Shown here one piece after another: positions 1 to 64,000 of a stretch of DNA of 64,000 nucleotides. The translations under genes and the position numbers were made by a program. A model generated the notes under the pieces. The model ran no database searches. It saw nothing but the letters and a program-made list of their open reading frames with translations, and had not been told where the DNA came from. This DNA is from Brachyspira aalborgi (lineage in GTDB: Bacteria > Spirochaetota > Brachyspiria > Brachyspirales > Brachyspiraceae): assembly GCF_008016455.1 (NCBI RefSeq), contig NZ_SAXU01000001.1, forward strand, positions 2,314,423 to 2,378,422. The letters are read 5' to 3'. Each line of letters begins with the position of its first letter. Positions within the stretch are counted from its first letter, which is position 1.

Positions 1-792
1 TTCGCATCCTAAAACTTCATAAGCCAAAGAACAAATTTCAATAACTTTTTTTTCTGTTTTCTTATCTATTTTTGCGGGAACTTCTAACTCCGTTTTTCCT
101 GGCGTGTATTTTGCATCATAATCGTATATTTCGTTTTTAGTATTTATTCCAAGTATTGGCAAAGTAAATATTCCGTTATTTTCTCTTACAAGTCCAACCG
201 TTATCTCTTTTCCTTTTATATAAGGCTCGATAAAATAATCCGAAATTTTTTCAATTTTTTTTATAGCTTCTTCAAATTCTTTTTTTGTTTTTATCAAAGA
301 AACTCCAACGCTTGAACCGTTTGATATAGGTTTTAATATTAAAGGAAAATCTATTTTATTATTTTCATTAACAATATCTTTAAGCAAAATAAAATCCGCA
401 GTCGGAACTTTAGAAGATTGCCAAATTCTTTTAGTATAAACTTTATTCATACAAACTGAACTTACCAAAGTATTCTCTCCCGTATATTTTATATTAAGAC
501 AATCTAAAAGCCCTTGAATTGAGCCGTCCTCTCCGAAAGAACCATGCAAAATATTATAACAATATTCTACTTTTTCTTTTTTTAGAATTTCCACAAGCTC
601 ATAATGATTTTTAACATCGATTAAAATGCAATTATCTTTAATTTCGTTAAAACTTGTAAGAGCTTTATAAACATTCTCTCCGCTTCTTAAAGAAACTTCT
701 CGCTCTTCGCTTATTCCTCCGTAAAGAACTGCAATTTTTTTATTTTGGAATTTTTTTAAAATATTTTTTTTAATCTCTTCGTTTAAAATCAT
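1..792 (-). CDS. ddl: D-alanine--D-alanine ligase, C-terminal end outside window
   Basis: Cytoplasmic ATP-grasp enzyme that joins two D-alanines for peptidoglycan precursors. The frame is open for 264 codons from the ATG at 792 to the window edge, with no stop, so the C-terminus lies outside. Visible family motifs are the N-terminal AVLYGGISEEREVSL (matching the GGxSxEhxVSL motif), LHGSFGEDGSIQG in the substrate region and PLILKPISNGSSVGVS in the ATP-grasp lobe. Family members are about 300-370 residues, so roughly the last fifth is missing, including the final metal ligands. It reads divergently from nothing here; the minus-strand neighbours upstream are 36 bases away and may share its transcript. 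Confidence 0.93.
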   Translation of the reverse strand, partial: MILNEEIKKNILKKFQNKKIAVLYGGISEEREVSLRSGENVYKALTSFNEIKDNCILIDVKNHYELVEILKKEKVEYCYNILHGSFGEDGSIQGLLDCLNIKYTGENTLVSSVCMNKVYTKRIWQSSKVPTADFILLKDIVNENNKIDFPLILKPISNGSSVGVSLIKTKKEFEEAIKKIEKISDYFIEPYIKGKEITVGLVRENNGIFTLPILGINTKNEIYDYDAKYTPGKTELEVPAKIDKKTEKKVIEICSLAYEVLGCE

Positions 793-828
793 ATTAATTC
801 CCGTTAAATTAAAAAATCTATATACGAT

Positions 829-1116
829 TTATATAATGTCGCATATAGATTGTATGATATTGAACTTTTTTCTTTCTCTCTCGCTTAAAGCCGCATATTT
901 TGATTTATAAACGATTTCATTTGCTAAAAACATAAACTGCTCTTTTATATTTTCCGCCGCTTCTTTTGGAGTTTTTCCGCTCGCTCTTATAGCCAAATCG
1001 TCATTTACTATTAAATAATTTCCGTCTTCAAGTTCAATTAAATAGCCTCTTAAATAGGTTTTAAAATGAAAATCGTCCGTATCGTTAAAATTTAATTCTA
1101 ATTTTTTTCTAGCCAT
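829..1116 (-). CDS. Small HicB-like protein of unknown function
   Basis: A 95-residue soluble protein that I do not recognise with certainty. Residues about 25-65 (IELEDGNYLIVNDD followed by ASGKTPKEAAENIKEQ) have the beta-beta-alpha look of the HicB/DUF1902 fold, where a G-x-T-x-x-E-A turn leads into an amphipathic helix. No HicA-like toxin is next to it, so a toxin-antitoxin role is not supported. Its ATG shares one base with the TAA stop of the upstream lipoprotein gene (TAATG), which predicts translational coupling within a three-gene minus-strand operon (2529 to 829). Confidence 0.75.
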   Translation of the reverse strand: MARKKLELNFNDTDDFHFKTYLRGYLIELEDGNYLIVNDDLAIRASGKTPKEAAENIKEQFMFLANEIVYKSKYAALSERERKKFNIIQSICDII

Positions 1117-1913
1117 TAGTATATACCCGCCTTTTTTGAATAATTTTCATTAGTCAAACTAAATGTTTTTTGAGTAAAAGGAATATCGTTGGTATTAAAA
1201 GCGTAAGGAATTCTCTCTTTAAGCCCTCTTATACCGTTGGATATAGCCTGATTTATTATAGTGTAAAGTTCCTCGCCATGTCTTTGCTGATATTTTACGA
1301 CATCGGCAATAACTATTTCATAAGCCGTTTGTTTTGTCGGCGAACCCGTATCGCCTATTATATGGTAGGATTTTCCACTTAAAGTGTCAACCCAAAGATA
1401 TTCTCCGTTAGCGTCATAAATTCTAAAATCTACTATAATATTTTGAGACCAAAAAGACATATAAGAGTTTGCATACATTATTCCGTCATAATCGTTAAAT
1501 ATTTTTTCTATCGCGGTTTCGTCCGATATTCCCGAAGGCAGAGTTCCCGTAGCCGCGACATAATCCGCTCCTAATATAGAATGATTTGATAATTTTGAAA
1601 ATTCCGATTTTCCTAAAGCTTCTTCTAAAGTTATAAGTTTAACCAATTCGTTTTGAGAGTTAAAATTGCTTATAAAACTTTCTAATACATAATCGGCGTA
1701 TATTTCCGTATTCAAATATTTTAATTTATCAAAATATTGATTAGTCATATCTTTAGGAAATGTAAACGAAGCTATAACAATATTTCTTTCTTTGCTTATA
1801 ATATTGTCGACAACGACATAAGATTTCCTCATATTTGCGCATGATATTATAATTAATATAATAAAAAATATAAATAATCTTTTAAGTATTTTTTTATTCT
1901 TTTGTTTATTCAT
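1116..1913 (-). CDS. Hypothetical lipoprotein
   Basis: 265 residues. It has a Lys-rich start, a hydrophobic stretch (residues about 13-24) and a lipobox ending IISC, so it is probably lipid-modified and membrane-anchored outside the cytoplasm. The mature part resembles the broad group of spirochaete lipoproteins that begin with a conserved beta strand (NIVIASFTFP), but I cannot name a family. It overlaps the upstream HEAT-repeat lipoprotein gene by 8 bases and the downstream small gene by 1 base, so the three are almost certainly co-translated. Function unknown. Confidence 0.8.
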   Translation of the reverse strand: MNKQKNKKILKRLFIFFIILIIISCANMRKSYVVVDNIISKERNIVIASFTFPKDMTNQYFDKLKYLNTEIYADYVLESFISNFNSQNELVKLITLEEALGKSEFSKLSNHSILGADYVAATGTLPSGISDETAIEKIFNDYDGIMYANSYMSFWSQNIIVDFRIYDANGEYLWVDTLSGKSYHIIGDTGSPTKQTAYEIVIADVVKYQQRHGEELYTIINQAISNGIRGLKERIPYAFNTNDIPFTQKTFSLTNENYSKKAGIY

Positions 1914-2529
1914 ACGCGTTTCCCTTTCTATATTCTATAACCTGCTCCGCTATCGATTTTACCGCATAATCGGAGTCTCCCGAAGATAATAAATTTAAAG
2001 CTCTATCGACTTTTGCATCTTTATAATCTTTCAAAGATTCTATAGCAGTCATTCTAACCCATTTATTTTTACTCGATAAACTATCTAAAATCGGATTTAA
2101 AAGTTCGGGAGCGTTTATATTTCCCGCAACTTTTAAGGCTTCCATTTGAACTTGCAAATCTGTGTCTGAAATCGCTCTTTTGATGCTGTCGATAGCTTCT
2201 GGGTTGCTTGCCGCGAGTTTTCCAAGTCCCATAACGGCAATACATCGAACATTAAAATCAGGGTCTTCAACGCTAGCTTTTAAGAAATCGCTATATGCAA
2301 TTTCAGTTTCCAAATTGCTTAAAACCCACATAGCTTCCGCTCGCACTTCTCTATTTCCATTTTGAGCTGCGTTTAAAACTTCCAAAAGCGCCTCTTCGTT
2401 TTTAGGATTTTTTGCCAATTTTCTTTCCGCTCTATTTATATCTTCGATTCTTCGTAGCGTCACATTTTTTTGAGAACATGAAATTAAAAATAATATAAAT
2501 AATGCAAATACAAAAAAATTGTTTTTCAT
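1906..2529 (-). CDS. HEAT-repeat lipoprotein
   Basis: 207 residues with a signal peptide and lipobox (FLISC, Cys about residue 18). The mature protein is built of helical repeats of about 30 residues, for example REVRAEAMWVLSNLE, FNVRCIAVMGLGKLA, LQVQMEALKVAGNI and KWVRMTAIESLKDY. This is the alternating pattern of HEAT or PBS-lyase-type repeats. Such proteins are scaffolds that bind other proteins, here at the membrane surface. It begins 9 bases after the alaS stop and overlaps the next lipoprotein gene by 8 bases, so it may be read through from alaS. Confidence 0.85.
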   Translation of the reverse strand: MKNNFFVFALFILFLISCSQKNVTLRRIEDINRAERKLAKNPKNEEALLEVLNAAQNGNREVRAEAMWVLSNLETEIAYSDFLKASVEDPDFNVRCIAVMGLGKLAASNPEAIDSIKRAISDTDLQVQMEALKVAGNINAPELLNPILDSLSSKNKWVRMTAIESLKDYKDAKVDRALNLLSSGDSDYAVKSIAEQVIEYRKGNAYE

Positions 2530-2538
2530 TAAAAAATC

Positions 2539-5133
2539 CTACAATAATTTATTTTTTATTTTATTTATCTCTTCTTTAGCTTTATCAATATTTTCAATCG
2601 AGCCTTGAGCGAAAGCGTCTTTTCCGCCTCCTCGTCCTCCCGCAGCCGAAATAATCTCTTTTACTATGGAATTAGCCGATATATTTTTTAAGGCTTTTCC
2701 CGTAACTTGAGCAAGTATCGAATTTGACAAATCCATTTTGCTAATCATTATAGAGACAGAATCCTTTACTCTTTCTTTTATAGTATCCGCGTATAATCTT
2801 ATATCTTTTATATCTTCATTAAACTCCAAATTGTAAAATCTTATTCCGTTTAAGTCCTCGTAATTCTCCATAAACAAACTTGAGGAAGAGCCTGAAGTTT
2901 TTAAACTCTTATTTTCTTTTTGAAGTTTCTTTATTTCATTTTGCAAATTTTCCGCTCTTATATTAAGTTCGTCTATTTTTGAAGCTCCAAGTATATGAGT
3001 TAAACTCTTTACTTTATTAAACAAATTTGTAGCCTCTTTTGCCGCTTTAATTCCCGTTATTGCCTCTATTCTACGAACTCCGCTTGCAATCGAACCTTCG
3101 CCGACTATATGAAAATAACCGACTTGAGCCGTGTTTGTCAAATGACTTCCTCCGCAAAGTTCCACAGAAAAACCGTTTCCAATATTTAATATTCTAACCG
3201 TATCGGGATATTTTTCTCCGAATAAAGCTTTCGCTCCCGAAGATATAGCTTCTTCTTTTGGCATAAATTTTATTTCAGCGGGCATAGATTTAAATACTAT
3301 TTCATTAACTTGATTTTCTATAGAAATTAAAGTTTCTTCGTTTATAGAATCGGGATGAGTAAAATCAAATCTTAAATAATCTTCGCAGACGAAACTTCCC
3401 GCTTGATTTATATGACTACCTAAAGTTAATTCCAATACTTTTTGTAAAATATGAGTAGCCGTATGATTTTTTCTAATTGAGTTTCTTCTATCTAAATCGA
3501 CAAATAATTTTATTTCCTCACCCGCTTTCAAAGAATAATTTTCGCAATCGACAATATGAATAATCGTATTTTCTTTTTTTTGAGCGTCAATGATTTTAAT
3601 TTTTTCTAATTTTGAATTTTCAATATAACCCGTATCTCCGACTTGTCCGCCCATCTCTCCGTAAAAAGGCGAAATATTGGTTATAACAATAGCTTTAGAA
3701 TTTGAAACGCTTTCCTTTTTATTTCCGTTTTCGTATAAGGCTACAATTTTTGCATCGACTCCGTTTATAATAGAATCATAATCTTCGCCCGTATATTTAG
3801 TTTCAAAGTTTTCAATATAATCAAATTTAGATTTTTTATCGCTATCAATTCCTCTGCTTCTATTTCTTTGAGATTCCATAGCTTCTTCAAAACCTTCTTT
3901 ATCAATCGTAAAACCATGCTCGCTTGCCTCTTCTTCCGTTATATCTAAAGGCAATCCATAAGTGTCGAAAAGCATAAAAGCGTCAGAACCTTTTATAATT
4001 TTATCTTTAGAATCTTCCATTACCGAATAAAGTTTATTGATTCCAGCCGATATCGTATTTATAAATTTATTTTCTTCTTCTTTTAGAATTCTTTTTATAT
4101 TATTTTCTTCTTTAGGCAAATTATCGTATATGCATCCGTAAACATTTATAACCGAATCCGTAATTTCATTTAGAAAAGCGTTTTTATAACCAAAATCGTT
4201 TGCCGTTTTCAAAGCTCTTCTCAAAAGTCTTCTTAAAACATAACCTCTGCCTTCGTTTGAAGGAATGCATCCTTCTCCTATAACGAATACTAAAGCTCTT
4301 AAATGGTCGGCTATTAAATTTATTTTAGTTTTATTTTTATCTTCGTATTTTATATTTAATTTTTTTGTTATAGAATCTACAATCGGCTTCATAACATCGG
4401 TTTGATAATTGCTTTCCGCTCCTTGCATAATATAGCATAATCTTTCGAGTCCCATTCCCGTATCGATTCCGACATTTTGAAGAGGAGATAATTTTCCGTC
4501 AGTATCTTGAAAAAATTCATTGAAAACCAAATTCCAAAATTCTAAATATCTTTCGCAATCGCAACCGACATAACAGCCCTCTTTATGACAGCCTTTTTCT
4601 TCGCCCATATCAATATAAAGTTCGCTACAAGGTCCGCAAGCTCCAGAATCTCCCGCAGGTCCCCAGAAATTATCTTTTTTTCCAAGCCTAACAATTTTTT
4701 CTTTTGGAATTCCTATTAGTTTATTCCAAAGTTCAAAAGCTTCGTCATCTTTTTCGTAAATGGAAACATATATTTTTTCTTTAGGCAAATTAATAACTTC
4801 GGTTGAAAATTCCCAAGCGAATTCTATCGCTTCTTTTTTAAAATAATCGCTCATAAAACAGAAATTCCCAAACATTTCAAAAAAAGTATGATGCCTTGCG
4901 GTTTTTCCTATGTTTTCCAAATCGGATAATCTAAAACATTTTTGTATTGTGGCTACTCTCGAATATGGAGCTTTTTTTATTCCCGCATAATAAGGTTTAA
5001 ATTGAAGCATTCCCGCCGTAGTGAATAATAAATTCGGGTCGTCTATCGGTATTAAGGAAGAAGATTTTTCTATAGCATGTTTTTTGCTCTTGAAAAACTC
5101 TTTAAATTTTTCCCTTAATTCTAAATGTGTCAT
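2539..5133 (-). CDS. alaS: Alanyl-tRNA synthetase
   Basis: Charges tRNA-Ala in the cytoplasm. At 864 residues it is full length. The class II catalytic core is at the N-terminus (LLFTTAGMLQFKPYY, then RHHTFFEMFGNF). The editing domain carries both zinc or active-site signatures: HTATH (His557, His561) and CGGSH (Cys660 to His664). The C-Ala part ends with the glycine-rich AAGGRGGGKDAFAQG motif. No premature stop or gap is seen. The gap to recX upstream is 104 bases. Downstream the HEAT lipoprotein gene follows after 9 bases, an unusual partner for a tRNA synthetase. Confidence 0.98.
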   Translation of the reverse strand: MTHLELREKFKEFFKSKKHAIEKSSSLIPIDDPNLLFTTAGMLQFKPYYAGIKKAPYSRVATIQKCFRLSDLENIGKTARHHTFFEMFGNFCFMSDYFKKEAIEFAWEFSTEVINLPKEKIYVSIYEKDDEAFELWNKLIGIPKEKIVRLGKKDNFWGPAGDSGACGPCSELYIDMGEEKGCHKEGCYVGCDCERYLEFWNLVFNEFFQDTDGKLSPLQNVGIDTGMGLERLCYIMQGAESNYQTDVMKPIVDSITKKLNIKYEDKNKTKINLIADHLRALVFVIGEGCIPSNEGRGYVLRRLLRRALKTANDFGYKNAFLNEITDSVINVYGCIYDNLPKEENNIKRILKEEENKFINTISAGINKLYSVMEDSKDKIIKGSDAFMLFDTYGLPLDITEEEASEHGFTIDKEGFEEAMESQRNRSRGIDSDKKSKFDYIENFETKYTGEDYDSIINGVDAKIVALYENGNKKESVSNSKAIVITNISPFYGEMGGQVGDTGYIENSKLEKIKIIDAQKKENTIIHIVDCENYSLKAGEEIKLFVDLDRRNSIRKNHTATHILQKVLELTLGSHINQAGSFVCEDYLRFDFTHPDSINEETLISIENQVNEIVFKSMPAEIKFMPKEEAISSGAKALFGEKYPDTVRILNIGNGFSVELCGGSHLTNTAQVGYFHIVGEGSIASGVRRIEAITGIKAAKEATNLFNKVKSLTHILGASKIDELNIRAENLQNEIKKLQKENKSLKTSGSSSSLFMENYEDLNGIRFYNLEFNEDIKDIRLYADTIKERVKDSVSIMISKMDLSNSILAQVTGKALKNISANSIVKEIISAAGGRGGGKDAFAQGSIENIDKAKEEINKIKNKLL

Positions 5134-5237
5134 AATAGCTCCAATATTCTAAAAAATTAAATAACTTTAGCTTATTAATAATATATTTAAATTGTTCATT
5201 TTGCAAGTAGAATTTAATACAAATTAAAGAAGTAAAA

Positions 5238-5852
5238 TTATTTTTCTTTATTTTTTATATATCTTTCAAGTAAATCTTTTATATCGTCATATTTAAAACC
5301 TTTTCTCATTAAGGTTCTTATAATATATTCTTCTTTATTTTCTTTATCCTCATAAACTTTATAATATTTTCTTATTGCATTTTTTAAGGCTTTGTTTTCG
5401 CTTCTATAACTTATTGAGTTTGAGGCTCTTTCTATTAAAGAATTTTTTATTTTGGATTTTTTAAGATAATCTATTATAAATCTTTTGCTTTTTCCTTTTA
5501 GCTTTAACGAATTAACGGCTATTTTTGTAAATCTTTTATCGTCTATTAAATCATAATCTCTGCAATATTTAATCGCATAATTTATAAATCTTTTTTTATG
5601 TCCTTTTTGAGCGAGTTTTTCTTTAAGCATATTTTCGCTTACAAAACTTCTTTTTAGAATATTGACGGCTGATTTTTTAGCGGAAGATTCATAAGCTCTC
5701 ATTCTTATATGCGGAATTTCTTCGTATTCGATTTCCATTCCTTCGTATATATCGAGTTCATAAACTCCATTTTTTGGAATACTAAAAACGCTTCCGCCCG
5801 AAACTTTTATATATACTTTATCGCCTTTGAATTTCATTTTTAGAATAAACAT
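5238..5852 (-). CDS. recX: RecX-like regulatory protein
   Basis: RecX binds RecA filaments and limits recombinase activity. The 204-residue product has the three-helix repeats typical of the family: AVNILKRSFVSENMLKEKL, then INYAIKYCRDYDLIDDKRF (the classic LIDD-x-x-F signature), then a third repeat ending YDDIKDLLERY. The N-terminal 50 residues form a beta-rich segment also seen in other RecX proteins. It stands alone: recA is not in the window. It diverges from the lipoprotein gene at 5964. Confidence 0.9.
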   Translation of the reverse strand: MFILKMKFKGDKVYIKVSGGSVFSIPKNGVYELDIYEGMEIEYEEIPHIRMRAYESSAKKSAVNILKRSFVSENMLKEKLAQKGHKKRFINYAIKYCRDYDLIDDKRFTKIAVNSLKLKGKSKRFIIDYLKKSKIKNSLIERASNSISYRSENKALKNAIRKYYKVYEDKENKEEYIIRTLMRKGFKYDDIKDLLERYIKNKEK

Positions 5853-5963
5853 AAATAAATATTATATTAAATTTATCTATTTTCAAGTATTTTATAATTC
5901 CAAAACTTATAAAAGTTATATTTTTTTATTGCATATATATTTTTATAATATATAATAATAAAA

Positions 5964-7454
5964 ATGAATAAAAAATTAATAATCTCATTAACCTTTATAT
6001 TATTTGTTTCATGCAATAAAGTTAAATATCAATTAGAAAATAAAAACGAAAAAAATTATAGTTTTGAAACGGCTCAATATATTTCAAAAGACGGGATAAA
6101 CGGAGAGATTGAAGCGGGAAAAAAAGATTATTATTATTTTGGTATTGAAAAAACTCAAATTATAGATTTTTATATTTCAAATTCTACAAAATCTCATATC
6201 GCTATGACTTTATACGACAACGAAAAAAATATTATAAAAGTTATAAGCGAACCTGATTATATTGTAAACGCCTCAAATACAAACGAAATGATAAAATTAA
6301 ATAAAGATATTCAAATTATGAAAGGAATGTATTTTGAACAACATAACGATATGCTTTCTTCAACGCTTCCAAAATATTATATAACAATAGAATCAAGAGA
6401 AAAAACGGAATATAGTTTAATACTTCAAAAAAGAGAATATAAAGAAACTGATGAAAAAGAGCCAAACGATAAAATAGGCAACGCTCAAATTATTGAAGTC
6501 AACAGCGATAATAGATTATACACGATAGAAGGATATTATAGTCAAACTTATAATCCCGCTTTAACTTCGGGAGATTTAAAAAATATGGAAATAGACGCTT
6601 ATAAAATTACAAATGGTTCTTTTAATATTTATTCGATTTCAATAGAACTTTCGGGCGTGCCTTCTATTGACGCAAGTTTAAGATTATACGATTATAAAGG
6701 AAATTGGATAACTATTAAAGATATAAATAATACGGGAGACGGAGAGACGATTGATAAATTAATATTATATCCCTACTCTTCATATTATTTTGTTTTATCG
6801 GCAAATAATACTGTTTTAAATATTCCATATCGATTAAATATAATAGCTAAACCTTATGATAAATATACGGAAAACGAGCCTAACAATAAACCTGAAGAAG
6901 CTCAAAATATAGAATTTAACAAAACTTATAAAGGAGCTATAGATTATTCTTTTGATAGAGATTATTTTTCTTTTAATATTCCGATTCAATCAAGCATAAA
7001 ATTAAAATATTTTTTAATCGATTCTCAAGCGGTTAATATATCCGTTTCAAATAATATTGACGGAAAAATAAAAACGATGCCACAAACGGACGATGAAAAT
7101 ATATTTAGTTTGCCTCAAGGAAAATATTATTTAATTTTTGAAAGAGATTTAACCAAAGAAGCTTGGCAAAAAGGAATCTCAAAAGCGAGAAATTATGAAT
7201 TCAATTTAAGCGTTTCAAATGAAATGAGTATGGATTATAATTACGGATATTACGATTATAAGGATGAAACGGAAAATATAGACGAATATAATTATTATTA
7301 CTATAATGAAGAAAGCCAAAAAGAATTTGAAGAAAATTTAGAAAATAATTTTAACGATACGAATAATAAGATTGAAGAAGATTATAATTCTGATTATTAT
7401 TACTATTATTATGAAGATGAAAGCAACAATTATGATTATTATAACGAATATTAA
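5964..7454 (+). CDS. Lipoprotein with PPC-like repeats and a Tyr-rich tail
   Basis: 496 residues. A short signal peptide ends in a lipobox (FVSC, Cys about 17), predicting a lipid-anchored extracytoplasmic protein. The body holds about three units that open with an EPN(D/N)-x(4-7)-AQ-I motif (about residues 163 and 303, weaker near 33), followed by beta strands with D-x-Y/F-x-F. That is the look of bacterial pre-peptidase C-terminal (PPC) domains. From about residue 420 to the end the protein is an acidic tail dominated by Tyr, Asn, Asp and Glu with runs of up to six tyrosines. No peptidase domain is attached. It lies 52 bases upstream of the AsmA-like gene and probably shares its transcript. 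Confidence 0.82.
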   Translation: MNKKLIISLTFILFVSCNKVKYQLENKNEKNYSFETAQYISKDGINGEIEAGKKDYYYFGIEKTQIIDFYISNSTKSHIAMTLYDNEKNIIKVISEPDYIVNASNTNEMIKLNKDIQIMKGMYFEQHNDMLSSTLPKYYITIESREKTEYSLILQKREYKETDEKEPNDKIGNAQIIEVNSDNRLYTIEGYYSQTYNPALTSGDLKNMEIDAYKITNGSFNIYSISIELSGVPSIDASLRLYDYKGNWITIKDINNTGDGETIDKLILYPYSSYYFVLSANNTVLNIPYRLNIIAKPYDKYTENEPNNKPEEAQNIEFNKTYKGAIDYSFDRDYFSFNIPIQSSIKLKYFLIDSQAVNISVSNNIDGKIKTMPQTDDENIFSLPQGKYYLIFERDLTKEAWQKGISKARNYEFNLSVSNEMSMDYNYGYYDYKDETENIDEYNYYYYNEESQKEFEENLENNFNDTNNKIEEDYNSDYYYYYYEDESNNYDYYNEY

Positions 7455-7506
7455 AAAATTACTATATCAATTTATTTATAAAGAATATAATATATAATTA
7501 TAAATT

Positions 7507-10500
7507 ATGAAGATAAAAGATTTATTTAAAAATTTAAAGAAAAAAAAAGAAAATGAAACAAATGCCGAAAATCATTTGGGCGAAAATATTAATAATAATC
7601 AAATTAAAAATAATAACGCTAAAAGAAAATTCAAGAAAAGATATATTCCTTTAATTATTTTAATCGTTTTGATAATCGGAATAATCGGAGCGAGAATATA
7701 TTTTAATAACGAAAGAGTAAAAAATTTAATAGAAAATATTGTTTATTCTTCAATGAATAGAAAATTGGAAATTGGAGATTTTAAATATTCTATTTTATTT
7801 CCAAATATTCAAGCTAGCGATATTATGCTTTATAATTCTACAAAATTTAACGAAGCTGAAAATATTTCTATAGATAATTTGAGATTAAGATTTTCATTAT
7901 TTTCTTTATTTTTATTAAAATTAAATATAAAAGAATTTTCAATAGACAATTTATATATTAATATGTTTACGGATGAAAGCGGAAATTGGAATTTGCCCGA
8001 TTTGCCTCCTTCTGAAAAAATTAAAGAAACTAATAAAGAGCCTTTCGATTTTCATAAATTGGATTTTCTTAAATTAAAAGCGAATATTGAAAATATAAGA
8101 ATAAATAATTTGTCATTTAAAGCGGATAGTTTTTCTTATATAACAAATCAACCGAATAACGGACTTATCGCAAGTTTAAGCAATTTTAATTTGCATTTGG
8201 ATGTTCATACAAAAAGATTTGAATTATCAAAAGCGATTAGCGTTTACGCTCCCGAAATATTGAAAGATATTGATATAAAAAGTTTTATAAGCGATAGTTT
8301 GACTTATAACGACAGCAAAACTTTATTTAAAGATAATCCGCTATTTAATTTAAATATTGATAATAAAAATAATAAAGACGAAATTGAATTAAAATTTGAT
8401 TTTGAAATAGAAAAGCCAAATTTTAAATATAACGGAATTAAAAAAGAAGATATGCAAACGGCTTTCAATTTGCTTGCAAGATATAATATAACAAATCAAA
8501 CCGTTTATATAGATAATATTTCTTCGGAACTTTTAAATGACGAAATATTGAAAATCATAGCATCCGCAACGGAAATATTTTCAGATAATATTGGAATTAA
8601 TTTAGAGACATTATATGCAAAAATAGATTTGAAAAAAGTTAATAGCCTAACTTCAATATTTATGCCTTCTTTAGGTTTGAATATGAGCGGTTTAGTTAAT
8701 GCAAACGCCGATAAAACTGCGGGAACTATAAATAATATTGATAATAATGTTAATATATCTTTAGAAAAAATAAATTTATCAATGTCTAATTTAATAGCTA
8801 TAAATAATTTAAACTCTCTTACAAAAATAAATTATAATTATAACAAAAATAAAAATTCAAGAGACGATATAAAAATAAATCATAATACAACGATTGATAG
8901 AGTTTTTGCATTAAATAGATATATGATAAATAATACCGATTTAACTTTTAGAGTTATCTCTTCGTTAAACGGACTTTTGGAAATCGCTCCCGCTATAAAT
9001 AATCCCAATAAAAAATCGGATACTATTATTTATGTCGATAATATTTCTACAAAATATATGAATTCCTCCGATATAATTATGAACGGAGAGGTAAAATTTG
9101 ACGAACCAACCGATTTAAATATTAATCTTAAAACTCTTCCTTTGGCTAATTTAAGCGGAGGACTTGCAAGAGGTTCTTTGAATGCCGATTTAAATATTTT
9201 CGGAGATTTGATAAACGATATTGACGCAAACCTTAACGCTATAGTAAATAATTTTTCTTATAATTTATCGGGAGAAGTTTCTTCTACGGCAAAAGCAAAA
9301 TTAAAACTTTTAGCAAATGCCGATTTGCTCTCTCAAAGAATTAAAGTTTCAGAACTTAATTTAGATTTGGATAATTTTTTGAATTTTAAATCGCATCTTG
9401 ATTTGGGAGGAATGGGATTAAAAAAAGGTTTCGTTAATATCCATACTTTAAGAATAGCGCCTTATTCAATGAAAAGATGGCTTTCGCCAAAATTTGCAGA
9501 ATTGCTTGAAAATTTGCCTTTTGATGACGATGTTCGTATAACGAGCGCTTTAGGTTATAATTTATCTTTAGAAAATACTTTTGCAAGTTTTACAAATTAT
9601 AGCACTTTTTACGCGACTGAAGAAAAATATAAACTTCAAGATATTTTTTTGCAAGCCGATGCGGATGTTAATTTTGGAGAAAATTTGCATGCCAATATAA
9701 GAAAATTTAATTTGGAAAGTCCTACTAATAATTTAAAAGTTAGCGTTGATGGATATTTTACGCCAACAATAAAAAATGCAAATTTAAATTATGAAATAGG
9801 ATTAAACACGGAAAATTTATATCTTCCTTTCGGAGTTGAAATTGGAGGATTATTAAGTTTGATTGGAAATTTAAAAAACAATATAGCAAACGGAGATTTT
9901 ATAACGGATAAATTTTTTGTTAATATGGATTCTTCAGATAAAATGTCTATAGTATTGAAAGGCTTAAAATCGAATATAGATTATCATTTTGATTTAACTC
10001 CGACTACAAATCAAGCAATATCGACAGCGGCGAGATATACTCCTTTAGTTAGTCAAGTTCCGAATCTATTTTTTGAGCAGCTACGAGTTTATTTGAAAAT
10101 AGCTCCTTTTATAGACGACAGTATAAGAATAACCGATTTTTCTTCGGCGGTTAAAGTGCAAGGACATGGATTTACAATACAGGATTTAAAATCTTCTTTA
10201 TATATTGGAGGCGAAAAATTTGACGACAATTTATTTTTAGCGTCAATATCTAATGAAACCGCGCCAAGAAGAGGAGCGATTCATTTGCCTTGGCTTAATT
10301 TAGATTTGGGAAGTTTTAATGCAAGCAGTATAAAATACGATATGCGTATGTTGGCAAGCGATATTAATTTTAAGTATTTGCTTTCGCCCGAAAACAGAAG
10401 CAAAATAGACGATGATAAATTATTGGTTAATCTTACGGGCGATATTTCGGGAATTGGAATTAATCCTTTAAGCGCTATAAAACCCGCGACTTTCTTTGTA

Positions 10501-10791
10501 GGAATAAGCAAAATGTCAACGGAATTTTCAAAATTTTTAATAGAACTTATAAGACCGATTAACCCTGGAATATCTACGGTTGAGAATATAGTTCAATTTG
10601 GTTATGATGCAAACGCGGTTGAAGTTAGCATTTCGGCAAATAAAGTATTTACTACTTTTTATTTTAGAGACCAAAATTTGGATAAAGCGAGTCAGCATAA
10701 ACAACAACTTATAGCCTTTGAAGGAGATAAATTCGGTTTAGAGCCAATGCCTTTTTCGGATGTAATATCTTATTTAGAAGGAAATAATTAA
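7507..10791 (+). CDS. AsmA/TamB-like membrane-anchored protein
   Basis: 1094 residues. A Lys/Asn-rich cytoplasmic start is followed by one membrane helix (residues about 46-66) and then a very long beta-rich extracytoplasmic part. Just after the helix comes the family opening: L-x-x-I-x-x-x-L-NRKLEIGDFKYS, then SIDNLRLRFS. This layout matches the AsmA-like/DUF748 and TamB group, whose members form hydrophobic grooves that carry phospholipid between membranes. I infer a role in outer-sheath lipid transport. It sits between two lipoprotein genes (52 and 21 bases apart). Confidence 0.8.
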   Translation: MKIKDLFKNLKKKKENETNAENHLGENINNNQIKNNNAKRKFKKRYIPLIILIVLIIGIIGARIYFNNERVKNLIENIVYSSMNRKLEIGDFKYSILFPNIQASDIMLYNSTKFNEAENISIDNLRLRFSLFSLFLLKLNIKEFSIDNLYINMFTDESGNWNLPDLPPSEKIKETNKEPFDFHKLDFLKLKANIENIRINNLSFKADSFSYITNQPNNGLIASLSNFNLHLDVHTKRFELSKAISVYAPEILKDIDIKSFISDSLTYNDSKTLFKDNPLFNLNIDNKNNKDEIELKFDFEIEKPNFKYNGIKKEDMQTAFNLLARYNITNQTVYIDNISSELLNDEILKIIASATEIFSDNIGINLETLYAKIDLKKVNSLTSIFMPSLGLNMSGLVNANADKTAGTINNIDNNVNISLEKINLSMSNLIAINNLNSLTKINYNYNKNKNSRDDIKINHNTTIDRVFALNRYMINNTDLTFRVISSLNGLLEIAPAINNPNKKSDTIIYVDNISTKYMNSSDIIMNGEVKFDEPTDLNINLKTLPLANLSGGLARGSLNADLNIFGDLINDIDANLNAIVNNFSYNLSGEVSSTAKAKLKLLANADLLSQRIKVSELNLDLDNFLNFKSHLDLGGMGLKKGFVNIHTLRIAPYSMKRWLSPKFAELLENLPFDDDVRITSALGYNLSLENTFASFTNYSTFYATEEKYKLQDIFLQADADVNFGENLHANIRKFNLESPTNNLKVSVDGYFTPTIKNANLNYEIGLNTENLYLPFGVEIGGLLSLIGNLKNNIANGDFITDKFFVNMDSSDKMSIVLKGLKSNIDYHFDLTPTTNQAISTAARYTPLVSQVPNLFFEQLRVYLKIAPFIDDSIRITDFSSAVKVQGHGFTIQDLKSSLYIGGEKFDDNLFLASISNETAPRRGAIHLPWLNLDLGSFNASSIKYDMRMLASDINFKYLLSPENRSKIDDDKLLVNLTGDISGIGINPLSAIKPATFFVGISKMSTEFSKFLIELIRPINPGISTVENIVQFGYDANAVEVSISANKVFTTFYFRDQNLDKASQHKQQLIAFEGDKFGLEPMPFSDVISYLEGNN

Positions 10792-10812
10792 AAATTTGTA
10801 GGGGATTAAAAA

Positions 10813-11415
10813 ATGAAATTATATAGTTTAATTATAATAGTTTTTATATTTATTTTAAGTTGCTCAAAATTAATACTTGTTAGAGAGCCAGAGATGAGAG
10901 TTTTGGGAGGAAAAACTTTAATCGAGGCGCAAGTTTTGGGAAGATATAGACAAATAGACGAAAGCGCCTATCAAATATCGACTTTATCGAGCGAAAAAGA
11001 TTTAAGTCTTATTATGGTAAGCACAAATATTTCAGAGGAGATTGCTACCGATTATAAAGAGGCTTTAATTAGAAGTATGTTTAATCAAGATGAAATTAAT
11101 TTATATAAAACCAATTCTTATATAGGCGAAAATAATAAAGGATATCTTTCGTATATTGCATTTGAAATATCAAATCCAAAAACTCAATATGGAGAAGAGA
11201 GAATAAAATATATAAAAGAGATAATGGAAAAAGAAAATACCGACAGAAGAACGATAGCGGAATATTTAATTTTATCGGACCCAAAATTAACTATGGCAAA
11301 TATAAAAGAAGTGGAATTGGCTTTATATAGAAGAAATATACAAAGACTTATAAATAATACTTATTATCAATTACCTGACAATACTTGGACTGTTTATATT
11401 AATACAAATAGTTAA
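10813..11415 (+). CDS. Hypothetical lipoprotein
   Basis: 200 residues with a signal peptide and lipobox (ILSC, Cys17). The mature part starts with basic-hydrophobic residues and contains an alternating E-A-Q-V-L-G-R-Y-R strand. The rest is helical and charged, and I recognise no named domain. A good ribosome site (AGGGGAT) precedes the ATG at 10813. It closes the unit begun at 5964 (21 bases after the AsmA-like gene), so a joint role in envelope assembly is a reasonable guess. Confidence 0.75.
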   Translation: MKLYSLIIIVFIFILSCSKLILVREPEMRVLGGKTLIEAQVLGRYRQIDESAYQISTLSSEKDLSLIMVSTNISEEIATDYKEALIRSMFNQDEINLYKTNSYIGENNKGYLSYIAFEISNPKTQYGEERIKYIKEIMEKENTDRRTIAEYLILSDPKLTMANIKEVELALYRRNIQRLINNTYYQLPDNTWTVYINTNS

Positions 11416-11423
11416 TTATATAG

Positions 11424-11452
11424 TTGATATATTTTTTAATTTATGTTAAAAT
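11424..11452 (+). promoter_or_regulatory. Promoter of leader A
   Basis: TTGATA at 11424-11429 and TAAAAT at 11447-11452 are separated by 17 bases. The core and spacer closely match the promoter of the related leader at 41476 (both run TTGA-y-A-T-ATTTTTTAAT-y-TATGTTA), which supports them as one repeat family. It drives leader A and, beyond it, the GTPase gene at 11732. Confidence 0.6.
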
Positions 11453-11497
11453 TATTTTAAAATAAATTATCAAAAATATTAAAAATGAGATTTAAAT

Positions 11498-11703
11498 ATG
11501 ATAATTAAGAATACTGTAAATTCGTTAAGCAAAGCAAAGCAAAGCAAAGCAAAGCAAAGCAAAGCAAACCTTTAAATTTTTTTCAACATTATGTTTATTT
11601 AATAAATATTATATTTTATTTTCTAAAAAATATTTTAAGTCTATATTTAATATTATTAAAAGAAAAATTAATTTCTTTTTGTTTTCAAAATATTTTTATA
11701 TAA
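11498..11703 (+). CDS. Leader ORF A, frame broken by repeat number (presently OFF)
   Basis: The ATG at 11498 opens a peptide MIIKNTVNSLSKAKQS that enters the AAAGC array. With the present repeat number it stops at 11573-11575. The neighbouring frame stays open for 45 codons after the array (11566-11700) and stops at 11701-11703, 28 bases before the GTPase start codon. One unit fewer, or two more, would join the ATG to that frame. The ON-frame peptide is hydrophobic and rich in Phe, Ile and Leu. The ribosome site before the ATG is weak. Its reality rests on the same architecture at four other loci. Confidence 0.5.
11527..11568 (+). repeat. AAAGC pentanucleotide tandem array (leader A)
   Basis: Seven perfect AAAGC units occupy 11531-11565, with a partial unit on each side. 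The preceding 20 bases (AATACTGTAAATTCGTTAAG) recur, with small changes, beside the arrays at 20553 (opposite strand) and 41571. The array is not a multiple of three per unit, so gain or loss of units changes the reading frame of leader A. Confidence 0.95.
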
Positions 11704-11731
11704 ATAATTTATTATTTAAGGAGATTAAATT

Positions 11732-13561
11732 ATGACTGAAGAACAAAAGAAAAAATGCGAGGAAATATATAATTTACATATTGATTTTCCTCTTAAAATT
11801 AGACCTATTTTTTTACCTAAATTTGGATGGGTTAAAATTGCCATGCTTTTAGCGGAAGTATTTAATAAAAACATAACCGAAGAAGAAGCGGGAGAAATTT
11901 TTGATAATATTTTTAATAATATTGGTAAAATGAATTGCGTTAAGGCTAAGGCTATACTTCTACCTATAGGAATAAATCTAATGAGTCAATCCTATTATAA
12001 AGATATATTTTGGAAAATAGCCAATTATTTTGATAACGGCAATAAAGAAGCAAATAAAATAAATAATGTCGTAGAAAATACGGCGAAGGAGAAAATTATG
12101 ACAGAAGAACAAAAAAAGAAGTGCGAGGAGATTATTAACTCCTACAAATCAAAACTTGGAGATGTTGATATTAGTTTATTAGCAAATCCTTTTAGTAGTA
12201 TTTTCAGTATTTTACAATCAGCCCATCAATATGTAGAAATCACACACATGACTATATCTTTGGCAAAAGTATTTAATAAAGATGTAAGCGAAGAAGAAGC
12301 GAAAAAAATTATATTTGAATTAAAAGAAGACTTAAAAGAAAATCGAGATGATGAAAAATATAAAGATTTTGAAAGTATAAGTTGGGCTATAGTAGATAAA
12401 TTAGACGATGAATTAATATTAAACTTATTAATTTTAGGAAAAACGGGAACTGGCAAAAGTAGTTTAGTAAACGCTTTAGTCGGCGAAGAGGTAGCAAAAG
12501 TAGGAGATGCCGAACCTGAAACAGAAGATATATACCCATATTCCGCTGAAATAGACGGAAAGAAAATCATTATACATGATAGCTGGGGAATGGAAGTCGG
12601 CAAAGAAGATATATGGGACGATATTATAAACAAAAAATTAAAAGAAAAAGGAATTGATAAAGATATTAAAGATTGGTTTCATAGTGTCACATATTGCATA
12701 CAAGCTGGCGGCAATAGAATTGAAGATTTTGATGCAAAGATAATAACAAAATTTATAAAAGATAAATATAATGTAATCGTAGCTTTAACGAAAGCCGAAC
12801 AAATGGGTAAAGAGGATAGAGAAAAATTTACAGAAAAAATTAAAGAAAGAATAAAAAAAGAAATAGAAAAAGAAGATGCAAAAAACGATATTATAGTCGT
12901 TTCGGTATCGGCGTCTCCCAAAAAATTAGACTATATGACTGAAGCTCCAAAACCTTATGGGATTGAAGAATATAAAGCGGCTATTTTAATATCTTGGAGA
13001 GAAATATTTATAAATAGAATTCCTATTCATATAATAGAGAAATTGAAAAAAGATATAGAAAATTCAAAATCTAACGCTCCAAAAGAAGGCAAAGATTTAG
13101 AAAAATTGGCTAAAGAAATACAAAAATATTTTATTAATGTAGTAAAAGAAAAAGTTCAAAATCATGTAAAAGATAATTTTGAAAAATATTATAAAATTAC
13201 TGAAGATATTCTTGTTGCAAGTAAAAATATAGATATATCTAATTTAAATATGTATGGAAGCATAGATGATACTACATATATATTTAGTGCATTTGATTTT
13301 GATTCTAGCGTGCTTGAAAGTATAGGAAACATAGTTCTTATGTTATTATTAGCTCCACTTACTATAGTAAGTGGTTTGCTCGATTTAATTTCACTTATAG
13401 CTTTCAATATAAAAAAATCTGACAAAATAAACGAGTTTATAAACGAAGTAAGCCAAAAAATCATAGATAAAATAAGCGAAGAAGAATTTGAGAGCGAAAT
13501 TAGAAAAATTATTATAAACGCTTTGAATGAAATTGATAAAAAAATAATTAAATTAAATTAA
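11732..13561 (+). CDS. P-loop GTPase with duplicated N-terminal helical domain
   Basis: 609 residues. The GTPase core has G1 GKTGTGKSS (about 236-244), a G3-like DSWG and a G4-like TKAE in place of NKxD, so nucleotide specificity may be relaxed. A hydrophobic segment (about 525-560) near the C-terminus suggests membrane contact. The N-terminus is a duplication: MTEEQKKKCEEI occurs at residue 1 and again at residue 123, and each copy contains an A-x-V-FNK-x-x-x-EEEA helix. The second copy has its own ATG (12098) with an upstream GGAG, so this looks like two genes fused in frame. It resembles dynamin/IRG-like and YcjF-type GTPases of unknown function. It follows leader A and precedes a second GTPase by 20 bases. 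Confidence 0.85.
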   Translation: MTEEQKKKCEEIYNLHIDFPLKIRPIFLPKFGWVKIAMLLAEVFNKNITEEEAGEIFDNIFNNIGKMNCVKAKAILLPIGINLMSQSYYKDIFWKIANYFDNGNKEANKINNVVENTAKEKIMTEEQKKKCEEIINSYKSKLGDVDISLLANPFSSIFSILQSAHQYVEITHMTISLAKVFNKDVSEEEAKKIIFELKEDLKENRDDEKYKDFESISWAIVDKLDDELILNLLILGKTGTGKSSLVNALVGEEVAKVGDAEPETEDIYPYSAEIDGKKIIIHDSWGMEVGKEDIWDDIINKKLKEKGIDKDIKDWFHSVTYCIQAGGNRIEDFDAKIITKFIKDKYNVIVALTKAEQMGKEDREKFTEKIKERIKKEIEKEDAKNDIIVVSVSASPKKLDYMTEAPKPYGIEEYKAAILISWREIFINRIPIHIIEKLKKDIENSKSNAPKEGKDLEKLAKEIQKYFINVVKEKVQNHVKDNFEKYYKITEDILVASKNIDISNLNMYGSIDDTTYIFSAFDFDSSVLESIGNIVLMLLLAPLTIVSGLLDLISLIAFNIKKSDKINEFINEVSQKIIDKISEEEFESEIRKIIINALNEIDKKIIKLN

Positions 13562-13581
13562 AATTTTTTAAGGAGAAACAA

Positions 13582-14691
13582 ATGAATACTGAAGAATTAA
13601 ACGAAAAACTTCAAAAATCTTTCGAGGAGTTGAAAAACAACTTGAAAAAACCGAGCATATTGCTTGCTGGAGGCACGGGCGTTGGGAAAAGTTCGCTAAT
13701 CAATAAGATTTTCGGGCGAGATGTGGCAAAAGTAGAAATTGGAAAACCTGTCACTTCTTTAATAGAAAAATTTGAAAGCGAAGATTTGGGCGTAATTCTA
13801 TACGATAGCCCGGGCTATGAAGTAGACAAAGTCAAACAATTTGAGGACGAGGTTATCGATATTAAGAAAAAAGAAGCCGTTAATTTGGTTTGGTATTGTA
13901 TTCAAGCCTCTGGAAATAGATTAACCGATTATGATATTGAGACGATTAAAAAATTCAGAGAAAATAATTTACCCGTAAGTATAGTTTTTACAAAATGCGA
14001 TTTAGAACCAAAGGAAGAACGAAAAAAATTAAAAGAAGTAATTGATAAAAGGATTGGCGAAATTGATATTTATGAAATGTCCTCTACTGTAGAAGACGAA
14101 TTCTATACAAAAGAATTGCAAAGATTAATTTCGGATGCGATAAAGAAACTTCCCGATATTTTAAGAGACGCTTTTATTTCGGCTCAAAAAATAAGTTTAG
14201 ATGAAAAATGGAACAGAGCGCATGGAGCTATACTTCAACATATAGCTATAGCTTTTGCCGTGCCTTTCAATCCTATTCCTTTTTCAGACGCTCCGATATT
14301 GGTTGCAAATCAAATGGGAATGATAGCGAGAATATTATATATTTACGATTTGGGCGGATTGGAAAATATGCTTAAAGGCGGAGCTGGAGGAGGAATAATA
14401 GGACAATTAATATCGAATCTTGGAAAAACGCTTGCCGTAAATATATTGGCATTCATACCAGGTATTGGAACTTTAGTAAAAGGATTGATAAACGGAGGAG
14501 TTGCCACTTTATTAACTTCGGCGTTGGGAGAAGCGGTTAATATTTCTTGCTATAAAATATACGAGTCCGTTCTTAACGGAAACGAAAATATAGAAGAGCA
14601 AATGAAAATGTTTGGAGATATGGTTCAAAAATATGCAACCGATTATTATAAAAGCGGAAAGAAACCCGAAGATTATAAAAACCCCGATTAA
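13582..14691 (+). CDS. P-loop GTPase with DUF697-like membrane domain
   Basis: 369 residues. G1 is GGTGVGKSS (about 30-38), G3 is DSPG and G4 is TKCD, all close to the Era/TrmE-like consensus. The C-terminal half has alternating hydrophobic helices rich in glycine (for example AFIPGIGTLVKG and NPIPFSDAPILVANQ), the pattern of DUF697/YcjF domains that sit at the inner membrane. A strong AAGGAG precedes the ATG. The 20-base gap from the first GTPase implies one operon and perhaps a heteromeric pair. I cannot assign the cellular role. Confidence 0.88.
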   Translation: MNTEELNEKLQKSFEELKNNLKKPSILLAGGTGVGKSSLINKIFGRDVAKVEIGKPVTSLIEKFESEDLGVILYDSPGYEVDKVKQFEDEVIDIKKKEAVNLVWYCIQASGNRLTDYDIETIKKFRENNLPVSIVFTKCDLEPKEERKKLKEVIDKRIGEIDIYEMSSTVEDEFYTKELQRLISDAIKKLPDILRDAFISAQKISLDEKWNRAHGAILQHIAIAFAVPFNPIPFSDAPILVANQMGMIARILYIYDLGGLENMLKGGAGGGIIGQLISNLGKTLAVNILAFIPGIGTLVKGLINGGVATLLTSALGEAVNISCYKIYESVLNGNENIEEQMKMFGDMVQKYATDYYKSGKKPEDYKNPD

Positions 14692-14705
14692 TTAAATTTA
14701 TGATA

Positions 14706-14760
14706 TAATATTTAGTCGTTAGTAAAAAAGCAAATAAATTTTATTAACGACTGAATATTA
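14706..14760. repeat. Long imperfect hairpin between GTPase and zinc-ribbon genes
   Basis: Arms 14706-14725 and 14741-14760 pair at 18 of 20 positions around a 15-base loop; the core AGTCGTTA/TAACGACT is perfect. It lies 15 bases after the GTPase stop. It could act as a terminator or processing site, although no clear T-run follows on the plus strand. Confidence 0.55.
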
Positions 14761-14786
14761 ATAAAATTATTTTTAAGGAGATATTT

Positions 14787-14966
14787 ATGTTTTACAATGA
14801 ATTTGACAAAACGGATTATTTTTATAAATGTAATACTTGCGGAAAATTATTTATTTCGGATAATAACGGAATTTTGGCAAGATTATTTAAAAAAGTAAAA
14901 TGCCCTAATTGCGGAAGTAGGGATGTAAAGTTAACTAATATTGATAGATTTATTAAAAAAGATTAA
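14787..14966 (+). CDS. Small zinc-ribbon protein
   Basis: 59 residues beginning at the ATG at 14787, seven bases after a good AAGGAG. Two Cys pairs, C-x-x-C (KCNTCGK) and C-x-x-C (KCPNCGS), are about 25 residues apart, which is the spacing of a rubredoxin-like zinc ribbon. No other domain is present. Such proteins are often adaptors or RNA/DNA-contacting subunits, but no function can be inferred here. It lies between the GTPase pair and a gene of unusual codon use. Confidence 0.75.
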   Translation: MFYNEFDKTDYFYKCNTCGKLFISDNNGILARLFKKVKCPNCGSRDVKLTNIDRFIKKD

Positions 14967-14999
14967 AAATTTTATATTAGTAAAAAAGGAGGATTGAAA

Positions 15000-15413
15000 A
15001 TGGAAATAACACGTCGTGATGTGTACGAAGCAATTTCAAAAGAATATCGAGAAGAATCGTTATGTCTCGATGAAGATAAACTTTTAAAAGAGGATTTGTT
15101 TCTATTTGTATACGACTATTATGTAGCTGGTATAATCGGACGACGCATGGTTCACAATCTTAGGGAATATTGTAGAACCGACTGTTTACCGAGATGGTTT
15201 AAACCCAAAGCGTTTAAAGTTGTAAAAGGATACATAATTGGTTCTTTGTTTGATAGTATTCGTTTTTACCGAAAGATAAAAAAGATTGAAAAATTTATCG
15301 AAAAGAATATCAATAGTCTTTGTCTAGATGACAAAGTAGTTGCGGAAATTTCGAAAGAGGAAATTGCGAAAATGAAAAATCGTTTTCGAATCACTTTGTT
15401 TCGACACAAATGA
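15000..15413 (+). CDS. Hypothetical protein with atypical codon use
   Basis: 137 residues. I place the start at the ATG at 15000 because GGAGG lies seven bases upstream; a TTG at 14994 is too close to that site. The protein is basic and helical, with no signal peptide and no domain I recognise; it has a hydrophobic stretch FVYDYYVAGIIG. Arginine is encoded by CGT, CGA and CGC in many positions, whereas neighbouring genes use AGA almost exclusively. This suggests recent acquisition from another genome. Confidence 0.7.
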   Translation: MEITRRDVYEAISKEYREESLCLDEDKLLKEDLFLFVYDYYVAGIIGRRMVHNLREYCRTDCLPRWFKPKAFKVVKGYIIGSLFDSIRFYRKIKKIEKFIEKNINSLCLDDKVVAEISKEEIAKMKNRFRITLFRHK

Positions 15414-15447
15414 AAACAATTTAAAAAATAAAAAAAGGAGAGTTAAA

Positions 15448-16143
15448 ATGAAAATAGCAATTATTGGCGATTTGCATGGTAAAAATTGCTGGAAAAAATT
15501 ACTTAAAGATAAAATTGATTCTTTAGACAAAATTATTTTTATGGGAGATTATAGCGATGATAGTTGGATTACATTTACCGACAAAGAGATTGTTTCTAAT
15601 TTGAAAGAAGTAATTGATTTTAAGAAAAAATATAATGAAAAAGTAGAATTATTAATTGGAAATCATGATTTTCAATATATTGTCGGCTATCCTACGGCTA
15701 GCAGATACAGAGAAACTTATGCAAAAGAAATGCATCAAATATTTAACGAAAACGAAAAATTATTTAAAATAATATTTATAAAAAATAATTGTATTTTCTC
15801 TCATGCGGGAATAACTAACGGTTGGATTGATTTTATAAAGAAAAAATATAATGTAGAAAATATAACGATAAATAATTTAGAGGAAGAAGTTAATAAAGTT
15901 TATGCATCGAATAAAGAAGATTGCAATATTGTTTCGTTTAGAAGAGGCGGATTTAATAATTTTGCTGGGCTTTTGTGGGCGGATACTGAAGATTTAATTG
16001 AAGACGCTTGGATAAATTATAATCAAATTGTCGGACATAATAGAGTTAAACCTTATTCGGTAATAAAGAGAGAAAATTATAATATTTTTTTGTCGGACCA
16101 TTTTGACACTAATCAAAATATTTTGCTTGAGATTGATATATAA
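15448..16143 (+). CDS. Calcineurin-like metallophosphoesterase
   Basis: 231 residues. The five metal-binding blocks are visible in order: GDLHG (D8, H10), GDYSDD, GNHD, SHAG and GHNR. This is the pattern of the Ser/Thr phosphatase/ApaH-like branch. The presence of GNHD plus a late SHAG block favours a diadenosine-tetraphosphatase or protein-phosphatase type, but substrate cannot be chosen. A strong AAAGGAGAG precedes the ATG. It converges with glyS, leaving only 3 bases between stops. Confidence 0.88.
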   Translation: MKIAIIGDLHGKNCWKKLLKDKIDSLDKIIFMGDYSDDSWITFTDKEIVSNLKEVIDFKKKYNEKVELLIGNHDFQYIVGYPTASRYRETYAKEMHQIFNENEKLFKIIFIKNNCIFSHAGITNGWIDFIKKKYNVENITINNLEEEVNKVYASNKEDCNIVSFRRGGFNNFAGLLWADTEDLIEDAWINYNQIVGHNRVKPYSVIKRENYNIFLSDHFDTNQNILLEIDI

Positions 16144-16146
16144 AAA

Positions 16147-18240
16147 TTATTTAATCAAACTTGAAAAATCAAGCATATTTTTAAATATTTTATCAACCAA
16201 AGAAAGCAAAGCGATTCTATTATTTTTTAATTTATCGTCATCTACCATAACCATAATCTCTTTAAAGAAATTATCTAAAGGTTCGTATAAACTTGAAAGC
16301 ATTGAAAAAGTTTTTTGATATTCTTTATTTTCTATAAGTTTTTTTATTTGAGTTTCTTTTTCTTTATAGATTTTATATAATTCTCTCTCCGCTTTTTCTT
16401 CTAAAATAGATTCTTCAAAAATCAATGTATTAGAAGTTTTTATAATATTTTTTACTCTCTTAAATACAAGCAAAAGATTTGAAAATAATTCTTCGTTTTT
16501 CTTTCTGAATTCGTCTATTGCCGAAATTTTCAAATAAGCGTCATATATATCGTCAATTTCTGTTGAAAGAACTCCCGAAATAGAATCTTTAGAAAAATGC
16601 AAATCGTTTTCAAAGCGAGATTTAAAAAAGTCGAATATATCATTAATCAAATTTTCGCTTTTATTATTTTTCGATTCTTTCGGCATAGAGTTAATTGTCT
16701 CTTCAATTAATTTTTTCAAACTCAAATGTTTTTGTGATTTAACTAAAATATTTATTATTCCAAGCGCTTGTCTTCTTAAAGCGTTAGGGTCCTGCGAACC
16801 AGTAGGAATATCGCCGACATAAAAACCAGCGACTATGTTGTCAATTTTATCTAAAATTGCAATCGCTTTTCCCGTATCGTTTGAAGGAATATCGTCATTT
16901 GCAAATAAAGGTTTATATTGTTCTTTAATCGCAGTCGCTATATTTTCGCCTAATCCCATTTCTTTTGCAAAATAAGAACCCATTATTCCTTGAAGTTCAG
17001 GAAATTGATAAACCATATTGCTAACCAAATCGGCTTTCATATATTTTATTGCTTTTAAAATATTATCTTTATTTTCGTTATAATTTAAAGCCTCAATTAA
17101 ACTTGCAGCGTTTTTCTCAAGCCTCTTTACTTTATCCGCAACGCTTCCTAATTCTTTTCTAAACATTAACATTGCAAGACGAGTATTCATTTCGTCCATT
17201 CCTTTTTTAATATCTTCTTGATACAAAAATCTTCCGTCTGAAAGTCGCGCCGTCAAAACTCTAATATTTCCCGCGATTATTTGAGGAGTTTTCGGCTGAT
17301 TTGCCGTTATGACGAATATATTAGTCAAATCTCCGTCTTTTTTCATTAATGGAAAATATTTTTGATGCTCTATCATTTCGCTCGTTAAAACTTCTTTAGG
17401 AACTTCCAAAAATTTAGAATCGAATTCCGCCGTAAGTAAATAAGGCTCTTCAACCAAATCGACTACAATCTCCGAAACTTTATTTTTCGATACGGCTTCA
17501 AAATTATTTTCTTTTTCGATTTTTTCAAGTTGATTAATTATATTTTCCAATCTTTTTTCTCTCGAAACTATAACATGTTTTTTCGATAAAATTTCCTCGT
17601 AATCTTTCGGATTATTTATTTCAACAAATTCGGGAGATAATAATCTATGTCCCGTGATTTTATTATTAGTTTCAATTCCAGCAACCGAAGTTTTTATAAT
17701 TTCGCCTCCAAATAAAGCCGCAACATTTCTTATCGGGCGAACAAAAGCAAAATCTTTATCGCCCCAACGCATTTTCTTTTTAAAATCTATATTTGCAATT
17801 ATATTTTCTAAATTCTCTTCAAATAATTTTTTTGTTTCTATTCCTTTTTTTTCTTTTTTGACATAAATATATTTTTTACCGTTTAATTCTTTTAAGTAAG
17901 GTTTGTCAAAAGATTCTTTTTCGTCAATATCTTTTATATTTTTAATTTCAATATTATTCGCTTTCAAAAATCCTTCTCCCGCTTTTGTTAAAACTCCGTC
18001 TTTAATCGCGCTTTCAAGCAAAGGACCTTTTGATTCTATAATATCGTCTTTTGATTTTTCTTCCGCTTCTTCTACTAAAATAGACAATCTTCTTGGAGTC
18101 GTAAAAGAAGTTATCGATTTAAAATTAAGTCCGTTATTTTTTAATGTATTTTCAATAATTTTCTTAAAACTCAAACTTGCAGGATATGCGAAATCCGCGG
18201 GTATTTCTTCAACTAAAATTTCAATTAATAAATCTTTCAT
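16147..18240 (-). CDS. glyS: Glycyl-tRNA synthetase beta subunit
   Basis: 697 residues, the normal length for the beta subunit of the tetrameric bacterial enzyme. Family blocks include LVEIPADFAYPA-type N-terminus (LVEEIPADF), TTPRRLSILV, the ATP-independent core region GPLLESAIKDG and the central GSQDPNALRRQALGI. The C-terminal helical part matches the tRNA-binding region. The alpha subunit gene glyQ is not adjacent and must lie elsewhere. This is a core gene sitting among accessory ones, which argues against the whole 11.5-20.6 kb stretch being one mobile element. Confidence 0.96.
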   Translation of the reverse strand: MKDLLIEILVEEIPADFAYPASLSFKKIIENTLKNNGLNFKSITSFTTPRRLSILVEEAEEKSKDDIIESKGPLLESAIKDGVLTKAGEGFLKANNIEIKNIKDIDEKESFDKPYLKELNGKKYIYVKKEKKGIETKKLFEENLENIIANIDFKKKMRWGDKDFAFVRPIRNVAALFGGEIIKTSVAGIETNNKITGHRLLSPEFVEINNPKDYEEILSKKHVIVSREKRLENIINQLEKIEKENNFEAVSKNKVSEIVVDLVEEPYLLTAEFDSKFLEVPKEVLTSEMIEHQKYFPLMKKDGDLTNIFVITANQPKTPQIIAGNIRVLTARLSDGRFLYQEDIKKGMDEMNTRLAMLMFRKELGSVADKVKRLEKNAASLIEALNYNENKDNILKAIKYMKADLVSNMVYQFPELQGIMGSYFAKEMGLGENIATAIKEQYKPLFANDDIPSNDTGKAIAILDKIDNIVAGFYVGDIPTGSQDPNALRRQALGIINILVKSQKHLSLKKLIEETINSMPKESKNNKSENLINDIFDFFKSRFENDLHFSKDSISGVLSTEIDDIYDAYLKISAIDEFRKKNEELFSNLLLVFKRVKNIIKTSNTLIFEESILEEKAERELYKIYKEKETQIKKLIENKEYQKTFSMLSSLYEPLDNFFKEIMVMVDDDKLKNNRIALLSLVDKIFKNMLDFSSLIK

Positions 18241-18333
18241 TTTTATTCCTTATAAAAACTAAATTAAAATATTGCAATATTCTATATTTATAATATAAAA
18301 AATTCAATATATTTATTATTTTCAAATTATATA

Positions 18334-18375
18334 AAAATAAACTATACAAATATTACAATCTGTATAGCTTATTTT
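18334..18375 (-). terminator. Hairpin terminator after the 18524 gene
   Basis: Arms 18334-18348 and 18361-18375 match at 14 of 15 positions around a 12-base loop. Read on the minus strand, the second arm ends in TTTATTTTTAT, as in a Rho-independent terminator. It separates the three-gene envelope operon from glyS. The rest of the gap 18241-18523 shows nothing else I can support. Confidence 0.6.
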
Positions 18376-18523
18376 TATTAATAAAATATTTTATTATTCA
18401 TAATCTTTCAATTAAACAAATATTTATAAAAACTGTCCTTTTTGATGTAAATATATTTTTATTATTAATGTCGTATAGCTATTATACATTTTATTATTAT
18501 TAATTCTAATATATTTAACCGCC

Positions 18524-19156
18524 TTATTTTATCTGCATATAAATATCTAAAACATCCCGTATCGATTGAACCGCACTACCCTCAATTTTACTATCAAATC
18601 CACCTACACTTGAACCGATACGAACTAAAAAGGGGGGGACATTTAATGTTCTTAAAATGTTATATAACCCTTCTATATATTGTATTGGTAAAAATAAATT
18701 ATGAACTATAACATAAGACGAACTTCCCATGTTTTTATATTGTCCTGTTTCTCCAAATGTCCCTAATTCCCATTTTATATAATTAGAACCATCTGAAAAA
18801 ATTATATAATTAATATTTAAAGCACCTGTATTAAATGTATTTAATTGAAAAATATTTAACTTAAAAGCTAAAACATTATCAATACCGTCCACTGTTCCAT
18901 ACAAAGTCTGAGGGTATATAAAAAGTTTATTATCGATTATACCGTTTGCCATGTCTTTAACTAAATCTATTTTAGAGGTAATGGAATATGTATTACCAAA
19001 TGCATCTTTTTCAACTTTATAGTTATTGGTAATACTATTAAATTTTTGAACTTGTGCTGAATTCAGATGAATAGATAACCGTCCACCTTGTCCATACAAA
19101 CTACTTAATGATAACATTATCATTAGTCCACCAATTAAACTTAATTTTTTAATCAT
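18524..19156 (-). CDS. Secreted hypothetical protein containing a C7 tract
   Basis: 210 residues with an N-terminal signal peptide (MIKKLSLIGGLMIMLS, probable cleavage after SLYG). The mature part is beta-rich, suggesting a periplasmic or outer-membrane-associated protein, and I recognise no named family. The codons for Val-Pro-Pro contain seven cytosines in a row (18632-18638 on the other strand), exceptional in DNA this AT-rich and a possible slippage site. It ends the minus-strand unit begun by the TM2 gene, with 21 bases from the preceding gene. Confidence 0.75.
   Translation of the reverse strand: MIKKLSLIGGLMIMLSLSSLYGQGGRLSIHLNSAQVQKFNSITNNYKVEKDAFGNTYSITSKIDLVKDMANGIIDNKLFIYPQTLYGTVDGIDNVLAFKLNIFQLNTFNTGALNINYIIFSDGSNYIKWELGTFGETGQYKNMGSSSYVIVHNLFLPIQYIEGLYNILRTLNVPPFLVRIGSSVGGFDSKIEGSAVQSIRDVLDIYMQIK
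18632..18638. repeat. Homopolymeric G7/C7 tract inside a coding region
   Basis: Seven consecutive G on the plus strand, flanked by five A. The tract lies about two thirds into the 18524-19156 gene. The reading frame is intact at the present length. Confidence 0.9.
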
Positions 19157-19177
19157 TTTTTAATCTCCTTAAAAAAT

Positions 19178-19978
19178 TTATATACCGTATTCTTTATTAA
19201 TTTCTTTTATTCTTTTATACGCTTTAATTACATCTTGTAGTCCTAATTTTTCATTTTTTGTTAGGGTTCTTTCAGTTCGCATACCTCCTAAACCTCTATA
19301 TTGAATTTTTGCCGTATTTGCTTTAGAAAAATTTTCGAGATAGTTAATAAACTTCTCTTCCTCAAATATTAATGTTTTGCCAAAATATGAATAGTATTTC
19401 CAATCGGGAGTTAATCCAGCGTCAAACGATTGAAAGCCCGTATTAAACTTATAAGTATTTGTTCCGTATAAAAATACCAATTCGCTAATACCAAGTATAG
19501 TATCTTTATAAACTATGCAGGAATTAACGCTAACCGATTTAAGTTTATAATCTGTAGATATAGCTAAATTCAATTCAAAATGATTAGCGTTTCTATAAGC
19601 GGTAAATATTTTTTGACTATAAAATATTGTTTGGTTAAACTCATCATAATCATCTTTTAATTCCGATAGAGCTCCTTTCATTTCTACTATCCTTGAATTT
19701 TCTCTTGCCTCTCTATCTTCTTTTGAATTTGAATTAGACGAACTTGATGAATTATTATTTTCTTCCCCCGCTATTATTCCTATAACGATAGAAATAAATA
19801 TTAATGCAACTATTATTATAAATATTTTCTTTTTTGATTTTTTCTTTTTATCCGCTTTTTGTCTAACTCCACAATAAGGGCATATTTCAGCCTCTTTTTT
19901 AATAGGCTTCCCGCAAGAGCGACAAAAAATCTCGTCTAATTGTTTTTGATAAGGTTGAGTATTATTTAACTCGTTCAT
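19178..19978 (-). CDS. Zinc-ribbon membrane protein
   Basis: 266 residues. The cytoplasmic N-terminus has a double-Cys zinc ribbon (FCRSCGKPIKK then CPYCGVR, residues about 19-39), then a Lys-rich linker, one membrane helix (about 51-68, IIIVALIFISIVIGIIAG), a Ser/Asn linker and an extracytoplasmic domain of about 170 residues that I cannot classify. The first 33 residues are nearly identical to those of the TM2 protein encoded just upstream, so the ribbon was copied between neighbours. The gap to that gene is 45 bases, consistent with one operon. Confidence 0.8.
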   Translation of the reverse strand: MNELNNTQPYQKQLDEIFCRSCGKPIKKEAEICPYCGVRQKADKKKKSKKKIFIIIVALIFISIVIGIIAGEENNNSSSSSNSNSKEDREARENSRIVEMKGALSELKDDYDEFNQTIFYSQKIFTAYRNANHFELNLAISTDYKLKSVSVNSCIVYKDTILGISELVFLYGTNTYKFNTGFQSFDAGLTPDWKYYSYFGKTLIFEEEKFINYLENFSKANTAKIQYRGLGGMRTERTLTKNEKLGLQDVIKAYKRIKEINKEYGI

Positions 19979-20023
19979 TTTTATTCTCCTAAAATTAATA
20001 TATTAAAAAAATTTTATAAAATC

Positions 20024-20380
20024 TTAATCGTTTTTTAATTTTATAAGTTTACCTTCATTATCTTTGAAAGTTCCGCTAATTATACAAATTAAATCTATAA
20101 TCGCTCCGATTATAAATCCGCCAAGAGTAAATAAATATAATATACCGCTTACCGTTTTCCCGACATAAAATCTATGCCCGCCAAAAGCTCCCAAGAATAG
20201 ACATAAAAGTAGGCAAGTAGTCCAATCTTTATCGGAAGTATTCTCGCCTCCATATCGTTTTACTCTAACGCCACAGAAAACGCATATTTCGGCTTCTTTT
20301 TTAATAGGTTTCCCACAAGAGCTACAAAAAACCTCGTCTAATTGTTTTTGATAGGGTTGAGTATTATTTACTTCGTTCAT
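20024..20380 (-). CDS. Zinc-ribbon TM2-domain protein
   Basis: 118 residues. N-terminal zinc ribbon (FCSSCGKPIKK then CVFCGVR) followed by a TM2 domain: two membrane helices joined by a short turn, with the hallmark G-A-FGGHRFYVGK and G-I-LYLFTLGGFIIGAIIDLI. TM2 proteins are small inner-membrane proteins of unclear role. The start codon follows AAGGAG, and the stop codon of the ON frame of leader B overlaps that ribosome site (20392-20394). First gene of a three-gene unit. Confidence 0.88.
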   Translation of the reverse strand: MNEVNNTQPYQKQLDEVFCSSCGKPIKKEAEICVFCGVRVKRYGGENTSDKDWTTCLLLCLFLGAFGGHRFYVGKTVSGILYLFTLGGFIIGAIIDLICIISGTFKDNEGKLIKLKND

Positions 20381-20391
20381 TTTTATTCTCC

Positions 20392-20636
20392 TTAAAATTT
20401 TAAGTTATTTATAACTAAACAAGAAATTTTTATTTTCCTTGATAAGCTATCAAAATTAAATTTGATTAAAGTTAAAAAAGATTTAACTAAATTTAAAAAA
20501 TATTTTTGAAATAAAAAGTTAAAATAATTATAAATTAAAATATATAATAATAGCTTTGCTTTGCTTTGCTTTGCTTTGCTTTGCTTTGCTTTGCTTTGCT
20601 TTGCTTAACAAATTTACAGTATTTGTTATTTATCAT
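20392..20636 (-). CDS. Leader ORF B, frame broken by repeat number (presently OFF)
   Basis: The ATG at 20636 has a ribosome site AAGGT eight bases upstream and opens MINNKYCKFVKQSKAKQS. With ten AAAGC units it reads on into a stop at 20535. The frame two bases over is open for 52 codons (20550-20395) and ends in a TAA (20394-20392) that overlaps the AAGGAG of the TM2 gene. Nine or twelve units would connect them. Fifty-two stop-free codons are unlikely by chance in DNA this AT-rich. The ON peptide is Phe/Leu/Asn-rich with no recognisable domain. Confidence 0.55.
20553..20606 (-). repeat. AAAGC pentanucleotide tandem array (leader B)
   Basis: Ten perfect units (GCTTT on the plus strand, AAAGC in the direction of the leader) plus a partial one. 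The bases upstream in leader direction match the leader-A flank (AATACTGTAAATTTGTTAAG), with one extra base before it that shifts the reading frame relative to leader A. Confidence 0.95.
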
Positions 20637-20679
20637 ATTTTTATACCTTATTGTTTATTAAATTTAATAATTTTTATAA

Positions 20680-20708
20680 ATTGTAGCATGAGTTGGAAAA
20701 TATGTCAA
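20680..20708 (-). promoter_or_regulatory. Promoter of leader B
   Basis: On the minus strand TTGACA (20708-20703) and TACAAT (20685-20680) are separated by 17 bases, close to the sigma-70 consensus. The first bases after the -35 box (TATTTT) match those of the promoters of leader A and of the 41.5-kb copy. It lies 44 bases before the leader ATG and would drive the TM2/zinc-ribbon operon. The remainder of the gap up to galM (20709-20798) shows nothing else. Confidence 0.75.
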
Positions 20709-20798
20709 GCGTTTTCATTGACTAATTGCGGTTTATAATTATAATTAAACTTAAACAAATTAAGTAAATTAAAAATAAAATTATAAAAAAGGAAAATT

Positions 20799-21797
20799 AT
20801 GCAAATTAAAAATTTTGGCGAAAAATATTTATTATACGAATTAAAAAATAAAAACGGAATTATATTAAAATTAACCGATATTGGCGCTTCAATTTCGGGA
20901 GTTTTTATGAAAGATAAAAATAATAACGAAATTCAAATTTCTTTTGGAAGCGATGATTATAATTTTTATTTGAAAGCGCATGATTATATCGGCTCTTCGG
21001 TTGGCAGAGTTGCAAACAGAATTATAAACGGAGAGTTTAAACTCAATAATAAAATCTACAAACTTGCCAAAAACGACAATAATAAACATCATTTACATGG
21101 CGGAATTGAAGGAATATCTTTTAAAAAATTTGATTCAAAAAATTTGGATGATAGAACGGTTTTATTTTCTTATCTTTCTAAAGACGGAGAAGAAGGTTAT
21201 CCTGCAAACTTAAAAATAGAAATTACTTATTCTTTGACTGAAGATAACGAAATAATAATAAAATATTTTGCAAAAGCCGACTCGCCTACTCCGATTAATT
21301 TAACGAATCATTCTTATTGGAATTTAAATGGCGAAGGATTAATATACGAACATGATTTATTTATAGATTCAAAATTTTATCTGCCCGTAAACGAAGAATA
21401 TGTTTCAACGGGAGAAATTTTAAAAACTAAAAATACTCCTTTCGATTTTAATAAAACAAAAAAAATTGGAGCGGATATTGAAAAAGTTGGAGGTTATGAC
21501 AACTGCTTTATATTCGATAGCGAAGATATAAATAAATTGAGAGCGAAAGCATTTAGCGAAAAAACGGGAATAAGTTTGGAGCTTTATACTACAAAACCAG
21601 CAATGCATTTTTATTCGGGAAATATGCTTAACGGCATAAAGACAAGAGAAGCGATTTTAAATAAACATAACGCTTTTTGTTTTGAAACGGAATTTTTGCC
21701 AGCCGCTTTGAATTTTATTCATTTCCCTAATATAATATTAAAAGCTAATGAAGAATATAATCAAAAGACAATATATAAATTATGTTTAGAAAGTTGA
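20799..21797 (+). CDS. galM: Aldose 1-epimerase (mutarotase)
   Basis: Interconverts alpha and beta anomers of hexoses, feeding the Leloir pathway. 332 residues, the usual length. Family motifs: substrate-contacting GRVANRI and HGG-x-x-G, the catalytic His region TNHSYWNLNG (about 168-177), and the catalytic Glu in FETEFLPAALN (Glu296 or Glu298). No galK or galT gene is adjacent. The methyltransferase gene follows after 3 bases, so the two are co-transcribed. Confidence 0.95.
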   Translation: MQIKNFGEKYLLYELKNKNGIILKLTDIGASISGVFMKDKNNNEIQISFGSDDYNFYLKAHDYIGSSVGRVANRIINGEFKLNNKIYKLAKNDNNKHHLHGGIEGISFKKFDSKNLDDRTVLFSYLSKDGEEGYPANLKIEITYSLTEDNEIIIKYFAKADSPTPINLTNHSYWNLNGEGLIYEHDLFIDSKFYLPVNEEYVSTGEILKTKNTPFDFNKTKKIGADIEKVGGYDNCFIFDSEDINKLRAKAFSEKTGISLELYTTKPAMHFYSGNMLNGIKTREAILNKHNAFCFETEFLPAALNFIHFPNIILKANEEYNQKTIYKLCLES

Positions 21798-21800
21798 AAA

Positions 21801-22445
21801 ATGAAAAATAAAAAATCTGCAATAATAGAACATTATATAAACAGAGTAAAAAATTTTAATATACCAGAATATCAGGTTTTGGATTGGGAATCGAAAGAAG
21901 CGCAGGAATTGAGATTTAAAGCTTTAATCGAACATTTTAATATGGAATCTTCAATACTTCTCGATGTCGGTTGCGGACTTGGAAATTTGGCGGAATATTT
22001 AGACAATAAAAATATAAAACTTTATTATATCGGAATCGACATAATGCCCGAAATGATTGAAAGAGCGAAAACGAAAACTTTTAAAAATATAAATCCGCAA
22101 TTTATGTCGTTAGATTTTTTCAATAATAACGATATAAACGATATAAAAAAAGAATTCGATTATATATATTCTTCGGGGATTTTTAATTTGAATTTAGGAA
22201 ATAACGATAAATTTTTGAAAGACGCTATTAAATTATTTTTAACGGCTGCAAGAAAAGGAGTCTGTTTTAATTTGCTCGATATTTCAGGCAAAGAAAAATA
22301 CGGAGACAAATATTATTATTACAAAAAAGAAGATATATTAAAAGCGACAGAAGAAATACTAAAATCTTTAAATATAAAATATAATTTGAATATATCGGAC
22401 GAATATTTAAGTAATGATTTTTCTGTGTTTATTGATATTTTATAA
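21801..22445 (+). CDS. SAM-dependent methyltransferase
   Basis: 214 residues. Class I Rossmann methyltransferase with motif I LLDVGCGLGNL (about residues 53-63) for SAM binding, and GIDIMPEMIERA as the acidic strand that binds the ribose. The substrate-binding part is short, as in small-molecule methyltransferases. There is no hint of substrate from galM, which it follows by 3 bases. Confidence 0.88.
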   Translation: MKNKKSAIIEHYINRVKNFNIPEYQVLDWESKEAQELRFKALIEHFNMESSILLDVGCGLGNLAEYLDNKNIKLYYIGIDIMPEMIERAKTKTFKNINPQFMSLDFFNNNDINDIKKEFDYIYSSGIFNLNLGNNDKFLKDAIKLFLTAARKGVCFNLLDISGKEKYGDKYYYYKKEDILKATEEILKSLNIKYNLNISDEYLSNDFSVFIDIL

Positions 22446-22715
22446 AAATATTATCATTGTGAGTGTTGCCATAGGAACATAGCGTAAGACATTGTAATAT
22501 AGATTTAAAAAATTTAACTTTAAAAATTTTGTTTAGTTAGTAAATGAATTTTATTAAAGATGGATTGCTTAGCTCGTTTCAATCACTATAAATGACGATT
22601 TGATAAAGTTATAATAATAATTTTTCTATAAAATTAAAAATATGTATGAAATGTATTATTAAATTGTTAAAAATATCTAAAATAAAAGTTAATTAATAAA
22701 TAATTTAAATTTATA

Positions 22716-22743
22716 TTGACATTATTTTTAAATATTGTATAAT
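22716..22743 (+). promoter_or_regulatory. Promoter-like unit P1 of a four-fold array
   Basis: TTGACA (22716-22721), 16-base spacer, TATAAT (22738-22743): both boxes are exact consensus. First of four similar units between the methyltransferase gene and ORF C. Confidence 0.65.
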
Positions 22744-22768
22744 AGTTAATAAATATTTAAATTAATTA

Positions 22769-22797
22769 TTGACAAAAATTTTTAAATATTATAAAAT
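22769..22797 (+). promoter_or_regulatory. Promoter-like unit P2
   Basis: TTGACA (22769-22774), 17-base spacer, TAAAAT (22792-22797). The surrounding bases repeat those of P1 (a TTTAAAT-type stretch before the -35 box and AAATATT before the -10 box), so it looks like a diverged tandem duplicate. Confidence 0.55.
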
Positions 22798-22849
22798 ATT
22801 GTTAAATTAAATTAATTAATCAATATTGAAAAAAAATTTAAATAAACTA

Positions 22850-22878
22850 TTGACTAATTTTTAAACTTATTGTATAAA
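22850..22878 (+). promoter_or_regulatory. Promoter-like unit P3
   Basis: TTGACT (22850-22855), 17-base spacer, TATAAA (22873-22878). Preceded, like the others, by a TTTAAAT-type stretch. Confidence 0.5.
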
Positions 22879-22911
22879 TTAAAAGTTAGTTAAAAAATAT
22901 TTAAATTGTTA

Positions 22912-22939
22912 TTGACTAATTTTTTTAATATTGTATAAT
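22912..22939 (+). promoter_or_regulatory. Promoter-like unit P4, nearest to ORF C
   Basis: TTGACT (22912-22917), 16-base spacer, TATAAT (22934-22939). It lies 31 bases before the ATG at 22971, giving a plausible short leader, so it is the best candidate for the active promoter. Confidence 0.65.
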
Positions 22940-22970
22940 TTAATTAAATATTAATTTTATTGATAGAGTT

Positions 22971-23499
22971 ATGATAGTAAAATATTTATCTTATAGTTTG
23001 GGTTACCGTCAACCGTCAACCGTCAACCGTCAACCGTCAACCGTCAACCGTCAACCGTCAACATGAGATAAATTTATTCTTTGCAAAATTTTTATATAAT
23101 TTAGTTCAGTTATTTTTTAATGTAATTCATTGCGGGCTTAAAAAATTTAAGGCTTGGCAATCAACTTTTAAAAAAATTAATTTTAATAATTTTGAAATAA
23201 TAAGTCTTTTAGATTATGGCTTTTGCTATAATTACGGCTTTAATCATAATGAGAATAATCTAAAAAATTATAATTCTTCGGTTAATGAAAATTATAATTT
23301 TGCATTCGGTGAAAATTGCAATTTCGTAAAATCTTTTAATTACGATTTTGTAAACATTGAAAGCAAAAATTATAATTTGTCAAAAATCGGAAATTATAAT
23401 TCTTTAAATGGTTCTTGTTATGGTTTTTGGCGTATTTATTGCATTTGCGATAATTTGAAGGATTTTTTATTTAATACGAAAAATCAAAAAAAATTTTAA
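22971..23499 (+). CDS. ORF C: Asn/Tyr-rich repeat protein, frame broken by a 7-bp repeat (presently OFF)
   Basis: ATG at 22971 opens MIVKYLSYSLGY and enters the CCGTCAA array; with eight units it stops at 23064-23066. The frame one base over is open from 23062 through 145 codons to TAA 23497-23499, far longer than chance allows here, and has no usable start codon of its own between its upstream stop (22978) and the array. Seven or ten units would restore one protein of about 175 residues. Its C-terminal half is built of degenerate 8-residue units such as NENYNFAF, GENCNFVK, SFNYDFVN and IGNYNSLN, suggesting a stacked beta structure. No signal peptide or known family is evident. It ends 14 bases before the TRAP gene, just ahead of its AAGGAGAG site. 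Confidence 0.75.
23006..23061 (+). repeat. CCGTCAA heptanucleotide tandem array
   Basis: Eight perfect 7-bp units. The unit is GC-rich compared with its surroundings. Three units encode the peptide RQPSTVN in any frame, so the encoded peptide stays the same and only the downstream frame changes with copy number. Confidence 0.97.
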
Positions 23500-23513
23500 A
23501 AAGGAGAGAGAAA

Positions 23514-24509
23514 ATGAAAAAGATTTTTCTAACAACAATAGCTTTGCTTTCCATATTAATTAATATTGGATGTTCTGGAGGAGGTAAAGATGCCGTTAGA
23601 TTAAAAATGAGTGTTACAACTAGTGAAACTTCAACTTGGGTAATTTCTGCTAAAAAATTTGCTGAAGTTGTTAAAGAAAAAACGGATGGTAAAGTAATAA
23701 TTGATGTTTATCCAAATGAACAGCTATCGGGTGGTAACCAATCTAAAGGAATAGAGATGCTTTCAAGTGGCATTACAGATTTAAGTTGGCATTCTAATCT
23801 AATTTGGGCTTCTATAGATACTAAATTTGGTGTAATATCTTTACCTTGGATTTATCAAGATGAAAACGAAGCTGAACTTGTATTGAGTGGAAAGGCGGGA
23901 GATGCTATAAAAAAGTTAACTTTAGAAAAAGGCGTAGAGTGTTTGGCATTTGGCGAAAGCGGTTTTAGACAAGTTAGTAATAATAAAAAACCTATATTAA
24001 CTCCAAAAGATTTGATTGGTATAAAAATGAGAGTTCCAAATATAGGTATGCTTGTAGATGTGTTTAGGATTTTGGGAGCTAATGCTGTTGGAATGAATTG
24101 GTCTGAAGTTTTTACCGCTTTGCAGCAAAATACTATAGACGGTCAAGAAAACCCATTGGATGTTATGATGTCAGCCAAAATAGAGGAAGTTCAAAAATAT
24201 TTAACGGCATGGAATTATTGTTATGATGCTTTAATTTTAGGCATAAATAAAAAGAAAATGGATTCTTTAAGTTCTGAATATCAACAAATAATAAGAGATT
24301 CAGCTTTAGAGGCTGCTCAAATGCAAAAAAGTTTAAATAGGCAAATTATTGAAAAACAATTCAAGCAGTTAGAAGCTTTGCCTACTATACAGGTAACTTA
24401 TTTAACGGATGAACAAATATCTGTATTCAGAGAAACTGTTAGACCAATATATCAAAAATACGAGCCTCTAATGGGCAAAGATTTAGTAGATTTATTCGTT
24501 AGAAATTAG
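23514..24509 (+). CDS. TRAP transporter solute-binding protein (DctP family)
   Basis: 331 residues with a lipoprotein signal (lipobox NIGC, Cys about 20), so the binding protein is lipid-anchored. The DctP fold is shown by SAKKFAEVVKEKT, the N-EQLSGGNQ-type loop and the conserved carboxylate-binding Arg173 in GIKMRVPN, followed by MNWSEVFTALQQ-T-I-DGQENP. It captures an organic acid for the DctQM permease encoded next. The ligand cannot be named; the neighbouring dehydrogenases suggest a hydroxy or keto acid. A strong AAGGAGAG precedes the ATG. Confidence 0.93.
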   Translation: MKKIFLTTIALLSILINIGCSGGGKDAVRLKMSVTTSETSTWVISAKKFAEVVKEKTDGKVIIDVYPNEQLSGGNQSKGIEMLSSGITDLSWHSNLIWASIDTKFGVISLPWIYQDENEAELVLSGKAGDAIKKLTLEKGVECLAFGESGFRQVSNNKKPILTPKDLIGIKMRVPNIGMLVDVFRILGANAVGMNWSEVFTALQQNTIDGQENPLDVMMSAKIEEVQKYLTAWNYCYDALILGINKKKMDSLSSEYQQIIRDSALEAAQMQKSLNRQIIEKQFKQLEALPTIQVTYLTDEQISVFRETVRPIYQKYEPLMGKDLVDLFVRN

Positions 24510-24540
24510 ATTAATTAAAATTAAATAGGATTTTATTAAA

Positions 24541-25011
24541 ATGAAAAAATTATTAAATATTATAGATAAAGCGGAAGAGATACTTATATCGATTATGATG
24601 GTTATTATTACTGTCATTACATTTGGAAATGTAGTTTCAAGAAAATTTTTACATATGTCTTGGGCTTTTACAGAAGAGATAACCGTTAATTTATTGGTAT
24701 GGATAGTATTTTTAGGAGCTTCGGTTGCCGCTAAATATAATGCCCATTTAGGTTTATCTATTTTGGTGGACATCTTACCTAAAAGAATATCCAAAATTTT
24801 GAGTCTTATCTCTATAATAGCCGTCATAATTTTTTTTAGTATTTTATGCTATGAAGGCATTAACACGGTTAAGGCTCAAATAGGATTAAAACAAATGACT
24901 CCCGCTTTGGGATGGCCACAATGGTTATTTAGCTTATCTGTTCCGGCGGGTTCATTTATTATTTTAATAAGATTTATTCAAATAGGAATAGATTTAATTA
25001 AGAAAAAATAA
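24541..25011 (+). CDS. TRAP transporter small permease (DctQ family)
   Basis: 156 residues with four membrane helices (about 15-35, 48-66, 85-105, 125-145). The motif FGNVVSRKF-x-H-x-SWAFTEEI is the classic DctQ signature. It forms the membrane complex with the large permease encoded 25 bases downstream and supports Na+- or H+-driven uptake of the bound solute. Confidence 0.92.
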   Translation: MKKLLNIIDKAEEILISIMMVIITVITFGNVVSRKFLHMSWAFTEEITVNLLVWIVFLGASVAAKYNAHLGLSILVDILPKRISKILSLISIIAVIIFFSILCYEGINTVKAQIGLKQMTPALGWPQWLFSLSVPAGSFIILIRFIQIGIDLIKKK

Positions 25012-25036
25012 ATTAAGTAAATGGAGAATAAAATTT

Positions 25037-26314
25037 ATGGAAGGCGTTCTAATTTTTTTAATTTTTGGTATATTACTTATGATTAATGTACCAATAGCTA
25101 TAAGTTTGGGATTGTCTAGTATTGCAGTTTTAATTATTATGGGAGTTCCTTTAACTTTGGTATCTGATATTATGTATGCATCTATAGCAAAATTTACATT
25201 ATTAGCTATACCATTTTTTATAACCGCTGGAATAGTTATGGAAAAAGCAGGCATATCTAAAAGATTAATAGATTTTGCAAATAAATTAGTTGGACATTTA
25301 CCTGCAGGTTTAGCTATTTGTATGGTTATAACTTCTTGTTTTTTTGCCGCTATTTCTGGTTCTGGTCCCGCTACTGTAGCTTCTTTAGGAGTTATATTGA
25401 TTCCTGCTATGATAAAATATAATTATCCATCTGGAATGTCGTCTGCTTTAATGTCCTCTGCAGGTTCTATAGGCATTGTAATACCACCAAGTATACCATT
25501 GGTTATATATGGCGTTATAGCCGAAATTTCAATAACAGATTTATTTATGGCAGGTATTGTTCCTGGTATATTATTTGGAATAGGATTAATTACAGTAAGT
25601 TTAATTATGTGTAGAAAATTAAAAATAGCTAAAATGAATAGAGCATCTCTTAAAGAAGTTCTAATTTCTTTTAAAGATGCTATCTGGGGATTAATGACGC
25701 CTGTAATAATATTAGGAGGCATATATTTAGGCTTTTTTACTCCTACAGAATCGGCTGCCGTTGCAATTGTATATGGATTAATAATCGGTATATTTATTTA
25801 TAAAGAAATTAACTTTAAAAATTTTAAAGAGGTTTTGGTAGAATCGGCTAAATCTTCCGCAGTGGTTTTAATAGTAGTCGCTGCAGCCAGTGTATTTTCT
25901 TGGATTATACAAACAGCAAATATAGCTAATCAAGCTGGAGAATTAATTAAAAGTTTGAGTAGCAATCCTATATTAATTTTATTATTAATAAATATATTGC
26001 TATTAATAGTGGGGTGTTTTGTAGACGCCGTTTCAGCTTATTATATATTTGTTCCTATATTGCTTCCTATTATAAAGGCTATAAATTATGACCCTTTAGT
26101 ATTTGGAATAATTATGACAGTTAATATGGCTATAGGACAGTTTACTCCTCCTGTTGGAGTTAATCTATATGTCGCTTGTGGCATATCAAAAATTTCATTA
26201 AAAGAAATATGTTTGAGTATAGGACCTTTTATTATAGTATCTATAGCAGTTTTACTTATATTAACATATATACCTCAAATAGTTTATTTTCTTCCAAATT
26301 TATTAAGGAGATAA
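25037..26314 (+). CDS. TRAP transporter large permease (DctM family)
   Basis: 425 residues with about a dozen membrane helices, the ion-coupled transport subunit. Family marks include FTLLAIPFFITAG near residue 55, SGSGPATVASLG, SSAGSIGIVIPPSIP and GQFTPPVGVNLYVAC. Full length. The stop is followed by a 94-base gap to the PPC-domain gene. Confidence 0.94.
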   Translation: MEGVLIFLIFGILLMINVPIAISLGLSSIAVLIIMGVPLTLVSDIMYASIAKFTLLAIPFFITAGIVMEKAGISKRLIDFANKLVGHLPAGLAICMVITSCFFAAISGSGPATVASLGVILIPAMIKYNYPSGMSSALMSSAGSIGIVIPPSIPLVIYGVIAEISITDLFMAGIVPGILFGIGLITVSLIMCRKLKIAKMNRASLKEVLISFKDAIWGLMTPVIILGGIYLGFFTPTESAAVAIVYGLIIGIFIYKEINFKNFKEVLVESAKSSAVVLIVVAAASVFSWIIQTANIANQAGELIKSLSSNPILILLLINILLLIVGCFVDAVSAYYIFVPILLPIIKAINYDPLVFGIIMTVNMAIGQFTPPVGVNLYVACGISKISLKEICLSIGPFIIVSIAVLLILTYIPQIVYFLPNLLRR

Positions 26315-26408
26315 TATAAGAATGTGTAATTATTTATGGATTGAAATACATTATGATAATTTTTTGCTATAAAAATATAATATTTTTAATATGAGGAGAT
26401 AAAATTAT

Positions 26409-26894
26409 ATGCAAAATGAAATAAGATTTGATTCCGCTTTAGGCGAGATTAAAAGAGTCGCAATTGGAAGGCTTAAACCAGGAAGCGATATTATGACAGG
26501 CATTGAAATCGTAGCTAAAAATAACGGTTTTAAAGTCGCTTTTGTATCCTGCGGACTCGGACTTTTAAGACAGGCTTCGTATCTTTTACCTATAGACAGC
26601 GATAAAAATAAAAAATTAGGCGTAGTATACGGAGACCCTATAATAGTTAATGAAAGAGCGGAAGTTCTTGGAATGCAAGGTACTATATTTAGATTAGAAA
26701 ACGGAGATTACGCTTCTCACATTCATTATCATATGGCAAGGAAAGACGGAACTATAGTGGGTGGACACCTAACAAAAGGAGGAAATATAGTAATGGCTAC
26801 ATTAGATTTTGTTTTATGTGAAGTTTCTAATGTAAATATTATAAGAGAATATGATGAAGAAACAGATTTTGTAATGATGAAGGTAGTTAAATGA
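26409..26894 (+). CDS. PPC (DUF296) domain protein
   Basis: 161 residues forming one PPC domain (plants and prokaryotes conserved). The metal-binding histidines characteristic of the prokaryotic form are visible in SHIHYHMARKDG and GGHL. Stand-alone bacterial PPC proteins are of unsettled function, and DNA binding has been proposed for the plant proteins only. Here it lies between the TRAP permease and the AraC regulator, so it probably has a metabolic or regulatory role for the imported compound. A GAGGAG precedes the start by ten bases. Confidence 0.85.
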   Translation: MQNEIRFDSALGEIKRVAIGRLKPGSDIMTGIEIVAKNNGFKVAFVSCGLGLLRQASYLLPIDSDKNKKLGVVYGDPIIVNERAEVLGMQGTIFRLENGDYASHIHYHMARKDGTIVGGHLTKGGNIVMATLDFVLCEVSNVNIIREYDEETDFVMMKVVK

Positions 26895-26897
26895 ATA

Positions 26898-27752
26898 ATG
26901 AAGATTTATTATAAATTAATTGATTATAAAGATAATTTCTATAAAATATTAAATTATAAAAATATAAATAATTCTGATTTAAGTTATAAAAATCATTGGC
27001 ATAGAAGCATAGAATTTAGTTATTGTCTATGTGGAAATATAGTTTTTAATGTAAACGGAACTACAAAAGAACTCAAAAGCGGAGATTTATTATTTATTAA
27101 TAGCTCCGAACCGCATTTTGTAAAGTATATAGATAATTTAAACCATTTTGAAATGATGACTATGTATATATCCTATGATTTTTTAAGAAAAGAATTTGCC
27201 GATATAGATAATTATAGAATAAAAATATCAAATGATAACTCTAAAGAATATGAGTTTATAAAAAAGAGATTAAAAGAAATATTTAATGTATTTATAAATT
27301 ATGAGTATAATATATTTTACAAAACTAAAATAAAATATTTAGCATATAGCATATTATACAAAGTATTAAAAAAATGCTTGCATAGAAATCCATACGACAA
27401 AATCAATATAAGAAGCTATAATAATGATTGGACTTATATAAAAATAGTATTAGAATATGTTAGAAATCATTACGATAAAGATATTAATATTTCTGGAATA
27501 TCGAAAATAGTTGGACTAAATCCAAATTATTTTTGTCGTTATTTTAAGGAAAAGACAAATTATACTTTCCATCAATTTCTAAATATGGTGAGATTAGATT
27601 ACGCTATAGATAATTTAAGAAATTCAAATTCAACCGTTATTGAGAGTTCTTATCTTGCTGGATTTCCTAATGTAAAATCCTTTATAACAATTTGTAAGAG
27701 AGTATATGGAGTAACGCCAAAAGAATTAATAAATTCTAAAGACAAGATATAA
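26898..27752 (+). CDS. AraC-family transcription regulator
   Basis: 284 residues. The N-terminal cupin-like sensor contains HWHRSIEFSYCLCG and the L-K-SGDLLFINSSEPHF motif. The C-terminal double helix-turn-helix is clear: ISGISKIVGLNPNYFCRYFKEKT and VIESSYLAGFPNVKSFITICKRVYGVTPKEL. It is the likely ligand-responsive regulator of the TRAP and dehydrogenase genes. The 3' end overlaps that of convergent lplA by 17 bases. Confidence 0.92.
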   Translation: MKIYYKLIDYKDNFYKILNYKNINNSDLSYKNHWHRSIEFSYCLCGNIVFNVNGTTKELKSGDLLFINSSEPHFVKYIDNLNHFEMMTMYISYDFLRKEFADIDNYRIKISNDNSKEYEFIKKRLKEIFNVFINYEYNIFYKTKIKYLAYSILYKVLKKCLHRNPYDKINIRSYNNDWTYIKIVLEYVRNHYDKDINISGISKIVGLNPNYFCRYFKEKTNYTFHQFLNMVRLDYAIDNLRNSNSTVIESSYLAGFPNVKSFITICKRVYGVTPKELINSKDKI

Positions 27753-28725
27753 GTTTGACTATATCGTCAATGCATATATTTCCAAAATAGTCTTTTATAT
27801 TAAATTGTAATATAATATCTTTTATATCGTCTGCATCATATTTACATTTTATTAATTTATTAGTAATGTCGCTTACGGGTTTAAGAGCCATAAAATCTCC
27901 ATATATTGAACAAGTTTCTATAAATCCATTTTCTACTAATAAATATACTTCAACTATTCCACCTTCAAATTTTTTAGAATTGTTTATATTAAACTTTGGA
28001 GACCTGCCATAATTCCATTCCCATGTTTTATATTTATTCTCTTTAAGTTTGTTAATATTTTCAATGTCTTTTTTGGTTAGATTTAAATTTTTTATTTCGT
28101 TATTTCTTGATATAGAATCTAAAATATAATTTTTAAAATCGTATATATTTTTAGGCTCTTTAAGAAAATCTGATATATTTGCCACCCTATTTCTAACAGA
28201 TTTTACCGATTTTGACTGAAATTTTTCAGGCTTAACTTTCAACGATTTAGATAAAACGGATAAATCGGAATCAAACAATATGCATCCATGATGCAATATT
28301 CTATTTTTGTAAAGCCTTTGGGCACTTCCCGATATTTTTTTACCATCTATTAAAATATCGTTTCTTTCACTTGAAATTGCTTTAATATCCATATTTTTTA
28401 AAGCTTCTACTATAGGGTTAATAAAAAAATTCATTGATATATGCTCTCTTTCATTATAATCGGTTATTAAAGAATAATTTAAATTTCCAAGGTCATGATA
28501 TACCGCACCGCCTCCTGTAGTTCTTCTTACAATGTTAATTTTATTTTTATCTGCAAATTCTCTATTTATCTCTTCTATAGTATTTTGATGCAATCCTACA
28601 ACAATAGTATTTGCATTTTGCCAAAGTAAAAAATAAGAATCTTTCAAATAGTTTTTTAATATATATTCTTCAAATGCAAGATTATAATACGGGTCTATAG
28701 AATCTATATTGTAAAAATATATCAT
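27736..28725 (-). CDS. lplA: Lipoate-protein ligase
   Basis: Attaches lipoate to the E2 subunit of ketoacid or acetoin dehydrogenases in the cytoplasm. About 329 residues; I use the ATG at 28725 because a strong GGAGG sits eight bases upstream, rather than the upstream in-frame ATG. Motifs: NTIVVGLHQN, RRTTGGGAVYHDLGNLNYSL, the acceptor-domain SGSAQRLYKNRILHHGCILFD and the C-terminal accessory domain. Its position beside acoABC-lpd provides the cofactor needed by AcoC. Confidence 0.93.
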   Translation of the reverse strand: MIYFYNIDSIDPYYNLAFEEYILKNYLKDSYFLLWQNANTIVVGLHQNTIEEINREFADKNKINIVRRTTGGGAVYHDLGNLNYSLITDYNEREHISMNFFINPIVEALKNMDIKAISSERNDILIDGKKISGSAQRLYKNRILHHGCILFDSDLSVLSKSLKVKPEKFQSKSVKSVRNRVANISDFLKEPKNIYDFKNYILDSISRNNEIKNLNLTKKDIENINKLKENKYKTWEWNYGRSPKFNINNSKKFEGGIVEVYLLVENGFIETCSIYGDFMALKPVSDITNKLIKCKYDADDIKDIILQFNIKDYFGNICIDDIVKLISCL

Positions 28726-28927
28726 TTCAATTACCTCCATTAATATTAAAATCAAAGAGCATATTTATATTTTTATAAGCTATTAATATCAATATTCTAA
28801 AACCTAATATAATTCCTAAAGCACTTAATATTAAAATAAAATATCCTTAAACAATATGTTTAATAATTAATATTATTATAATATTAGTATAGTCGTTAAT
28901 ATACATTTTTCCTTGATATTATTAATG

Positions 28928-28986
28928 TTTTTATTGTTAAAAATTATCTATATAAAATTAATGATAATAATTTTTAACAATAAAAA
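28928..28986. promoter_or_regulatory. 20-bp perfect inverted repeat upstream of acoA
   Basis: Arms 28928-28947 and 28967-28986 are perfect reverse complements, with a 19-base spacer, ending 77 bases before the acoA start. In an otherwise featureless gap (28726-29063) this is the only structure. It could be an operator for the AraC regulator or another dimeric repressor, or an RNA hairpin terminating or attenuating the leader. A TTGATA-like -35 box precedes it but I see no good -10 box. Confidence 0.55.
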
Positions 28987-29063
28987 AGATAATATTTTAA
29001 AAGACAACTAAAATAAAATTTATATAATTAAAAATAAATATATCGTTTTTTAAGGAGGTAATT

Positions 29064-30047
29064 TTGAAATACGATAAGAATTTTTTAAAAAAATTGTATG
29101 CGGAAATGTTTAGAATAAGAGAGTTTGAAACTAAAGCCGCTTATTGTTTCTCTAAAAGTATGCTTGCGGGAAATATACATTTATGCATAGGACAAGAACC
29201 TGTTGCCGTAGGTTCAATTAATGCTATAAAAGATAGCGATTATATAACTTCGACTCATAGAGGGCATGGACATTGTATAGCTAAAGGAGCCAAAACTGAC
29301 AAGATGATGGCGGAGCTATTTGGTAAAAAAACAGGTTATTGCAAAGGAAAAGGAGGCTCAATGCATATAGTCGATGTTAGTCTTGGAATTTTAGGAGCTA
29401 ACGGAATAGTCGGAGGAGGAATACCTTTGGCTACGGGTTCCGCTTTATATTCTAAAATTAAAGGTTCAAACGATGTTACATTATGTTTTTTTGGTGACGG
29501 AGCTTCAAACGAAGGTTTCTTTCACGAAGCTATAAATATGGGCGCTACTTGGAAATTGCCCGTAGTTTATATATGTGAAAATAACGAATATGGAGTATCT
29601 GTAGAAATACATAGTGTTACAAATACAAAAGATATATCTGTAAGAGCAAAAGCTTACGATATTCCTGGTAAAACCGTAAATGGTAGCGATGTATTGGAAG
29701 TATATGAAGCCGTAAAAGAGGCCGTGGAATATGCAAGAATCGGAAAAGGACCTTCACTTATAGAGTGTAAAACTTTTAGGCAACAAGGACATTATTGCGG
29801 AGACCCAGCTTCATATAGACCAAAAGAATATTTAGAAGAAGCACTTAAAAAAGACGGAGTTCTAAATTTTAGAAACTATATTCTAAATAATCAAATAGAA
29901 GAAAAAGATATAGCAAAGATAGAAGATGAAATAAGAGAAGAAATTGAAAAAGCTTATGAATTTGCAAATAATTCTGAATATCCAGATAAATCAGAAGCTA
30001 TAACGGATGTATATAGTTCAGATAACGAAAGGAGCGTATTAGTATGA
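29064..30047 (+). CDS. acoA: Acetoin/pyruvate dehydrogenase E1 alpha subunit
   Basis: 327 residues. Thiamine-diphosphate enzyme that with the beta subunit oxidatively cleaves acetoin (or a 2-oxo acid) and passes the acyl group to E2. The ThDP motif GDGASNEGFFHEAINMG begins at residue 144, and the closing NNEYGVS is near 173. YCKGKGGSMHI and RQQGHYCGDPASYR are typical of AcoA/PdhA. It starts at TTG (GAGGTAATTTTG) and overlaps the beta gene by 4 bases (ATGA). I favour acetoin dehydrogenase because of the four-gene layout, but a pyruvate or branched-chain complex is not excluded. Confidence 0.88.
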   Translation: MKYDKNFLKKLYAEMFRIREFETKAAYCFSKSMLAGNIHLCIGQEPVAVGSINAIKDSDYITSTHRGHGHCIAKGAKTDKMMAELFGKKTGYCKGKGGSMHIVDVSLGILGANGIVGGGIPLATGSALYSKIKGSNDVTLCFFGDGASNEGFFHEAINMGATWKLPVVYICENNEYGVSVEIHSVTNTKDISVRAKAYDIPGKTVNGSDVLEVYEAVKEAVEYARIGKGPSLIECKTFRQQGHYCGDPASYRPKEYLEEALKKDGVLNFRNYILNNQIEEKDIAKIEDEIREEIEKAYEFANNSEYPDKSEAITDVYSSDNERSVLV

Positions 30048-31024
30048 GCGTTTTAAGTATAAGTAAAGCCATCAGAGAGGGCTTGCATGAAGAGATGATA
30101 AGAGATGAGAATGTAATAGTTCTTGGAGAAGATATGGCAATTATGGGTAGCGTTTTTGGTATTACTCAAGGTTTTTTGGAAGAATTCGGGGAATGGCGAG
30201 TAATAGATACTCCTATAAGCGAAGCCGGATTTACGGGAATAGCGGTGGGTGCAGCTATGAGAGGTTTAAGACCAGTCGTTGAATGGATGTATAATGATTT
30301 TATAACCTGCTGTTTAGACCCTGTAATGAATCAAGCCGCTAAATTAAGATATATGACAGGAGGACAAATAACCATACCCGTAGTATTTAGAGCGCCTATG
30401 GGAGCAGGAAGAAGAAATGCGGGACAGCATTCACAATGCTTGGAAGCTTTATTCACTCATATACCTGGGCTTAAAGTCGTATGTCCGTCAACAGCTAAAG
30501 ATGCTAAAGGACTTATAAAAAGTTCTATAAGAGACAACGACCCCGTGGTATTCTTGGAGCATAAATTATTATACGCAAAAAAAGAAGAAGTTCCTGATGA
30601 AAAAGATTTTTTAATACCTTTAGGACAAGCGGATATAAAAAAAGCGGGAACAGATGTAACTATTATTACATGGTCAAGACAGGTATATTTTGCATTAGAT
30701 GCCTCTAAAGAGCTTGAAAAATTAGGCATAAATGTTGAAATTTTAGATTTAAGAACTTTAGTGCCTTTGGACTTTGAAGCTATTAAAACATCTGTGTCTA
30801 AAACTCATAATGTTGTAATAGTTGAGGAAGGCGTAAAGAGAGGCGGAATAGGAGCTGAAATCTCTGCTAAAATAACTGAAGAATTGTTTGATGAGCTTGA
30901 TTCTCCGGCGTATAGAGTGGCTGGATTAAATATAGTATCGCCTTTTAGTCCCGCGCTTGAAGACGAGGGCTTTCCTCAAGTTAAGGATATTATAGATGCC
31001 GTTAGAAGGTTATTAAATAAATAG
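30044..31024 (+). CDS. acoB: Acetoin/pyruvate dehydrogenase E1 beta subunit
   Basis: 326 residues. Transketolase-like pyrimidine-binding fold with GEDMAIMGSVFGITQGF, DTPISEAGFTGIAVGAAM, the potassium-site region and the C-terminal DLRTLVPLDFEAI. It forms the active sites together with the alpha subunit; its ATG overlaps the alpha stop (ATGA). The E2 gene follows after 9 bases with a GGAGG ribosome site. Confidence 0.9.
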   Translation: MSVLSISKAIREGLHEEMIRDENVIVLGEDMAIMGSVFGITQGFLEEFGEWRVIDTPISEAGFTGIAVGAAMRGLRPVVEWMYNDFITCCLDPVMNQAAKLRYMTGGQITIPVVFRAPMGAGRRNAGQHSQCLEALFTHIPGLKVVCPSTAKDAKGLIKSSIRDNDPVVFLEHKLLYAKKEEVPDEKDFLIPLGQADIKKAGTDVTIITWSRQVYFALDASKELEKLGINVEILDLRTLVPLDFEAIKTSVSKTHNVVIVEEGVKRGGIGAEISAKITEELFDELDSPAYRVAGLNIVSPFSPALEDEGFPQVKDIIDAVRRLLNK

Positions 31025-31033
31025 GAGGTTAAA

Positions 31034-32263
31034 ATGGCTACAGAAGTTAGGATGCCCCAATTAGGATTAACTATGGAATGGGGCACAGTAGAGAAATGGT
31101 TAAAATCTGAAGGAGATGCCGTTAAAAAAGGCGAAGTTATTCTTGAAATAAAAACGGATAAACTTACCAACGAATTAGAAAGCGAAGTAGACGGAGTTAT
31201 ATTAAAGATATTGGCAAAGGAAGGAGAAGATATTCCTGTAAAAGGATTGTTATGCATAATAGGAAATGTTGGAGAAAAAATTGACGAATCTTCAATATCG
31301 GAATCTGTAAAAATGGAAAAGCCCGTAGAAAAAGTTGAAGAATCAAAAGGATTAAAAAATGAATTTAATATAAAAGCCGAAAAATCTAAAAATAGCGGCA
31401 GAATAAAAATATCTCCTTTGGCAAAAAAAACCGCTGAAAAAATGTCAATTGATTATACAAATATAACTGGAACAGGTCCCGGTGGAAGAATAATACAGAA
31501 CGATATATTAAATGCAAAATCTTATTCAAATAAAAATAATATTAACCAGGCTACATTAAAGTCAAATATTGCTTTAATGGAAGGCGATATCGTTGAAGAA
31601 TTATCCGCTATGAGAAAGGCTATTTCAAGTAATATGATAAAGTCTCATAATGAAATACCTTGCGTTACCCAGACAATGAAGATAAATGTCTCTAAACTAT
31701 TAAAATTTAGAAAAGAACTTAATGAAAATAGAGATTTAAAATTCTCGGTTAACGATTTTTTATTAAAGGCGACTGGAAAAGCGTTAAAAATTAATAGGGC
31801 TTTATTGGTTAGCATAGACGGCGATAAAGTTATAAAAAGAGCTCGTATAAATATCGGTATGGCGGTAGCTTTAGACGATGGTTTGATAGTTCCCGTTATA
31901 AAGGATGTCGATAAAATAAGTTTGGAAGAATTGTCTAATCAAGCTAAAGAACTTGCGATTAAAGCGAGAGAAAACAGATTAAATATTGACGAATACAGCG
32001 GTTCTACATTTACGGTTTCAAATATGGGAATGTATCAAATAGAATCGTTCACTCCTATTATAAATATGCCCAATGCCGCTATTTTGGGAGTTTGCGGTAT
32101 TAATGAAGAGTTATATATAAACGATAAAGGCGACATATATAAAAACGATATAATGAGAATATCGCTTACTTATGACCATAGGTTAATTGATGGTTCTGTA
32201 GCTGCCGAATTTCAGCTTACTTTAAAAAATATATTAGAAGAACCTATGAGTATATTAATATAA
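31034..32263 (+). CDS. acoC: Dihydrolipoamide acetyltransferase (E2)
   Basis: 409 residues. Lipoyl domain at the N-terminus with lipoylated Lys43 in EIKTDKLTNE; E3/E1-binding domain near 125-160 (ISPLAKKTAEKM followed by GTGPGGRIIQNDI); catalytic domain with DHRLIDGS at 381-388, where His382 and Asp386 are the acyltransferase residues. One lipoyl domain only, as usual for AcoC. It provides the substrate for the nearby lplA product. Confidence 0.93.
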   Translation: MATEVRMPQLGLTMEWGTVEKWLKSEGDAVKKGEVILEIKTDKLTNELESEVDGVILKILAKEGEDIPVKGLLCIIGNVGEKIDESSISESVKMEKPVEKVEESKGLKNEFNIKAEKSKNSGRIKISPLAKKTAEKMSIDYTNITGTGPGGRIIQNDILNAKSYSNKNNINQATLKSNIALMEGDIVEELSAMRKAISSNMIKSHNEIPCVTQTMKINVSKLLKFRKELNENRDLKFSVNDFLLKATGKALKINRALLVSIDGDKVIKRARINIGMAVALDDGLIVPVIKDVDKISLEELSNQAKELAIKARENRLNIDEYSGSTFTVSNMGMYQIESFTPIINMPNAAILGVCGINEELYINDKGDIYKNDIMRISLTYDHRLIDGSVAAEFQLTLKNILEEPMSILI

Positions 32264-32289
32264 TGCAAATTATTTTTAAGGAGATTTAA

Positions 32290-33681
32290 ATGTCTGAAAA
32301 ATCTATTATAGTTATAGGCGGAGGTCCGGGCGGATATGTAGCCGCTATAAGATCTTCTCAGCTTGGAGCTAAAGTTACTTTAATTGAAAAAGATAAAATA
32401 GGCGGAACATGTTTAAATATAGGATGTATACCAACAAAATCTATACTACATTCCGCAGAAATCTATTCTACTTTAAATGAAGCATCTTTATATGGAATTA
32501 ATGTTAAAGATATATCTATAGATTTTCAAAAAGTGCAGAATAAAAAAGAAGAAATAGTTAATCAGTTGGTAAACGGAGTTTCTGGGCTTATGAAAGTCAA
32601 TAATATAAAAGTTATAAACGCAAAAGCAGAATTTATATCTAAAGAAAAAATAAAATTAACTTATAAAGATGGTAAAACAGAAAATGTATGGGCGGATAAA
32701 ATAATAATAGCTTCTGGGTCTATACCTGCTATACCTCCTATAGAAGGAATTAATAATAATCCTCATTGCATAGACTCTACTGGCATTTTATCTTTAAATA
32801 AAATTCCTAAAAGTTTAATAGTTATAGGCGGAGGGGTTATAGGCATAGAATTTGCGTGCGCTTTTAACAGATTCGGAACAAAAGTGACAGTTATTGAAGC
32901 TTTACCTAAAATATTGCCTTTAATGGACGGAGAACTTTCCGAACAGTTAAAAATTTATTTAGAATATTCTGGAATAAAAATTCTTACGGATACTAAAGTT
33001 AAAAAAATAAACGGAGAAAAAGTTGAAGTTGAAAGTAAAGGTAAAATTGACATATTCGATGCCGAAAATATATTAGTCGCCGTAGGTAGAATAGCCAATA
33101 CTAAAGATTTAAATCTTAATGCTGCAGGTATTAAAAATGATAGAGGAAAAATAAAAGTAAATGAAAAAATGGAGACTAATCTTAAGAATGTATATGCGAT
33201 AGGGGATTGTTTGGGTCAGATTATGCTTGCTCATATAGCGTCCAAACAGGGCGAAGTTGCTGCGGAAAACTCTATGGGACATCACACTTCATATAATCAA
33301 AAGACGGCTCCATCATGCGTTTATACAGATTTAGAATTTTCTTCTGTTGGATTAACTGAAGAAGAATGTAAAGCCAAAAAAATAGAATATTATGTAGGTA
33401 AATTTCCTCTTATGGCAAATGGAAAATCATTAATTATGAATGGAGGTAAAGGAATCGTTAAATTTTTAGTAGGAAAAGAATATAAAGATATTTTGGGCGT
33501 TCATATATTAGGTCCGAGAGCTACTGACTTAATAGGAGAATGTGCTTTGGCTTTAGGAATGGAAGCTACTATTGAGGATATCATATCTACTATACATGCT
33601 CACCCTACTATATCTGAGGCTATATTTGAGGCTGCCCTCTCTTCTGATAAAATTGCTATACATATTCCAAATAAAAAATAA
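32290..33681 (+). CDS. lpdA: Dihydrolipoamide dehydrogenase (E3)
   Basis: 463 residues. FAD-binding GGGPGGYVAAIR at the N-terminus, the redox disulfide GGTCLNIGC (Cys41, Cys46), a second NAD-binding VIGGGVIGIEFA and the active-site HAHPTISEA near the C-terminus. It reoxidises lipoyl groups of AcoC using NAD+. No N-terminal lipoyl domain is attached. It begins 26 bases after acoC behind AAGGAG. Confidence 0.95.
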   Translation: MSEKSIIVIGGGPGGYVAAIRSSQLGAKVTLIEKDKIGGTCLNIGCIPTKSILHSAEIYSTLNEASLYGINVKDISIDFQKVQNKKEEIVNQLVNGVSGLMKVNNIKVINAKAEFISKEKIKLTYKDGKTENVWADKIIIASGSIPAIPPIEGINNNPHCIDSTGILSLNKIPKSLIVIGGGVIGIEFACAFNRFGTKVTVIEALPKILPLMDGELSEQLKIYLEYSGIKILTDTKVKKINGEKVEVESKGKIDIFDAENILVAVGRIANTKDLNLNAAGIKNDRGKIKVNEKMETNLKNVYAIGDCLGQIMLAHIASKQGEVAAENSMGHHTSYNQKTAPSCVYTDLEFSSVGLTEEECKAKKIEYYVGKFPLMANGKSLIMNGGKGIVKFLVGKEYKDILGVHILGPRATDLIGECALALGMEATIEDIISTIHAHPTISEAIFEAALSSDKIAIHIPNKK

Positions 33682-33701
33682 TATAAACAAGGAGTAATTT
33701 T

Positions 33702-34574
33702 ATGAAATTGGGATTTATAGGACTTGGAATTATGGGACTTCCTATGGCTTTGAATTTATTGAATAAAAGCGGAAAGGAAGTAATAGGTTTTGATATTTCT
33801 AAAGAAAGAAATAAACTATTTTCGGATAAAGGAGGAATCATAGCAGCGGACATTAAAGAAATATCTAATTCCTGCGATATTATATTTATATCTTTAGCTG
33901 GCAATGAACTTGTTAAAAAAATTTTATCAGAGATAATAGATAATTCAAAAGAAAATACCATTATAGTGGACACGAGTTCAACTTCTCCCTTAGTTATAAA
34001 AGAAATCTATGAAAAGGCTAAATTTAAAAAAATAGCTTTGATAGATGCTCCCGTTAGCGGAGGAGATGTCGGAGCTATTGAAGGCAAATTAGTTATAATG
34101 GCTGGCGGAGATAAAGAAATATTTGATAAAGTTGAACCTTTCCTATTATATATGGGTTCTAAAGCTACTTATATGGGAGCTTCAGGAAATGGACAGATAG
34201 CTAAATTAGCTAATAATATAATAGCTGGATGCAATATTGCGGTTGTTGCCGAAGGTTTGGCATTTGCGTCTAAAGCTGGTATCGATACTACTACTTTATT
34301 TAATGCTATAAAAGATGGTGCAGCTGGAAGTTATATGCTAAATATCAAGGCGCCAAAAATGATAGCTCATGATTTTACTGCAAATGCAAGAATGGCTGTT
34401 CATCAGAAAGATTTAAAAAATGCATCGGAGCTTGCAAAATCTATGGGAGTGGAAATACCTATTTCTAAAATAACTTTAGGTTATTGGAACGAAATGGAAA
34501 AAAAAGGATGTTCTGAAGAAGACCATTGCTGCTTATCTAAAATCTATGAAGAAAGAATGAATACAAGAATATAA
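33702..34574 (+). CDS. 3-hydroxyisobutyrate/tartronate-semialdehyde-type dehydrogenase
   Basis: 290 residues. Beta-hydroxyacid dehydrogenase: NAD(P)-binding GFIGLGIMGLPMALNLL, substrate motif DAPVSGGDVGAIEGKL, and catalytic Lys168 in GNGQIAKLANNIIAG. The family includes 3-hydroxyisobutyrate dehydrogenase and tartronate-semialdehyde reductase, which I cannot tell apart. Its place between the E3 gene and the SGNH hydrolase suggests a step in breakdown of the TRAP substrate. The stop overlaps the next ATG (TAATG). Confidence 0.88.
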   Translation: MKLGFIGLGIMGLPMALNLLNKSGKEVIGFDISKERNKLFSDKGGIIAADIKEISNSCDIIFISLAGNELVKKILSEIIDNSKENTIIVDTSSTSPLVIKEIYEKAKFKKIALIDAPVSGGDVGAIEGKLVIMAGGDKEIFDKVEPFLLYMGSKATYMGASGNGQIAKLANNIIAGCNIAVVAEGLAFASKAGIDTTTLFNAIKDGAAGSYMLNIKAPKMIAHDFTANARMAVHQKDLKNASELAKSMGVEIPISKITLGYWNEMEKKGCSEEDHCCLSKIYEERMNTRI

Positions 34575-35176
34575 TGAAAATAGTTTGTATAGGAGATAGC
34601 ATAACATATGGATATTCCTTAAATAGAAAAGATACTTGGACTCATTTATCTCAAGAAAAAACGGGTTTTATAATATCAAATAAGGGAATAAACGGAGATA
34701 CTATTATAGGAATGTTAAGCAGATTCGAGCGAGATGTCATTAAAGAAAATCCAGATATAATGTTCCTAATGGGCGGAAGTAACGATATATTATTATCTAA
34801 TAGTTTTGAAAATATAAAATCAAGTTTAGTATCAATTATTCAGCAATCTTTTTCTAACGGAATACTTCCGATTATAGCTACTCCTATACCATTTTATATT
34901 GATGATATATCGGATATTTATAAAGACTTTATAGACTTTAACTATAGTATAAGTCTGCTTAATAATTATAAAGACTGGATTATAGAATATTCTAATTTAT
35001 TTAGAATAGATGTAATAGATTTTTTTAATATTTTTAGAAAACATTTTTTAAATAATAATTTAGATTACAAAGAATATTATTTAGACGGTTTGCATCTAAA
35101 TAAAAAAGGAAATGAATTATTTTCAGAAATATTCTGCGATAAAATACAAAAAATAATAGAAAAACATAGAAGATAA
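34574..35176 (+). CDS. SGNH-family hydrolase (esterase)
   Basis: 200 residues. All four SGNH blocks are present: GDSITYGYS (Ser9), NGDT, GGSNDI and DGLHLNKKG (Asp171, His174). No signal peptide, so it acts in the cytoplasm. It may de-esterify the imported compound before oxidation. Last gene of the catabolic cluster; its ATG shares a base with the stop of the dehydrogenase gene. The following gap 35177-35496 holds no gene or structure I can support. Confidence 0.9.
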   Translation: MKIVCIGDSITYGYSLNRKDTWTHLSQEKTGFIISNKGINGDTIIGMLSRFERDVIKENPDIMFLMGGSNDILLSNSFENIKSSLVSIIQQSFSNGILPIIATPIPFYIDDISDIYKDFIDFNYSISLLNNYKDWIIEYSNLFRIDVIDFFNIFRKHFLNNNLDYKEYYLDGLHLNKKGNELFSEIFCDKIQKIIEKHRR

Positions 35177-35496
35177 AAAATATAATTATTCTTATATTTA
35201 ATAAATAATATCAAAAGTATTATGTTTGCCCGTATAATTTTTAAATTGGATTCAATTAAAAAATATACTTAGCTAATTATAGTTATTTCAAAAATGATAT
35301 TTCAAACAAATATTTCTTACTTATATGGAAAATATTATTCTCAAATCCTTTGTATTTCCTATAATTTTGGCGTCTTTCATTTGTTGCGGACAGAGGGCGC
35401 TTTATTTTTGCATATTTATTTTAATTGAATATTTTTTAAAATTATTTTTTACGATTATAATAAATGAATTAATCTAAAAGTTTTAAAAGTGAGATA

Positions 35497-36342
35497 TTAA
35501 AGTTTATTTATTTCGTCTATGGTTAAGCCAGTGATTTCGCTTATAAGGTTAATGTCCAGGTTTTTAGTTTTCATTGATTTTGCCATTGAAAATTCTCTTT
35601 CTTTTATAGCTCCTGATAACTCTTCTTTGTAAAAATATTCATTCCATTCCTTTTTCCTATAAGCGTTTATCAATGGGTCGCTATCGATAAAACTTTTACA
35701 TCTCTTCTCAACTTCTTCAAAAATATTATTCTCTTTTATTAAGTTTGACATATTCTCCCCCTTAAAAAATTTTATCCAACTTGATAATTTTTCTTTATCG
35801 TTATTTAAATTAAATTTCGGTAATTCGATATAATGCAACATGCAATGGTCGGTTAATATTTTATTATGCTTAATTTCTTTCAATAAATAGCAAGAATGAA
35901 AATCTTTAATATCGTTAAATAAAACAAAATCTAAAACATTAATGCTAATCACGGGCGAAAGTTTTGTATAATTTTCCGATTTATTTAAAAGTGAGCTATA
36001 ACTATTTGCCCAATAATAAAGACTTCTACGAATAAAATATTGATTTCCTTGTAATTGAATTTCAATTATAACGGTTTGATTGTCTTCGGTAATGCATTTC
36101 ACATCAACAATTGATTCTTTGCCGTCCAAATATTTTGTAAGGTTAAATGGATTAAGAATTACAACATTATTAAAAGTTTGAAAATTTAAATCAATCATTA
36201 CTCCATTAATGAAGTCTAAAACAATATTTTCGTTTCCTTCGTCAGAAAAAAGATAACGAATAAAGCAGTCGTTTTTTTTATTTAAACTATCAATGGTAAT
36301 AATTTCGTTTTTGCTTTTTTCTAAATATTCAAATTCTTTCAT
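35497..36342 (-). CDS. Rpn/PDDEXK-family nuclease (transposase-like)
   Basis: 281 residues. PD-(D/E)XK nuclease fold of the Rpn/'transposase_31-like' group: FIRYLFSDEGNENIVLDFING at the N-terminus, then the catalytic core IVDVKCITEDNQTVIIEIQLQ (Asp, then E-x-Q) and the family YWANSYSSLL helix. Such genes occur in many copies in host-associated bacteria and have been linked to RecA-independent gene transfer. The C-terminal ~30 residues form a short helical, HTH-like tail (INLISEITGLTIDEI). Stand-alone gene with no inverted repeats seen. Confidence 0.85.
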   Translation of the reverse strand: MKEFEYLEKSKNEIITIDSLNKKNDCFIRYLFSDEGNENIVLDFINGVMIDLNFQTFNNVVILNPFNLTKYLDGKESIVDVKCITEDNQTVIIEIQLQGNQYFIRRSLYYWANSYSSLLNKSENYTKLSPVISINVLDFVLFNDIKDFHSCYLLKEIKHNKILTDHCMLHYIELPKFNLNNDKEKLSSWIKFFKGENMSNLIKENNIFEEVEKRCKSFIDSDPLINAYRKKEWNEYFYKEELSGAIKEREFSMAKSMKTKNLDINLISEITGLTIDEINKL

Positions 36343-36396
36343 AATGATATTATAACAGAATAAATTTAATTTGTCAAAATGATTTTATTATATTTA

Positions 36397-37014
36397 CTAA
36401 AAAATCTTATTATAAAAATGACAATAAGGAGTTGAGTCTTTTTTAGAATAATAATCCTGATGATAATCTTCGGCTTCGTAAAAATTTTTAAACTCTCTTA
36501 AAGTAGTCGCTACATCAAATCCTTTTTCTTTCAAAATATTAATATACTTTTCGGCAATCTCTTTTTCTTCTTCGTTTTGATAAAAAATTGCTGATAAATA
36601 TTGAGAGCCAATGTCCGGTCCCTGTCCGTTTTTTTGGGTAAAATTATGCGTTTCAAAAAATAATTTTATCAAATCTTCGTAAGTCGTTTTATCGGCATCG
36701 TATCCGACTTTAACGGTTTCTAAATGTCCCGTTAATCCCGTGCAAACTTCTATGTAAGTCGGGTTAGCTTTATGTCCGCCTGCATATCCGCTTATCGCTG
36801 AAAATACTCCTTCGGCTTTTTCAAACCAATATTCCACTCCCCAAAAGCATCCCGATGAAAAATAAGCATATTTAGGATTATTTGGCATATTATCATTATT
36901 CATATTATTTTCCTTATTTTCTTTATTAAAATTTATATTGCTATTTTTATTATCGCATGCAAAAGCGAAAGTAGAAAAAATAAAAAGCGTTATAAAATAA
37001 ATCAATATTTTCAT
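36397..37014 (-). CDS. msrA: Peptide methionine sulfoxide reductase A, lipoprotein form
   Basis: Repairs oxidised methionine (S-sulfoxide). 205 residues. The signal peptide ends in the lipobox FAFAC (Cys20), followed by an Asn-rich linker to about residue 46, so the enzyme is exported and lipid-anchored rather than cytosolic. The catalytic GCFWG (Cys56) and the family YEDLIKLFFETHN and GPDIGSQYLSAIF follow. It sits 7 bases after cysE, so it would be transcribed with cysK-cysE, linking sulfur supply with oxidative repair. Confidence 0.93.
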   Translation of the reverse strand: MKILIYFITLFIFSTFAFACDNKNSNINFNKENKENNMNNDNMPNNPKYAYFSSGCFWGVEYWFEKAEGVFSAISGYAGGHKANPTYIEVCTGLTGHLETVKVGYDADKTTYEDLIKLFFETHNFTQKNGQGPDIGSQYLSAIFYQNEEEKEIAEKYINILKEKGFDVATTLREFKNFYEAEDYHQDYYSKKDSTPYCHFYNKIF

Positions 37015-37021
37015 TATAGTT

Positions 37022-37735
37022 TTAACTTAAAGTCACTCTCTCATTTTCTTTTACGGATTTTAAAACTATACAATTTGCTCCAATTATAACATTAGAGCCT
37101 ATTACGGTTTTTCCTCCAAAAATTGAAGCGTTAGCATAAATAGTAACATTATCGCAAACCGTAGGATGTCTCTTTTCATTTTCTAATCCTCTTCCGTTTT
37201 TTAGAGATAAAGCTCCCAAAGTAACTCCTTGATATATTTTTACATGATGCCCAATAATAGTAGTCTCGCCTATAACTATTCCCGTTCCATGGTCTATAAA
37301 AAAGTATTCTCCTATATTAGCTCCAGGGTGAATATCTATTCCCGTTTTTGAATGCGTATATTCCGATATTATTCTTGCCGTTAAATATTGTTTTTGATTA
37401 TAAAATATATGAGATATTCTATAACTAAATACCGCCCGAAAACCTGGATAAGTTAAAATAATCTCTTCATAAGATTTGCAAGCTGGGTCCGAATCAAAAA
37501 AGAATTCCAAATCTTTTTTTAAGATTATTTTAATTTCGTCCAGCCGTTTTATAAAATCTTCCAAATTGGAATTTTTAGAAACTATTTTTAAATAAAGTTT
37601 GGATATATTTTTTTTAGTGTTATTAATATTCCCCGACTCCCGAAAGAAATCGGGGAAAATATAATCTCTAATATATTTTACAATATCTTTTATATCTTTT
37701 TTATTAGGCAATTCTCTAAAAGTTTTTAATTTCAT
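37022..37735 (-). CDS. cysE: Serine O-acetyltransferase
   Basis: Makes O-acetylserine for cysteine synthesis. 237 residues. N-terminal helical domain, then left-handed beta-helix hexapeptides from about residue 145 (GIDIHPGANIGEYFFIDHG-type active-site loop, then HHVKIYQGVTLGAL and HPTVCDNVTIYANASIFGG). The segment RHPTVCDNV carries the catalytic His. It follows cysK by 12 bases on the same strand. Confidence 0.93.
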   Translation of the reverse strand: MKLKTFRELPNKKDIKDIVKYIRDYIFPDFFRESGNINNTKKNISKLYLKIVSKNSNLEDFIKRLDEIKIILKKDLEFFFDSDPACKSYEEIILTYPGFRAVFSYRISHIFYNQKQYLTARIISEYTHSKTGIDIHPGANIGEYFFIDHGTGIVIGETTIIGHHVKIYQGVTLGALSLKNGRGLENEKRHPTVCDNVTIYANASIFGGKTVIGSNVIIGANCIVLKSVKENERVTLS

Positions 37736-37747
37736 AAGAATAAAAAA

Positions 37748-38659
37748 TTAACTCCAAGTATATCTTTCGCCTGTGTCAGGCAAAATTGAAACTATTTTTA
37801 TTTCTTTATTGACTTCTATTTTCTTGCTTAATTCCACAGCTCCGTAAACGCTCGCTCCCGAAGATATTCCGACAAGCAAGCCTTCCGTTAAGCAAATATC
37901 TCTCGCCGTGTTTATAGCGTTATCGTCAGAAACATCTATTATCTCGCTTATAACTTTTTGGTCTAAAATTTCAGGGATAAAGTTTGCGCCTATTCCTTGA
38001 ATTTTATGCGGCGAAGCCTTGCCTTTTGTAAGCAAAGGAGAAGATTCAGGCTCGACTCCTACAACTTTTGTCTGCTTTTTATTATCAACGATATATTTTC
38101 CGATTCCCGTTGCAGTTCCGCCCGTTCCGATTCCAGCGACTATATAGTCAACATCGGGAATATCGTTAAATATTTCGGGAGCGGTATAATTATAATGAGC
38201 TTTAACATTAGATTGATTTATAAATTGCCCAGGTATAACCGAATCTTTTATTTCGTTATTTAATTGATTCGCTCTCTCTACCGCAACGCTCATTCCTCCG
38301 TCAACAAGCTCTAATTTAGCGCCATAATCTTTTATAAGCTTTCTTCTCTCTTGCGACATAGAAGACGGCATAACTATTATGACATTAAGCTTTAAATAAG
38401 AACCTATAGCCGCCATAGCGATTCCCGTGTTTCCAGAAGTCGGCTCGATTATAGTAGAACCTTCTTTTAATTTACCGCTTTCAAATAAATCAAGCAGCAT
38501 TTGTTTGACAGGTCTATCTTTAACAGAACCTATTGGATTGTTTTTTTCAACCTTTCCAAAAAGCTTAATTTTTTCATTTAAATTAAACTTTTTTTCTATT
38601 TTCCCCAATCTAACAATCGGAGTATTTCCCACTAATTCGAGGGTATTGTTATATAGCAT
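37748..38659 (-). CDS. cysK: Cysteine synthase A
   Basis: O-acetylserine sulfhydrylase; PLP enzyme. 303 residues, typical length. PLP Lys47 in PIGSVKDRP, phosphate-binding region PTSGNTGIAMA and GIGTGGTATGIGKY, and the C-terminal LPDTGERY motif. The cysE gene product pairs with it in the cysteine synthase complex; the two genes are 12 bases apart in the same operon with msrA. Confidence 0.96.
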   Translation of the reverse strand: MLYNNTLELVGNTPIVRLGKIEKKFNLNEKIKLFGKVEKNNPIGSVKDRPVKQMLLDLFESGKLKEGSTIIEPTSGNTGIAMAAIGSYLKLNVIIVMPSSMSQERRKLIKDYGAKLELVDGGMSVAVERANQLNNEIKDSVIPGQFINQSNVKAHYNYTAPEIFNDIPDVDYIVAGIGTGGTATGIGKYIVDNKKQTKVVGVEPESSPLLTKGKASPHKIQGIGANFIPEILDQKVISEIIDVSDDNAINTARDICLTEGLLVGISSGASVYGAVELSKKIEVNKEIKIVSILPDTGERYTWS

Positions 38660-38810
38660 TGTTTGCCTCCATAAAAATAAAATTAATTTTGTTTGAAATA
38701 TCTTACATTACTACAAATAAAAATGCAATATGTAATTATAAGTTAAACTTGAAAATTTATTAAAATTTATTACAATAATACATTAATGTAAATGAATAGA
38801 GGTTTATAAA

Positions 38811-39710
38811 ATGAAATTCGTTTCTTTCACAGAATGGAACAATACGGAAGCTATAGGAATTGTAAGCAAGGACAATAAAAAAGTAATTGCCATAAAAGAA
38901 ATTATACATGATTTTGAATATGGCGAAAATCCTATGATTAAATTAATAAAAAATATGAATAAAGATTTATTAAAAACTCTAAAAAATGCAAGCGAAAATT
39001 TTAATAAATATCCCGCTTATTCTATAGAAAATATTCAAATATTATCGCCTATAAGAAAACCTATTCATGATATAATATGCGTTGGAGTAAATTATAGCGA
39101 CCACTTAAAAGAAATTGAAGGCAATAAACTTATAGATAAAAATAATTCTAAAAAGCCCGTTTATTTTTCTAAAAGAGCGATTGAAATAATAGGACTTGGC
39201 GATAAGATTAAAGCGAGATTCGATTTGGATAAATATTTAGATTATGAAGTCGAACTTGCAATTATAATAGGCAAAAAAGGAAAAGATATTTCGGTAAAAA
39301 AAGCGAAAGATTATATATTTGGCTACAGCATTTTTAACGATATTTCTTCAAGAACTATACAAAAAGAACATTCTCAATGGTATAAAGGAAAAAGTTTAGA
39401 TTATTATAGCGCAATGGGACCATGCATAGTTTATAAAGACGATATAAAAGATATTTTCAATTTGGAAGTGAAAAGCATATTAAACGAAGAAGTAAGACAA
39501 TCTTCAAATACAAAATATATGATTCATGATATATATAATTTAGTATCCGATATTTCAAAAGGAATGACTTTAGAAGCGGGCGATATAATAGCTACGGGAA
39601 CGCCTGGCGGAGTCGGTATGTCTTTTAATCCGCCAAAATATATGAAGTCGGGAGATAAAATAGTTTGTCATATAGAAAATATTGGAGAATTAATAAATTT
39701 TGTGGAATGA
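38811..39710 (+). CDS. Fumarylacetoacetate hydrolase family protein
   Basis: 299 residues. C-terminal FAH fold with the metal-binding acids visible in DYEVELAIIIGKKGKDI (about 143-147) and FNDISSRTIQ; the substrate loop KGKSLDYYSAMGPC and GDIIATGTPGGVG are diagnostic. Family members split C-C bonds in dicarbonyl acids or decarboxylate oxaloacetate-like acids; the substrate is unknown. Stand-alone gene 77 bases before the response-regulator gene. Confidence 0.9.
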   Translation: MKFVSFTEWNNTEAIGIVSKDNKKVIAIKEIIHDFEYGENPMIKLIKNMNKDLLKTLKNASENFNKYPAYSIENIQILSPIRKPIHDIICVGVNYSDHLKEIEGNKLIDKNNSKKPVYFSKRAIEIIGLGDKIKARFDLDKYLDYEVELAIIIGKKGKDISVKKAKDYIFGYSIFNDISSRTIQKEHSQWYKGKSLDYYSAMGPCIVYKDDIKDIFNLEVKSILNEEVRQSSNTKYMIHDIYNLVSDISKGMTLEAGDIIATGTPGGVGMSFNPPKYMKSGDKIVCHIENIGELINFVE

Positions 39711-39787
39711 TAATATTACATTTTTTATTTAATATATTTCATTTATTTACGATATTTAAATTAATAAAATTATAAAAAGCGCTTATT

Positions 39788-40813
39788 ATGAATGAAAATA
39801 TTTTAGTCGTAGAATATAGAAACGAACTTATCGAAAAAGTGGTAGATATTTTAAAAGAAAGACATTATAATCCGATTCCAACAAAATCTCGTTCTCAAGG
39901 AATAGTGGCTGCTAATGAAGGCTCGATAGATTTGATAATACTTGACGCGGATATTGGAGATTCTCAAGGATTGCAACTTCTTGAAACTTTCAAAAAAGAC
40001 GAAAAAACTAAAGAGATTCCAGTTATTTTATTAAGCACGCCTTATAGAAAAATGGAGTTTATAGAAGAAGCTATGAGTTTGGGAATTGACGATTTAATTT
40101 TTACGCCTTTTGACGAAATGGAATTTATAGCTTCGGTTAATGGAATATTAAAATTAAGAAAATTATATATTGAAAATAATAAATTAGTTAAGCAAAATAA
40201 CGATATTACTGAAGAATTAAATAATCTTAAAGATGTTTCGGAAGAACATTATAAATCTTATAAAGAAACTCAAAAGAAATATGACGATTTGCTTAATTAC
40301 GATTTGGAAACGGGATTAAATAATAAAAAAGAATTTTATAAACAGTTTAAAAAATTGGTTTTTGAAAGCGTACGGCATGAGGACACGATTATATTATCAT
40401 GTTTTTGTATAGACGGACTCGATAATATAGTAAGCGAATTTGGAATTATGGCGGCGGAAGAGATAATTCTTCAATTTACAAAAGTTTTAAAAAATGCAAG
40501 CAGAGAAGAAGATTTAATAGCTCGTTTAAGCAATAATGAATTTATAGTCGCTTTTAAGAGAATGGATATAAAATTATACGATGAAAAAGTAGAAGAGATA
40601 AAAGGACTCGTAAATAAAAACGAACTCGATTATAACGGAATGGTTATAAAATATACAATCTCGGCGGGAATCTCTTATTCGGCTTACAGGAAAAATTATC
40701 ATTTTGAAAATAATGTAGATAAAGAAATATCGCCCGCTCTTTTGGCTTTGCATAACGCTAAAAGAAGAGGTTTTGCAACGGTATTTACTCATCCAACGGT
40801 AATAAGGCAATAA
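39788..40813 (+). CDS. Response-regulator-GGDEF protein with degenerate motifs
   Basis: 341 residues. N-terminal receiver domain (1-125), a coiled coil (about 135-180) and a GGDEF domain (about 185-340). In the receiver, the usual acidic pair near the start is VVEYR, so it is altered, while Asp53 or Asp55 (LILDADIGDS) could still be the acceptor. The GGDEF signature reads SNNEF (248-252), so diguanylate cyclase activity is unlikely; it may bind c-di-GMP or act as a scaffold. The tsaC-like gene follows after 6 bases. Confidence 0.88.
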   Translation: MNENILVVEYRNELIEKVVDILKERHYNPIPTKSRSQGIVAANEGSIDLIILDADIGDSQGLQLLETFKKDEKTKEIPVILLSTPYRKMEFIEEAMSLGIDDLIFTPFDEMEFIASVNGILKLRKLYIENNKLVKQNNDITEELNNLKDVSEEHYKSYKETQKKYDDLLNYDLETGLNNKKEFYKQFKKLVFESVRHEDTIILSCFCIDGLDNIVSEFGIMAAEEIILQFTKVLKNASREEDLIARLSNNEFIVAFKRMDIKLYDEKVEEIKGLVNKNELDYNGMVIKYTISAGISYSAYRKNYHFENNVDKEISPALLALHNAKRRGFATVFTHPTVIRQ

Positions 40814-40819
40814 AAATTA

Positions 40820-41416
40820 ATGATTATCAATCTTAATAAAAATGATATTGAAAGCGTGAAATATGCAGCAAACGAAGTTATAAAAGTTATTAAAGACGGC
40901 GGAATCGTTATCTCTCCAACCGATACGGTTTATGGAATGCTTGCTAACGCTTTTAATAACGAAGCTATAAACAGAATATATGAAATCAAAGGAAGAGATA
41001 GAGATAAACCTTTTTTAGTTTTGCTTAAAGATGAAAAATCGGTAAAAAGTTTTTGCGATATTCCAATTCCAAATATTATAAAAAAAAATATTCCTGGAGA
41101 GTTAACTTTTATTATGCCAATGTCCGAAAGCGCAAAAAATAAATTTAGCTTTTTAAAATCAACCGTAGCTATTCGCATTCCAAAAGATTATTATATAAAT
41201 ATTATTCTAAAAGAAACTTCGCCGATTGTCGCTCCTTCAGCAAATCTTTCTGGGCAAGGCATTATATATGACGGAGATAAATTAGTTGAAATTTTTAAAG
41301 ATAAAGTAGATTTAATAATAAACGGCGGAATAATAGAAAAAAAACTTCCTTCGACTTTATACGATTCTATTAATAAAAAAGTTATTCGTCAGGGCGAGGT
41401 TTATTTAATGGAATAG
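40820..41416 (+). CDS. L-threonylcarbamoyladenylate synthase family (Sua5/YciO/YrdC)
   Basis: 198 residues. The YrdC fold is shown by ISPTDTVYGMLANAFN, IYEIKGRDRDKPFLVLL and APSANLSGQG. Family role: makes threonylcarbamoyl-AMP for t6A37 in tRNA, although YciO paralogues are less active. The KGR-x-x-x-KPF motif seen here is that of active TsaC/Sua5. It has no Sua5 C-terminal domain, so it is TsaC-sized. Confidence 0.9.
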   Translation: MIINLNKNDIESVKYAANEVIKVIKDGGIVISPTDTVYGMLANAFNNEAINRIYEIKGRDRDKPFLVLLKDEKSVKSFCDIPIPNIIKKNIPGELTFIMPMSESAKNKFSFLKSTVAIRIPKDYYINIILKETSPIVAPSANLSGQGIIYDGDKLVEIFKDKVDLIINGGIIEKKLPSTLYDSINKKVIRQGEVYLME

Positions 41417-41475
41417 TTTTATTTGTGTGAATTGTTTAATTTCTGCCTATTTTATCAATTTTTTCAAATAAAGGC

Positions 41476-41504
41476 TTGACATATTTTTTAATCTATGTTA
41501 TATT
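41476..41504 (+). promoter_or_regulatory. Promoter of the short AAAGC leader (F)
   Basis: TTGACA (41476-41481) and TATATT (41499-41504) with a 17-base spacer. The spacer is nearly identical to that of leader A at 11424. Confidence 0.7.
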
Positions 41505-41544
41505 TTATTGTATTTATAGTTAAATAATAATGTATTATAAAAAA

Positions 41545-41619
41545 ATGAATAAAAATACTGTAATTTTGTTAAGCAAAGCAAAGCAAAGCCATAATTATAT
41601 TTTAAATAATAATTTATAA
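41545..41619 (+). CDS. Short leader ORF F before SpoIID gene
   Basis: ATG at 41545 opens MNKNTVILLSKAKQS, the same start as leader A, passes through a three-unit AAAGC array and stops at 41617-41619 (24 codons). Unlike the other five, no longer frame runs on towards the next gene, 82 bases away, and the ribosome site is weak. It is best seen as a short or decayed member of the AAAGC-leader family. Confidence 0.35.
   Translation: MNKNTVILLSKAKQSHNYILNNNL
41571..41589 (+). repeat. AAAGC tandem array, three units (leader F)
   Basis: Three full AAAGC units preceded by AAGC. The upstream flank AATACTGTAATTTTGTTAAG matches the flanks of arrays A and B, showing a dispersed family in which the number of units varies from 3 to 10. 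Confidence 0.85.
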
Positions 41620-41701
41620 TAGATATATTATTTAAAGAAAAATCATTAATCTTCCGATATTGATATTAAAATTTATATCATTTTTGGAGTATTAAGATAT
41701 T

Positions 41702-42844
41702 ATGAAAATAATTAAATCCTTACTTATCATAGTTTTTTTATTTATTGCGAGCGAATCCGTTTTTGCAACTACTATAAGAGTTCATTTAACCGATGTGAAA
41801 GCGCCTTATACGATTAATATTAAAGGACCTTATAAAGCTTATAATTACAAATACGAAAGCGAAATTGTATCGGCATTGACAAACGAAACGGTTATGGTTG
41901 TCGAGCATAGATTGGGGCTTAAAGTAAATAATGTCGGCATTTATAAAGAAGGAATAGTTTTTGAAACAGCGGACGGATTTATATTAAACGGAAAAGAATA
42001 TTACGGTTCTTTAAAATTTATTCCTTATAAAGGCGATATGATAGCGATAAACGAATTAAATATTGAAGATTATGTTAAAGGCGTTTTGCCTCATGAAATG
42101 TCTCCCGATTGGCCAATCGAAGCTTTGAAATCTCAAGCGGTTGCGGCGAGAACTTACGCTATGTTTCATATATTAAAAAATAATGGCGAGCTTCCTTACG
42201 ATGTTGACAATACTACAAAATATCAAGTTTATAACGGAAAAGAAAAAATTAATTGGACTGTAGAACAGGCGGTTGACAGAACAAAATACGAAATAGCGGT
42301 TTATAAAAATAAAGTTATCGCGACATATTTTAGCGCTTTATGCGGAGGACATACTGACAGCGCAAAAAATGTTTTCGGAACTGCAGTGCCTTATTTGGAA
42401 GGCGTTCAATGTCCTTACTGTAACGCTCAAATCAAAACTTGGACTAACGCTTTAAGCTATAAAGAACTCAATAACGATTTGGCAAATTATTCGGTTAATG
42501 CGGATGAAAAATCTTCTATAGGAATGACTATGGACCCAAAATCTGGCAAAGCCGTAAATATAAAAATTGACGATAACGATATTTCTTCAAGAGATTTTAG
42601 AAGCATTCTCTCGCCAAAATTAGTGCCTTCGCTTAATTTTACGATAAACAAAATTGACAACGGCATTATAATAACGGGAAAAGGAAGCGGACATGGAGTC
42701 GGAATGTGTCAATGGGGCGCTTATGGAATGTCTCAAGTAAAAAAAGATTATGAAGATATTTTAAAATTCTACTATAAAGGAATAGATATAGTAGATTATA
42801 ACAATATAAAATCTCTTGCGCCTGATATTTGGGTAGAAAATTAA
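41702..42844 (+). CDS. SpoIID/LytB-domain protein
   Basis: 380 residues with a signal peptide (cleavage near VFAT, residue about 24), so it is periplasmic. The SpoIID domain is clear: YVKGVLPHEMSPDWPIEALKSQAVAARTYA, with the catalytic Glu in PHEM, then FSALCGGHTDSAKNVFG, a pair of Cys (VQCPYC) and the terminal GSGHGVGMCQWGAYGMS. SpoIID proteins are lytic transglycosylases that cut denuded peptidoglycan. Spirochaetes do not sporulate, so here it is a cell-wall enzyme. It is flanked by leader F and a terminator. Confidence 0.92.
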   Translation: MKIIKSLLIIVFLFIASESVFATTIRVHLTDVKAPYTINIKGPYKAYNYKYESEIVSALTNETVMVVEHRLGLKVNNVGIYKEGIVFETADGFILNGKEYYGSLKFIPYKGDMIAINELNIEDYVKGVLPHEMSPDWPIEALKSQAVAARTYAMFHILKNNGELPYDVDNTTKYQVYNGKEKINWTVEQAVDRTKYEIAVYKNKVIATYFSALCGGHTDSAKNVFGTAVPYLEGVQCPYCNAQIKTWTNALSYKELNNDLANYSVNADEKSSIGMTMDPKSGKAVNIKIDDNDISSRDFRSILSPKLVPSLNFTINKIDNGIIITGKGSGHGVGMCQWGAYGMSQVKKDYEDILKFYYKGIDIVDYNNIKSLAPDIWVEN

Positions 42845-42869
42845 TTTTAATTATAATTAAGTTGAAAAT

Positions 42870-42901
42870 AAAAGCGTTCTGTTATAACGGAGCGCTTTTT
42901 T
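42870..42901 (+). terminator. Rho-independent terminator after SpoIID gene
   Basis: Ten-base-pair stem AAAAGCGTTC / GAGCGCTTTT with one G-U pair, a ten-base loop and a T-run. It starts 26 bases after the stop codon. The rest of the gap to 43216 holds only the promoter at 43133. Confidence 0.85.
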
Positions 42902-43132
42902 ATTAATTTTATTTATAATCACTATAGTATATTTTTAAAAAATATTATCAATATAAAATTCTCCTTAAAATAAAATAACTTATATTATTAAGTATATACA
43001 AATTTATAATTTAATCTATAGATAATTGAAAATATATCAATATTTTATTAGATTTTATACGATAGACATAATTTTATAAATTAATATTTAGATATTTATC
43101 ATTTAAATACTTGTTAAAATTAAAAAAATTTG

Positions 43133-43160
43133 TTGACTTCTTTAAAAAGTTTATTATCTT
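43133..43160 (+). promoter_or_regulatory. Probable promoter of the 43217 lipoprotein gene
   Basis: TTGACT (43133-43138), 16-base spacer, TATCTT (43155-43160). It lies about 57 bases before the ATG. The -10 box is weak. Confidence 0.45.
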
Positions 43161-43216
43161 AAGTATAGAAAATAAATAAAAAAATGTTTGGATTAAATCC
43201 AACGAGGAGAGTTATT

Positions 43217-43666
43217 ATGATTAAAAACAAAGGTATTTTATGTCTATTTGCTATTATAATGACAATAGCGTTATTATCAGTAGCTTGTAAGAAAAAAGTA
43301 ACGGCGCCTTCATTTTCTGAAGGTTCTTCTGAAGAAGTTGTAACGCCTGAAGTGCCTAAACCAACGGAGGGAACTTTTTCTAAATATTCTGGCAGTTATA
43401 TAAGCCAATACAGATATGACAATAACGATGGAAAAGGTGCTTACCAATTTAAAGCTGTATTAGACGGCGATAATGTTACGCTCTATAAAGTATATGTAGA
43501 CAGTGGAAAAGAAGATAAATGGGAAGTAGGAAAAAGAGTTGATGGAACACTTACTATTAAAGGCTCATGGATGACATTTAGCTTTATTATAAACGGAAAT
43601 CAAATTATATTAAATCTTCCATTTTCAGTGCTTCACAGCGAAAAGGTTTATATTAATAAAATCTAA
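43217..43666 (+). CDS. Small hypothetical lipoprotein
   Basis: 149 residues starting at the ATG 43217, chosen because GAGGAGAG lies immediately upstream; an earlier in-frame ATG at 43184 lacks a ribosome site. Signal peptide with lipobox SVAC (Cys24), a Ser/Pro/Glu linker (about 30-55), then a small beta-rich domain of about 90 residues. Function unknown. Monocistronic, with its own promoter and terminator. Confidence 0.8.
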   Translation: MIKNKGILCLFAIIMTIALLSVACKKKVTAPSFSEGSSEEVVTPEVPKPTEGTFSKYSGSYISQYRYDNNDGKGAYQFKAVLDGDNVTLYKVYVDSGKEDKWEVGKRVDGTLTIKGSWMTFSFIINGNQIILNLPFSVLHSEKVYINKI

Positions 43667-43688
43667 TAGTTAGATAAAACGAATTAAG

Positions 43689-43720
43689 AAGACGATGCAT
43701 GAAAATGTGTCGTCTTTTTT
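43689..43720 (+). terminator. Rho-independent terminator after the lipoprotein gene
   Basis: Stem of about 12 pairs with core AAGACGA/TCGTCTT, a four-base loop GAAA and a following T-run. It starts 22 bases after the stop. The rest of the gap to 44083 shows no gene. Confidence 0.88.
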
Positions 43721-44083
43721 ATTTATTCCCAATCCATATTTAAATCGTAATATAATATAGGTTATTCTTTGTTGTCGTCAACAATTATAAGTTTTCTTAA
43801 CATTAGTTTTATTAACATTGTTATATTAATATTAAACTATGATGCCTACAAAATCTTTTCTATTCTTTTTATCAACTTCTTTTATATCATTTAAAATAAT
43901 TTTACAATATTTTTATATCCAATCGTAATTTTTTTTAAATATAAGAACTATTTTAAAAACAATCAAGAACTTCATTTTATTTCTTAATTAAAAAATAAAA
44001 TCAATAAATATTAAAAATTTGTTATCGAAAAGTTTTTTAGTTAATAGGATTATCTTTATTTAATAATTTTTCTTATATAAATA

Positions 44084-44839
44084 TTAGTTATTTAATTCGC
44101 TTTGAGCATGTCGTCTCAAATATTCCTGCACAAATTCCAAATCTTCAATCGTGTCTATTCCATGAATAAATTGATTCGTTTCTAAAACTTTAATTTTCAT
44201 TCCGTTATAAAGCCATCTTAACTGTTCAAGTTTTTCTATTTTCTCGTAGTCGCATTCTTTAAGTTTTTCAATTTTTAATAAAATATTTTTTCTAAATGCG
44301 TAAACTCCTATATGTTTATAATATTTTACTTCAATATCGTTATCAAATCTTTTATGCGGAATTGTCGCTCTTGAAAAATACATCGCATAATCGTTGGAAT
44401 CGCAAACTACTTTAACGGCGTTTTCGTCTTTTATTAAATGGCTGTCGTTTTCAATTTTTGATTTTATAGTCGCAATATCTACTTTTTCATCTTCAAAACA
44501 TTTTATAATCGGCGAAAGTATCTCTTCGTTAATTAAAGGTTCGTCTCCTTGAACATTTATAATTATATCGCAGTCGATTTTTTTTGCAGCTTCAATTATT
44601 CTTGAAGTTCCCGAAGTATGAGATTTTGAAGTCATAATAGCTTTGGCGTTATTTTTTGAGCATATATCCATTATCTCTTTTGAATCTGTCGCTATTATAA
44701 CATCGTCAATTTCCGAAACCGCTTTAACATTATCGTAAACGGCGATTATTATTGGCTTTCCTAATAATTCATAAGTTAATTTTTTTGGAAATCTTGAAGA
44801 ATCGTATCTTGCGGGAATTATCGCCACCGTTTTAGGCAT
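44084..44839 (-). CDS. kdsB: 3-deoxy-manno-octulosonate cytidylyltransferase
   Basis: Activates Kdo as CMP-Kdo for LPS core synthesis. 251 residues, normal length. Motifs: IPARYDSSRFPKKL at the N-terminus, AIMTSKSHTSGTSRI, VQGDEPLI and RATIPHKR. Its presence shows a Kdo-type lipooligosaccharide in the outer membrane. It lies 2 bases after the PTS-IIA-like gene in one operon. Confidence 0.95.
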   Translation of the reverse strand: MPKTVAIIPARYDSSRFPKKLTYELLGKPIIIAVYDNVKAVSEIDDVIIATDSKEIMDICSKNNAKAIMTSKSHTSGTSRIIEAAKKIDCDIIINVQGDEPLINEEILSPIIKCFEDEKVDIATIKSKIENDSHLIKDENAVKVVCDSNDYAMYFSRATIPHKRFDNDIEVKYYKHIGVYAFRKNILLKIEKLKECDYEKIEKLEQLRWLYNGMKIKVLETNQFIHGIDTIEDLEFVQEYLRRHAQSELNN

Positions 44840-44841
44840 AA

Positions 44842-45327
44842 TTATTTTTCCTCCATTATATCTTTTACCATTTTATATAATTTGCTTTTAAACTCTTCTT
44901 CGCTTTTAGATTCCAAAAGTAAAACCGCATACATACTAAATCTTGAGACTTTTGTAAATATAGAAAGCAGATTAAGATATTTTTCATTTTTACCGATTGG
45001 AGTTAAAAATATAGTTAATAAATGAACGGGCTTATTATCCAAAGCGTAATAATTTAATCCTTTTTTAGAAACCGCAAATATTAATTCGTTTTCTTCAACC
45101 TCGCTTGTCCTCACATGCGGAAAAGCAACGCCATAACCTAAACCGCTTGTTATTATTTCTTCTTTTTTATACATAAATTTTATAGTTTTGTCGATATTGA
45201 TTCTCAAGCCTTTCGATTCGGCATAAATCAGCATTTCGCTTATTGCTTCTTCTTTATTTTTAGCTTTTAAGTTTAGCAAAACATAAGAACTTTCTATTAT
45301 TTTAGACACTTCTTTTAATGAAATCAT
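44842..45327 (-). CDS. PTS EIIA-like (PtsN family) protein
   Basis: 161 residues. The EIIA-2 fold is shown by the active-site block GLGYGVAFPHVRTSEV, where His71 is the phospho-acceptor. No EIIB or EIIC is near, so it is a regulatory PtsN-type protein rather than a transporter part. Such proteins control envelope and nitrogen or potassium metabolism. Operon with kdsB (2 bases). Confidence 0.87.
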   Translation of the reverse strand: MISLKEVSKIIESSYVLLNLKAKNKEEAISEMLIYAESKGLRINIDKTIKFMYKKEEIITSGLGYGVAFPHVRTSEVEENELIFAVSKKGLNYYALDNKPVHLLTIFLTPIGKNEKYLNLLSIFTKVSRFSMYAVLLLESKSEEEFKSKLYKMVKDIMEEK

Positions 45328-45368
45328 TTTATAACCTTCTTTTTAATTTTTATTCAAATTTTAAATTT

Positions 45369-45761
45369 TCAAATTTCAGTATTAAATTTTTCCTTCAAAT
45401 ATTGCCGCATTGTATATTTTTTCTGTATAACCTCCAAAGTTATATTAAGCGGATAAGCTTTATTATGATTCTTAAAATTTATTGCTACGGATTCATCGTC
45501 CAAATCTATTGAGCGAGATAATTCCCATTTGCCTTTAAATTTCATTCTAATAACTTCGCCTATATACGCGCTTATTGAAAATATAATATTTCTGTTATTG
45601 TCATTTTCTAAAATTAAATTTAATTTCTCGCTAAAAAATTTATCTATTTCTAATAAACTTTTTAAAGTATAATCTATATGATAGCCTTCTCGAATCAGAA
45701 AATTGCTTATCCAAAAAGAACTTCTTAATATTTCTTCATGCGGCAAAATACTTTTTGACAT
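45369..45761 (-). CDS. Hypothetical protein
   Basis: 130 residues, soluble. The middle (SISAYIGEVIRMKFKGKW) resembles the Y-GEV-x-R-x-x-x-GKW motif seen in several DUF3806-like small proteins, which I mention only as a resemblance. It lies 41 bases upstream of the ptsN-like gene on the same strand, so it probably heads that operon. Confidence 0.6.
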   Translation of the reverse strand: MSKSILPHEEILRSSFWISNFLIREGYHIDYTLKSLLEIDKFFSEKLNLILENDNNRNIIFSISAYIGEVIRMKFKGKWELSRSIDLDDESVAINFKNHNKAYPLNITLEVIQKKYTMRQYLKEKFNTEI

Positions 45762-45889
45762 TTATATATTCCTTTATATAATATATTAAATCTTTTTTAT
45801 AATAAGTCAAATTTAAAATTATATAATATTTGTAAATTATGCCGAAAAATAATAAAACTATATCGAAATTATAATTTAGGATATTATAA

Positions 45890-46642
45890 GTGATTTTGGA
45901 TAAAGATTCATTTTCAGGATTCGTAAAATATATAGAAAATAATTTTAATTTTGATTTTCTTTCAAAAATACCTGGATATGAAGAAGATTATAAAATACAA
46001 AAAGAATCAATACTAAAATTAATAAAAAATTCGGATAATAACGATACTTTTTTAGATTATATTTCTTATACATACTCTCTTTTAAGAAGCGATATTATAG
46101 AACAAATTATATCTCTATCTTGGGAAAAACCTAACGGAATGAAAGACAGTTTTATTAATGACGATAAATTTGAACTTAATATTAATCAAAAAATAAATTA
46201 TATATCTATACTTTTAGTTATAAGAGATATAATGCATACAAGTTATATTGCTTCTCTTCCGATATACAACGAATATAAATATAATCAAAAAGAATTTTGC
46301 GATAAAGCAAAAGAGATGATAGAAAACTCTATAGATAATATATCGACTTTAGGAAATATAAACCCAATCTTTATAGCGATTGCCGCAAAAAGCATATTGC
46401 CTTTTTCTATAAAAAGCGATGAATTATCAAGTTCGTCAAAATTAATATCGATTTTATTTAATATATCTAGAATAATAGGCGCTTATCCTTATTGTGAAAA
46501 CAATAGCGAAAGAACGCAACCAATTTTTTTAAGCGCAATTTATAATTTGACAAATAACGCTTCTTTTTTAGGAATTGATTATAAAATGATTAGACAATTA
46601 TATGATAAAGTGAAATGCGGAGAAATACGGTGGAAAAATTAG
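45890..46642 (+). CDS. Hypothetical protein
   Basis: 250 residues beginning at GTG (45890) behind AGGAT. Helical, acidic, with no signal peptide. No domain is recognised; sequences such as DNISTLGNINPIFIAIAAKSILPFSI are not diagnostic. Its 3' end overlaps the membrane-protein gene, suggesting the two products work together. Confidence 0.65.
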   Translation: MILDKDSFSGFVKYIENNFNFDFLSKIPGYEEDYKIQKESILKLIKNSDNNDTFLDYISYTYSLLRSDIIEQIISLSWEKPNGMKDSFINDDKFELNINQKINYISILLVIRDIMHTSYIASLPIYNEYKYNQKEFCDKAKEMIENSIDNISTLGNINPIFIAIAAKSILPFSIKSDELSSSSKLISILFNISRIIGAYPYCENNSERTQPIFLSAIYNLTNNASFLGIDYKMIRQLYDKVKCGEIRWKN

Positions 46643-47673
46643 CCAAATATAATATTGATTTTATAGTGGCGGCGATATCTTCTTTAGTTATAATATCAAT
46701 GTCAGCTTATATGATATTAAATTCAAATACAGTTATAATGAAAGTTTTAATAATTTTAGAATTTCTATGTTCTTTTTATTTTGTTAGCGTATTTTTTTAT
46801 AGAATTTCAAAATATTCGAGAATAGAATTATTTTTTTATTTAATAACTTTTTTAATTCCTTTTATGATGTCGATACTTGGAATATTTTACGCTTTAAACT
46901 TTTTTTCTTTGAATAGAGTATTTTTGAAAGAAAATATAATTTCTTCTTTTCTTACGCGCGGTTATCATTTTCTTTTTATATTTTATATAACGCATATAAT
47001 ATATTTCTTTTATTTATTCGTTTTAGAAAATAAGAAAAGTTTTTATTCAAGCATATCTTCGCATTTTATAATAATAATATCCGCGGCTATGGCGATTATA
47101 TTTATTATAATTTATGCGGTGCTTAATTGGATATTTGATAATAATATAATTAAATCTTATCAAAATACAAAAAATGAAATTATATACGAAGCCGATACGA
47201 CTTTTTATAGAGAGCATAATTCTGAAGGTTTTGAATACGAAAGTTTTGCAAAATCTCTAAATATAGCTTTGCTTTATTACGATAACGAATTAAAATATCA
47301 ATCGGATAATTGGGACGAATTTGAAAGCAAACATTTATTATTTGAAGCAGCGATTATTCAAGGAAACGGATTTTTTATTATGATAAGCGGAAAGCAATTT
47401 ATTTATCCTTTCTATATGTTTATACTTATTTATATTATAGTTAATTCTATCGTCTTAACATTTTCAATAATATTCTTTAAAATATTTTTAGAGCAAAAAT
47501 TTAACTCTTATATCGATATAATAATTAAAGGTTTTGAAGAAGAAAATTTTATATATGCGATAAATACGGATAATATGGACGAAACTGAAATTAAAACTCT
47601 TTCAAAATTATACAATAAAAAACTACTCGCTTATAAATACAGAGAAAGATATATAAAAATGTTTACAAAATAG
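46630..47673 (+). CDS. Hypothetical multi-pass membrane protein
   Basis: About 347 residues. I prefer the GTG at 46630 because GGAG sits nine bases upstream; an in-frame ATG at 46615 lacks such a site. At least six membrane helices in the first half and one or two more near residues 255-285, separated by an extracytoplasmic domain of about 90 residues (about 175-250), then a cytoplasmic tail. This layout recalls sensor proteins with a dCACHE-like input, but the tail has no kinase or HAMP that I can be sure of. The gene overlaps the preceding one by 13 bases. Confidence 0.65.
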   Translation: MEKLAKYNIDFIVAAISSLVIISMSAYMILNSNTVIMKVLIILEFLCSFYFVSVFFYRISKYSRIELFFYLITFLIPFMMSILGIFYALNFFSLNRVFLKENIISSFLTRGYHFLFIFYITHIIYFFYLFVLENKKSFYSSISSHFIIIISAAMAIIFIIIYAVLNWIFDNNIIKSYQNTKNEIIYEADTTFYREHNSEGFEYESFAKSLNIALLYYDNELKYQSDNWDEFESKHLLFEAAIIQGNGFFIMISGKQFIYPFYMFILIYIIVNSIVLTFSIIFFKIFLEQKFNSYIDIIIKGFEEENFIYAINTDNMDETEIKTLSKLYNKKLLAYKYRERYIKMFTK

Positions 47674-47761
47674 CGTCTATTCATAAAATATTTATCATAA
47701 TTGTAATTGAAAAAAAACTAATATTAGTATATTATTCTTCTATCAAAAATTAGGAGATAAT

Positions 47762-49192
47762 ATGCCTGTAAATAAAAAAGTTAAATCAAAAAAATCGGTT
47801 TCTACAATTAAGAAATCAGTTAAAAAAATTATTAATAAAAATAGCAATAAAAAAAGTAATCTTGCTAAAAATTCTATAAAGAAAGTTGTTTCAAAAAATA
47901 CAAAAAAAATAGCGACTACAAAATACTATGTTTCTGAAACTCCTTTAAAATATGCCGATAGAGAAATATTTGGAGCAATAAAAAGAGAATATAAAAGAGA
48001 GTTATCCGTATTGGAACTTATAGCGAGCGAAAATATAGTTTCTAGAGCGGTTATGGAAGCTCAAGGCTCAATATTTACAAATAAATATGCGGAAGGTTAT
48101 CCTGCAAAAAGATATTATGGAGGATGCGCCGAAGCGGATGTTATAGAAAATCTTGCAATAGATAGAGCGAAAAAATTATTCAAAGCGCCTTTTATAAATG
48201 TTCAACCTCATTCTGGTTCGCAGGCAAATATGGGAGTTTATATGTCTATTTTGCAAACGGGCGATACTTGTTTGGGATTGTCTTTGGATGCGGGCGGACA
48301 TTTAACGCATGGAAAGAAAGTTAATTTTTCGGGAAAGATTTATAATTTTGAGCATTACGGCGTAAGTAGAGAAACGATGCAAATAGATTATAACGAAGTT
48401 AGAGATTTAGCTTTGAAACATCGCCCTAAAATAATAGTGACAGGCGGAAGCGCTTATCCAAGATTTATTGATTTTGCAAAATTTAGAGAAATTGCAGATG
48501 AAGTCGAAGCATATTTATTAGTCGATATGGCGCATATTGCTGGACTCGTTGCGGCGGGCTTGCATCCTAATCCTGTAGAATACGCTCATTTTGTAACGGG
48601 AACTACGCATAAAACTTTAAGAGGTCCAAGAGGCGGTTATATTATTTCAACAAACGAAGAACTTGCAAAAAAAATAGATAAAACAATTTTTCCTGGAATT
48701 CAAGGCGGTCCTTTAATGCATGTTATTGCTGCAAAAGCCGTGTGTTTTAAAGAAGCTTTGGATAAAAAATTTATTGATTATCAAAAGCAGGTTTTAAATA
48801 ACGCTAAAACTATGGCGAATGAATTTATATCTAAAAATTATAATATCATTTCGGGCGGAACTGACACGCATTTAATATTGGTTGATGTTAAATCTTCAAA
48901 AGGAATTACGGGACAAATTGCCGAAACGGTTTTAGATAAAGCGCATATAACGATAAATAAAAACGGAATTCCTTACGATAGCGAATCTCCTATGGTTACA
49001 AGCGGAATGAGACTCGGAACTCCCGCAATTACCACAAGAGGATTAAAAGAAAGAGATATTATAGAATTGGTTAATTATATGGACGAAGCGCTTACAAATT
49101 ACGATAACGAAAAAATTATTAATTCGGTTGCAAAGAAAGTTGACGCTTTATGCAAAAAATATCCAATTTATAAATATATATCCGAAATGTAA
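47762..49192 (+). CDS. glyA: Serine hydroxymethyltransferase with Lys-rich N-terminal extension
   Basis: Interconverts serine and glycine using PLP and tetrahydrofolate. 476 residues against about 415-430 for the family. The extra ~58 residues at the N-terminus carry about 18 lysines in the first 50 and no acidic residues until E59, so they form a highly basic tail. The catalytic body is normal: [27 protein letters not shown] Lys284 in [12 protein letters not shown]. The tail has the start codon with best ribosome site (AGGAG), so it is probably translated. The hisZ-like gene starts 2 bases after the stop. Confidence 0.94.
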
Positions 49193-49194
49193 AA

Positions 49195-50289
49195 ATGAAT
49201 GCGAATTTAATAAATGAAAATTCTATAGTATCGAATCTTATAAACATATACGAAAGATTTGGTTTCAAAAAAATTAAATTAAGCAAATTTGAAGATTATA
49301 ATTTATATAATAATAATAAAGATTTTCTTCAAACGGAACATATTTTAACTTTTATGAATTTGAACGGGAATTTGAAATCTCTTCGCCCCGATGTAACTTT
49401 ATCGATAGTAAAAAAAGTTCTTAAAGACAATGAAAAAGAAACTCAAAAAATATATTATATAGAAGATATTTATAAAATAGTTTCAAACGAATACGAAGAA
49501 ATTCCGCAAGTCGGAGTAGAAATTATAGGCAAGTTAAATAATTATTCTAATTTGGAAATTATAAGTATGGCTATAGAAAGTTTGAAATCGATAAATAAAA
49601 ATTATATTTTGGAAATTTCAAATATAGATTTTATCTCCGCCATTTTTGACGAAATTAATTTAGAAGAAAATTTAAAAATAGAAATTCTTAATAATATATA
49701 TTTAAAAAATAAGCATGATTTGGAAAAATTATTAAATAAAAATGTCGATTGCAAATATAAAAAATATATTTTATCATTTATTGAACTTTCTGGAAATTAT
49801 AAAGATATTTTAAAAAAATTGAAAAGTTTAATAATAAATAAAAAGATGCAAAAATCTTACGAAGAATTAAAAAGTTTGTCTTTCGTTTTTGAACTTTATA
49901 ATAATTTTGATAAAATTTTACTTGATTTTTCTATTGAAAGTCAATTAGGATATTATAACGGAATTATTTTCAAAGGTTATATTAAAGAAAGTAACGATAT
50001 AATTCTTTCGGGCGGACGATACGATAAACTTCTTAATAAATTTAATTCAAATAAAAACGCGATTGGTTTTGCAATTTACATGGATAAATTATACGAAAAA
50101 AATAAAACGAGCGATTTTATCGATATTCTAATTTTATATAAAAGCGGAGATGAAAATATTTTATTAAACGAAGTTAGAAAATTTATGAATAAAAATAAAA
50201 AAGTGAGAGTCGATATTTACGGAGATAATTCTATTGAAAATTATAAAGATAAGTATATTTTTGATAAAGATAAATTGATTAAATATTAG
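49195..50289 (+). CDS. hisZ: ATP phosphoribosyltransferase regulatory subunit-like protein
   Basis: 364 residues resembling the catalytic core of histidyl-tRNA synthetase without an anticodon domain. Motif 2-like SLRPDVTLSIVKK and a motif 3-like SGGRYDKLLNKF-N...NAIGFAI. HisZ pairs with the short HisG in histidine synthesis, but no hisG is in the window. A divergent HisS paralogue with another role is possible. Co-transcribed with glyA. Confidence 0.75.
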   Translation: MNANLINENSIVSNLINIYERFGFKKIKLSKFEDYNLYNNNKDFLQTEHILTFMNLNGNLKSLRPDVTLSIVKKVLKDNEKETQKIYYIEDIYKIVSNEYEEIPQVGVEIIGKLNNYSNLEIISMAIESLKSINKNYILEISNIDFISAIFDEINLEENLKIEILNNIYLKNKHDLEKLLNKNVDCKYKKYILSFIELSGNYKDILKKLKSLIINKKMQKSYEELKSLSFVFELYNNFDKILLDFSIESQLGYYNGIIFKGYIKESNDIILSGGRYDKLLNKFNSNKNAIGFAIYMDKLYEKNKTSDFIDILILYKSGDENILLNEVRKFMNKNKKVRVDIYGDNSIENYKDKYIFDKDKLIKY

Positions 50290-50397
50290 ATTATAATTTA
50301 ATGTATGTCTTTTTATTAGACTCTATTGCATAATTTTATTTATTATGATACTATATAAAGTATTTAAAATAATAAATTATAAAAATAAGGAATAAAA

Positions 50398-51102
50398 ATG
50401 AATATGTTGGAAAAATCGGAAGATATAATAGCCTATATAAAAAATTCCAAAAAGAAAACGCCCGTTAAAGTTTATATAAAAGGAAATTTGGAAAATATAA
50501 AAACTGACGCTAAAGTTTTTTCATTTGGAGACTTTCATTTTATAATTGGAGATTACGAAGATATAAAATCAATTTTAGAAAATAATAAAAATAAGATAGA
50601 ATATTATCATTTGGAAAACGATAGAAGAAATTCTGGAGTTCCGACTTTAGATTATTTGAATATTAATGCAAGAATTGAGCCTGGCGCGATTATAAGAGAT
50701 AAAGTAAAAATTGGAGACAATGCCGTTATTATGATGGGAGCGATTATAAATATAGGAGCTGAAATAGGCGAGGGAACTATGATTGATATGGGAGCGGTTT
50801 TGGGAGGAAGAGCTATAGTCGGTAAAAATTGCCATATCGGAGCGGGAGCGGTTTTGGCGGGAGTAATAGAGCCTCCTTCGGCTAAACCTGTGATAGTAGA
50901 GGATAATGTGATTATTGGAGCTAATGCCGTTATAATCGAGGGAGTTCATATTGGAAAAAACGCGGTAATCGGAGCGGGAGCGGTTGTTATAGAAGATGTC
51001 GCCGATAATCAAGTTGTTGTTGGAAATCCCGCGAAAGTTATAAAAAATGTAGATGAAAAAACGGCTGATAAAACAAAATTGGTTGACGATTTAAGAAAAT
51101 AG
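50398..51102 (+). CDS. dapH: Tetrahydrodipicolinate N-acetyltransferase
   Basis: Acetylates tetrahydrodipicolinate in the lysine/diaminopimelate pathway. 234 residues. N-terminal DapH domain, then left-handed beta-helix hexapeptides ([62 protein letters not shown], which is a DapH-specific signature). The aminotransferase encoded 39 bases on is the expected next enzyme. Confidence 0.94.
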
Positions 51103-51141
51103 ATTTTTAAAATAAATAATTTTTAATTAGAAGGATAAATT

Positions 51142-52287
51142 ATGGATAGTAGTTATTTAAATAAAAATATAATATCGGTTCCTTATTCTTTGATAAGAGA
51201 TTTAACGGAAAAAGCGGAAAAAATTAAAGACAGCATAACGCTTACGATTGGCGAGCCAGATTTACAGCCTCCGAAAGAACTTATTGAATATGCATGCGAA
51301 TACGCTAAAACTCATAAACTACCTTACACTCATGCGGGCGGCGGCGAGAAAATAAGAAATTTGGTAGCCGAACATTATAATAAATATTACAAAGCTAAAA
51401 CTAACGCTAATTGCGTGACTATGCATATAGGTTCTATGGAAGGACTTTCTTCAATATTAAAGACGATATTAAATCCCGATGACGAGGTTATACTTCCGAC
51501 TCCTTTTTTCTCTCCTTATGAACAGATAATAAAAATAGCTCATGGAAAAGCCGTTTATTTGGATACAAGAAGCGATAATTTTGTAATAAAGCCCGAATCT
51601 ATAGAAAAAGTTTTAACGAATAAAACTAAAGCGATTCTTTTCAGCAATCCTGGAAATCCTTCGGGATATATGCTAAAAAAGGAAGAGGTTGACGAGCTTG
51701 TTAAATATTTTGAAAAGAAAAATATTTTTGTAATGGTTGATGAAATTTACTCTGCAATTTCTTTTTATCCTTTCATCTCTTTCGCATCCTACGAATCGAT
51801 AAAAGATAAAGTTATAATTTTAAATGGTTTTTCAAAATCGCATTCTATGACGGGCTGGAGAATCGGTTATAGCATAGCGCCTGCAGAAATTAGAAAATAT
51901 ATTTTGAATGCAAGTTTTAATAATGTCGGAAGTATGGTTTCTTTATCTTGCGCAATCGCCGAATACGCTTTAGAAAAATTTCCTGTTATTACCGAGTTTA
52001 GAGATACTTATAGAGAGCGAGCTTTGACTATGTCTAAAGATTTAGCCGAATTGGGATTTGAAATTATAGAACCGAGAGGAGCTTTTTATTTATTTGTCGG
52101 ATACGATAAATTTTCAAAAAAATCTTCTTTAGATTTTTCTTTAGAATTATTGGATAAAACTGGAGTCGCTGTAGTTCCTGGAGAAGCGTTTGCCGAAGAC
52201 GGATATTTTAGAATAGCATTAACTCAAGATATGCCTTTATTAAAAGAAGCCGTTAATCGTATAAAAGGTTTTATAGGAAAAATATAA
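51142..52287 (+). CDS. PLP aminotransferase, probably N-acetyl-LL-diaminopimelate aminotransferase
   Basis: 381 residues. Class I/II fold with TIGEPDLQPPKEL, THAGGGEKIR, NPGNPSG and the PLP Lys232 in LNGFSKSHSMTGWRIGY. The position just after dapH points to the acetylated diaminopimelate route (PatA/DapX), though general aspartate-type activity cannot be excluded by sequence. It ends 12 bases before the -35 box of leader D. Confidence 0.85.
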   Translation: MDSSYLNKNIISVPYSLIRDLTEKAEKIKDSITLTIGEPDLQPPKELIEYACEYAKTHKLPYTHAGGGEKIRNLVAEHYNKYYKAKTNANCVTMHIGSMEGLSSILKTILNPDDEVILPTPFFSPYEQIIKIAHGKAVYLDTRSDNFVIKPESIEKVLTNKTKAILFSNPGNPSGYMLKKEEVDELVKYFEKKNIFVMVDEIYSAISFYPFISFASYESIKDKVIILNGFSKSHSMTGWRIGYSIAPAEIRKYILNASFNNVGSMVSLSCAIAEYALEKFPVITEFRDTYRERALTMSKDLAELGFEIIEPRGAFYLFVGYDKFSKKSSLDFSLELLDKTGVAVVPGEAFAEDGYFRIALTQDMPLLKEAVNRIKGFIGKI

Positions 52288-52298
52288 GTTTTAGACTA

Positions 52299-52326
52299 TT
52301 GACATTTTTATTAAATATGTTAGAAT
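52299..52326 (+). promoter_or_regulatory. Promoter of leader D
   Basis: TTGACA (52299-52304), 16-base spacer, TAGAAT (52321-52326). It lies 33 bases before the leader ATG at 52359. Confidence 0.75.
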
Positions 52327-52358
52327 AAATTAAATAAATAATTATTGAGGTAACAAAA

Positions 52359-52530
52359 ATGATAACGGTGAATAAATTCTCATCTCATCTCATCTCATCT
52401 CATCTCATCTCATCTCATCTCATCTCATTGCTATAATTATAGCAAGTTTTGTCATTTTAAATTTTTTATTACAAAATTTAATTATATATTTAGAAATCTG
52501 AAAGAGCATGGTTTTGGAGTTAAATCATGA
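52359..52530 (+). CDS. Leader ORF D, frame broken by repeat number (presently OFF)
   Basis: ATG at 52359 with a good GAGGT ribosome site eight bases upstream opens MITVNKFSSH and enters a (TCTCA)10 array. At ten units it stops at 52434-52436. The frame one base over is open for 33 codons after the array and ends in a TGA (52528-52530) that overlaps the next gene's start as ATGA, the classic coupling arrangement. Eleven units would connect ATG and long frame. The ribosome site of the next gene (TTGGAG) lies inside the ON frame. Confidence 0.6.
52378..52427 (+). repeat. TCTCA pentanucleotide tandem array (leader D)
   Basis: Ten perfect TCTCA units. It is preceded by AATAAATTCTCAT, also found just before the array of leader E (GATAAATTCTCAT), which ties the two as relatives. 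Confidence 0.97.
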
Positions 52531-55514
52531 TTCTTTTCGACATATTATATAATATAACAATTTATCCAATAGAGTTTATAATAGAAATTGTATTTTATTT
52601 ATTTAATAATGTATTCAAATCTGGTTATGCTACAAGTTTATTCTTTTTAAGTTTAATTATAAATTTTATCTCTTTACCTTTATACAATATAGCAGAAAGT
52701 TGGCAGGCAAAAGAAAGAGCTATTCAAGAAAAAATGAAACCTATGATTGATAATATAAAAGCGGTTTATAAAGGCGACCAAAGATATTTATTAATTAGAG
52801 CTTGTCAAAGAATTAACGGCTATAAAACAATTTATGCATTCAGAGGAACTTTAGGACTGCTTATACAAATTCCTTTTTTCTTGGCTGCTTATAATTTTAT
52901 TCATAATCTCTCGGGCTTGCAACTCGGCAGTTTTTTATTTATAAAAGATTTTTCAAAGCCTGACGGAATATTAAATATTGGAGATATTAGCGTTAATATT
53001 TTGCCATTTATTATGACATTATTTAGTTTATTAGCTGGTTTGGTTTATAGCAAAAAATTAAGATTTAAGGAAAGTTTGCCGTTATATATTGTTTCGTTAA
53101 TATTTTTAGTTTTGCTTTATAATTCGCCTTCTGGTTTAGTATTTTATTGGACATTGAATTGTTTATTTTCATTGATAAAAAATATTTTTATAGAATATAA
53201 ATTATATAAAGTCTTTGTAGTGAATAAATATAAGATTTTAAGAGGTTATAATATATTTTTTATAATATTAACAATTATTTTTATTTTGCTTTTATCTTTA
53301 GGAAATATTGAGAGAAAAGCTTATTTATACGATTTTTCTTTTGAAGAAGTATTACAAGAAAAAAATATGATGTATTTATTCCGATTAAATTTTTATAGCA
53401 AAATATTTAGAAATAGCGATATTTATGGACTTAAAGTTGATACGAATAAATTAAATAACGATTCAATTATAGATATAAAATTTGACTATAATGGCAGTCC
53501 TTATGGAAATATAATATTAAAGGATTATATTGAAAACATAGGAAAAATAGAAGTTTATTATAAATTATTTATTAAAAAATATATTATAAATATTCTTATA
53601 ATATTATTTATTTTATTTATATTATTCAATAGTTATAAATACATTTTAAAAATATTTTCGGATAGTTTTTTAGAGAAAAGAAATTTATTGATTATAAGTT
53701 CCTGTTTGGTTATAAGCGTATTATCGGGGCTATTTATTTCAAGTTCTTTAATCGGAAATTCGCCGACAGAATTTAAAAGTCCTTTCGATTTAATAATAAA
53801 TGATTTATCTATGAGTTTGGGATTATTTTTATTTTATCCGTTATTTATTTATGTTTTATTTTCAGAAAATATAAAAAATTATTTAACTTTATTATTAATA
53901 TTCGTAGCTTCTTTTGTTTTGGTAAATACATTTATAATGAAAGGAAATTATATAAATATTAACGCGGATTTTGTATTTGATAATACAGATTTATTGAAAG
54001 CTTCATTAAAAGAAATATTATTAACGATTATTTTAGCAGTTGTTTTAATTTCAATAATTATTTTAATCATTAAAAAGAATAAAGCGATATTTTTAATTAA
54101 TATTTATTCTATAGTTTTATTGGTTTTAATAAGCATTTCAATATTTGATATTTCAAAAATAATTAAAGAACATAATAAATTGAGCGATAGCCAAATAGAG
54201 AGCGATAAACCTTCCACTACAAAAATATTTAATATTTCAAAAACTGGCGAAAATGTATTTGTATTTGTTTTGGACAGAGCGATTAATTCGTATTGGCTTG
54301 ACGCTTTTGAGAGATTTACTAATTATAAAAAAGATTTTGACGGATTTGTATTTTATCCTAATAATGTTTCTTTTTCACAGTCAACCATAAGTATTGGCTC
54401 ATTATATGGCGGATACGATTATTTACCTTATGAAATGAGTATTGACGGCGGTTATAATATTACTAAATTCCATAACGAAGCGTTGCTTACAATTCCTTTG
54501 GCTTTAGAAAAGTATAATTATAAATCTTCTGTGATTGACCCTCCATATGAAAACTTATTGGGTGATACATATAAGAAAGTATTTAAAGATTATACTAATA
54601 TATCAGTTTATAATAGTTCTTCAATACTTAATTATAGTTTGAATAATTACCTAAATTTGGATAGTAATTTTAATATAGAAGAATTAGCTAAATTAGAACA
54701 AAAAAATAAAATAATAAGATTTTCCATATTTAGAATGCTTCCAATTAATTTTAGAGCTGATTTTTATAGAGATAAAAGATGGTTTTTAACTTCTTCATCT
54801 TTCATAAGAATTAACTCAAGCATAAAATATTATTCTATGTTATTATCAACCCCCTATTTTCTTAATACAAAGAAAAGCGGTAATTATTGTAATGTTATAT
54901 ACAATATTATAACTCATGAACCTGCTTTCTTTTCTTCGGATTTTTTGCCTCATTTGGAATTAAATGAAGTTGATAATAAGGATATGATTATTTTTAAAGA
55001 CGATAATTCAGTCAGACATTTTTATGCAAATATTGCTTCTATTAATTGTATGACAAATTTTATAAGTTATTTAAAAGAAAACGATATTTATGATAATACT
55101 AAAATAATAATCGTTTCGGACCATGGGGCTGGAGTTAATACTACTTCCACAAATAAAAATATAAATTTTATTAATCCTTATAACGCTTTACTAATGTATA
55201 AAGATTTTAATTCTAGAGGCGAAATCAAAATAGAAACAAATTTCATGACAATAGCCGATACTCCATATTTAGCCACAAAACATATACCGAATATACAAAA
55301 TCCGTTTAATAATAAATTGATTACCAACGATTATAAAAACAAAGGTGTTTATTTAATAAGAGTTAATTCTTGGAGACCTGAAGGGCAATTTTCAAATCGC
55401 TATAATTTTAACCAATATTATTATGTTAAAGATAATATTTTTGATATTAATAATTGGAAAAAATTTGTTGTAGATTGGAAAACTAAAGAAACAAAGGAAA
55501 TTGAATTAAAATGA
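52527..55514 (+). CDS. YidC/Oxa1-like domain fused to a sulfatase-like phosphotransferase
   Basis: 995 residues. Residues about 1-235 match YidC/Oxa1 insertases: helices at about 7-30 and 33-55, then the cytoplasmic WQAKERAIQEKMKPMIDNIK hairpin, GLLIQIPFFLAAYNFIHNL and the NSPSGLVFYWTLNCLFSLIKN end. Further helices follow (about 245-265, 350-370, 387-407, 425-465, 490-545). The C-terminal third is an alkaline-phosphatase superfamily domain: VFVFVLDRAINSYW (about 577-590), SQSTISIGSLYGG and VSDHGAGVN (Asp865, His866), like LtaS-type enzymes. I infer a transferase of glycerol- or ethanolamine-phosphate groups onto a surface glycan. First gene behind leader D. Confidence 0.85.
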   Translation: MILFDILYNITIYPIEFIIEIVFYLFNNVFKSGYATSLFFLSLIINFISLPLYNIAESWQAKERAIQEKMKPMIDNIKAVYKGDQRYLLIRACQRINGYKTIYAFRGTLGLLIQIPFFLAAYNFIHNLSGLQLGSFLFIKDFSKPDGILNIGDISVNILPFIMTLFSLLAGLVYSKKLRFKESLPLYIVSLIFLVLLYNSPSGLVFYWTLNCLFSLIKNIFIEYKLYKVFVVNKYKILRGYNIFFIILTIIFILLLSLGNIERKAYLYDFSFEEVLQEKNMMYLFRLNFYSKIFRNSDIYGLKVDTNKLNNDSIIDIKFDYNGSPYGNIILKDYIENIGKIEVYYKLFIKKYIINILIILFILFILFNSYKYILKIFSDSFLEKRNLLIISSCLVISVLSGLFISSSLIGNSPTEFKSPFDLIINDLSMSLGLFLFYPLFIYVLFSENIKNYLTLLLIFVASFVLVNTFIMKGNYININADFVFDNTDLLKASLKEILLTIILAVVLISIIILIIKKNKAIFLINIYSIVLLVLISISIFDISKIIKEHNKLSDSQIESDKPSTTKIFNISKTGENVFVFVLDRAINSYWLDAFERFTNYKKDFDGFVFYPNNVSFSQSTISIGSLYGGYDYLPYEMSIDGGYNITKFHNEALLTIPLALEKYNYKSSVIDPPYENLLGDTYKKVFKDYTNISVYNSSSILNYSLNNYLNLDSNFNIEELAKLEQKNKIIRFSIFRMLPINFRADFYRDKRWFLTSSSFIRINSSIKYYSMLLSTPYFLNTKKSGNYCNVIYNIITHEPAFFSSDFLPHLELNEVDNKDMIIFKDDNSVRHFYANIASINCMTNFISYLKENDIYDNTKIIIVSDHGAGVNTTSTNKNINFINPYNALLMYKDFNSRGEIKIETNFMTIADTPYLATKHIPNIQNPFNNKLITNDYKNKGVYLIRVNSWRPEGQFSNRYNFNQYYYVKDNIFDINNWKKFVVDWKTKETKEIELK

Positions 55515-55549
55515 TTAAATTTTTTAATAAATTTTTAAAAGAATTTTAA
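55511..55549 (+). CDS. 12-residue coupling mini-cistron
   Basis: An ATG overlapping the stop of the YidC-sulfatase gene (ATGA) opens a 12-codon ORF (MIKFFNKFLKEF) whose stop overlaps the AAGGAG of the next gene. It could hand ribosomes from one gene to the next. No ribosome site of its own is apparent. The segment around it was copied to 59311-59438. Confidence 0.35.
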   Translation: MIKFFNKFLKEF

Positions 55550-55558
55550 GGAGTAGAA

Positions 55559-56830
55559 ATGATTTTATCCATTGTAGTTTTATTTATAATAATTCAAAGC
55601 AGTCTTTTTTGCTATATTGACCCTGGCACAGGAAGTTTGCTTTTTTCGGCATTATTTGGAATAATCGGAACTTTATTCTTTTTGTCGAAAGCGCTTTTAA
55701 TAAAATTAAAGACTTTTTCTTTTGCTGATAAAATAAATAAAAAAGAAAATATCTCTAAAGCTAAAATAATAATTTACGGCGAAGATAAAAGATATTATAA
55801 TGTGTTTAAGCCAATCATAGAAGAATTAATAAATTTAGAAATTCCTACGATTTATTATAGCTCAAGCTATGACGATAAAATTTTTGAAATAAAAAGCGAT
55901 TTTCTTAAAAGCGAATTTATAGGAACGGGAAATAAAGCTTATGCGAAATTAAATTTTATAGAAGCGGATATTTGTTTAATGACGACTCCGAATTTAGATG
56001 TATTTCAATTAAAGCGCTCTAAAGGAGTTAAGAAATATGTTCATATAACGCATTCGTCAGCGGAAACTTCAACATATTGTTTATATTCTTTAGATTTTTT
56101 CGATGCGGTATTTTTAAATGGCGAACATCAAATAAGAGATATTAGAGAATTGGAAAATAAAAGAAATACTATAATTAAAGATTTATATGTGGTAGGAAAT
56201 CCTTATTTGGACGAACTTTCAAAAATGAAAGAAACGATAACAAAAGAAAATAATAATAAAAAGACTATTCTTATAGCTCCTTCTTGGGGAATGAATTGTT
56301 TATTTAGAAGGTTTGGCGAAAAGTTATTAGACAATATAGTTAACTCCGATTATAATATTATTATAAGACCTCATCCTCAATCTTTAATATCGGATAAAGA
56401 TATTATTGATAAATTTCAAAACAGATATAAATATAAAAATAATGTAGAGTGGGATTTCAATAGAGTTAATATTTATTCTCTTTCTAAAGCCGATATAATG
56501 ATTTCAGATTTTTCGGGAGTAATATTCGATTACGCTTTTCTTTTTGAAAAACCCGTAATAATACCAAGTTTTACTTTCGATAAAAGAGGAACGGACGCTA
56601 TAGAAATAGACGAGGAAGTTTGGACTTTTGAAACCATCCCTAAAATAAGTTTTAAATTAGATGAAAATAATTTTTCTAATATTTCACAAATAATAGAAGA
56701 TTCTATTAATAATGAAACATTAAAAAATAATATTTTAAAAGCTAAAGAAGAAGCGTATATGTATGAAGGGCAGGCTTCAAAAAGAGCGGCTCAATTTCTA
56801 AACGATATGCTTATAACGATTAATAATTAG
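55559..56830 (+). CDS. CDP-glycerol:glycerophosphotransferase family protein
   Basis: 423 residues. An N-terminal membrane anchor (residues 1-45, two hydrophobic stretches with CYIDPGTGSLL in between) precedes a TagB/TagF-type domain: HITHSSAETSTYC, NPYLDE, ILIAPSWG, IIRPHPQS and the diagnostic SDFSGVIFDYAFLFEKPVI. Family role: transfers glycerol phosphate or a similar polyol phosphate to a glycan. It fits with the sulfatase/LtaS-like partners in building a teichoic-acid-like surface modification. Confidence 0.88.
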   Translation: MILSIVVLFIIIQSSLFCYIDPGTGSLLFSALFGIIGTLFFLSKALLIKLKTFSFADKINKKENISKAKIIIYGEDKRYYNVFKPIIEELINLEIPTIYYSSSYDDKIFEIKSDFLKSEFIGTGNKAYAKLNFIEADICLMTTPNLDVFQLKRSKGVKKYVHITHSSAETSTYCLYSLDFFDAVFLNGEHQIRDIRELENKRNTIIKDLYVVGNPYLDELSKMKETITKENNNKKTILIAPSWGMNCLFRRFGEKLLDNIVNSDYNIIIRPHPQSLISDKDIIDKFQNRYKYKNNVEWDFNRVNIYSLSKADIMISDFSGVIFDYAFLFEKPVIIPSFTFDKRGTDAIEIDEEVWTFETIPKISFKLDENNFSNISQIIEDSINNETLKNNILKAKEEAYMYEGQASKRAAQFLNDMLITINN

Positions 56831-56843
56831 CGAGGATATTAAA

Positions 56844-58313
56844 ATGAAAGCTATAATATTAGCCGCTGGTATGGGAACGAGACTCTCTCCTATGACTTTA
56901 TTAAAACCAAAACCTTTGCTTGAAATTAAAGGAAAAACCATTTTAGAAAATATGATAAAATTTTTAAATCGTGGAGGAATAAACGATATTACCGTAGTTA
57001 CGGGTTATAAACATGAATTGTTTGACGAATATAAAGAAAAATTAGGATTTAAAAAAGTCGTATATAAAGATTATAAAAATAAAAATAGCAGCTCTTCTCT
57101 AAAATTTGTAATAGACGAAATAGAAAAAGGAACTATAATATTGAACGGAGATTTATTTATAAACAAATCTTTTATTGAATATATAAAACCGAATATTTCT
57201 CAATTATTATCTCAACAAATTACCGAAGGAGTAATTTCTTGGGGATATATAATAGACAGCAATTTTAAATTAATAGATATAGATACAAACGCTATAAACG
57301 GATACGGAGACGGAATAGCGATATTTGATAATGAAGAAGATTTAAAGATTTTGAAAAAAGAATTAATAAATTGCAGCGATGAAGAATATTGGGAATATTG
57401 TATATTAAGAGCTATTGATAAAATAAATTTCTACTCTTTTAATTATGACGATATTTATACGGAAATAGATTCGTTTAAAGACGCCTTATATCATAATTTA
57501 TTAACTCCCGAAGAGATAGCACAACAATGCAGTGACGATGGAAAAATAGAAAGACTCGCTGGAATAACAAATATTAATTATAAGATTAAATTTTTAAATG
57601 AATATAAGGTTATAAGAATTCCTGGCAAAGGAACTGAAAATATAATAGACAGAACTTCGGAAAAAGAAATTTTAAATATTTTATACGATAAAGATATAGT
57701 TCCTAAAAGCGATTTTTACGATAGCGATATAAAATTAACCGATTATTTAGAAGGTTATAGGTCTTTAGATTTTGACGACTTAAAAAATTACGAGACAATT
57801 TTTCCTTTAATAATTAAACAAATGAAAAAACTTCATTCTATGCCACACGATAATTATAAAAATTTTAATGTTATATCTATGATAGAAGAAATTAAAAAAT
57901 ACGAGAAACTTGCAAATATAATTTTGGTTACAAAAATAGAACATAAATTTTTGCTTAATATAGCAAGAAAAATGGACGAGGGTAAACAAGTTTTATGCCA
58001 TAGAGATTTGCAACTTCCTAATATAATGTATAACGGCAAAGAAATAAAATTTGTAGATTTTGAATATTCTGGATTTTCTTCAATACTTTGGGAAATCGGA
58101 AACTTTACGGCGGAATTAGAATTAAATGACGAACAAATTAATAAATTTATAGAATTATATAAAGACATAACTTATAGAGAAATAATCGAAGGACAATTAA
58201 TGTCTAATTATGTATGGGCTTTATGGGGATGGATTTACGATTCAATAGATTTGGGAAGAAATTATTTAACAAGATTTCATTATAATCTAAATTATTTAAT
58301 GAAAAGTAATTAG
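56844..58313 (+). CDS. LicC-LicA fusion: cytidylyltransferase plus choline kinase-like protein
   Basis: 489 residues. Residues 1-230 form a nucleotidyltransferase (ILAAGMGTRLSPMTLLKPKP, ILNGDLFI) like LicC choline-phosphate cytidylyltransferase. Residues about 235-489 form a choline/ethanolamine kinase fold with the Brenner motif HRDLQLPN (His386, Asp388) and the metal-binding FVDFEYSG (Asp405). Together they would phosphorylate choline and make CDP-choline. The gene is followed 11 bases later by a DMT permease, as expected for a LicB-type importer. Substrate could also be ethanolamine or another amino alcohol. Confidence 0.87.
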   Translation: MKAIILAAGMGTRLSPMTLLKPKPLLEIKGKTILENMIKFLNRGGINDITVVTGYKHELFDEYKEKLGFKKVVYKDYKNKNSSSSLKFVIDEIEKGTIILNGDLFINKSFIEYIKPNISQLLSQQITEGVISWGYIIDSNFKLIDIDTNAINGYGDGIAIFDNEEDLKILKKELINCSDEEYWEYCILRAIDKINFYSFNYDDIYTEIDSFKDALYHNLLTPEEIAQQCSDDGKIERLAGITNINYKIKFLNEYKVIRIPGKGTENIIDRTSEKEILNILYDKDIVPKSDFYDSDIKLTDYLEGYRSLDFDDLKNYETIFPLIIKQMKKLHSMPHDNYKNFNVISMIEEIKKYEKLANIILVTKIEHKFLLNIARKMDEGKQVLCHRDLQLPNIMYNGKEIKFVDFEYSGFSSILWEIGNFTAELELNDEQINKFIELYKDITYREIIEGQLMSNYVWALWGWIYDSIDLGRNYLTRFHYNLNYLMKSN

Positions 58314-58324
58314 GATAAAATATA

Positions 58325-59200
58325 ATGAAAAGAGATAAAATTTTAGGACATACTTTTGCATTTTTAAGCGTTTTATTCTGGTCTTCTTTATATGTTTCTA
58401 CAAAAATACTGCTTGAAAGTTTTAATCCGCTTGAATTGTTGGTTTTGCAATTTTGTATGGGATATATTCTATTGCTCATAATTAAACCTAAAAGACTAAA
58501 ATTAAATAATAAAAAAGAAGAAATATATTTTGCTCTCGCGGGATTAACGGGAATAACTATTTATAATTTATTTTTAAATTTAGCTATGAGTTATTCGCTC
58601 GCTTCAAATGTAAGCGTTATAATCGCCGCAGCTCCATTATTCACGGGAATATTTTCGTTTATATTGAGAATTGAAAAGCCTTATATTAGTTTTTTTATAG
58701 GTTTTATAGTTTCTATTATTGGAATTACTATATTAAGTTTTAACGGACAAGCCGAACTTAAATTAAATCCTTTAGGAGATATTTTAGCTATAGTCTCAAG
58801 CATAGGTTGGGGACTTTATTCGGTTATAATAAAAAATATAACGGATATGAAATACGATATTATTTTATCCACAAGAAAAGTAATATTTTATGGAATAATA
58901 TTTATGATTCCGTCTTTTCTATTTTTAGATTTTCACCCTAATTTTAAAGCGTTTGCAAATCCTATAACTTTATTTAATATGATATTCTTGGCTACATTTG
59001 CTTCTGGAATATGTTTTATAATATGGAATAAAGCTACCGATTTGATAGGAGTTATTAAAACAAATATATATGTTTATTTAACTCCCGTAATTACAATATT
59101 TGTTTCTATAATAGTATTGAAAGAACATATAACGATTATTGCAATTGTAGGCATTGCATTAACTTTAGCTGGCGTTATAATTTCAGAGTTAAGATATTAA
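58325..59200 (+). CDS. DMT-family permease, candidate choline importer (LicB-like)
   Basis: 291 residues with ten predicted helices in two EamA repeats (WSSLYVSTKILLESFNPLELL opens the first; GDILAIVSSIGWGLYSVIIKN opens the second). By sequence it is a general EamA/DMT transporter. Its position after the LicC-LicA fusion suggests it brings in choline or a related amino alcohol, like LicB in Haemophilus and streptococci. Confidence 0.85.
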   Translation: MKRDKILGHTFAFLSVLFWSSLYVSTKILLESFNPLELLVLQFCMGYILLLIIKPKRLKLNNKKEEIYFALAGLTGITIYNLFLNLAMSYSLASNVSVIIAAAPLFTGIFSFILRIEKPYISFFIGFIVSIIGITILSFNGQAELKLNPLGDILAIVSSIGWGLYSVIIKNITDMKYDIILSTRKVIFYGIIFMIPSFLFLDFHPNFKAFANPITLFNMIFLATFASGICFIIWNKATDLIGVIKTNIYVYLTPVITIFVSIIVLKEHITIIAIVGIALTLAGVIISELRY

Positions 59201-59310
59201 ATTTAAAATTATATTGATAAAATTCTTTAATTATTTATAATATTAAACAATTCTAATATTTTTAATTTTAAGGAAAAATTTTTATGAATATTTTTTGTTT
59301 TACAAATTAA

Positions 59311-59438
59311 TTGGAAGACTAAAAAAATAAAAGAAATTGATTTAAAGTGATTAAATTTTTTTAAAAGAATTTTAAGGAGTAAAAATGATTTTATCCGTTG
59401 TAGTTTTATTTATAATAATTCAAAGCAGTCTTTTTTGC
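59311..59438 (+). pseudogene. Remnant copy of the YidC-sulfatase / TagF-like gene junction
   Basis: This stretch repeats 55476-55612 (the 3' end of the sulfatase gene, the ribosome site AAGGAGT and the first 18 codons of the TagF-like gene) with a few changes and an internal gap. It keeps an ATG at 59385 (MILSVVVLFIIIQSSLFC) but soon leaves the homology and stops at 59463. It is the scar of a lost or exchanged gene pair. The rest of the gap 59201-59542 shows only a possible promoter. Confidence 0.8.
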
Positions 59439-59542
59439 AAAATAATAGCTCTAAAATATTTTTAAAAATTACTTGATTTACAAAATAAAATATATTATCA
59501 TTTAAAATCAATATTTAACTTTTATAATTTGCGGAGATTGAA

Positions 59543-61282
59543 TTGAAAATTAAAAAAATATTATATAATTTTTATATTAACTCTTTTATAATTATTTCAA
59601 TATTATATTTTACGATAACTCAATTTTTACTTCCGTCACTTTCGATTGACAGATTTAAAATAAGTTTTATAGATATATTATATATTTATTTATTTTCTTT
59701 AATTTCTTATTTTCTTTCAAATAAAAAATTGGTAATCTCTTATTTGTTTATTATAGTTTCGGTTTTTTCATTTTTTACAATAGAACCTTTAGGAATAACT
59801 ATTTTAACTAAACCGATATTTTTTACAGATATGGAATATTTATATCCTTCGCTAATTGAAGTTTTGCCATTTTATATGCAAATAATTACGATAGCGGCTA
59901 CAATATTATATTTTTCTTCGCTTTTTGCATTTTCAATATATTTTTTATATAGATTAATTAAAATATTTTTGATTGATAAGAAAAAAGGAATTATATTATT
60001 TTTTATAATTTTAATTACTACTTATTTATCGTTTTTTAGAGAAGTTAAAATTAATTCTATATATCCAAATTATATTGAAAGAGTAAATAAATTTGGAATA
60101 ATAAATTCAATAAGTTATAGAATTTCTTTCGACAGAGAAAATAATAAAGTAATTGCAAATATTGATAATGTTAAAAATGCGATTGAATTATTAAAAGAAG
60201 TTCAAAATAAAAGAGAGATTTCAAATTTAATTATGCCTTACGATTATACTAATAAAAGAAATGTTTTTATAATTTTTATGGAATCATTTTACGATTATAG
60301 TCATTTTTTAGAATTGTTTGATAAAGACCCTTTTCCAAAAGAATATAGAGAATGGGCTTTACAGTCGTCAAAAGTCGGACCGAACGATGGGAACGGAAGT
60401 TTATTTGCAAGGCTTTCGGGTTTAATTGGAACTTCGCCGATTTATCCGAAAAAACAAAAAAGCAAGGTAAATACCGCTTTGCCTTTTTTAATGAAAAACG
60501 CTGGCTATAAAACAATCGCGCTTGAAGAATGCGGAATAACTTTTAATTTAGACAAATTATTTCCAAATATTGGATTTGAAGAAATTATATTTAACTTGGG
60601 ACTAACAAACATAAAAAATTATATAAAGAATAACGATTTTGAAGAGCCTGTATTCGTTTCTGGATTTACATTTTTGGGGCATGCTGGAAGTCATATAAAA
60701 AATGATTTTAATATTTTTGAAAACAATAAAAGATTTTACGAAAAAATTAATCGAAAAGATAAAAAAGTTTTGCTTGAAACTATGGAAAATTCCGTTATGG
60801 CTGCAATTGATATAATAGAAACTAAAAATATAATTCTTCAAAAATATCCCGATGCGATTATAATTTTTAAGCATGACCATTTATATCCTTATTTGGCGGG
60901 AATGATTTATAATTCTTCTGTAGACGAAAATATAAAAAAAGAATTTTTTGAATCTTACGCTATTAGTCCGCTTTTAATATGGAATGGCAGAAACGGAGCT
61001 TTTAAGTTGGAAGACGGATTTCCGCCCGAAAATATTCCGTTATTTATAGCCGTAAATACTAAAATTAATTGGACGAATTCTATAATTTCGCTTTTATATA
61101 AAGATAAAACGGAAGGAATTATAAGATTTTATAATAATTTTTATACGAACGAAAATAATAAAATTATCCGAATAGAAGTTAGTAAAGAAAGTTTGTCTTA
61201 TAAATATAATTACGCTCAAAGAATTTTATCGGAAGATATTTTAAGAGGCGAAAAATATTTTAACGATATAATAACTCGATAA
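59543..61282 (+). CDS. LtaS-like sulfatase-family membrane phosphotransferase
   Basis: 579 residues starting at TTG behind GCGGAG. Five N-terminal membrane helices (about 12-30, 43-60, 65-90, 110-135, 150-167), then an extracytoplasmic alkaline-phosphatase superfamily domain: NVFIIFMESFYDYS (Glu246, Ser247), the SSKVGPNDGNGSLFARLSGL region in place of the LtaS Thr loop, and IIFKHDHLYPYLAG (about 440). Architecture matches lipoteichoic acid synthases and phosphoethanolamine/phosphoglycerol transferases. Its 3' end is duplicated at 62678-62780. Confidence 0.87.
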   Translation: MKIKKILYNFYINSFIIISILYFTITQFLLPSLSIDRFKISFIDILYIYLFSLISYFLSNKKLVISYLFIIVSVFSFFTIEPLGITILTKPIFFTDMEYLYPSLIEVLPFYMQIITIAATILYFSSLFAFSIYFLYRLIKIFLIDKKKGIILFFIILITTYLSFFREVKINSIYPNYIERVNKFGIINSISYRISFDRENNKVIANIDNVKNAIELLKEVQNKREISNLIMPYDYTNKRNVFIIFMESFYDYSHFLELFDKDPFPKEYREWALQSSKVGPNDGNGSLFARLSGLIGTSPIYPKKQKSKVNTALPFLMKNAGYKTIALEECGITFNLDKLFPNIGFEEIIFNLGLTNIKNYIKNNDFEEPVFVSGFTFLGHAGSHIKNDFNIFENNKRFYEKINRKDKKVLLETMENSVMAAIDIIETKNIILQKYPDAIIIFKHDHLYPYLAGMIYNSSVDENIKKEFFESYAISPLLIWNGRNGAFKLEDGFPPENIPLFIAVNTKINWTNSIISLLYKDKTEGIIRFYNNFYTNENNKIIRIEVSKESLSYKYNYAQRILSEDILRGEKYFNDIITR

Positions 61283-61299
61283 TTTTTTTCTTAAAATGA

Positions 61300-61327
61300 T
61301 TGACAAAAATTCTAAATATTGTATAAT
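61300..61327 (+). promoter_or_regulatory. Promoter of leader E
   Basis: TTGACA (61300-61305), 16-base spacer, TATAAT (61322-61327): both boxes are exact consensus. It begins 18 bases after the stop of the LtaS-like gene. Confidence 0.85.
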
Positions 61328-61416
61328 ATTCCTGTAAATTAATTAAATAATGAATAAACGAACAACCGAAGAGAGAAACTTTCGGATTAAATCTATTTAA
61401 CGGGAGATAAATTCTC

Positions 61417-61580
61417 ATGAACGCAACGCAACGCAACGCAACGCAACGCAACGCAACGCAACGCAACGCAACCTACAACTATATCTTACAATCAATAATT
61501 ATTTAAAATTTAATTTATCGCTCTTTTTACTTTCGCTATTTATCATTGCAATTTGGGGACTATTCTATGCCTCTATTTAA
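61417..61580 (+). CDS. Leader ORF E, frame broken by repeat number (presently OFF)
   Basis: ATG at 61417 with a strong GGGAG site upstream opens an array-encoded peptide (NATQR repeated). At ten units it stops at 61504-61506. The frame two bases over is open for 35 codons after the array and ends at TAA 61578-61580, overlapping the start of the glycosyltransferase gene (ATG 61567) by 14 bases, so it would carry ribosomes through that gene's TTGGGGA site. Nine or twelve units would connect. The ON peptide is strongly hydrophobic. Confidence 0.55.
61420..61472 (+). repeat. AACGC pentanucleotide tandem array (leader E)
   Basis: Ten perfect AACGC units and a partial one. The flank GATAAATTCTCATG is shared with leader D. 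Confidence 0.97.
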
Positions 61581-62658
61581 TAAATTATTGCATTCAAAAA
61601 TAAGAAATAAATTTGGAATAAAAATAAGTCAAACTTTAAAAAATAAATCCGTATCGGCTAAAGAAATAAAATATAAAAAATATATTCCTCTAAAATATGA
61701 TTGCGAAGAAAAAGAAGAATTTATTTGTCAAATAGAAAATGGAAGAGTTTTTGCCGATTGGGGATTTATTTTTACGGAAGACGGATTTTATATAAAAGAT
61801 GTTTTGCCGCTAAACATAATCTACAGTCCGCAAGAATTGTTTGGCAGATTTATATTTTATAAATTCAGAAAAAGAAGAAAAATTAAAGGAAACATATTCG
61901 TTTTAAAATCGCAATGGCATGTTTATTACGGACATTGGATACATGAAATATTATCTCGGATATTTTTACTTAAAGATTCTAAATTATTTGACGAGATAGA
62001 TACAATTATTTTAAGTAAACATTGTAAAGCTAAATTTTATTTGAAAGGGCTTAAATTATTCAGTTTGGATAAGAAAAAAATTATATTAGTTGAAGATGAA
62101 GAAGAGATAATATGCGACAATTTATATTTTTCGTCATTTCCTGGAATTTCAGTTGCAAATCCTCCAAAATGGGTATGCGATAAATATTTAAATCTAACTA
62201 AAGAACTGCTTTCAAAAAATAATTTTCATTTTTACGATAAAATTTATATAAGCCGTAAAAGAGTTAAAACGAGGAATATTTTGAATGAAAACGAACTAAT
62301 AAATATTTTATCTCCGTTAGGTTATAAAGTAATATATCCAGAAGATTATTCTTTGGAAGAGCAGTTTTGCATATTTAATAAGGCTAAAAAAATTATATCG
62401 GTATTGGGAAGTGGACTTACAAATTTAGTTTGCTGCGATAAGGAAACTTCGGTTTTAGGAATAGTATCTTATGCAAGTTATGAAGACTGTCATCGCAATA
62501 TTTGCAAAACTATAGGAATGAAATATTTTGAATATGTTGAAAATAATCCAGATAATATCGTCTATTTTAATAAAATAATTAAAGACAGAAATAAAAATAA
62601 TTTTAAAATCGATTTGGATTTATTTAAAGAAAAATTACAAGTTTTTGAAAATTCTTAA
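61567..62658 (+). CDS. Glycosyltransferase family 61-like protein (DUF563)
   Basis: 363 residues from the ATG at 61567, which has GGGGA about seven bases upstream; a TTG at 61546 is less likely. The family pattern is seen in GHWIHEILSRIFLL (the H-W-x-H/E block), KIYISRKRVKTRN, NELINILSPLGYKVIYPEDYSLEEQ and IISVLGSGLTNLVCC. GT61-type enzymes add sugars such as xylose or GlcNAc to glycans, here probably to a surface polymer. The cassette with its leader lies between a gene end and its duplicate. Confidence 0.83.
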   Translation: MPLFNKLLHSKIRNKFGIKISQTLKNKSVSAKEIKYKKYIPLKYDCEEKEEFICQIENGRVFADWGFIFTEDGFYIKDVLPLNIIYSPQELFGRFIFYKFRKRRKIKGNIFVLKSQWHVYYGHWIHEILSRIFLLKDSKLFDEIDTIILSKHCKAKFYLKGLKLFSLDKKKIILVEDEEEIICDNLYFSSFPGISVANPPKWVCDKYLNLTKELLSKNNFHFYDKIYISRKRVKTRNILNENELINILSPLGYKVIYPEDYSLEEQFCIFNKAKKIISVLGSGLTNLVCCDKETSVLGIVSYASYEDCHRNICKTIGMKYFEYVENNPDNIVYFNKIIKDRNKNNFKIDLDLFKEKLQVFENS

Positions 62659-62677
62659 GTTAATTAAATTATAAAAT

Positions 62678-62780
62678 AAAGAAAGTTTATCTTATAAATA
62701 TAATTTAAATATAATTACGCTCAAAGAATTTTATCGGAAGATATTTTAAGAGGAAATAAATATTTTAACAATTTAAAATA
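62678..62780 (+). pseudogene. Duplicated 3' end of the LtaS-like gene
   Basis: This stretch repeats 61184-61282 (codons for KESLSYKYNYAQRILSE onward) with about nine in ten bases matching. An 11-base internal duplication (TTAAATATAAT) breaks the frame. Together with the intact gene end it forms direct repeats flanking the leader-E/GT61 cassette. Confidence 0.85.
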
Positions 62781-62868
62781 ATTTCTTATATTGTTTATAT
62801 TGCAAAAGTTTATTTTTTTGATAAAATTTAAAAATTATAATTTCTATATTATTTCGGATTTTTATTTT

Positions 62869-63432
62869 ATGAATTATTTAATAACAGGTCCTATGTTTGC
62901 AGGAAAATCAAAATATTTAATAAAGTCTTTAGATTATTTGCTTATGGAAAAAAGCGATATTAAAATTTTATTTATTTATCCCGCGATGTCTTTCAGAGGA
63001 TATTTTTGTAGAGATAAAACCGTTATTTTAGACAAAAGAATCGATATTATAATTGAAGAAGATTTAAATAAAAAAGATATTTATAATTATATTTCAAATT
63101 ATGATATTGTAGGAATTGACGAGTTTTGTTTTTTGAAAGAAACTAATAATTTTATAAGTTTAATAAAAAATTTTAATAATATAGATTTTTATATAGCTTC
63201 GCTTGATATGGATTATAAAAGAAATTATTGGGAAAGCGTTACAAATTTAATCGAAGAAGATTTAATCGATATTCATATAAAAGTTTTCGGAAAATGCGAT
63301 TGCGGAAGAAAAGGAATTTACTCAAAAAGAATAGCAAAAGATATTGACAGAATAGTTATAGGAGATGATATTTATAAATGCGTTTGTAGATATTGTTACG
63401 CGGGCGAGGACGAAGTTAAATTAAATCTATAA
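62869..63432 (+). CDS. tdk: Thymidine kinase
   Basis: Phosphorylates deoxythymidine for the salvage pathway. 187 residues from the ATG at 62869 (MNYLITGPMFAGKS); a longer in-frame reading from 62791 adds a non-family N-terminus. P-loop GPMFAGKS (7-14), GIDEFCF as the DEAQF-like site, the SLDMDYKR lasso and zinc Cys residues in KCDCGRKG and CVCRYCY. The ribosome site is weak. Confidence 0.85.
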   Translation: MNYLITGPMFAGKSKYLIKSLDYLLMEKSDIKILFIYPAMSFRGYFCRDKTVILDKRIDIIIEEDLNKKDIYNYISNYDIVGIDEFCFLKETNNFISLIKNFNNIDFYIASLDMDYKRNYWESVTNLIEEDLIDIHIKVFGKCDCGRKGIYSKRIAKDIDRIVIGDDIYKCVCRYCYAGEDEVKLNL

Positions 63433-64000
63433 TTTTTCATCTTTCAAAAGATTATTAAATTGGTCTCTAGCGTAAACTATAATTCTGTCGTTATGGAAAA
63501 CATAACTTTTCGCGCTATTGCTTAATTCGTTAGGAACTATCAATATTCCGTTTTTAGCGTCAACTTCATTAACGAGCATAAAAAAATCTCTAACCATTAA
63601 CTCTCCTATAGAAGTTTTTCTCCATCGTTTAAATGATATTAAAGTTAACTCTCTCTTACTGCCTTTAATATCGTAAGCTAAAAAATTAAGTTCGTCTTTA
63701 TTAGTATCGTTAAATTTATCTTCGTATTCTTGCGTTATAATATAAGATAGTTTTGTAGTTATTATATTTTTGCAAAGTTTTTTAAATTCGTTAATATCCA
63801 AATCGTATATTTTATCCACTTTTTTTGTAATGTTTATCGAGCTACGAGATTCGTTTGAGTCGACTGCATTTTTCAAATCTTCTAATATTCTTCCGTCTAT
63901 ATTAACCGTTTTTTCTATTTGTATTAAATTTGATATATAAGACAAATCTAAAAAAGATTGCTCCCACATATTAATTGAATTTTCCCAAGTTTCTATATTT
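63427..64000 (-). CDS. Mrr-like restriction-endonuclease-fold protein, N-terminal part outside window
   Basis: The frame is open from the stop at 63427 to the window edge (191 codons), so the start lies outside or at an internal ATG at 63969. The C-terminal half resembles the Mrr-type PD-(D/E)XK core: LAYDIKGSKRELTLISFKRWRK, where the Q-x-K of Mrr is S-F-K, then GELMVRDFFMLVNEVDAKNGILIVPNELSNSAKSY. The altered motif makes nuclease activity doubtful. It overlaps tdk by 6 bases at the 3' ends. Confidence 0.6.
   Translation of the reverse strand, partial: NIETWENSINMWEQSFLDLSYISNLIQIEKTVNIDGRILEDLKNAVDSNESRSSINITKKVDKIYDLDINEFKKLCKNIITTKLSYIITQEYEDKFNDTNKDELNFLAYDIKGSKRELTLISFKRWRKTSIGELMVRDFFMLVNEVDAKNGILIVPNELSNSAKSYVFHNDRIIVYARDQFNNLLKDEKL

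Follow-up and report, generated by a model that had tools for sequence, protein, structure and literature searches.

Leader reading frames with tandem repeats as probable phase-variable translation gates in Brachyspira

Results and discussion

Five repeat-bearing leaders in a 64 kb stretch of the Brachyspira aalborgi genome

The window analysed here, by which we mean the whole stretch of 64,000 nucleotides from the Brachyspira aalborgi contig NZ_SAXU01000001.1, contains five perfect tandem arrays identified with Tandem Repeats Finder, each associated with a short leader ORF upstream of a longer main gene. The loci are named below by their approximate position in the window, and the ends of leader frames are given relative to the ATG of the main gene. 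The relevant features, including a degenerate sixth copy at 41.57 kb, are as follows.

11498..11735 (+), leader ORF of the 11.5-kb locus, ATG at 11498
11527-11568 (+), AAAGC array, 8.4 units
11732..13561 (+), main gene of the 11.5-kb locus, GTPase-domain protein (MMR_HSR1)
20392..20636 (-), leader ORF of the 20.6-kb locus, ATG at 20636, open phase running to 20392 (-11)
20553-20606 (-), AAAGC array on the minus strand (read 20606-20553), 10.8 units
20024..20380 (-), main gene of the 20.6-kb locus, TM2-domain protein
22971..23499 (+), leader ORF of the 23.0-kb locus, ATG at 22971, open phase of 144 codons running to 23499 (-14)
23005-23062 (+), CCGTCAA array, 8.3 units
23514..24509 (+), main gene of the 23.0-kb locus, DctP solute-binding protein
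41545..41619 (+), degenerate sixth copy with a leader start and a short AAAGC array (41571-41589)
52359..52530 (+), leader ORF of the 52.4-kb locus, ATG at 52359, open phases ending at +4 (ATGA) and -25
52378-52428 (+), TCTCA array, 10.2 units
52507..52529 (+), predicted hairpin CATGGTTT / AAATCATG, pairing the main start codon and with GGAG in its loop
52527..55514 (+), main gene of the 52.4-kb locus, 60KD_IMP-domain protein
61417..61580 (+), leader ORF of the 61.4-kb locus, ATG at 61417, open phase ending at +14
61420-61472 (+), AACGC array, 10.6 units
61567..62658 (+), main gene of the 61.4-kb locus, glycosyltransferase family 61

At all five loci the leader ATG precedes the array in a frame that is open up to the array, and the post-array frames comprise 44, 52, 144, 33 and 35 codons (11.5, 20.6, 23.0, 52.4 and 61.4 kb, respectively), ending at -28, -11, -14, +4 and +14 with respect to the next ATG. 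An earlier note, made from the sequence of the window, had described these arrays with their ATGs, the open frames behind them and the present OFF state of each locus; all of this checked out, and a change by one unit indeed leads to an open phase at all five. The single restoring phase that it gave per locus does not hold at 11.5 and 52.4 kb, where there are two open phases apiece: the former reaches a stop at 11703 (-28) or at 11735 (+4, an ATGA overlap with the main ATG at 11732), and one of the two phases of the latter ends in the ATGA overlap that the note had correctly placed at 52.5 kb. Two open phases with different ends may constitute a three-level switch instead of a two-level one. 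The common order of elements proposed in the note, beginning with a promoter, can be maintained for the four loci with a sigma-70-like promoter upstream (P<=0.01 against shuffles) and not for that at 11.5 kb, the best match of which is not above shuffles (P 0.22). The 20.6-kb locus had to be reoriented, as it reads leftward, toward 20380-20024. At 61.4 kb, the ATG at 61567 (with GGGG before it) is a likelier main start than the TTG at 61546. The main starts possess their own Shine-Dalgarno sequences, and the gate frame, i.e. the frame leading from the leader ATG to the main start, terminates near the main ATG at all five loci, either before the main frame or out of it.

The five loci cannot all be counted as separate: those at 11.5 and 20.6 kb and the degenerate copy at 41.57 kb have one common leader sequence and are therefore not independent cases. 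None of the phases of the 41.57-kb copy reaches the next gene (encoding a SpoIID-domain protein, 41702). The argument that stop-free runs of such length should be rare is valid in part, namely for the loci at 23.0 kb (P 0.0005), 20.6 kb (P 0.02) and 11.5 kb (P 0.03), while the runs at 52.4 kb (P 0.32) and 61.4 kb (P 0.81) are not unusual when taken singly. The weight of the open-frame evidence is thus with the set of loci and with the orthologs, not with single loci. The 23.0-kb locus has a paralog elsewhere in the genome (L145:18211-18241).

Arrays of 5- and 7-bp units are abundant and precede open frames more often than expected

We sampled the genome (2,504,147 bases in 8 contigs) by combining the window with 20 evenly spaced stretches of 20 kb, 464 kb in all, and recorded perfect arrays with a period of 1-12, at least 4 copies and a length of at least 20 bp. 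There are 21 such arrays in the sample. The unit is 5 bp long in sixteen, 7 bp long in four and an AT dinucleotide in one, so that 20 of the 21 have units of 5 or 7 bp and none has a triplet unit. By extrapolation from the 15 arrays found in the 20 stretches (400 kb), the whole genome would contain about 94 (53-155). Among the 20 arrays of 5 or 7 bp, three are situated at the 3' ends of ORFs, two (L152:14577 and L157:18193) sit within the N-terminus of lipoprotein-like ORFs and one belongs to the paralog of the 23.0-kb locus; these six were excluded and the remaining 14 leader-type loci were tested. The three 3'-end arrays, all in L140, were considered as gates and dismissed, as the next gene is not reached by any frame and there is no strong terminator behind them.

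A locus was scored when at least one frame continued without a stop from the array to a point no more than 35 bases away from the next ATG preceded by a Shine-Dalgarno sequence, with array-free genes from the same DNA, at equal distance, serving as the control. An open frame exists in 13 of the 14 leader-type loci against 4.35 expected (P 2.5e-7), and in 12 of the 14 against 2.36 expected when the limit is tightened to 12 bases (P 5e-9), these P values being somewhat too small because some loci share upstream modules. The nine loci outside the window provide a fairer test, because the five window loci had drawn attention in the first place; eight of them have an open frame, compared with (rounded) expectations of 3.01 under the 35-base limit (P 3e-4) and 1.60 under the 12-base limit (P 2e-6). 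Note that short gaps are often open by chance, those of about 60 bases in 90% of controls at the lenient limit. The one failing locus (L156:1166), the main start of which was placed by hand, has no open frame. The comparison of post-array frames with array-free DNA, where the earlier note had proposed shuffled sequence, yields a result well above expectation. We do not rely on a possible bias in the assembled phase: 4 of 30 own loci are ON against 12.7 expected, the P value obtained (0.0018) was for 5 of 30, and L139, with a stop straddling its array end, was counted as not ON.

A dispersed AAAGC leader cassette

The AAAGC leader is represented in the genome by 21 copies of the pattern TACTGTAAATTNGTTAAGCAAAGC at up to 3 mismatches, while the reversed control pattern has none; elsewhere, G006 has 12 occurrences and G015 a single one, and the 38 other genomes searched have none. 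The loci at 11.5 and 20.6 kb thus belong to a leader cassette that is dispersed in the genome. Approximately nine of the 21 copies, as judged by eye, precede lipoprotein-like genes. The degenerate or unusable copies number four (L033, L041 at a scaffold gap, L048 and L050), and three degenerate cassettes lack an open frame or a main gene. An alignment of 12 copies, differing in length, contains no stop codon in the gate frame and 80 and 92 in the other two frames; these copies were chosen for an alignable gate frame and 3' part, a choice that favours an open frame. Substitutions among the cassettes lean weakly to synonymous changes (P 0.04) and away from stops (P 0.02), a pattern that fits a frame held open more than a peptide held intact, to judge from the sequences. 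A conserved leader peptide as the product was discounted, the substitutions being weakly non-neutral at most.

Leaders persist across the genus while repeat units change

The comparison was extended to 25 further Brachyspira species, with one genome each. Relatives of the 52.4-kb gene at 74-79% identity were taken from ten species (leaving out further copies in G009, G013, G016 and G022). In eight of these (G004, G005, G041, G022, G016, G009, G014 and G021) a GTCAACA-type 7-bp array of 9 to 21 copies occupies the same place, although in G005 and G022 the contig starts inside the array, so that the leader ATG is not visible. The other two, G020 and G013, are array-free yet keep a Shine-Dalgarno sequence, an ATG and a leader ORF, ending at +1 and +11, respectively. 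The more distant gene of G006 (64% identical) has five copies of TTCTCAC with flanks like those of the TCTCA array of B. aalborgi, which indicates that the unit has changed and the site has been kept. Three other relatives read at 64-67% identity (G011, G002 and G008) have no array.

Conservation is also seen in an MBOAT gene of B. aalborgi (L145:2548-3957) and its 14 close orthologs (83-85% identical; a broken copy in G010 was excluded), all 15 of which have a 5-bp array soon after an ATG. Five different units are represented up to rotation: AATAC, ACAGC, ACCGC, ATCGC and AACCG. A GGAG precedes the leader ATG in the 14 other species and not in B. aalborgi. Every one of the 15 leaders has a phase with its end at +19, +11, +1 or -2 relative to the main ATG, and the assembled state is ON in eight. 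A distant MBOAT paralog (40-43% identical) has no array at any of 14 loci, two of which (L213 and L214) offer no clear start for the reading.

Leaders of the 61.4-kb glycosyltransferase gene (GT61) comprise 35, 38, 68 and 52 codons in B. aalborgi (G000), G006, G002 and G017, respectively, and all end at +14; of the other loci of this gene, eight are without an array and three are unreadable. The fetched orthologs of the 11.5-kb GTPase and 23.0-kb DctP genes have no array in the first 1700 bases of the stored strand, and a related-locus search for the latter gene returned only Sedimentibacter-type or clostridial DctP genes. Further GTCAACA arrays before open frames are present in G008 (L163), G005 (L164), G014 (L169) and G020 (L160, with the frame ending at -22, and L167, where the main start was not found). 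Samples of 200 kb each, taken from G009 and G007 without selection, contain three arrays, of 5, 7 and 4 bp, all with the leader anatomy, one of the three being the G009 MBOAT locus and gaps of this length often being open by chance; the resulting density is 3 per 400 kb, compared with 15 per 400 kb in B. aalborgi. The genome sample and the orthologs from other species together lend good support to the earlier proposal of a switch acting on a leader frame that ends close to the start of the next gene, and the remark that units differ while the architecture is constant is correct, including across species.

The leaders as probable translation gates, with predicted start-masking hairpins in two families

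We consider it fairly probable that the Brachyspira loci are phase-variable translation gates. Such a gate would consist of a short leader ORF, in most cases behind a recognisable promoter, and a 5- or 7-bp array directly after its ATG, the unit number of which would be altered by replication slippage. In the permissive phase or phases ribosomes would translate from the leader ATG to the main start, in the non-permissive phase they would usually stop shortly past the array, and the main gene would be well expressed only upon the arrival of leader ribosomes. The anatomy, the excess over chance, the conservation across species, the turnover of units and differences in copy number between strains elsewhere in the genus are directly supported.

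In the 52.4-kb and MBOAT families the leader ribosome would open a hairpin over the main Shine-Dalgarno sequence or start, i.e. the two frames would be translationally coupled, and the masking of the start by the predicted structure is the likely reason why the main gene would depend on leader ribosomes. The calculated cost of opening the main start is 9-21 kcal/mol in the 52.4-kb gene, its G006 relative and the eight orthologs with 7-bp arrays, compared with 5.0 (sd 2.2) in 111 array-free genes. The predicted pairing is retained in 94% of cells, against 52-59% with the partner slid (eight array-bearing and two array-free sequences); the covariation score is reached by 6 of 500 shuffles and the two-sided changes, at two pairs, by 168 of 500. 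The modelled pairing in this family is thus clear and the covariation modest. In all 15 species, 9-11 of 11 positions in the Shine-Dalgarno region of the MBOAT gene are predicted to pair with early codons, with one-sided changes only, and opening the start of this gene costs 11.0 kcal/mol on average and about 7 in B. aalborgi (G000) and G012. In both families the leader ends inside or near the masked region. The translational coupling suggested in the earlier note accordingly has backing from predicted hairpins in these two families, one of them including a window gene, and this backing does not extend to the other window loci. Start masking found no support as a general read-out, as 19 leader loci taken together are not above controls (P 0.17).

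The likeness to the translational coupling of adjacent genes (discussed in PMC3711429) lies in an upstream frame that ends at or overlaps a downstream start and, in the two families, in a predicted hairpin around that start. The upstream stop is near the start both in the window (+4, +14, -11, -14 and -28/+4) and in the MBOAT family, as given above. Unlike in ordinary coupling, the upstream frame in Brachyspira serves as a dedicated leader, which a repeat would switch on and off.

Attenuation as a possible read-out and the precedent in Streptococcus gallolyticus

The earlier note knew of no described system of this architecture; a proven one exists. According to PMC3894217, GCAGA repeats in a leader peptide gene of the S. 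gallolyticus pil1 operon switch its expression via a terminator, as established with variants and mutants, and pil3 is described likewise. The likeness consists in non-triplet 5-bp repeats located in a leader ORF with its own start, with the unit number setting the leader end, and in a long phase that permits downstream expression, which in Brachyspira is proposed from sequence. The streptococcal case involves a single unit (GCAGA), two pilus operons and a mutant-proven terminator read-out, whereas Brachyspira has dozens of loci, several 5- and 7-bp units and predicted start-masking hairpins in two families. The principle is therefore already proven in S. gallolyticus, and the novelty resides in how widespread the loci are, in the interchangeability of the units and in the predicted hairpins over the main start.

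Attenuation might accordingly be imagined to operate everywhere, with leader translation preventing a terminator or Rho-dependent termination within the leader from acting, a reading that we regard as possible and as the less likely one. It draws on plasmids of 32-36 kb from B. hyodysenteriae, which we compared across nine strains and in which the gate is the end of a preceding gene. In six strains that share the same 20-base flanks, the array at the end of an acetyltransferase gene comprises 13, 7, 11, 7, 9 and 12 units. In eight strains, the flanks of which are one base apart, the array at the end of an amidoligase gene comprises 13, 10, 8, 11, 10, 8, 8 and 11 units (strain WA1 is omitted, its record beginning within the array); two further sites show less variation. 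Terminators were calculated for four of the nine plasmids. Depending on the phase, the frame at the amidoligase site stops at +3, +94 or +155; a terminator of -20 kcal/mol extends from +62 to +97, ahead of the next ATG at +126. The eight strains divide into five with the +155 stop and three with the +94 stop, and the early-stop phase (+3) is not represented among them. At the acetyltransferase site the stops are at +6, +11 and +58, a terminator of -26 kcal/mol lies at +44 to +79, and strains are found in all three phases. Scanning at the fucosyltransferase and methyltransferase sites revealed no terminator in the stretch covered. The polysaccharide operons of B. hyodysenteriae seem to apply the same logic to intrinsic terminators.

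Structures compatible with attenuation also exist in B. aalborgi. The MBOAT leader of this species has a hairpin of -6.9 kcal/mol followed by TTTTGT, and a hairpin within the AAAGC leader covaries among 14 sequences, with a score reached by none of 500 shuffles (its two-sided pair changes are matched in 42 of 500). The latter hairpin leaves the main start free, and its T tract is poor, which speaks against a terminator. Terminators of the pil1/pil3 type, placed between array and main gene, are present at the two B. hyodysenteriae sites but absent from the five window loci, no leader of which has a strong intrinsic terminator. Terminators were rejected as a general read-out in B. aalborgi, a hairpin followed by T residues (at or below -6 kcal/mol) being found in 28% of leaders against 15% of 66 controls, no clear excess.

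Unlikely alternatives: in-gene switching and incidental frames

In contingency genes of Haemophilus and Neisseria, slippage in a non-triplet array shifts the reading frame. The array there is in the main protein, whereas Brachyspira has a separate leader ORF mostly ending at the main start. We deem it unlikely that the main protein in Brachyspira has the leader frame as its N-terminus, with the array switching an ordinary ORF. Loci compatible with such a fusion are nine cassettes (L031, L032, L034, L035, L039, L042, L045, L046 and L047), the gate frame of which continues in frame into the main ORF, but there a signal-peptide-like start lies about 50-75 residues inside, an odd position for an exported protein. 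The array does belong to the regulated frame in the lipoprotein-like N-termini at L152:14577 and L157:18193. It does not at the five window loci, in the MBOAT family or in GT61, where, as in the orthologs of the 52.4-kb gene, a stop close to the main ATG ends the gate frame, either ahead of that ATG or in a frame other than the main one, and the Shine-Dalgarno sequences of the main starts also argue against a fusion.

That the repeats act on the promoter, on spacing or on mRNA stability, the open frames being incidental in AT-rich DNA, is very improbable, for even if the shortest single loci and the ~60-base gaps are unremarkable by themselves, promoter and leader ATG both precede the arrays, the locus set exceeds chance, triplet units are absent, array-free orthologs retain the leader and the GT61 leaders, for all their differences in length, share one end.

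A possible genus-wide regulatory layer and the genes behind the proposed gates

Beyond the gate model itself, we see about equal grounds for and against a broader proposition, according to which the conserved part is the gated frame from leader ATG to main start and the gates make up a regulatory layer of the whole genus, with the repeat as an interchangeable mutable cartridge. This joint proposition includes 50-155 arrays in B. aalborgi by extrapolation, with units of 5 or 7 bp (4 once) and never a multiple of 3, and a cartridge that would disappear, arise anew with a different unit or move from one gene to another. As for the read-out, it may consist in the masking of the start by a hairpin, in a terminator or in a fusion. 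The literature searched contains no description of switching by repeats in Brachyspira, most subscription journals lying outside that search; in the Brachyspira papers searched by term, "phase variation" appears only in a reference title or a remark on Vsp, and it is absent from PMC6779451.

If the gates work, many lipoprotein, envelope-enzyme, transporter and Vsp-type genes would be heterogeneous in every culture, and a switch known from one streptococcus would become a general design. They would also bear on antigen choice, typing and genome annotation, because a gene in the OFF state looks intact. Natural alleles (ON, OFF, array-free and with other units) make the gate model testable.

Several gated genes have no Pfam match. 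Those with a match encode GTPases (one of them dynamin-like), TM2, DctP, 60KD_IMP, glycosyltransferase 61 and MBOAT proteins, as well as a PTS EIIC, an ABC ATPase, a short-chain dehydrogenase, a beta-barrel protein and Vsp. Envelope functions are thus common behind the gates and not exclusive, and one sampled gated gene matches Serpulina_VSP (Pfam, 1.7e-94).

Leader modules shared between genes

The leaders seem, on sequence comparison, to move from gene to gene, because one and the same 144-codon leader precedes two different main genes, DctP in the window (leader at 22971-23499) and Serpulina_VSP (leader downstream of L145:18211-18241, in a stretch sampled from the same genome). Shared 5′ regions combined with different units or genes are seen in these stretches:

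L139:511-610, L140:13734-13829 and L145:4056-4102, promoter with leader start (ATTAGTAG...ATG) almost the same in all three
L156:5745-5780, CAACG unit at the array position in a 5′ region of the AAAGC cassette, a leader cassette dispersed in the genome

The three genes behind the ATTAGTAG...ATG region are unrelated, and the repeat unit is different at each.

Most copies of the AAAGC cassette carry a small CCGA-GAAA-TCGG hairpin immediately 5′ of the leader Shine-Dalgarno sequence (e.g. L042, approximately 1445-1480). At C1:2000654-2000943, a scaffold gap of Ns is flanked by two copies of one cassette with its array, probably a fault of assembly at the repeat. Upstream of the DctP leader, a 54-bp repeat in about three copies (window 22671-22844) contains promoter-like TTGAC and TATAAT sequences.

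Phase state as assembled

Four of the 30 leader loci of this genome are in an open phase (frame running on to or near the main start) as assembled, below the approximately 12-13 expected, whereas 8 of the 15 MBOAT orthologs with 5-bp arrays are open.

Arrays at gene 3′ ends

Three 5-bp arrays, all with different units, lie at ORF 3′ ends:

L140:4906-4949
L140:9309-9380
L140:11734-11775

Two of the three host ORFs are radical SAM and epimerase genes; a similar sequence (TAATGTTTGAATA...) follows each array, and the next gene is not gated by any of these three arrays. On plasmids of nine B. hyodysenteriae strains, 5-bp arrays at the ends of sugar-operon genes differ between strains, and strong terminators separate array and next gene at two kinds of site; these arrangements are likely phase-variable attenuators.

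Product of the 52.4-kb gene

The 995-aa product of window 52527-55514 has a 60KD_IMP (YidC-like) domain close to its N-terminus and weak sulfatase/phosphodiesterase matches close to its C-terminus, an unusual combination in one protein.

Follow-up and report, generated by a model that had tools for sequence, protein, structure and literature searches.

In Haemophilus influenzae, the lic1 locus (licABCD) carries CAAT repeats inside licA, and its LicD performs the transfer reaction. In Streptococcus gallolyticus, phase variation of pil1 and pil3 arises from GCAGA repeats in a leader peptide, through which a hairpin terminator is relieved (PMC3894217). Campylobacter upsaliensis licA carries a poly-G tract (PMC539331), and in the PntC pathway of 2-aminoethylphosphonate tailoring, LicC-like nucleotidyl activation prepares a head group for surface polymers (PMC6697681).

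The locus described here (locus D) lies in a stretch of 64,000 nucleotides of Brachyspira aalborgi DNA, which we call the window and whose numbering we use throughout. The known system closest to its leader is S. gallolyticus pil1. As in pil1/pil3, surface genes are preceded by a short leader ORF that contains a pentanucleotide array, the reading frame sets the length of the leader, and the short leader corresponds to low expression, here a presumed OFF state read from the sequence alone. Unlike pil1/pil3, locus D has no evident terminator. What is new compared with these loci is that the stop codon of the long leader overlaps the start codon of the gene behind it (ATGA), that the Shine-Dalgarno (SD) sequence and start of the D orthologues in Brachyspira are hidden in a predicted hairpin, and that the arrangement is used many times per genome, with several repeat units.

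With lic1, the locus shares predicted LicA and LicC activities, a probable choline permease and repeat-based switching nearby. The first-pass annotation went further and proposed the same logic as in lic1. This is not supported, since the repeat lies in a separate leader ORF that never fuses with the gene, and since a Pfam search found LicD (PF04991) neither in the genome itself nor in any of 26 Brachyspira genomes. Moreover, the array is located 4.4 kb upstream of LicCA and not within licA, LicC and LicA are fused, and the gene that comes first and is the conserved target encodes a YidC-sulfatase protein. C. upsaliensis licA and the LicCA and TagF-like genes of enterohepatic Helicobacter species also combine phosphocholine-type genes with simple-repeat switching, in gut epsilonproteobacteria, but theirs is a homopolymer in coding sequence, whereas Brachyspira has a leader array.

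Leader D and the start of the YidC-sulfatase gene

A (TCTCA)10 leader standing, with tight spacing, before a YidC-sulfatase fusion, a TagF-like transferase, a LicC-LicA fusion and a DMT permease had already been reported from the first pass, together with a repeat switch in the leader ahead of these genes. Both points are borne out. The tandem-repeat scan of the window places a perfect (TCTCA)10.2 array (period 5, 100% match) at 52378-52428 on the + strand; four + strand ORFs come after the leader, with gaps of 44, 13 and 11 nt, and the frame analysis supports the switch. The point that was missed is that the array forms part of a short leader ORF, which starts at an ATG (52359) and has an SD, GAGG at 52347..52350 (+), 8 nt 5' of this ATG. 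Further upstream, a sigma-70-like, TG-extended promoter is predicted at 52299..52326 (+, TTGACA-16-TAGAAT), by consensus match only (11/12); it is the strongest promoter-like site in a consensus scan of 52200-59700. The array lies about 50 nt downstream of its -10 box.

The unit number sets the length of the leader. At the present number, the leader ORF (52359..52436, +) encodes 25 amino acids (MITVNKFSSHLISSHLISSHLISLL) and ends 8 nt 3' of the array, and the assembly is presumed to show the OFF frame. With one unit added, the presumed ON frame has 58 codons (52359..52530, +), and its TGA, at +4 relative to the ATG with which the YidC-sulfatase gene starts, overlaps that ATG (ATGA). With two units added, the stop is 25 nt upstream of that ATG. 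As in S. gallolyticus, it is thus the long leader that gets to the control element. A fusion between leader and enzyme is impossible at any unit number, because TAA 52521 closes the gene's own frame upstream of its ATG. The gene has an SD of its own (GGAG, 52516-52519), so basal translation is possible in the OFF state. No strain variants of the D array were found in viral contigs.

Folding predicts a hairpin at 52500..52537 (+) that pairs the start codon of the YidC-sulfatase gene and leaves GGAG in the loop. The region 52480-52560 has a minimum free energy of -16.3 and a z-score of -2.81, with 2 of 200 shuffled sequences equally stable. In the relatives, the hairpin is stronger and differently placed: across 13 orthologues, the SD (GGGGG) and the start (ATGATG/GTGATG) are both in the stem, the 5' arm is within the leader ORF, and 92% of cells are paired. 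Four orthologues have folding z-scores of -3.75 to -6.65. C-G/U-A exchanges beside the start codon compensate each other, and covariation amounts to 0.175, compared with 0.137 +- 0.012 after shuffling (0/500) and at most 0.107 for slid versions; this is supportive and not conclusive, as the structure was partly derived from the same sequences and the region is also coding.

These data suggest a model in which locus D varies in phase via translational coupling of the repeat-bearing leader ORF to the YidC-sulfatase gene, a reading to which we give a probability of roughly 0.78. Slipped-strand changes in the number of TCTCA units would shift the leader frame in vivo. In the OFF state, a ribosome would stop just behind the array, and the RNA at the start of the YidC-sulfatase gene would stay folded, with its start codon hidden. 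In the ON state, the ribosome would cross the 5' arm of the hairpin and terminate on the gene's start codon or a few bases from it; the opening of the hairpin and the hand-over of the ribosome would then couple translation of the gene to that of the leader. We infer both leader translation and the strength of this coupling from the frames and signals described above. Each of the TagF-like, LicCA and DMT genes has a start site of its own, and the switch would reach them solely by way of polarity.

A tentative alternative, which we consider rather unlikely, is transcription attenuation as in pil1. A short leader would then permit a terminator to act, either intrinsic or Rho on untranslated RNA, and a long leader would block termination, so that the whole operon, including the TagF-like, LicCA and DMT genes, would be switched. 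The repeat-in-leader logic of this alternative has been proven for pil1/pil3 (PMC3894217), a weak palindrome (TTGCTATAATTATAGCAA) followed by GTTTTG is located directly 3' of the array, and attenuation would best account for the switching of all genes as a block that the first-pass annotation had in mind. However, a scan of 52200-59700 revealed no terminator-like site between leader D and the YidC-sulfatase gene. The structure that is conserved in the orthologues covers the SD and the start and is not a hairpin with a T tract, and the leader stop codons are found at the start codon, not at a hairpin. These observations speak for coupling and against attenuation.

The genes behind the leader

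The first gene (52527..55514, +) encodes a 995-aa fusion of a YidC-like part and a part from the alkaline-phosphatase/sulfatase superfamily. Pfam detects YidC/60KD_IMP at residues 34-223 (E 4.6e-21) and, below its cut-off, a weak sulfatase signal at the C-terminus (E 5e-4). When relatives are added, a PDB search with the profile hits both YidC (E 3.5e-13) and sulfatases (E 3.7e-6), and the Sulfatase domain is clear (E 1.5e-12) in a Helicobacter homologue. The second gene (55559..56830, +) encodes a TagF-like, CDP-alcohol phosphotransferase-like protein of 423 aa with a Glyphos_transf domain (PF04464, E 5e-10, 39.2 bits against a cut-off of 22.1). Its AlphaFold model has TagF 3l7k as its best PDB match (TM 0.51-0.54), which points to a TagF-like GT-B fold.

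The third gene (56844..58313, +) encodes a 489-aa protein with NTP_transferase and Choline_kinase domains (Pfam), a predicted fusion of phosphocholine cytidylyltransferase (LicC) and choline kinase (LicA). Its identification as LicC-LicA stands: the best PDB matches are S. pneumoniae LicC (1jyk) for residues 1-213 and S. pneumoniae LicA (4r77) for residues 232-465. The choline site of LicA is formed by Tyr197, Glu213, Trp251, Trp254 and Asp176 (PMC4364537), to which Y408, E424, W458, W461 and D388 of LicCA correspond, respectively, in a mapping done by hand from the printed alignment; the five residues are invariant in 11 Brachyspira LicCAs. Two positions differ on the LicC side of the pocket, N101 and E184. 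The latter occupies the site of LicC D192, where T. denticola PntC also has Glu (PMC6697681). Choline is thus a likely substrate, judging by the pocket residues, but owing to these two positions not a certain one. The fourth gene (58325..59200, +) encodes an EamA/DMT permease (two EamA matches in Pfam), a probable choline importer by virtue of its LicB-like position and its pairing with LicCA in two phyla, in both Brachyspira and Helicobacter; a sequence comparison with solved structures gave no LicB match and only one uncharacterized chain (5i20, E 0.014).

Since the genus has no LicD, any decoration of a surface polymer would require the TagF-like or the YidC-sulfatase protein as the transferase. 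The domains and the gene neighbourhood suggest that the YidC-sulfatase is probably a membrane phosphotransferase-like protein in a surface-polymer pathway, with a CDP-alcohol head group, presumably choline, supplied via LicCA, and switching it would then be expected to alter the polymer.

Related head-group modules are found next to the same genes elsewhere. In two Brachyspira genomes (L133:4945-9723 and L138:9692-14540), a 2-aminoethylphosphonate module consisting of PEP mutase, TPP decarboxylase, class V aminotransferase and a LicC-like enzyme adjoins the orthologous TagF and YidC-sulfatase genes. This resembles the PntC pathway; the window, in contrast, has LicCA and the DMT permease and not the mutase, decarboxylase and aminotransferase. 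In L134, L135 and L144, LicCA with EutH (identified by Pfam in L134) takes the place of the module. The LicCA, TagF-like and YidC-sulfatase genes also travel together in Helicobacter and Desulfovibrio piger, and the LicCA proteins of Helicobacter and of the window share 55-66% identity. Poly-G tracts of 12-14 occur in the TagF-like gene of H. didelphidarum and H. saguini and in LicCA of H. rappini and H. bilis (L069:5738, L082:6939, L074:11132, L080:11132); a change of frame coincides with the tract, or lies close to it, in L069, L080 and L082.

At 59340-59440, 3' of the DMT gene, lies a decayed copy of the junction between the YidC-sulfatase and TagF-like genes (55480-55610), the scar of an earlier duplication or loss of the cassette; a second YidC-sulfatase remnant is present at G000:C1:1192355-1192642. 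The stretch 59543-61282 encodes a 579-aa protein that has no Pfam match above cut-off and a weak Sulfatase signal (E 0.019). Together with the motifs FMESFYD and KHDH, this signal makes it a candidate for a diverged LtaS-like phosphotransferase.

It is also conceivable, but in our view unlikely, that LicCA serves phosphatidylcholine synthesis and not a surface polymer, its closeness to the switch being incidental. Treponema denticola licCA feeds phosphatidylcholine synthesis, and the B. aalborgi genome has two CDP-alcohol phosphatidyltransferases as well as lacking LicD. Against this speak the company of TagF-like and YidC-sulfatase genes that LicCA keeps in Brachyspira, Helicobacter and D. 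piger, the 2-aminoethylphosphonate module beside the same enzymes in other Brachyspira, and the poly-G tracts in Helicobacter LicCA and TagF.

Repeat arrays in orthologous loci and across the genome

A search for orthologues of the YidC-sulfatase in 26 genomes of the genus yielded ten array loci, including D. At the same place, they carry TCTCA, GTCAACA, ATCAACA or AACAGCA units in 9-32 copies, a range that was read from one genome per species and reflects variation between species only. All ten have at least one frame that stays open until about 14 nt or less from the gene start. In seven of them two alternative frames reach the gene, so it is the passage of the ribosome and not the peptide that seems to be the kept feature. 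The remaining frame ends a few bases from the array in most loci, and a stop in the gene's frame makes a fusion of leader and gene impossible in the loci examined. As assembled, six loci have a gene-reaching frame; in three others the leader ends immediately after the array, and in the last one 30 nt upstream. Three orthologues are without an array (one in G003, two in G008), and all three have an unbroken leader ORF up to the gene start.

The array-bearing leader is conserved together with the YidC-sulfatase gene and not with LicCA. In the relatives L134, L135, L144 and L146, TagF-LicCA is located upstream of the leader, and the order leader, YidC-sulfatase, TagF, LicCA, DMT occurs only in the window and in L140/L068. 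The conserved switch target is the YidC-sulfatase gene rather than LicCA, which counts against the earlier proposal of choline control as a block; that choline decoration is switched as a block at this particular locus is plausible.

Perfect arrays of at least 24 nt were also sought in a genome sample of 864 kb (40 systematic 20-kb stretches plus the window). The sample contains 41 of them, 33 with 5-nt and 8 with 7-nt units, and none of the 41 has a unit divisible by 3. The density is exceptional: the 40 stretches (L153-L192) have 36 arrays in 800 kb, or about 110 per genome by extrapolation, and other sampled Brachyspira have about 4-10 per 400 kb. For 23 comparable arrays (non-fused, leader ATG present, gene 50-230 nt downstream), we asked how often a frame ends -5 to +20 nt from the gene start, with matched array-free genes in 200 draws as the expectation. 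This was the case for 16 of the 23, against 2.1 expected and a maximum of 5 in the 200 draws; an exact ATGA overlap was found for 7 (0.5 expected). One array is counted twice among the 23, once per strand. Once this duplicate is removed and homologous leaders are grouped, 14 independent families remain, of which 10 qualify (P about 3e-8). In three other Brachyspira genomes, 6 of 9 arrays have a gene-reaching frame (0.8 expected). Among seemingly homologous leaders, the unit differs and the gene-reaching frame is kept.

Four of these leader-ORF arrays lie elsewhere in the window: AAGCA at 11527-11568 before a septin/GTPase-like gene, GCTTT/AAGCA at 20553-20606 on the - strand before a TM2 protein gene, ACCGTCA at 23005-23062 before DctP, and AACGC at 61420-61472 before a GT61 gene. 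In each case, one frame stops no more than about 15 nt from the start of the following gene, and the assembly frame is OFF in all four. Overall, 23 of 25 classified switch loci have an OFF frame as assembled, more than a random-frame model of 1/3 would give (p about 0.004). Behind the arrays are genes for, among others, a GT61 glycosyltransferase, an FkbM methyltransferase, a radical SAM protein, periplasmic binding proteins, a variable surface protein, an outer-membrane barrel and the septin/GTPase-like protein. The Serpulina variable surface protein family is represented among the genes of this organism. A folding comparison with controls revealed no additional structure in the start regions of the other coupled loci of this genome, so coupling there may lack a hairpin or work differently. 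A hairpin that hides the ribosome binding site is supported for the D family only, and not as a general property of all coupled loci.

These numbers also bear on the idea that the array alters promoter spacing or is a neutral repeat, with the leader untranslated. Arrays that change promoter spacing exist in other systems. Here, this is very improbable, given the position of the array well past the -10 box, units of solely 5 and 7 nt, gene-reaching frames far above chance, and the leader ORF that is kept in the array-less orthologues. Finally, classical phase variation as in lic1, in which the array frameshifts the switched gene's own coding sequence, does occur in this genome, where five further arrays (AAGCA/ACAGT leaders) are in-frame fusions with the gene, but it is hardly credible for the D family and is ruled out at D itself by the stop in the gene's own frame between array and ATG, which is there at every unit number and has its counterpart in the orthologous array loci examined.

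Proposed phase-variable leaders in the biology of Brachyspira

Beyond locus D, we lean towards the view that Brachyspira has a general and undescribed class of contingency loci, in which phase-variable leader ORFs are coupled to the downstream gene at dozens of loci, with units swapped freely and the coupling frame kept. Our literature search, with subscription journals outside its reach, found no description of this leader design or of repeat-based phase variation in Brachyspira, which is weak evidence of absence. If the model is correct, spirochaetes have an on/off system that is driven by repeats but leaves the protein itself free of them, and a small leader switches a large, intact enzyme. 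Expression should follow the unit number modulo 3, and array lengths would then predict the surface state of an isolate. That the head-group module is associated with repeats both in Brachyspira (leader arrays) and in Helicobacter (poly-G) points to selection, in the gut mucus, for a surface decoration that can be switched. Since this genome has roughly a hundred arrays, isolates with identical gene content may nevertheless show different surface traits, and such differences would matter for Brachyspira typing and vaccine work.

Follow-up and report, generated by a model that had tools for sequence, protein, structure and literature searches.

YidC/Oxa1/Alb3 insertases (PF02096) have in common a membrane core with a cytoplasmic C1 hairpin. 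A groove arginine is important in YidC, and the need for a basic residue at this site varies among YidCs. LtaS and EptA/MCR proteins consist of membrane helices followed by an outside catalytic domain with an invariant threonine and D, H and DH residues. The first metal ligand of LtaS is a glutamate, and EptA and MCR use phosphatidylethanolamine directly. The Lic1 and Pnt (phosphonyl tailoring) systems are represented by LicA/LicC-like and PepM/Ppd/AEPT/PntC-like genes, and LicB is an EamA-type permease. LicD-like phosphotransferases or glycosyltransferases are named in PMC6697681, whose text, searched by word, contains no YidC, sulfatase or glycerophosphotransferase. GtrA/GtrB/GtrC-type systems, as outlined in PMC11127046, follow a three-part logic comprising a donor lipid maker, membrane passage and an outside transferase with a variable acceptor.

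Here we describe a gene from Brachyspira aalborgi, located within a 64,000-nucleotide stretch of DNA (the window). Its product has the YidC core with its C1 hairpin, followed by helices and a predicted outside catalytic domain as in LtaS and EptA/MCR. It differs from the latter in its YidC-like front end, in having D rather than E as first metal ligand, and in its linkage to a TagB-like gene and to CMP/CDP head-group synthesis. Genes of the Lic1 and Pnt types are shared with the fusion clusters, which add a PF04464 enzyme and the YidC fusion beside the head-group genes. The fusion travels with choline-, ethanolamine- or phosphonate-type decoration genes, which suggests that a former insertase joined to a surface-decorating enzyme now helps to move building blocks across the membrane. 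A search of open-licence PMC papers found none that, by title and abstract opening, deals with a YidC–sulfatase or YidC–LtaS fusion, and on the head-group chemistry only PMC6697681 proved directly relevant.

Domain organization of the fusion protein

In the window translation the gene is a single ATG-initiated frame of 995 codons that runs without interruption, as the preliminary description had stated. The features of the gene are as follows, where fractions refer to 61 distinct full-length fusions and catalytic residues were assigned by motif.

52527..55514 (+), YidC–LtaS/EptA fusion gene, 995 codons
52626..53195 (+), YidC/Oxa1-like core, residues 34–223, five predicted membrane helices (PF02096, hhalign)
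52662..52664 (+), N46 codon, where YidC helix TM1 carries its basic (K or R) groove residue (alignment)
52701..52832 (+), cytoplasmic C1 hairpin, residues 59–102, highly conserved family-specific motif, net charge +6
53235..53576 (+), sixth helix and outside beta module, residues 237–350
53577..54197 (+), second membrane region, residues 351–557, six predicted helices before the catalytic domain (positive-inside count)
54243..55511 (+), alkaline-phosphatase-superfamily catalytic domain, residues 573–995 (fold matches of the predicted structure)
54273..54275 (+), D583 (VLDRA), predicted metal ligand, 61/61
54384..54386 (+), T620, predicted nucleophile replacing the sulfatase cysteine, 61/61
54915..54917 (+), H797 (THEP), 61/61
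55119..55124 (+), D865-H866 (SDHG), predicted metal ligands, 61/61

By its sequence profiles, the N-terminal part is of true YidC ancestry. Pfam 60KD_IMP (PF02096) matches residues 34–223 with 75.9 bits (cut-off 35; E 4.6e-21), and an hhalign comparison of a profile of 18 fusion N-termini with eight spirochete housekeeping YidCs covers 209 columns with a probability of 99.9 (E 1.9e-36). The insertase-like N-terminus noted previously is thereby confirmed, and the profile–profile match rules out an unrelated helical bundle. The TIGR03592 score of 80.3 bits falls slightly below the cut-off of 84.3, and one of the three members scanned, the L065 fusion, exceeds it with 88.6 bits; fusion genes therefore risk annotation as YidC. 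The AlphaFold model of this part is poor, with pLDDT values mostly of 26–58 in the full protein and a mean of 46 for the part alone (the alignment rows are few and near-identical), and the fold is therefore assigned from the profiles.

At the TM1 groove site, the alignment has K in spirochete YidCs and R in BhYidC2, whereas the 61 distinct fusions have N (38), S (11) or T (12) and in no case a basic residue. The five-helix core has conserved polar residues in addition to this family-specific groove residue. In a tree the fusions form a separate clade on a long branch with 100/100 support, placing the origin of this YidC subfamily in a single event, and its members are almost never found unfused in spirochete genomes. 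A separate yidC is present in the same genome (C1:1654501-1655097, minus strand, 625-codon frame, E 2.1e-56), and a normal yidC was found in 78/80 fusion genomes searched. The fusion is thus not the housekeeping YidC, as had been argued from the window, and it is set apart from YidC/Oxa1/Alb3 insertases by its groove residue, its long-branch clade and the attached putative transferase. The earlier suggestion that the Oxa1-like part may have been repurposed as a lipid- or substrate-handling module for a surface-polymer transferase is upheld in part: repurposing itself is supported by the single origin and long branch, the loss of groove charge in 61/61 fusions and the near-exclusive fusion.

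The module formed by residues 237–350 is shared by the ∼1000-residue Brachyspira fusions and other Brachyspira proteins. K+R content per residue is 0.25 in the short inner loops and 0.06 in the outer loops, a charge pattern consistent with a catalytic domain located outside.

Pfam matches to the C-terminus are weak (Sulfatase 19.9 bits, cut-off 25; Phosphodiest 21.5 bits, cut-off 23). In the AlphaFold model, residues 573–995 match LtaP (Z 17.3), LtaS (Z 16.6) and MCR-1 (Z 15.6), and match sulfatases and phosphonate monoester hydrolases with Z up to 17.7; these fold scores do not distinguish a transferase from a sulfatase. The top Foldseek match of the catalytic domain is MCR-1 (9nww), a phosphoethanolamine transferase, followed by PbgA and LtaP. 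The LtaS/EptA-type threonine nucleophile and D-H metal pair (T620, D865 and H866, assigned by motif) are kept in 61/61 fusions, and D583 is likewise invariant, leaving no fusion with glutamate as first metal ligand. The model and motifs support an LtaS/EptA/MCR-type catalytic domain as the partner of the YidC part, in agreement with the LtaS/sulfatase-like domain and the VLDRA and SDHG metal-site motifs of the preliminary description. A formylglycine sulfatase can be ruled out: after residue 300, C-x-P/A-x-R with cysteine occurs in 0/61 fusions, and a pattern that admits S or C in 2/61.

Distribution and the TagB/TagF-like partner

A search for other fusions of the same order found many, in 104/392 spirochete genomes; together with the 61 distinct full-length copies, this excludes a chance fusion or assembly artefact. 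A genome-contig scan with a single fusion protein as query gave eight loci, all from Brachyspira, and a 26-row alignment query found 0 relatives among 174 stretches of viral contigs. The plasmid search returned nine records, each aligned over the YidC part only (18–22% of the query).

Immediately downstream of the fusion lies a candidate partner gene.

55559..56830 (+), TagB/TagF-like transferase (PF04464, Pfam), N-terminal membrane hairpin motif YIDPGTGS

The hairpin motif is nearly invariant among TagB-like partners, and the genome has a single occurrence of its DNA pattern. In the 392 spirochete genomes, which are partly related and hence not independent samples, fusion and TagB-like gene occur together in 101, the fusion only in three, the TagB-like gene only in one and neither in 287 (phi 0.97). 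Fusion copies outnumber TagB copies in 43/98 genomes, equal them in 55 and are fewer in 0, as expected when one donor-maker serves several transferases.

Head-group genes

Further genes follow on the same strand.

56844..58313 (+), LicC-like cytidylyltransferase (E 8.3e-19) fused to a LicA-like choline/ethanolamine kinase (choline kinase E 3.4e-18)
58325..59200 (+), EamA transporter (Pfam)
59543..61282 (+), separate LtaS-like protein without a YidC part, weak Sulfatase match, E replacing D in the motif, link to the system uncertain
61546..62658 (+), glycosyltransferase family 61 (Pfam), link to the system uncertain

From its domains, the 56844..58313 product would make CDP-choline or CDP-ethanolamine, and the EamA transporter probably takes up choline or ethanolamine. 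The placement of the fusion in a glycan cluster, proposed previously, applies to the downstream side, which carries surface-glycan genes, but not to the upstream side, where the neighbors are amino-acid genes (a DapH-like acyltransferase and an aminotransferase).

The supply of head groups is swappable among CDP-choline/ethanolamine salvage, a cytidylyltransferase–CobD-like fusion, and 2-aminoethylphosphonate synthesis with PntC. PEP mutase is present in 37/80 fusion genomes and in 2/80 genomes without the fusion, and the cytidylyltransferase–CobD-like fusion in 33/80 and 0/80, respectively; the two occur together in only six fusion genomes. At least one of three routes (PEP mutase, cytidylyltransferase–CobD-like or LicCA-like) is found in 67/80 fusion genomes, and none of the three in 13/80. 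Of the 37 genomes with PepM, only 19 have it 10 kb or less from a TagB-like gene. One fusion neighbor is orthologous to PntC of T. denticola (solved structure 6pd1; E 5.9e-249), an enzyme that makes CMP-AEP according to PMC6697681. LicD was absent among the neighbors scanned with Pfam. The polyol-phosphate once proposed as the transferred group is not favored by these neighbors, which point to choline, ethanolamine and 2-aminoethylphosphonate, or by MCR-1 as first Foldseek match. Assignment of the pathway to surface decoration with amino-alcohol phosphates or phosphonates is well supported.

A proposed relay and its alternatives

The computed domains, catalytic residues, single origin, near-obligate fusion, TagB-like co-occurrence and head-group modules can be accommodated in a model where the fusion gene would encode the membrane-bound half of a system for surface decoration. 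The cell would make a cytidine-activated amino-alcohol head group, at this locus by EamA uptake of choline or ethanolamine and its phosphorylation and activation by LicC–LicA. At the inner membrane face, the TagB/TagF-like enzyme would take the head group from CMP, in phosphate or phosphonate form, and load it on a lipid carrier. The YidC-like domain, no longer a protein insertase, would receive this lipid, with the TagB-like partner docked at its C1 hairpin, and would hand it to the outer face by means of the scrambling that the Oxa1 fold can perform; in vitro scrambling of lipids by E. coli YidC is reported in PMC10491306. The outside LtaS/EptA-like domain would load the head group on T620 and transfer it to a surface glycan. 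We infer the chemistry of the last three steps, the lipid intermediate and its passage by the YidC-like part, and we give this relay of loading, passing and transfer a little less than an even chance.

More tentatively, this Oxa1/YidC branch may be a dedicated flippase that delivers lipid-linked phosphocholine, phosphoethanolamine or aminoethylphosphonate to the fused transferase. By analogy, and with the same reserve, it might be the equivalent of the GtrA-B-C systems for phosphate or phosphonate cargo, serving a wide range of spirochetes; its parts come from other families, and it would combine passage and transfer in one protein. The fusion appears to be a naturally occurring example of an Oxa1-superfamily domain released from protein insertion, and the insertase-as-scramblase claim is therefore directly testable here. 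The fusions are also candidates for the missing steps at the membrane and in transfer when spirochetes attach phosphonate, phosphoethanolamine or phosphocholine decorations.

Several observations count against the relay. We know of no lipid intermediate, and since EptA and MCR take phosphatidylethanolamine directly, a dedicated donor-maker would be unnecessary. The genomes with none of the three routes, the limited proximity of PepM to TagB-like genes and the lone Brachyspira fusion copies also weigh against it, and the conserved C1 hairpin and core are equally compatible with docking or insertion.

The alternative that survives best, although we consider it somewhat unlikely, is that the YidC-like part serves as a membrane scaffold, binding the TagB-like partner and coupling the inner and outer enzymes without moving lipid. 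In a corollary of similar standing, the catalytic domain would draw on ordinary phospholipid or a lipid-linked glycan. The near-perfect co-occurrence of the two genes, the conserved partner hairpin with its single DNA occurrence and the strong conservation of the C1 hairpin are all as expected for such a platform, but a scaffold alone has no obvious need for a full five-helix core with conserved polar and family-specific groove residues.

It is improbable that the YidC-like part has remained an insertase, serving its own catalytic half or the hairpin of the TagB-like protein. Retention of the fold and C1 hairpin, and the L065 score above the TIGR03592 cut-off, would fit this role, but a normal YidC accompanies nearly all fusions searched and, to our knowledge, LtaS and EptA proteins elsewhere require no private insertase. 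Complete loss of the basic groove residue argues in the same direction and is not decisive because the need for it differs among YidCs.

The structural match to LtaS and LtaP and the PF04464 partner could also reflect LtaS-like synthesis of a phospho-amino-alcohol or glycerophosphate polymer, primed or extended inside by the TagB-like enzyme. This is less probable still, as chain growth would need a second hydroxyl, which ethanolamine, choline and AEP lack, and the first metal ligand is D583 rather than the LtaS glutamate. A sulfatase or phosphonate hydrolase unrelated to transfer, despite top structural scores that include both classes, is very improbable given the missing C-x-P/A-x-R cysteine, the invariant threonine and the membrane helices that precede the domain as in LtaS and EptA.

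Under the relay model, fusion paralogs would differ in acceptor because they have a common front end and divergent catalytic domains. EutH is found within this cluster in other Brachyspira, and many additional Brachyspira fusion copies stand alone, away from the cluster. Among within-genome paralog pairs, the YidC part is more similar than the catalytic part in 30/31 (the two being identical to printed precision in the other pair), with mean identities of 73% and 48%, respectively.

Architecture of the fusion protein

In the Brachyspira aalborgi genome (G000; 2.5 Mb in 8 contigs), the gene at window positions 52527-55514 (+) is a single open frame of 995 codons without interruption, as the preliminary description had it, and joins a YidC/Oxa1-like domain to an LtaS/EptA/MCR-type catalytic domain (the fusion). 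The N-terminus is YidC-like, as also proposed there: it matches Pfam 60KD_IMP, and a profile built from the N-termini of 18 fusions matches 8 housekeeping YidCs across 209 aligned columns (probability 99.9, E 1.9e-36). The features are as follows.

Residues 34-223 (+): YidC/Oxa1 core (60KD_IMP, E 4.6e-21; score 75.9 bits, cut-off 35)
Between core and beta module (+): sixth helix
Residues about 262-349 (+): beta module on the outside, present in the ~1000-aa fusions; its recurring part is residues 258-345, about 53298-53561
Residues 351-557 (+): second membrane region, six helices, after the beta module
Residues 573-995 (+): catalytic domain, most blocks modelled with good confidence
55559-56830 (+): next gene, 44 bases downstream of the fusion, TagB/TagF-like transferase (PF04464; the partner)

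On a manually assigned topology based on the helix ends, with N-terminus and catalytic domain placed outside, Lys plus Arg amount to 0.25 per residue in short inner loops versus 0.06 in short outer loops. The YidC part was predicted with low confidence, unlike most blocks of the catalytic domain. The outside beta module is perhaps a common acceptor-binding module.

The YidC-like part is distinct from housekeeping YidC

That the fusion is not the housekeeping YidC holds up: G000 has a separate normal yidC elsewhere (625 codons, E 2.1e-56), and a housekeeping match at E 1e-28 or better is found in 78 of the 80 fusion genomes searched, with none at that threshold in the drafts G306 and G316. A tree was built from alternate members of the fusion set (31 N-termini) together with 16 housekeeping YidCs and the structure sequence from B. 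halodurans; in it, all fusion N-termini lie on one side of a branch (support 100/100, length 1.54). Unlike YidC/Oxa1 insertases, the fusions have a conserved C1 hairpin sequence of their own and lack Lys or Arg at the basic groove position of TM1, where we find N in 38, T in 12 and S in 11 of 61; this position is K in the aligned spirochaete YidCs, except for one N, and R in BhYidC2. Because the exception is a housekeeping row (L025), the groove residue by itself does not suffice to define the subfamily; in the alignments, it is the constant lack of K/R (61/61) that does.

The catalytic domain carries a phosphotransferase pattern

The top Foldseek matches of the catalytic domain are MCR-1 (9nww, E 2.1e-8), then PbgA and LtaP. 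VIA-align scores for hydrolases (sulfatase Z 17.7, choline sulfatase 17.6, phosphonate monoester hydrolase 17.5) are close to those for transferases (LtaP 17.3, LtaS 16.6, MCR-1 15.6), and the fold alone therefore does not decide the chemistry. Residues D583, T620, H797, D865 and H866 are unchanged in all 61 distinct full-length fusions, none of which contains a formylglycine motif with cysteine; judged from sequence, this set matches what is expected of a threonine-based phosphotransferase. The predicted first metal ligand of the fusion is D, where LtaS and EptA have glutamate. A separate LtaS-like protein at 59543-61282 has E at the apparently equivalent position.

Distribution and co-occurrence with the partner

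Among 392 spirochaete genomes, the full-length profile matches 104 at E 1e-60 or better and the YidC-part profile 102 at 1e-38 or better (weakest best match 1.1e-74), leaving G062 and G336 of the 104 unmatched by the latter; the full-length match in G336 sits at a contig start. Almost all YidC-part matches listed lie inside frames of 847-1066 codons, and the short-frame exceptions (G349, G246, G261, G014, G009, G173) appear to reflect contig ends or damaged copies. The window's genus has the fusion in 15 of 26 genomes. In each of 20 non-Brachyspira loci read, one or more frames of 857-974 codons contain both parts, with as many as four consecutive copies (L066). The arrays of four in L066 (G211) and three in L067 (G082) have divergent catalytic domains.

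Fusion and partner occur together in 101 of the 392 genomes, the fusion only in 3 (G002, G008, G021, all fragmented drafts), the partner only in 1 (G221, 66% complete) and neither in 287, giving a phi of 0.97; because the genomes are related, the Fisher value cannot be read as a true probability. Nine families (f1, f3, f16, f19, f20, f32, f33, f43, f56) each include members with and without the pair. Among the 112 fusion matches listed outside the window's genus, a partner match lies within 1.5 kb in 64 and within 5 kb in 87 (by genome, 56/79 and 68/79); BLAST places the partner in 16 of the 20 non-Brachyspira loci read. Copy numbers in 98 genomes are equal in 55 and favor the fusion in the other 43 (98/98 together). 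The partner hairpin motif YIDPGTGS is nearly invariant in 17 aligned copies, and its DNA pattern occurs once in G000.

Interchangeable head-group supply around the fusion

The gene order in the window continues 3' of the partner with a fusion of LicC-like cytidylyltransferase and LicA-like kinase (LicCA-like; the closest solved structures are CTP:phosphocholine cytidylyltransferase, 1jyk, and choline kinase, 4r77), then with an EamA transporter. In other Brachyspira the same cluster contains EutH, of the ethanolamine transporter family, or an alternative set of PEP mutase, TPP enzyme, class V aminotransferase and small cytidylyltransferase, which by sequence would fit 2-aminoethylphosphonate (AEP) synthesis. 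A third form, in other spirochaetes, joins a cytidylyltransferase to a CobD-like PLP enzyme, as assigned by Pfam; its best match among solved structures is 6oux, annotated as threonine phosphate decarboxylase-like (E 2.4e-62), and it scores 182 bits against TIGR01140 CobD, under the cut-off of that model. It would fit production of CDP-ethanolamine from phosphoserine. Each of the three routes would yield a small amino-alcohol head group attached to CMP, and common to all three downstream are the TagB-like enzyme and the fusion.

Of the 88 fusion genomes that fall outside family f1, we searched 80, with 80 genomes lacking the fusion as controls; gene names in relatives' genomes were assigned by homology. 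PEP mutase was found in 37 fusion genomes, the CobD-like fusion in 33 (both in 6) and LicCA-like in 8, so that at least one route is present in 67/80 and none of the three was found in 13/80. In the controls, PEP mutase occurs in 2/80 (one a fragment) and the CobD-like fusion in 0/80. A partner gene is present within 2 kb of the CobD-like fusion in 25/33 genomes and within 2 kb of PEP mutase in 10/37 (within 10 kb in 19/37). In L065, one fusion neighbor is an orthologue of PntC from T. denticola (6pd1, E 5.9e-249), which PMC6697681 shows to make CMP-AEP. In two loci, PEP mutase is fused to a PF01467 cytidylyltransferase-like domain (L033:4622-6460; L048:10799-12811, which additionally carries an NTP_transferase domain); these resemble the triple fusions that make up 2.8% of the Ppm proteins counted in PMC6697681. 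G055, a close relative of fusion carriers (genus g23, as G044, G167 and G173), has no fusion, TagB-like partner, PEP mutase or CobD-like fusion, which may reflect natural loss of the entire system.

A proposed donor relay

Within genomes, the YidC parts of paired fusions are more alike than the catalytic parts in 30/31 pairs (mean 73% versus 48%), the remaining pair (L076) being identical to printed precision. By analogy, this shared front end with many back ends is the pattern of one-donor/several-acceptor systems. We propose that the TagB-like enzyme would make a lipid-linked donor, that the YidC-like domain may pass it out and that the LtaS/EptA-like domain would transfer the head group. 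Lipid scrambling in vitro has been shown for E. coli YidC as well as for other Oxa1 proteins (PMC10491306), a review describes YidC as a presumed lipid scramblase (PMC7618853), and three-component systems reported to add sugars outside the cytoplasm provide a precedent for the relay (PMC11127046). Several Brachyspira fusion copies stand alone, away from the cluster, and the model accounts for them only by use of the same donor.

Neighboring genes and remnants

Outside the window, at G000:C1:1192355-1192642 (-) (L085 region), lies a second-copy remnant with 56% identity to residues 900-995 and two stop codons; from this sequence, the strain seems to have lost a fusion paralogue. A SpoIID-like gene (assigned by Pfam on the L033 copy) directly adjoins a ~1000-aa fusion in six Brachyspira loci (L033, L041, L043, L044, L045, L046) and one fusion copy in L076, hinting at a link to peptidoglycan. 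Other Brachyspira proteins (L022:1585-3690; L083:319-2373 (-); L084:1458-3032 (-)) carry the beta module as well, immediately behind a membrane anchor at their N-terminus; one of them is an AlgX-like acetyltransferase adjoining what appears, by eye, to be an AlgI-type MBOAT protein.
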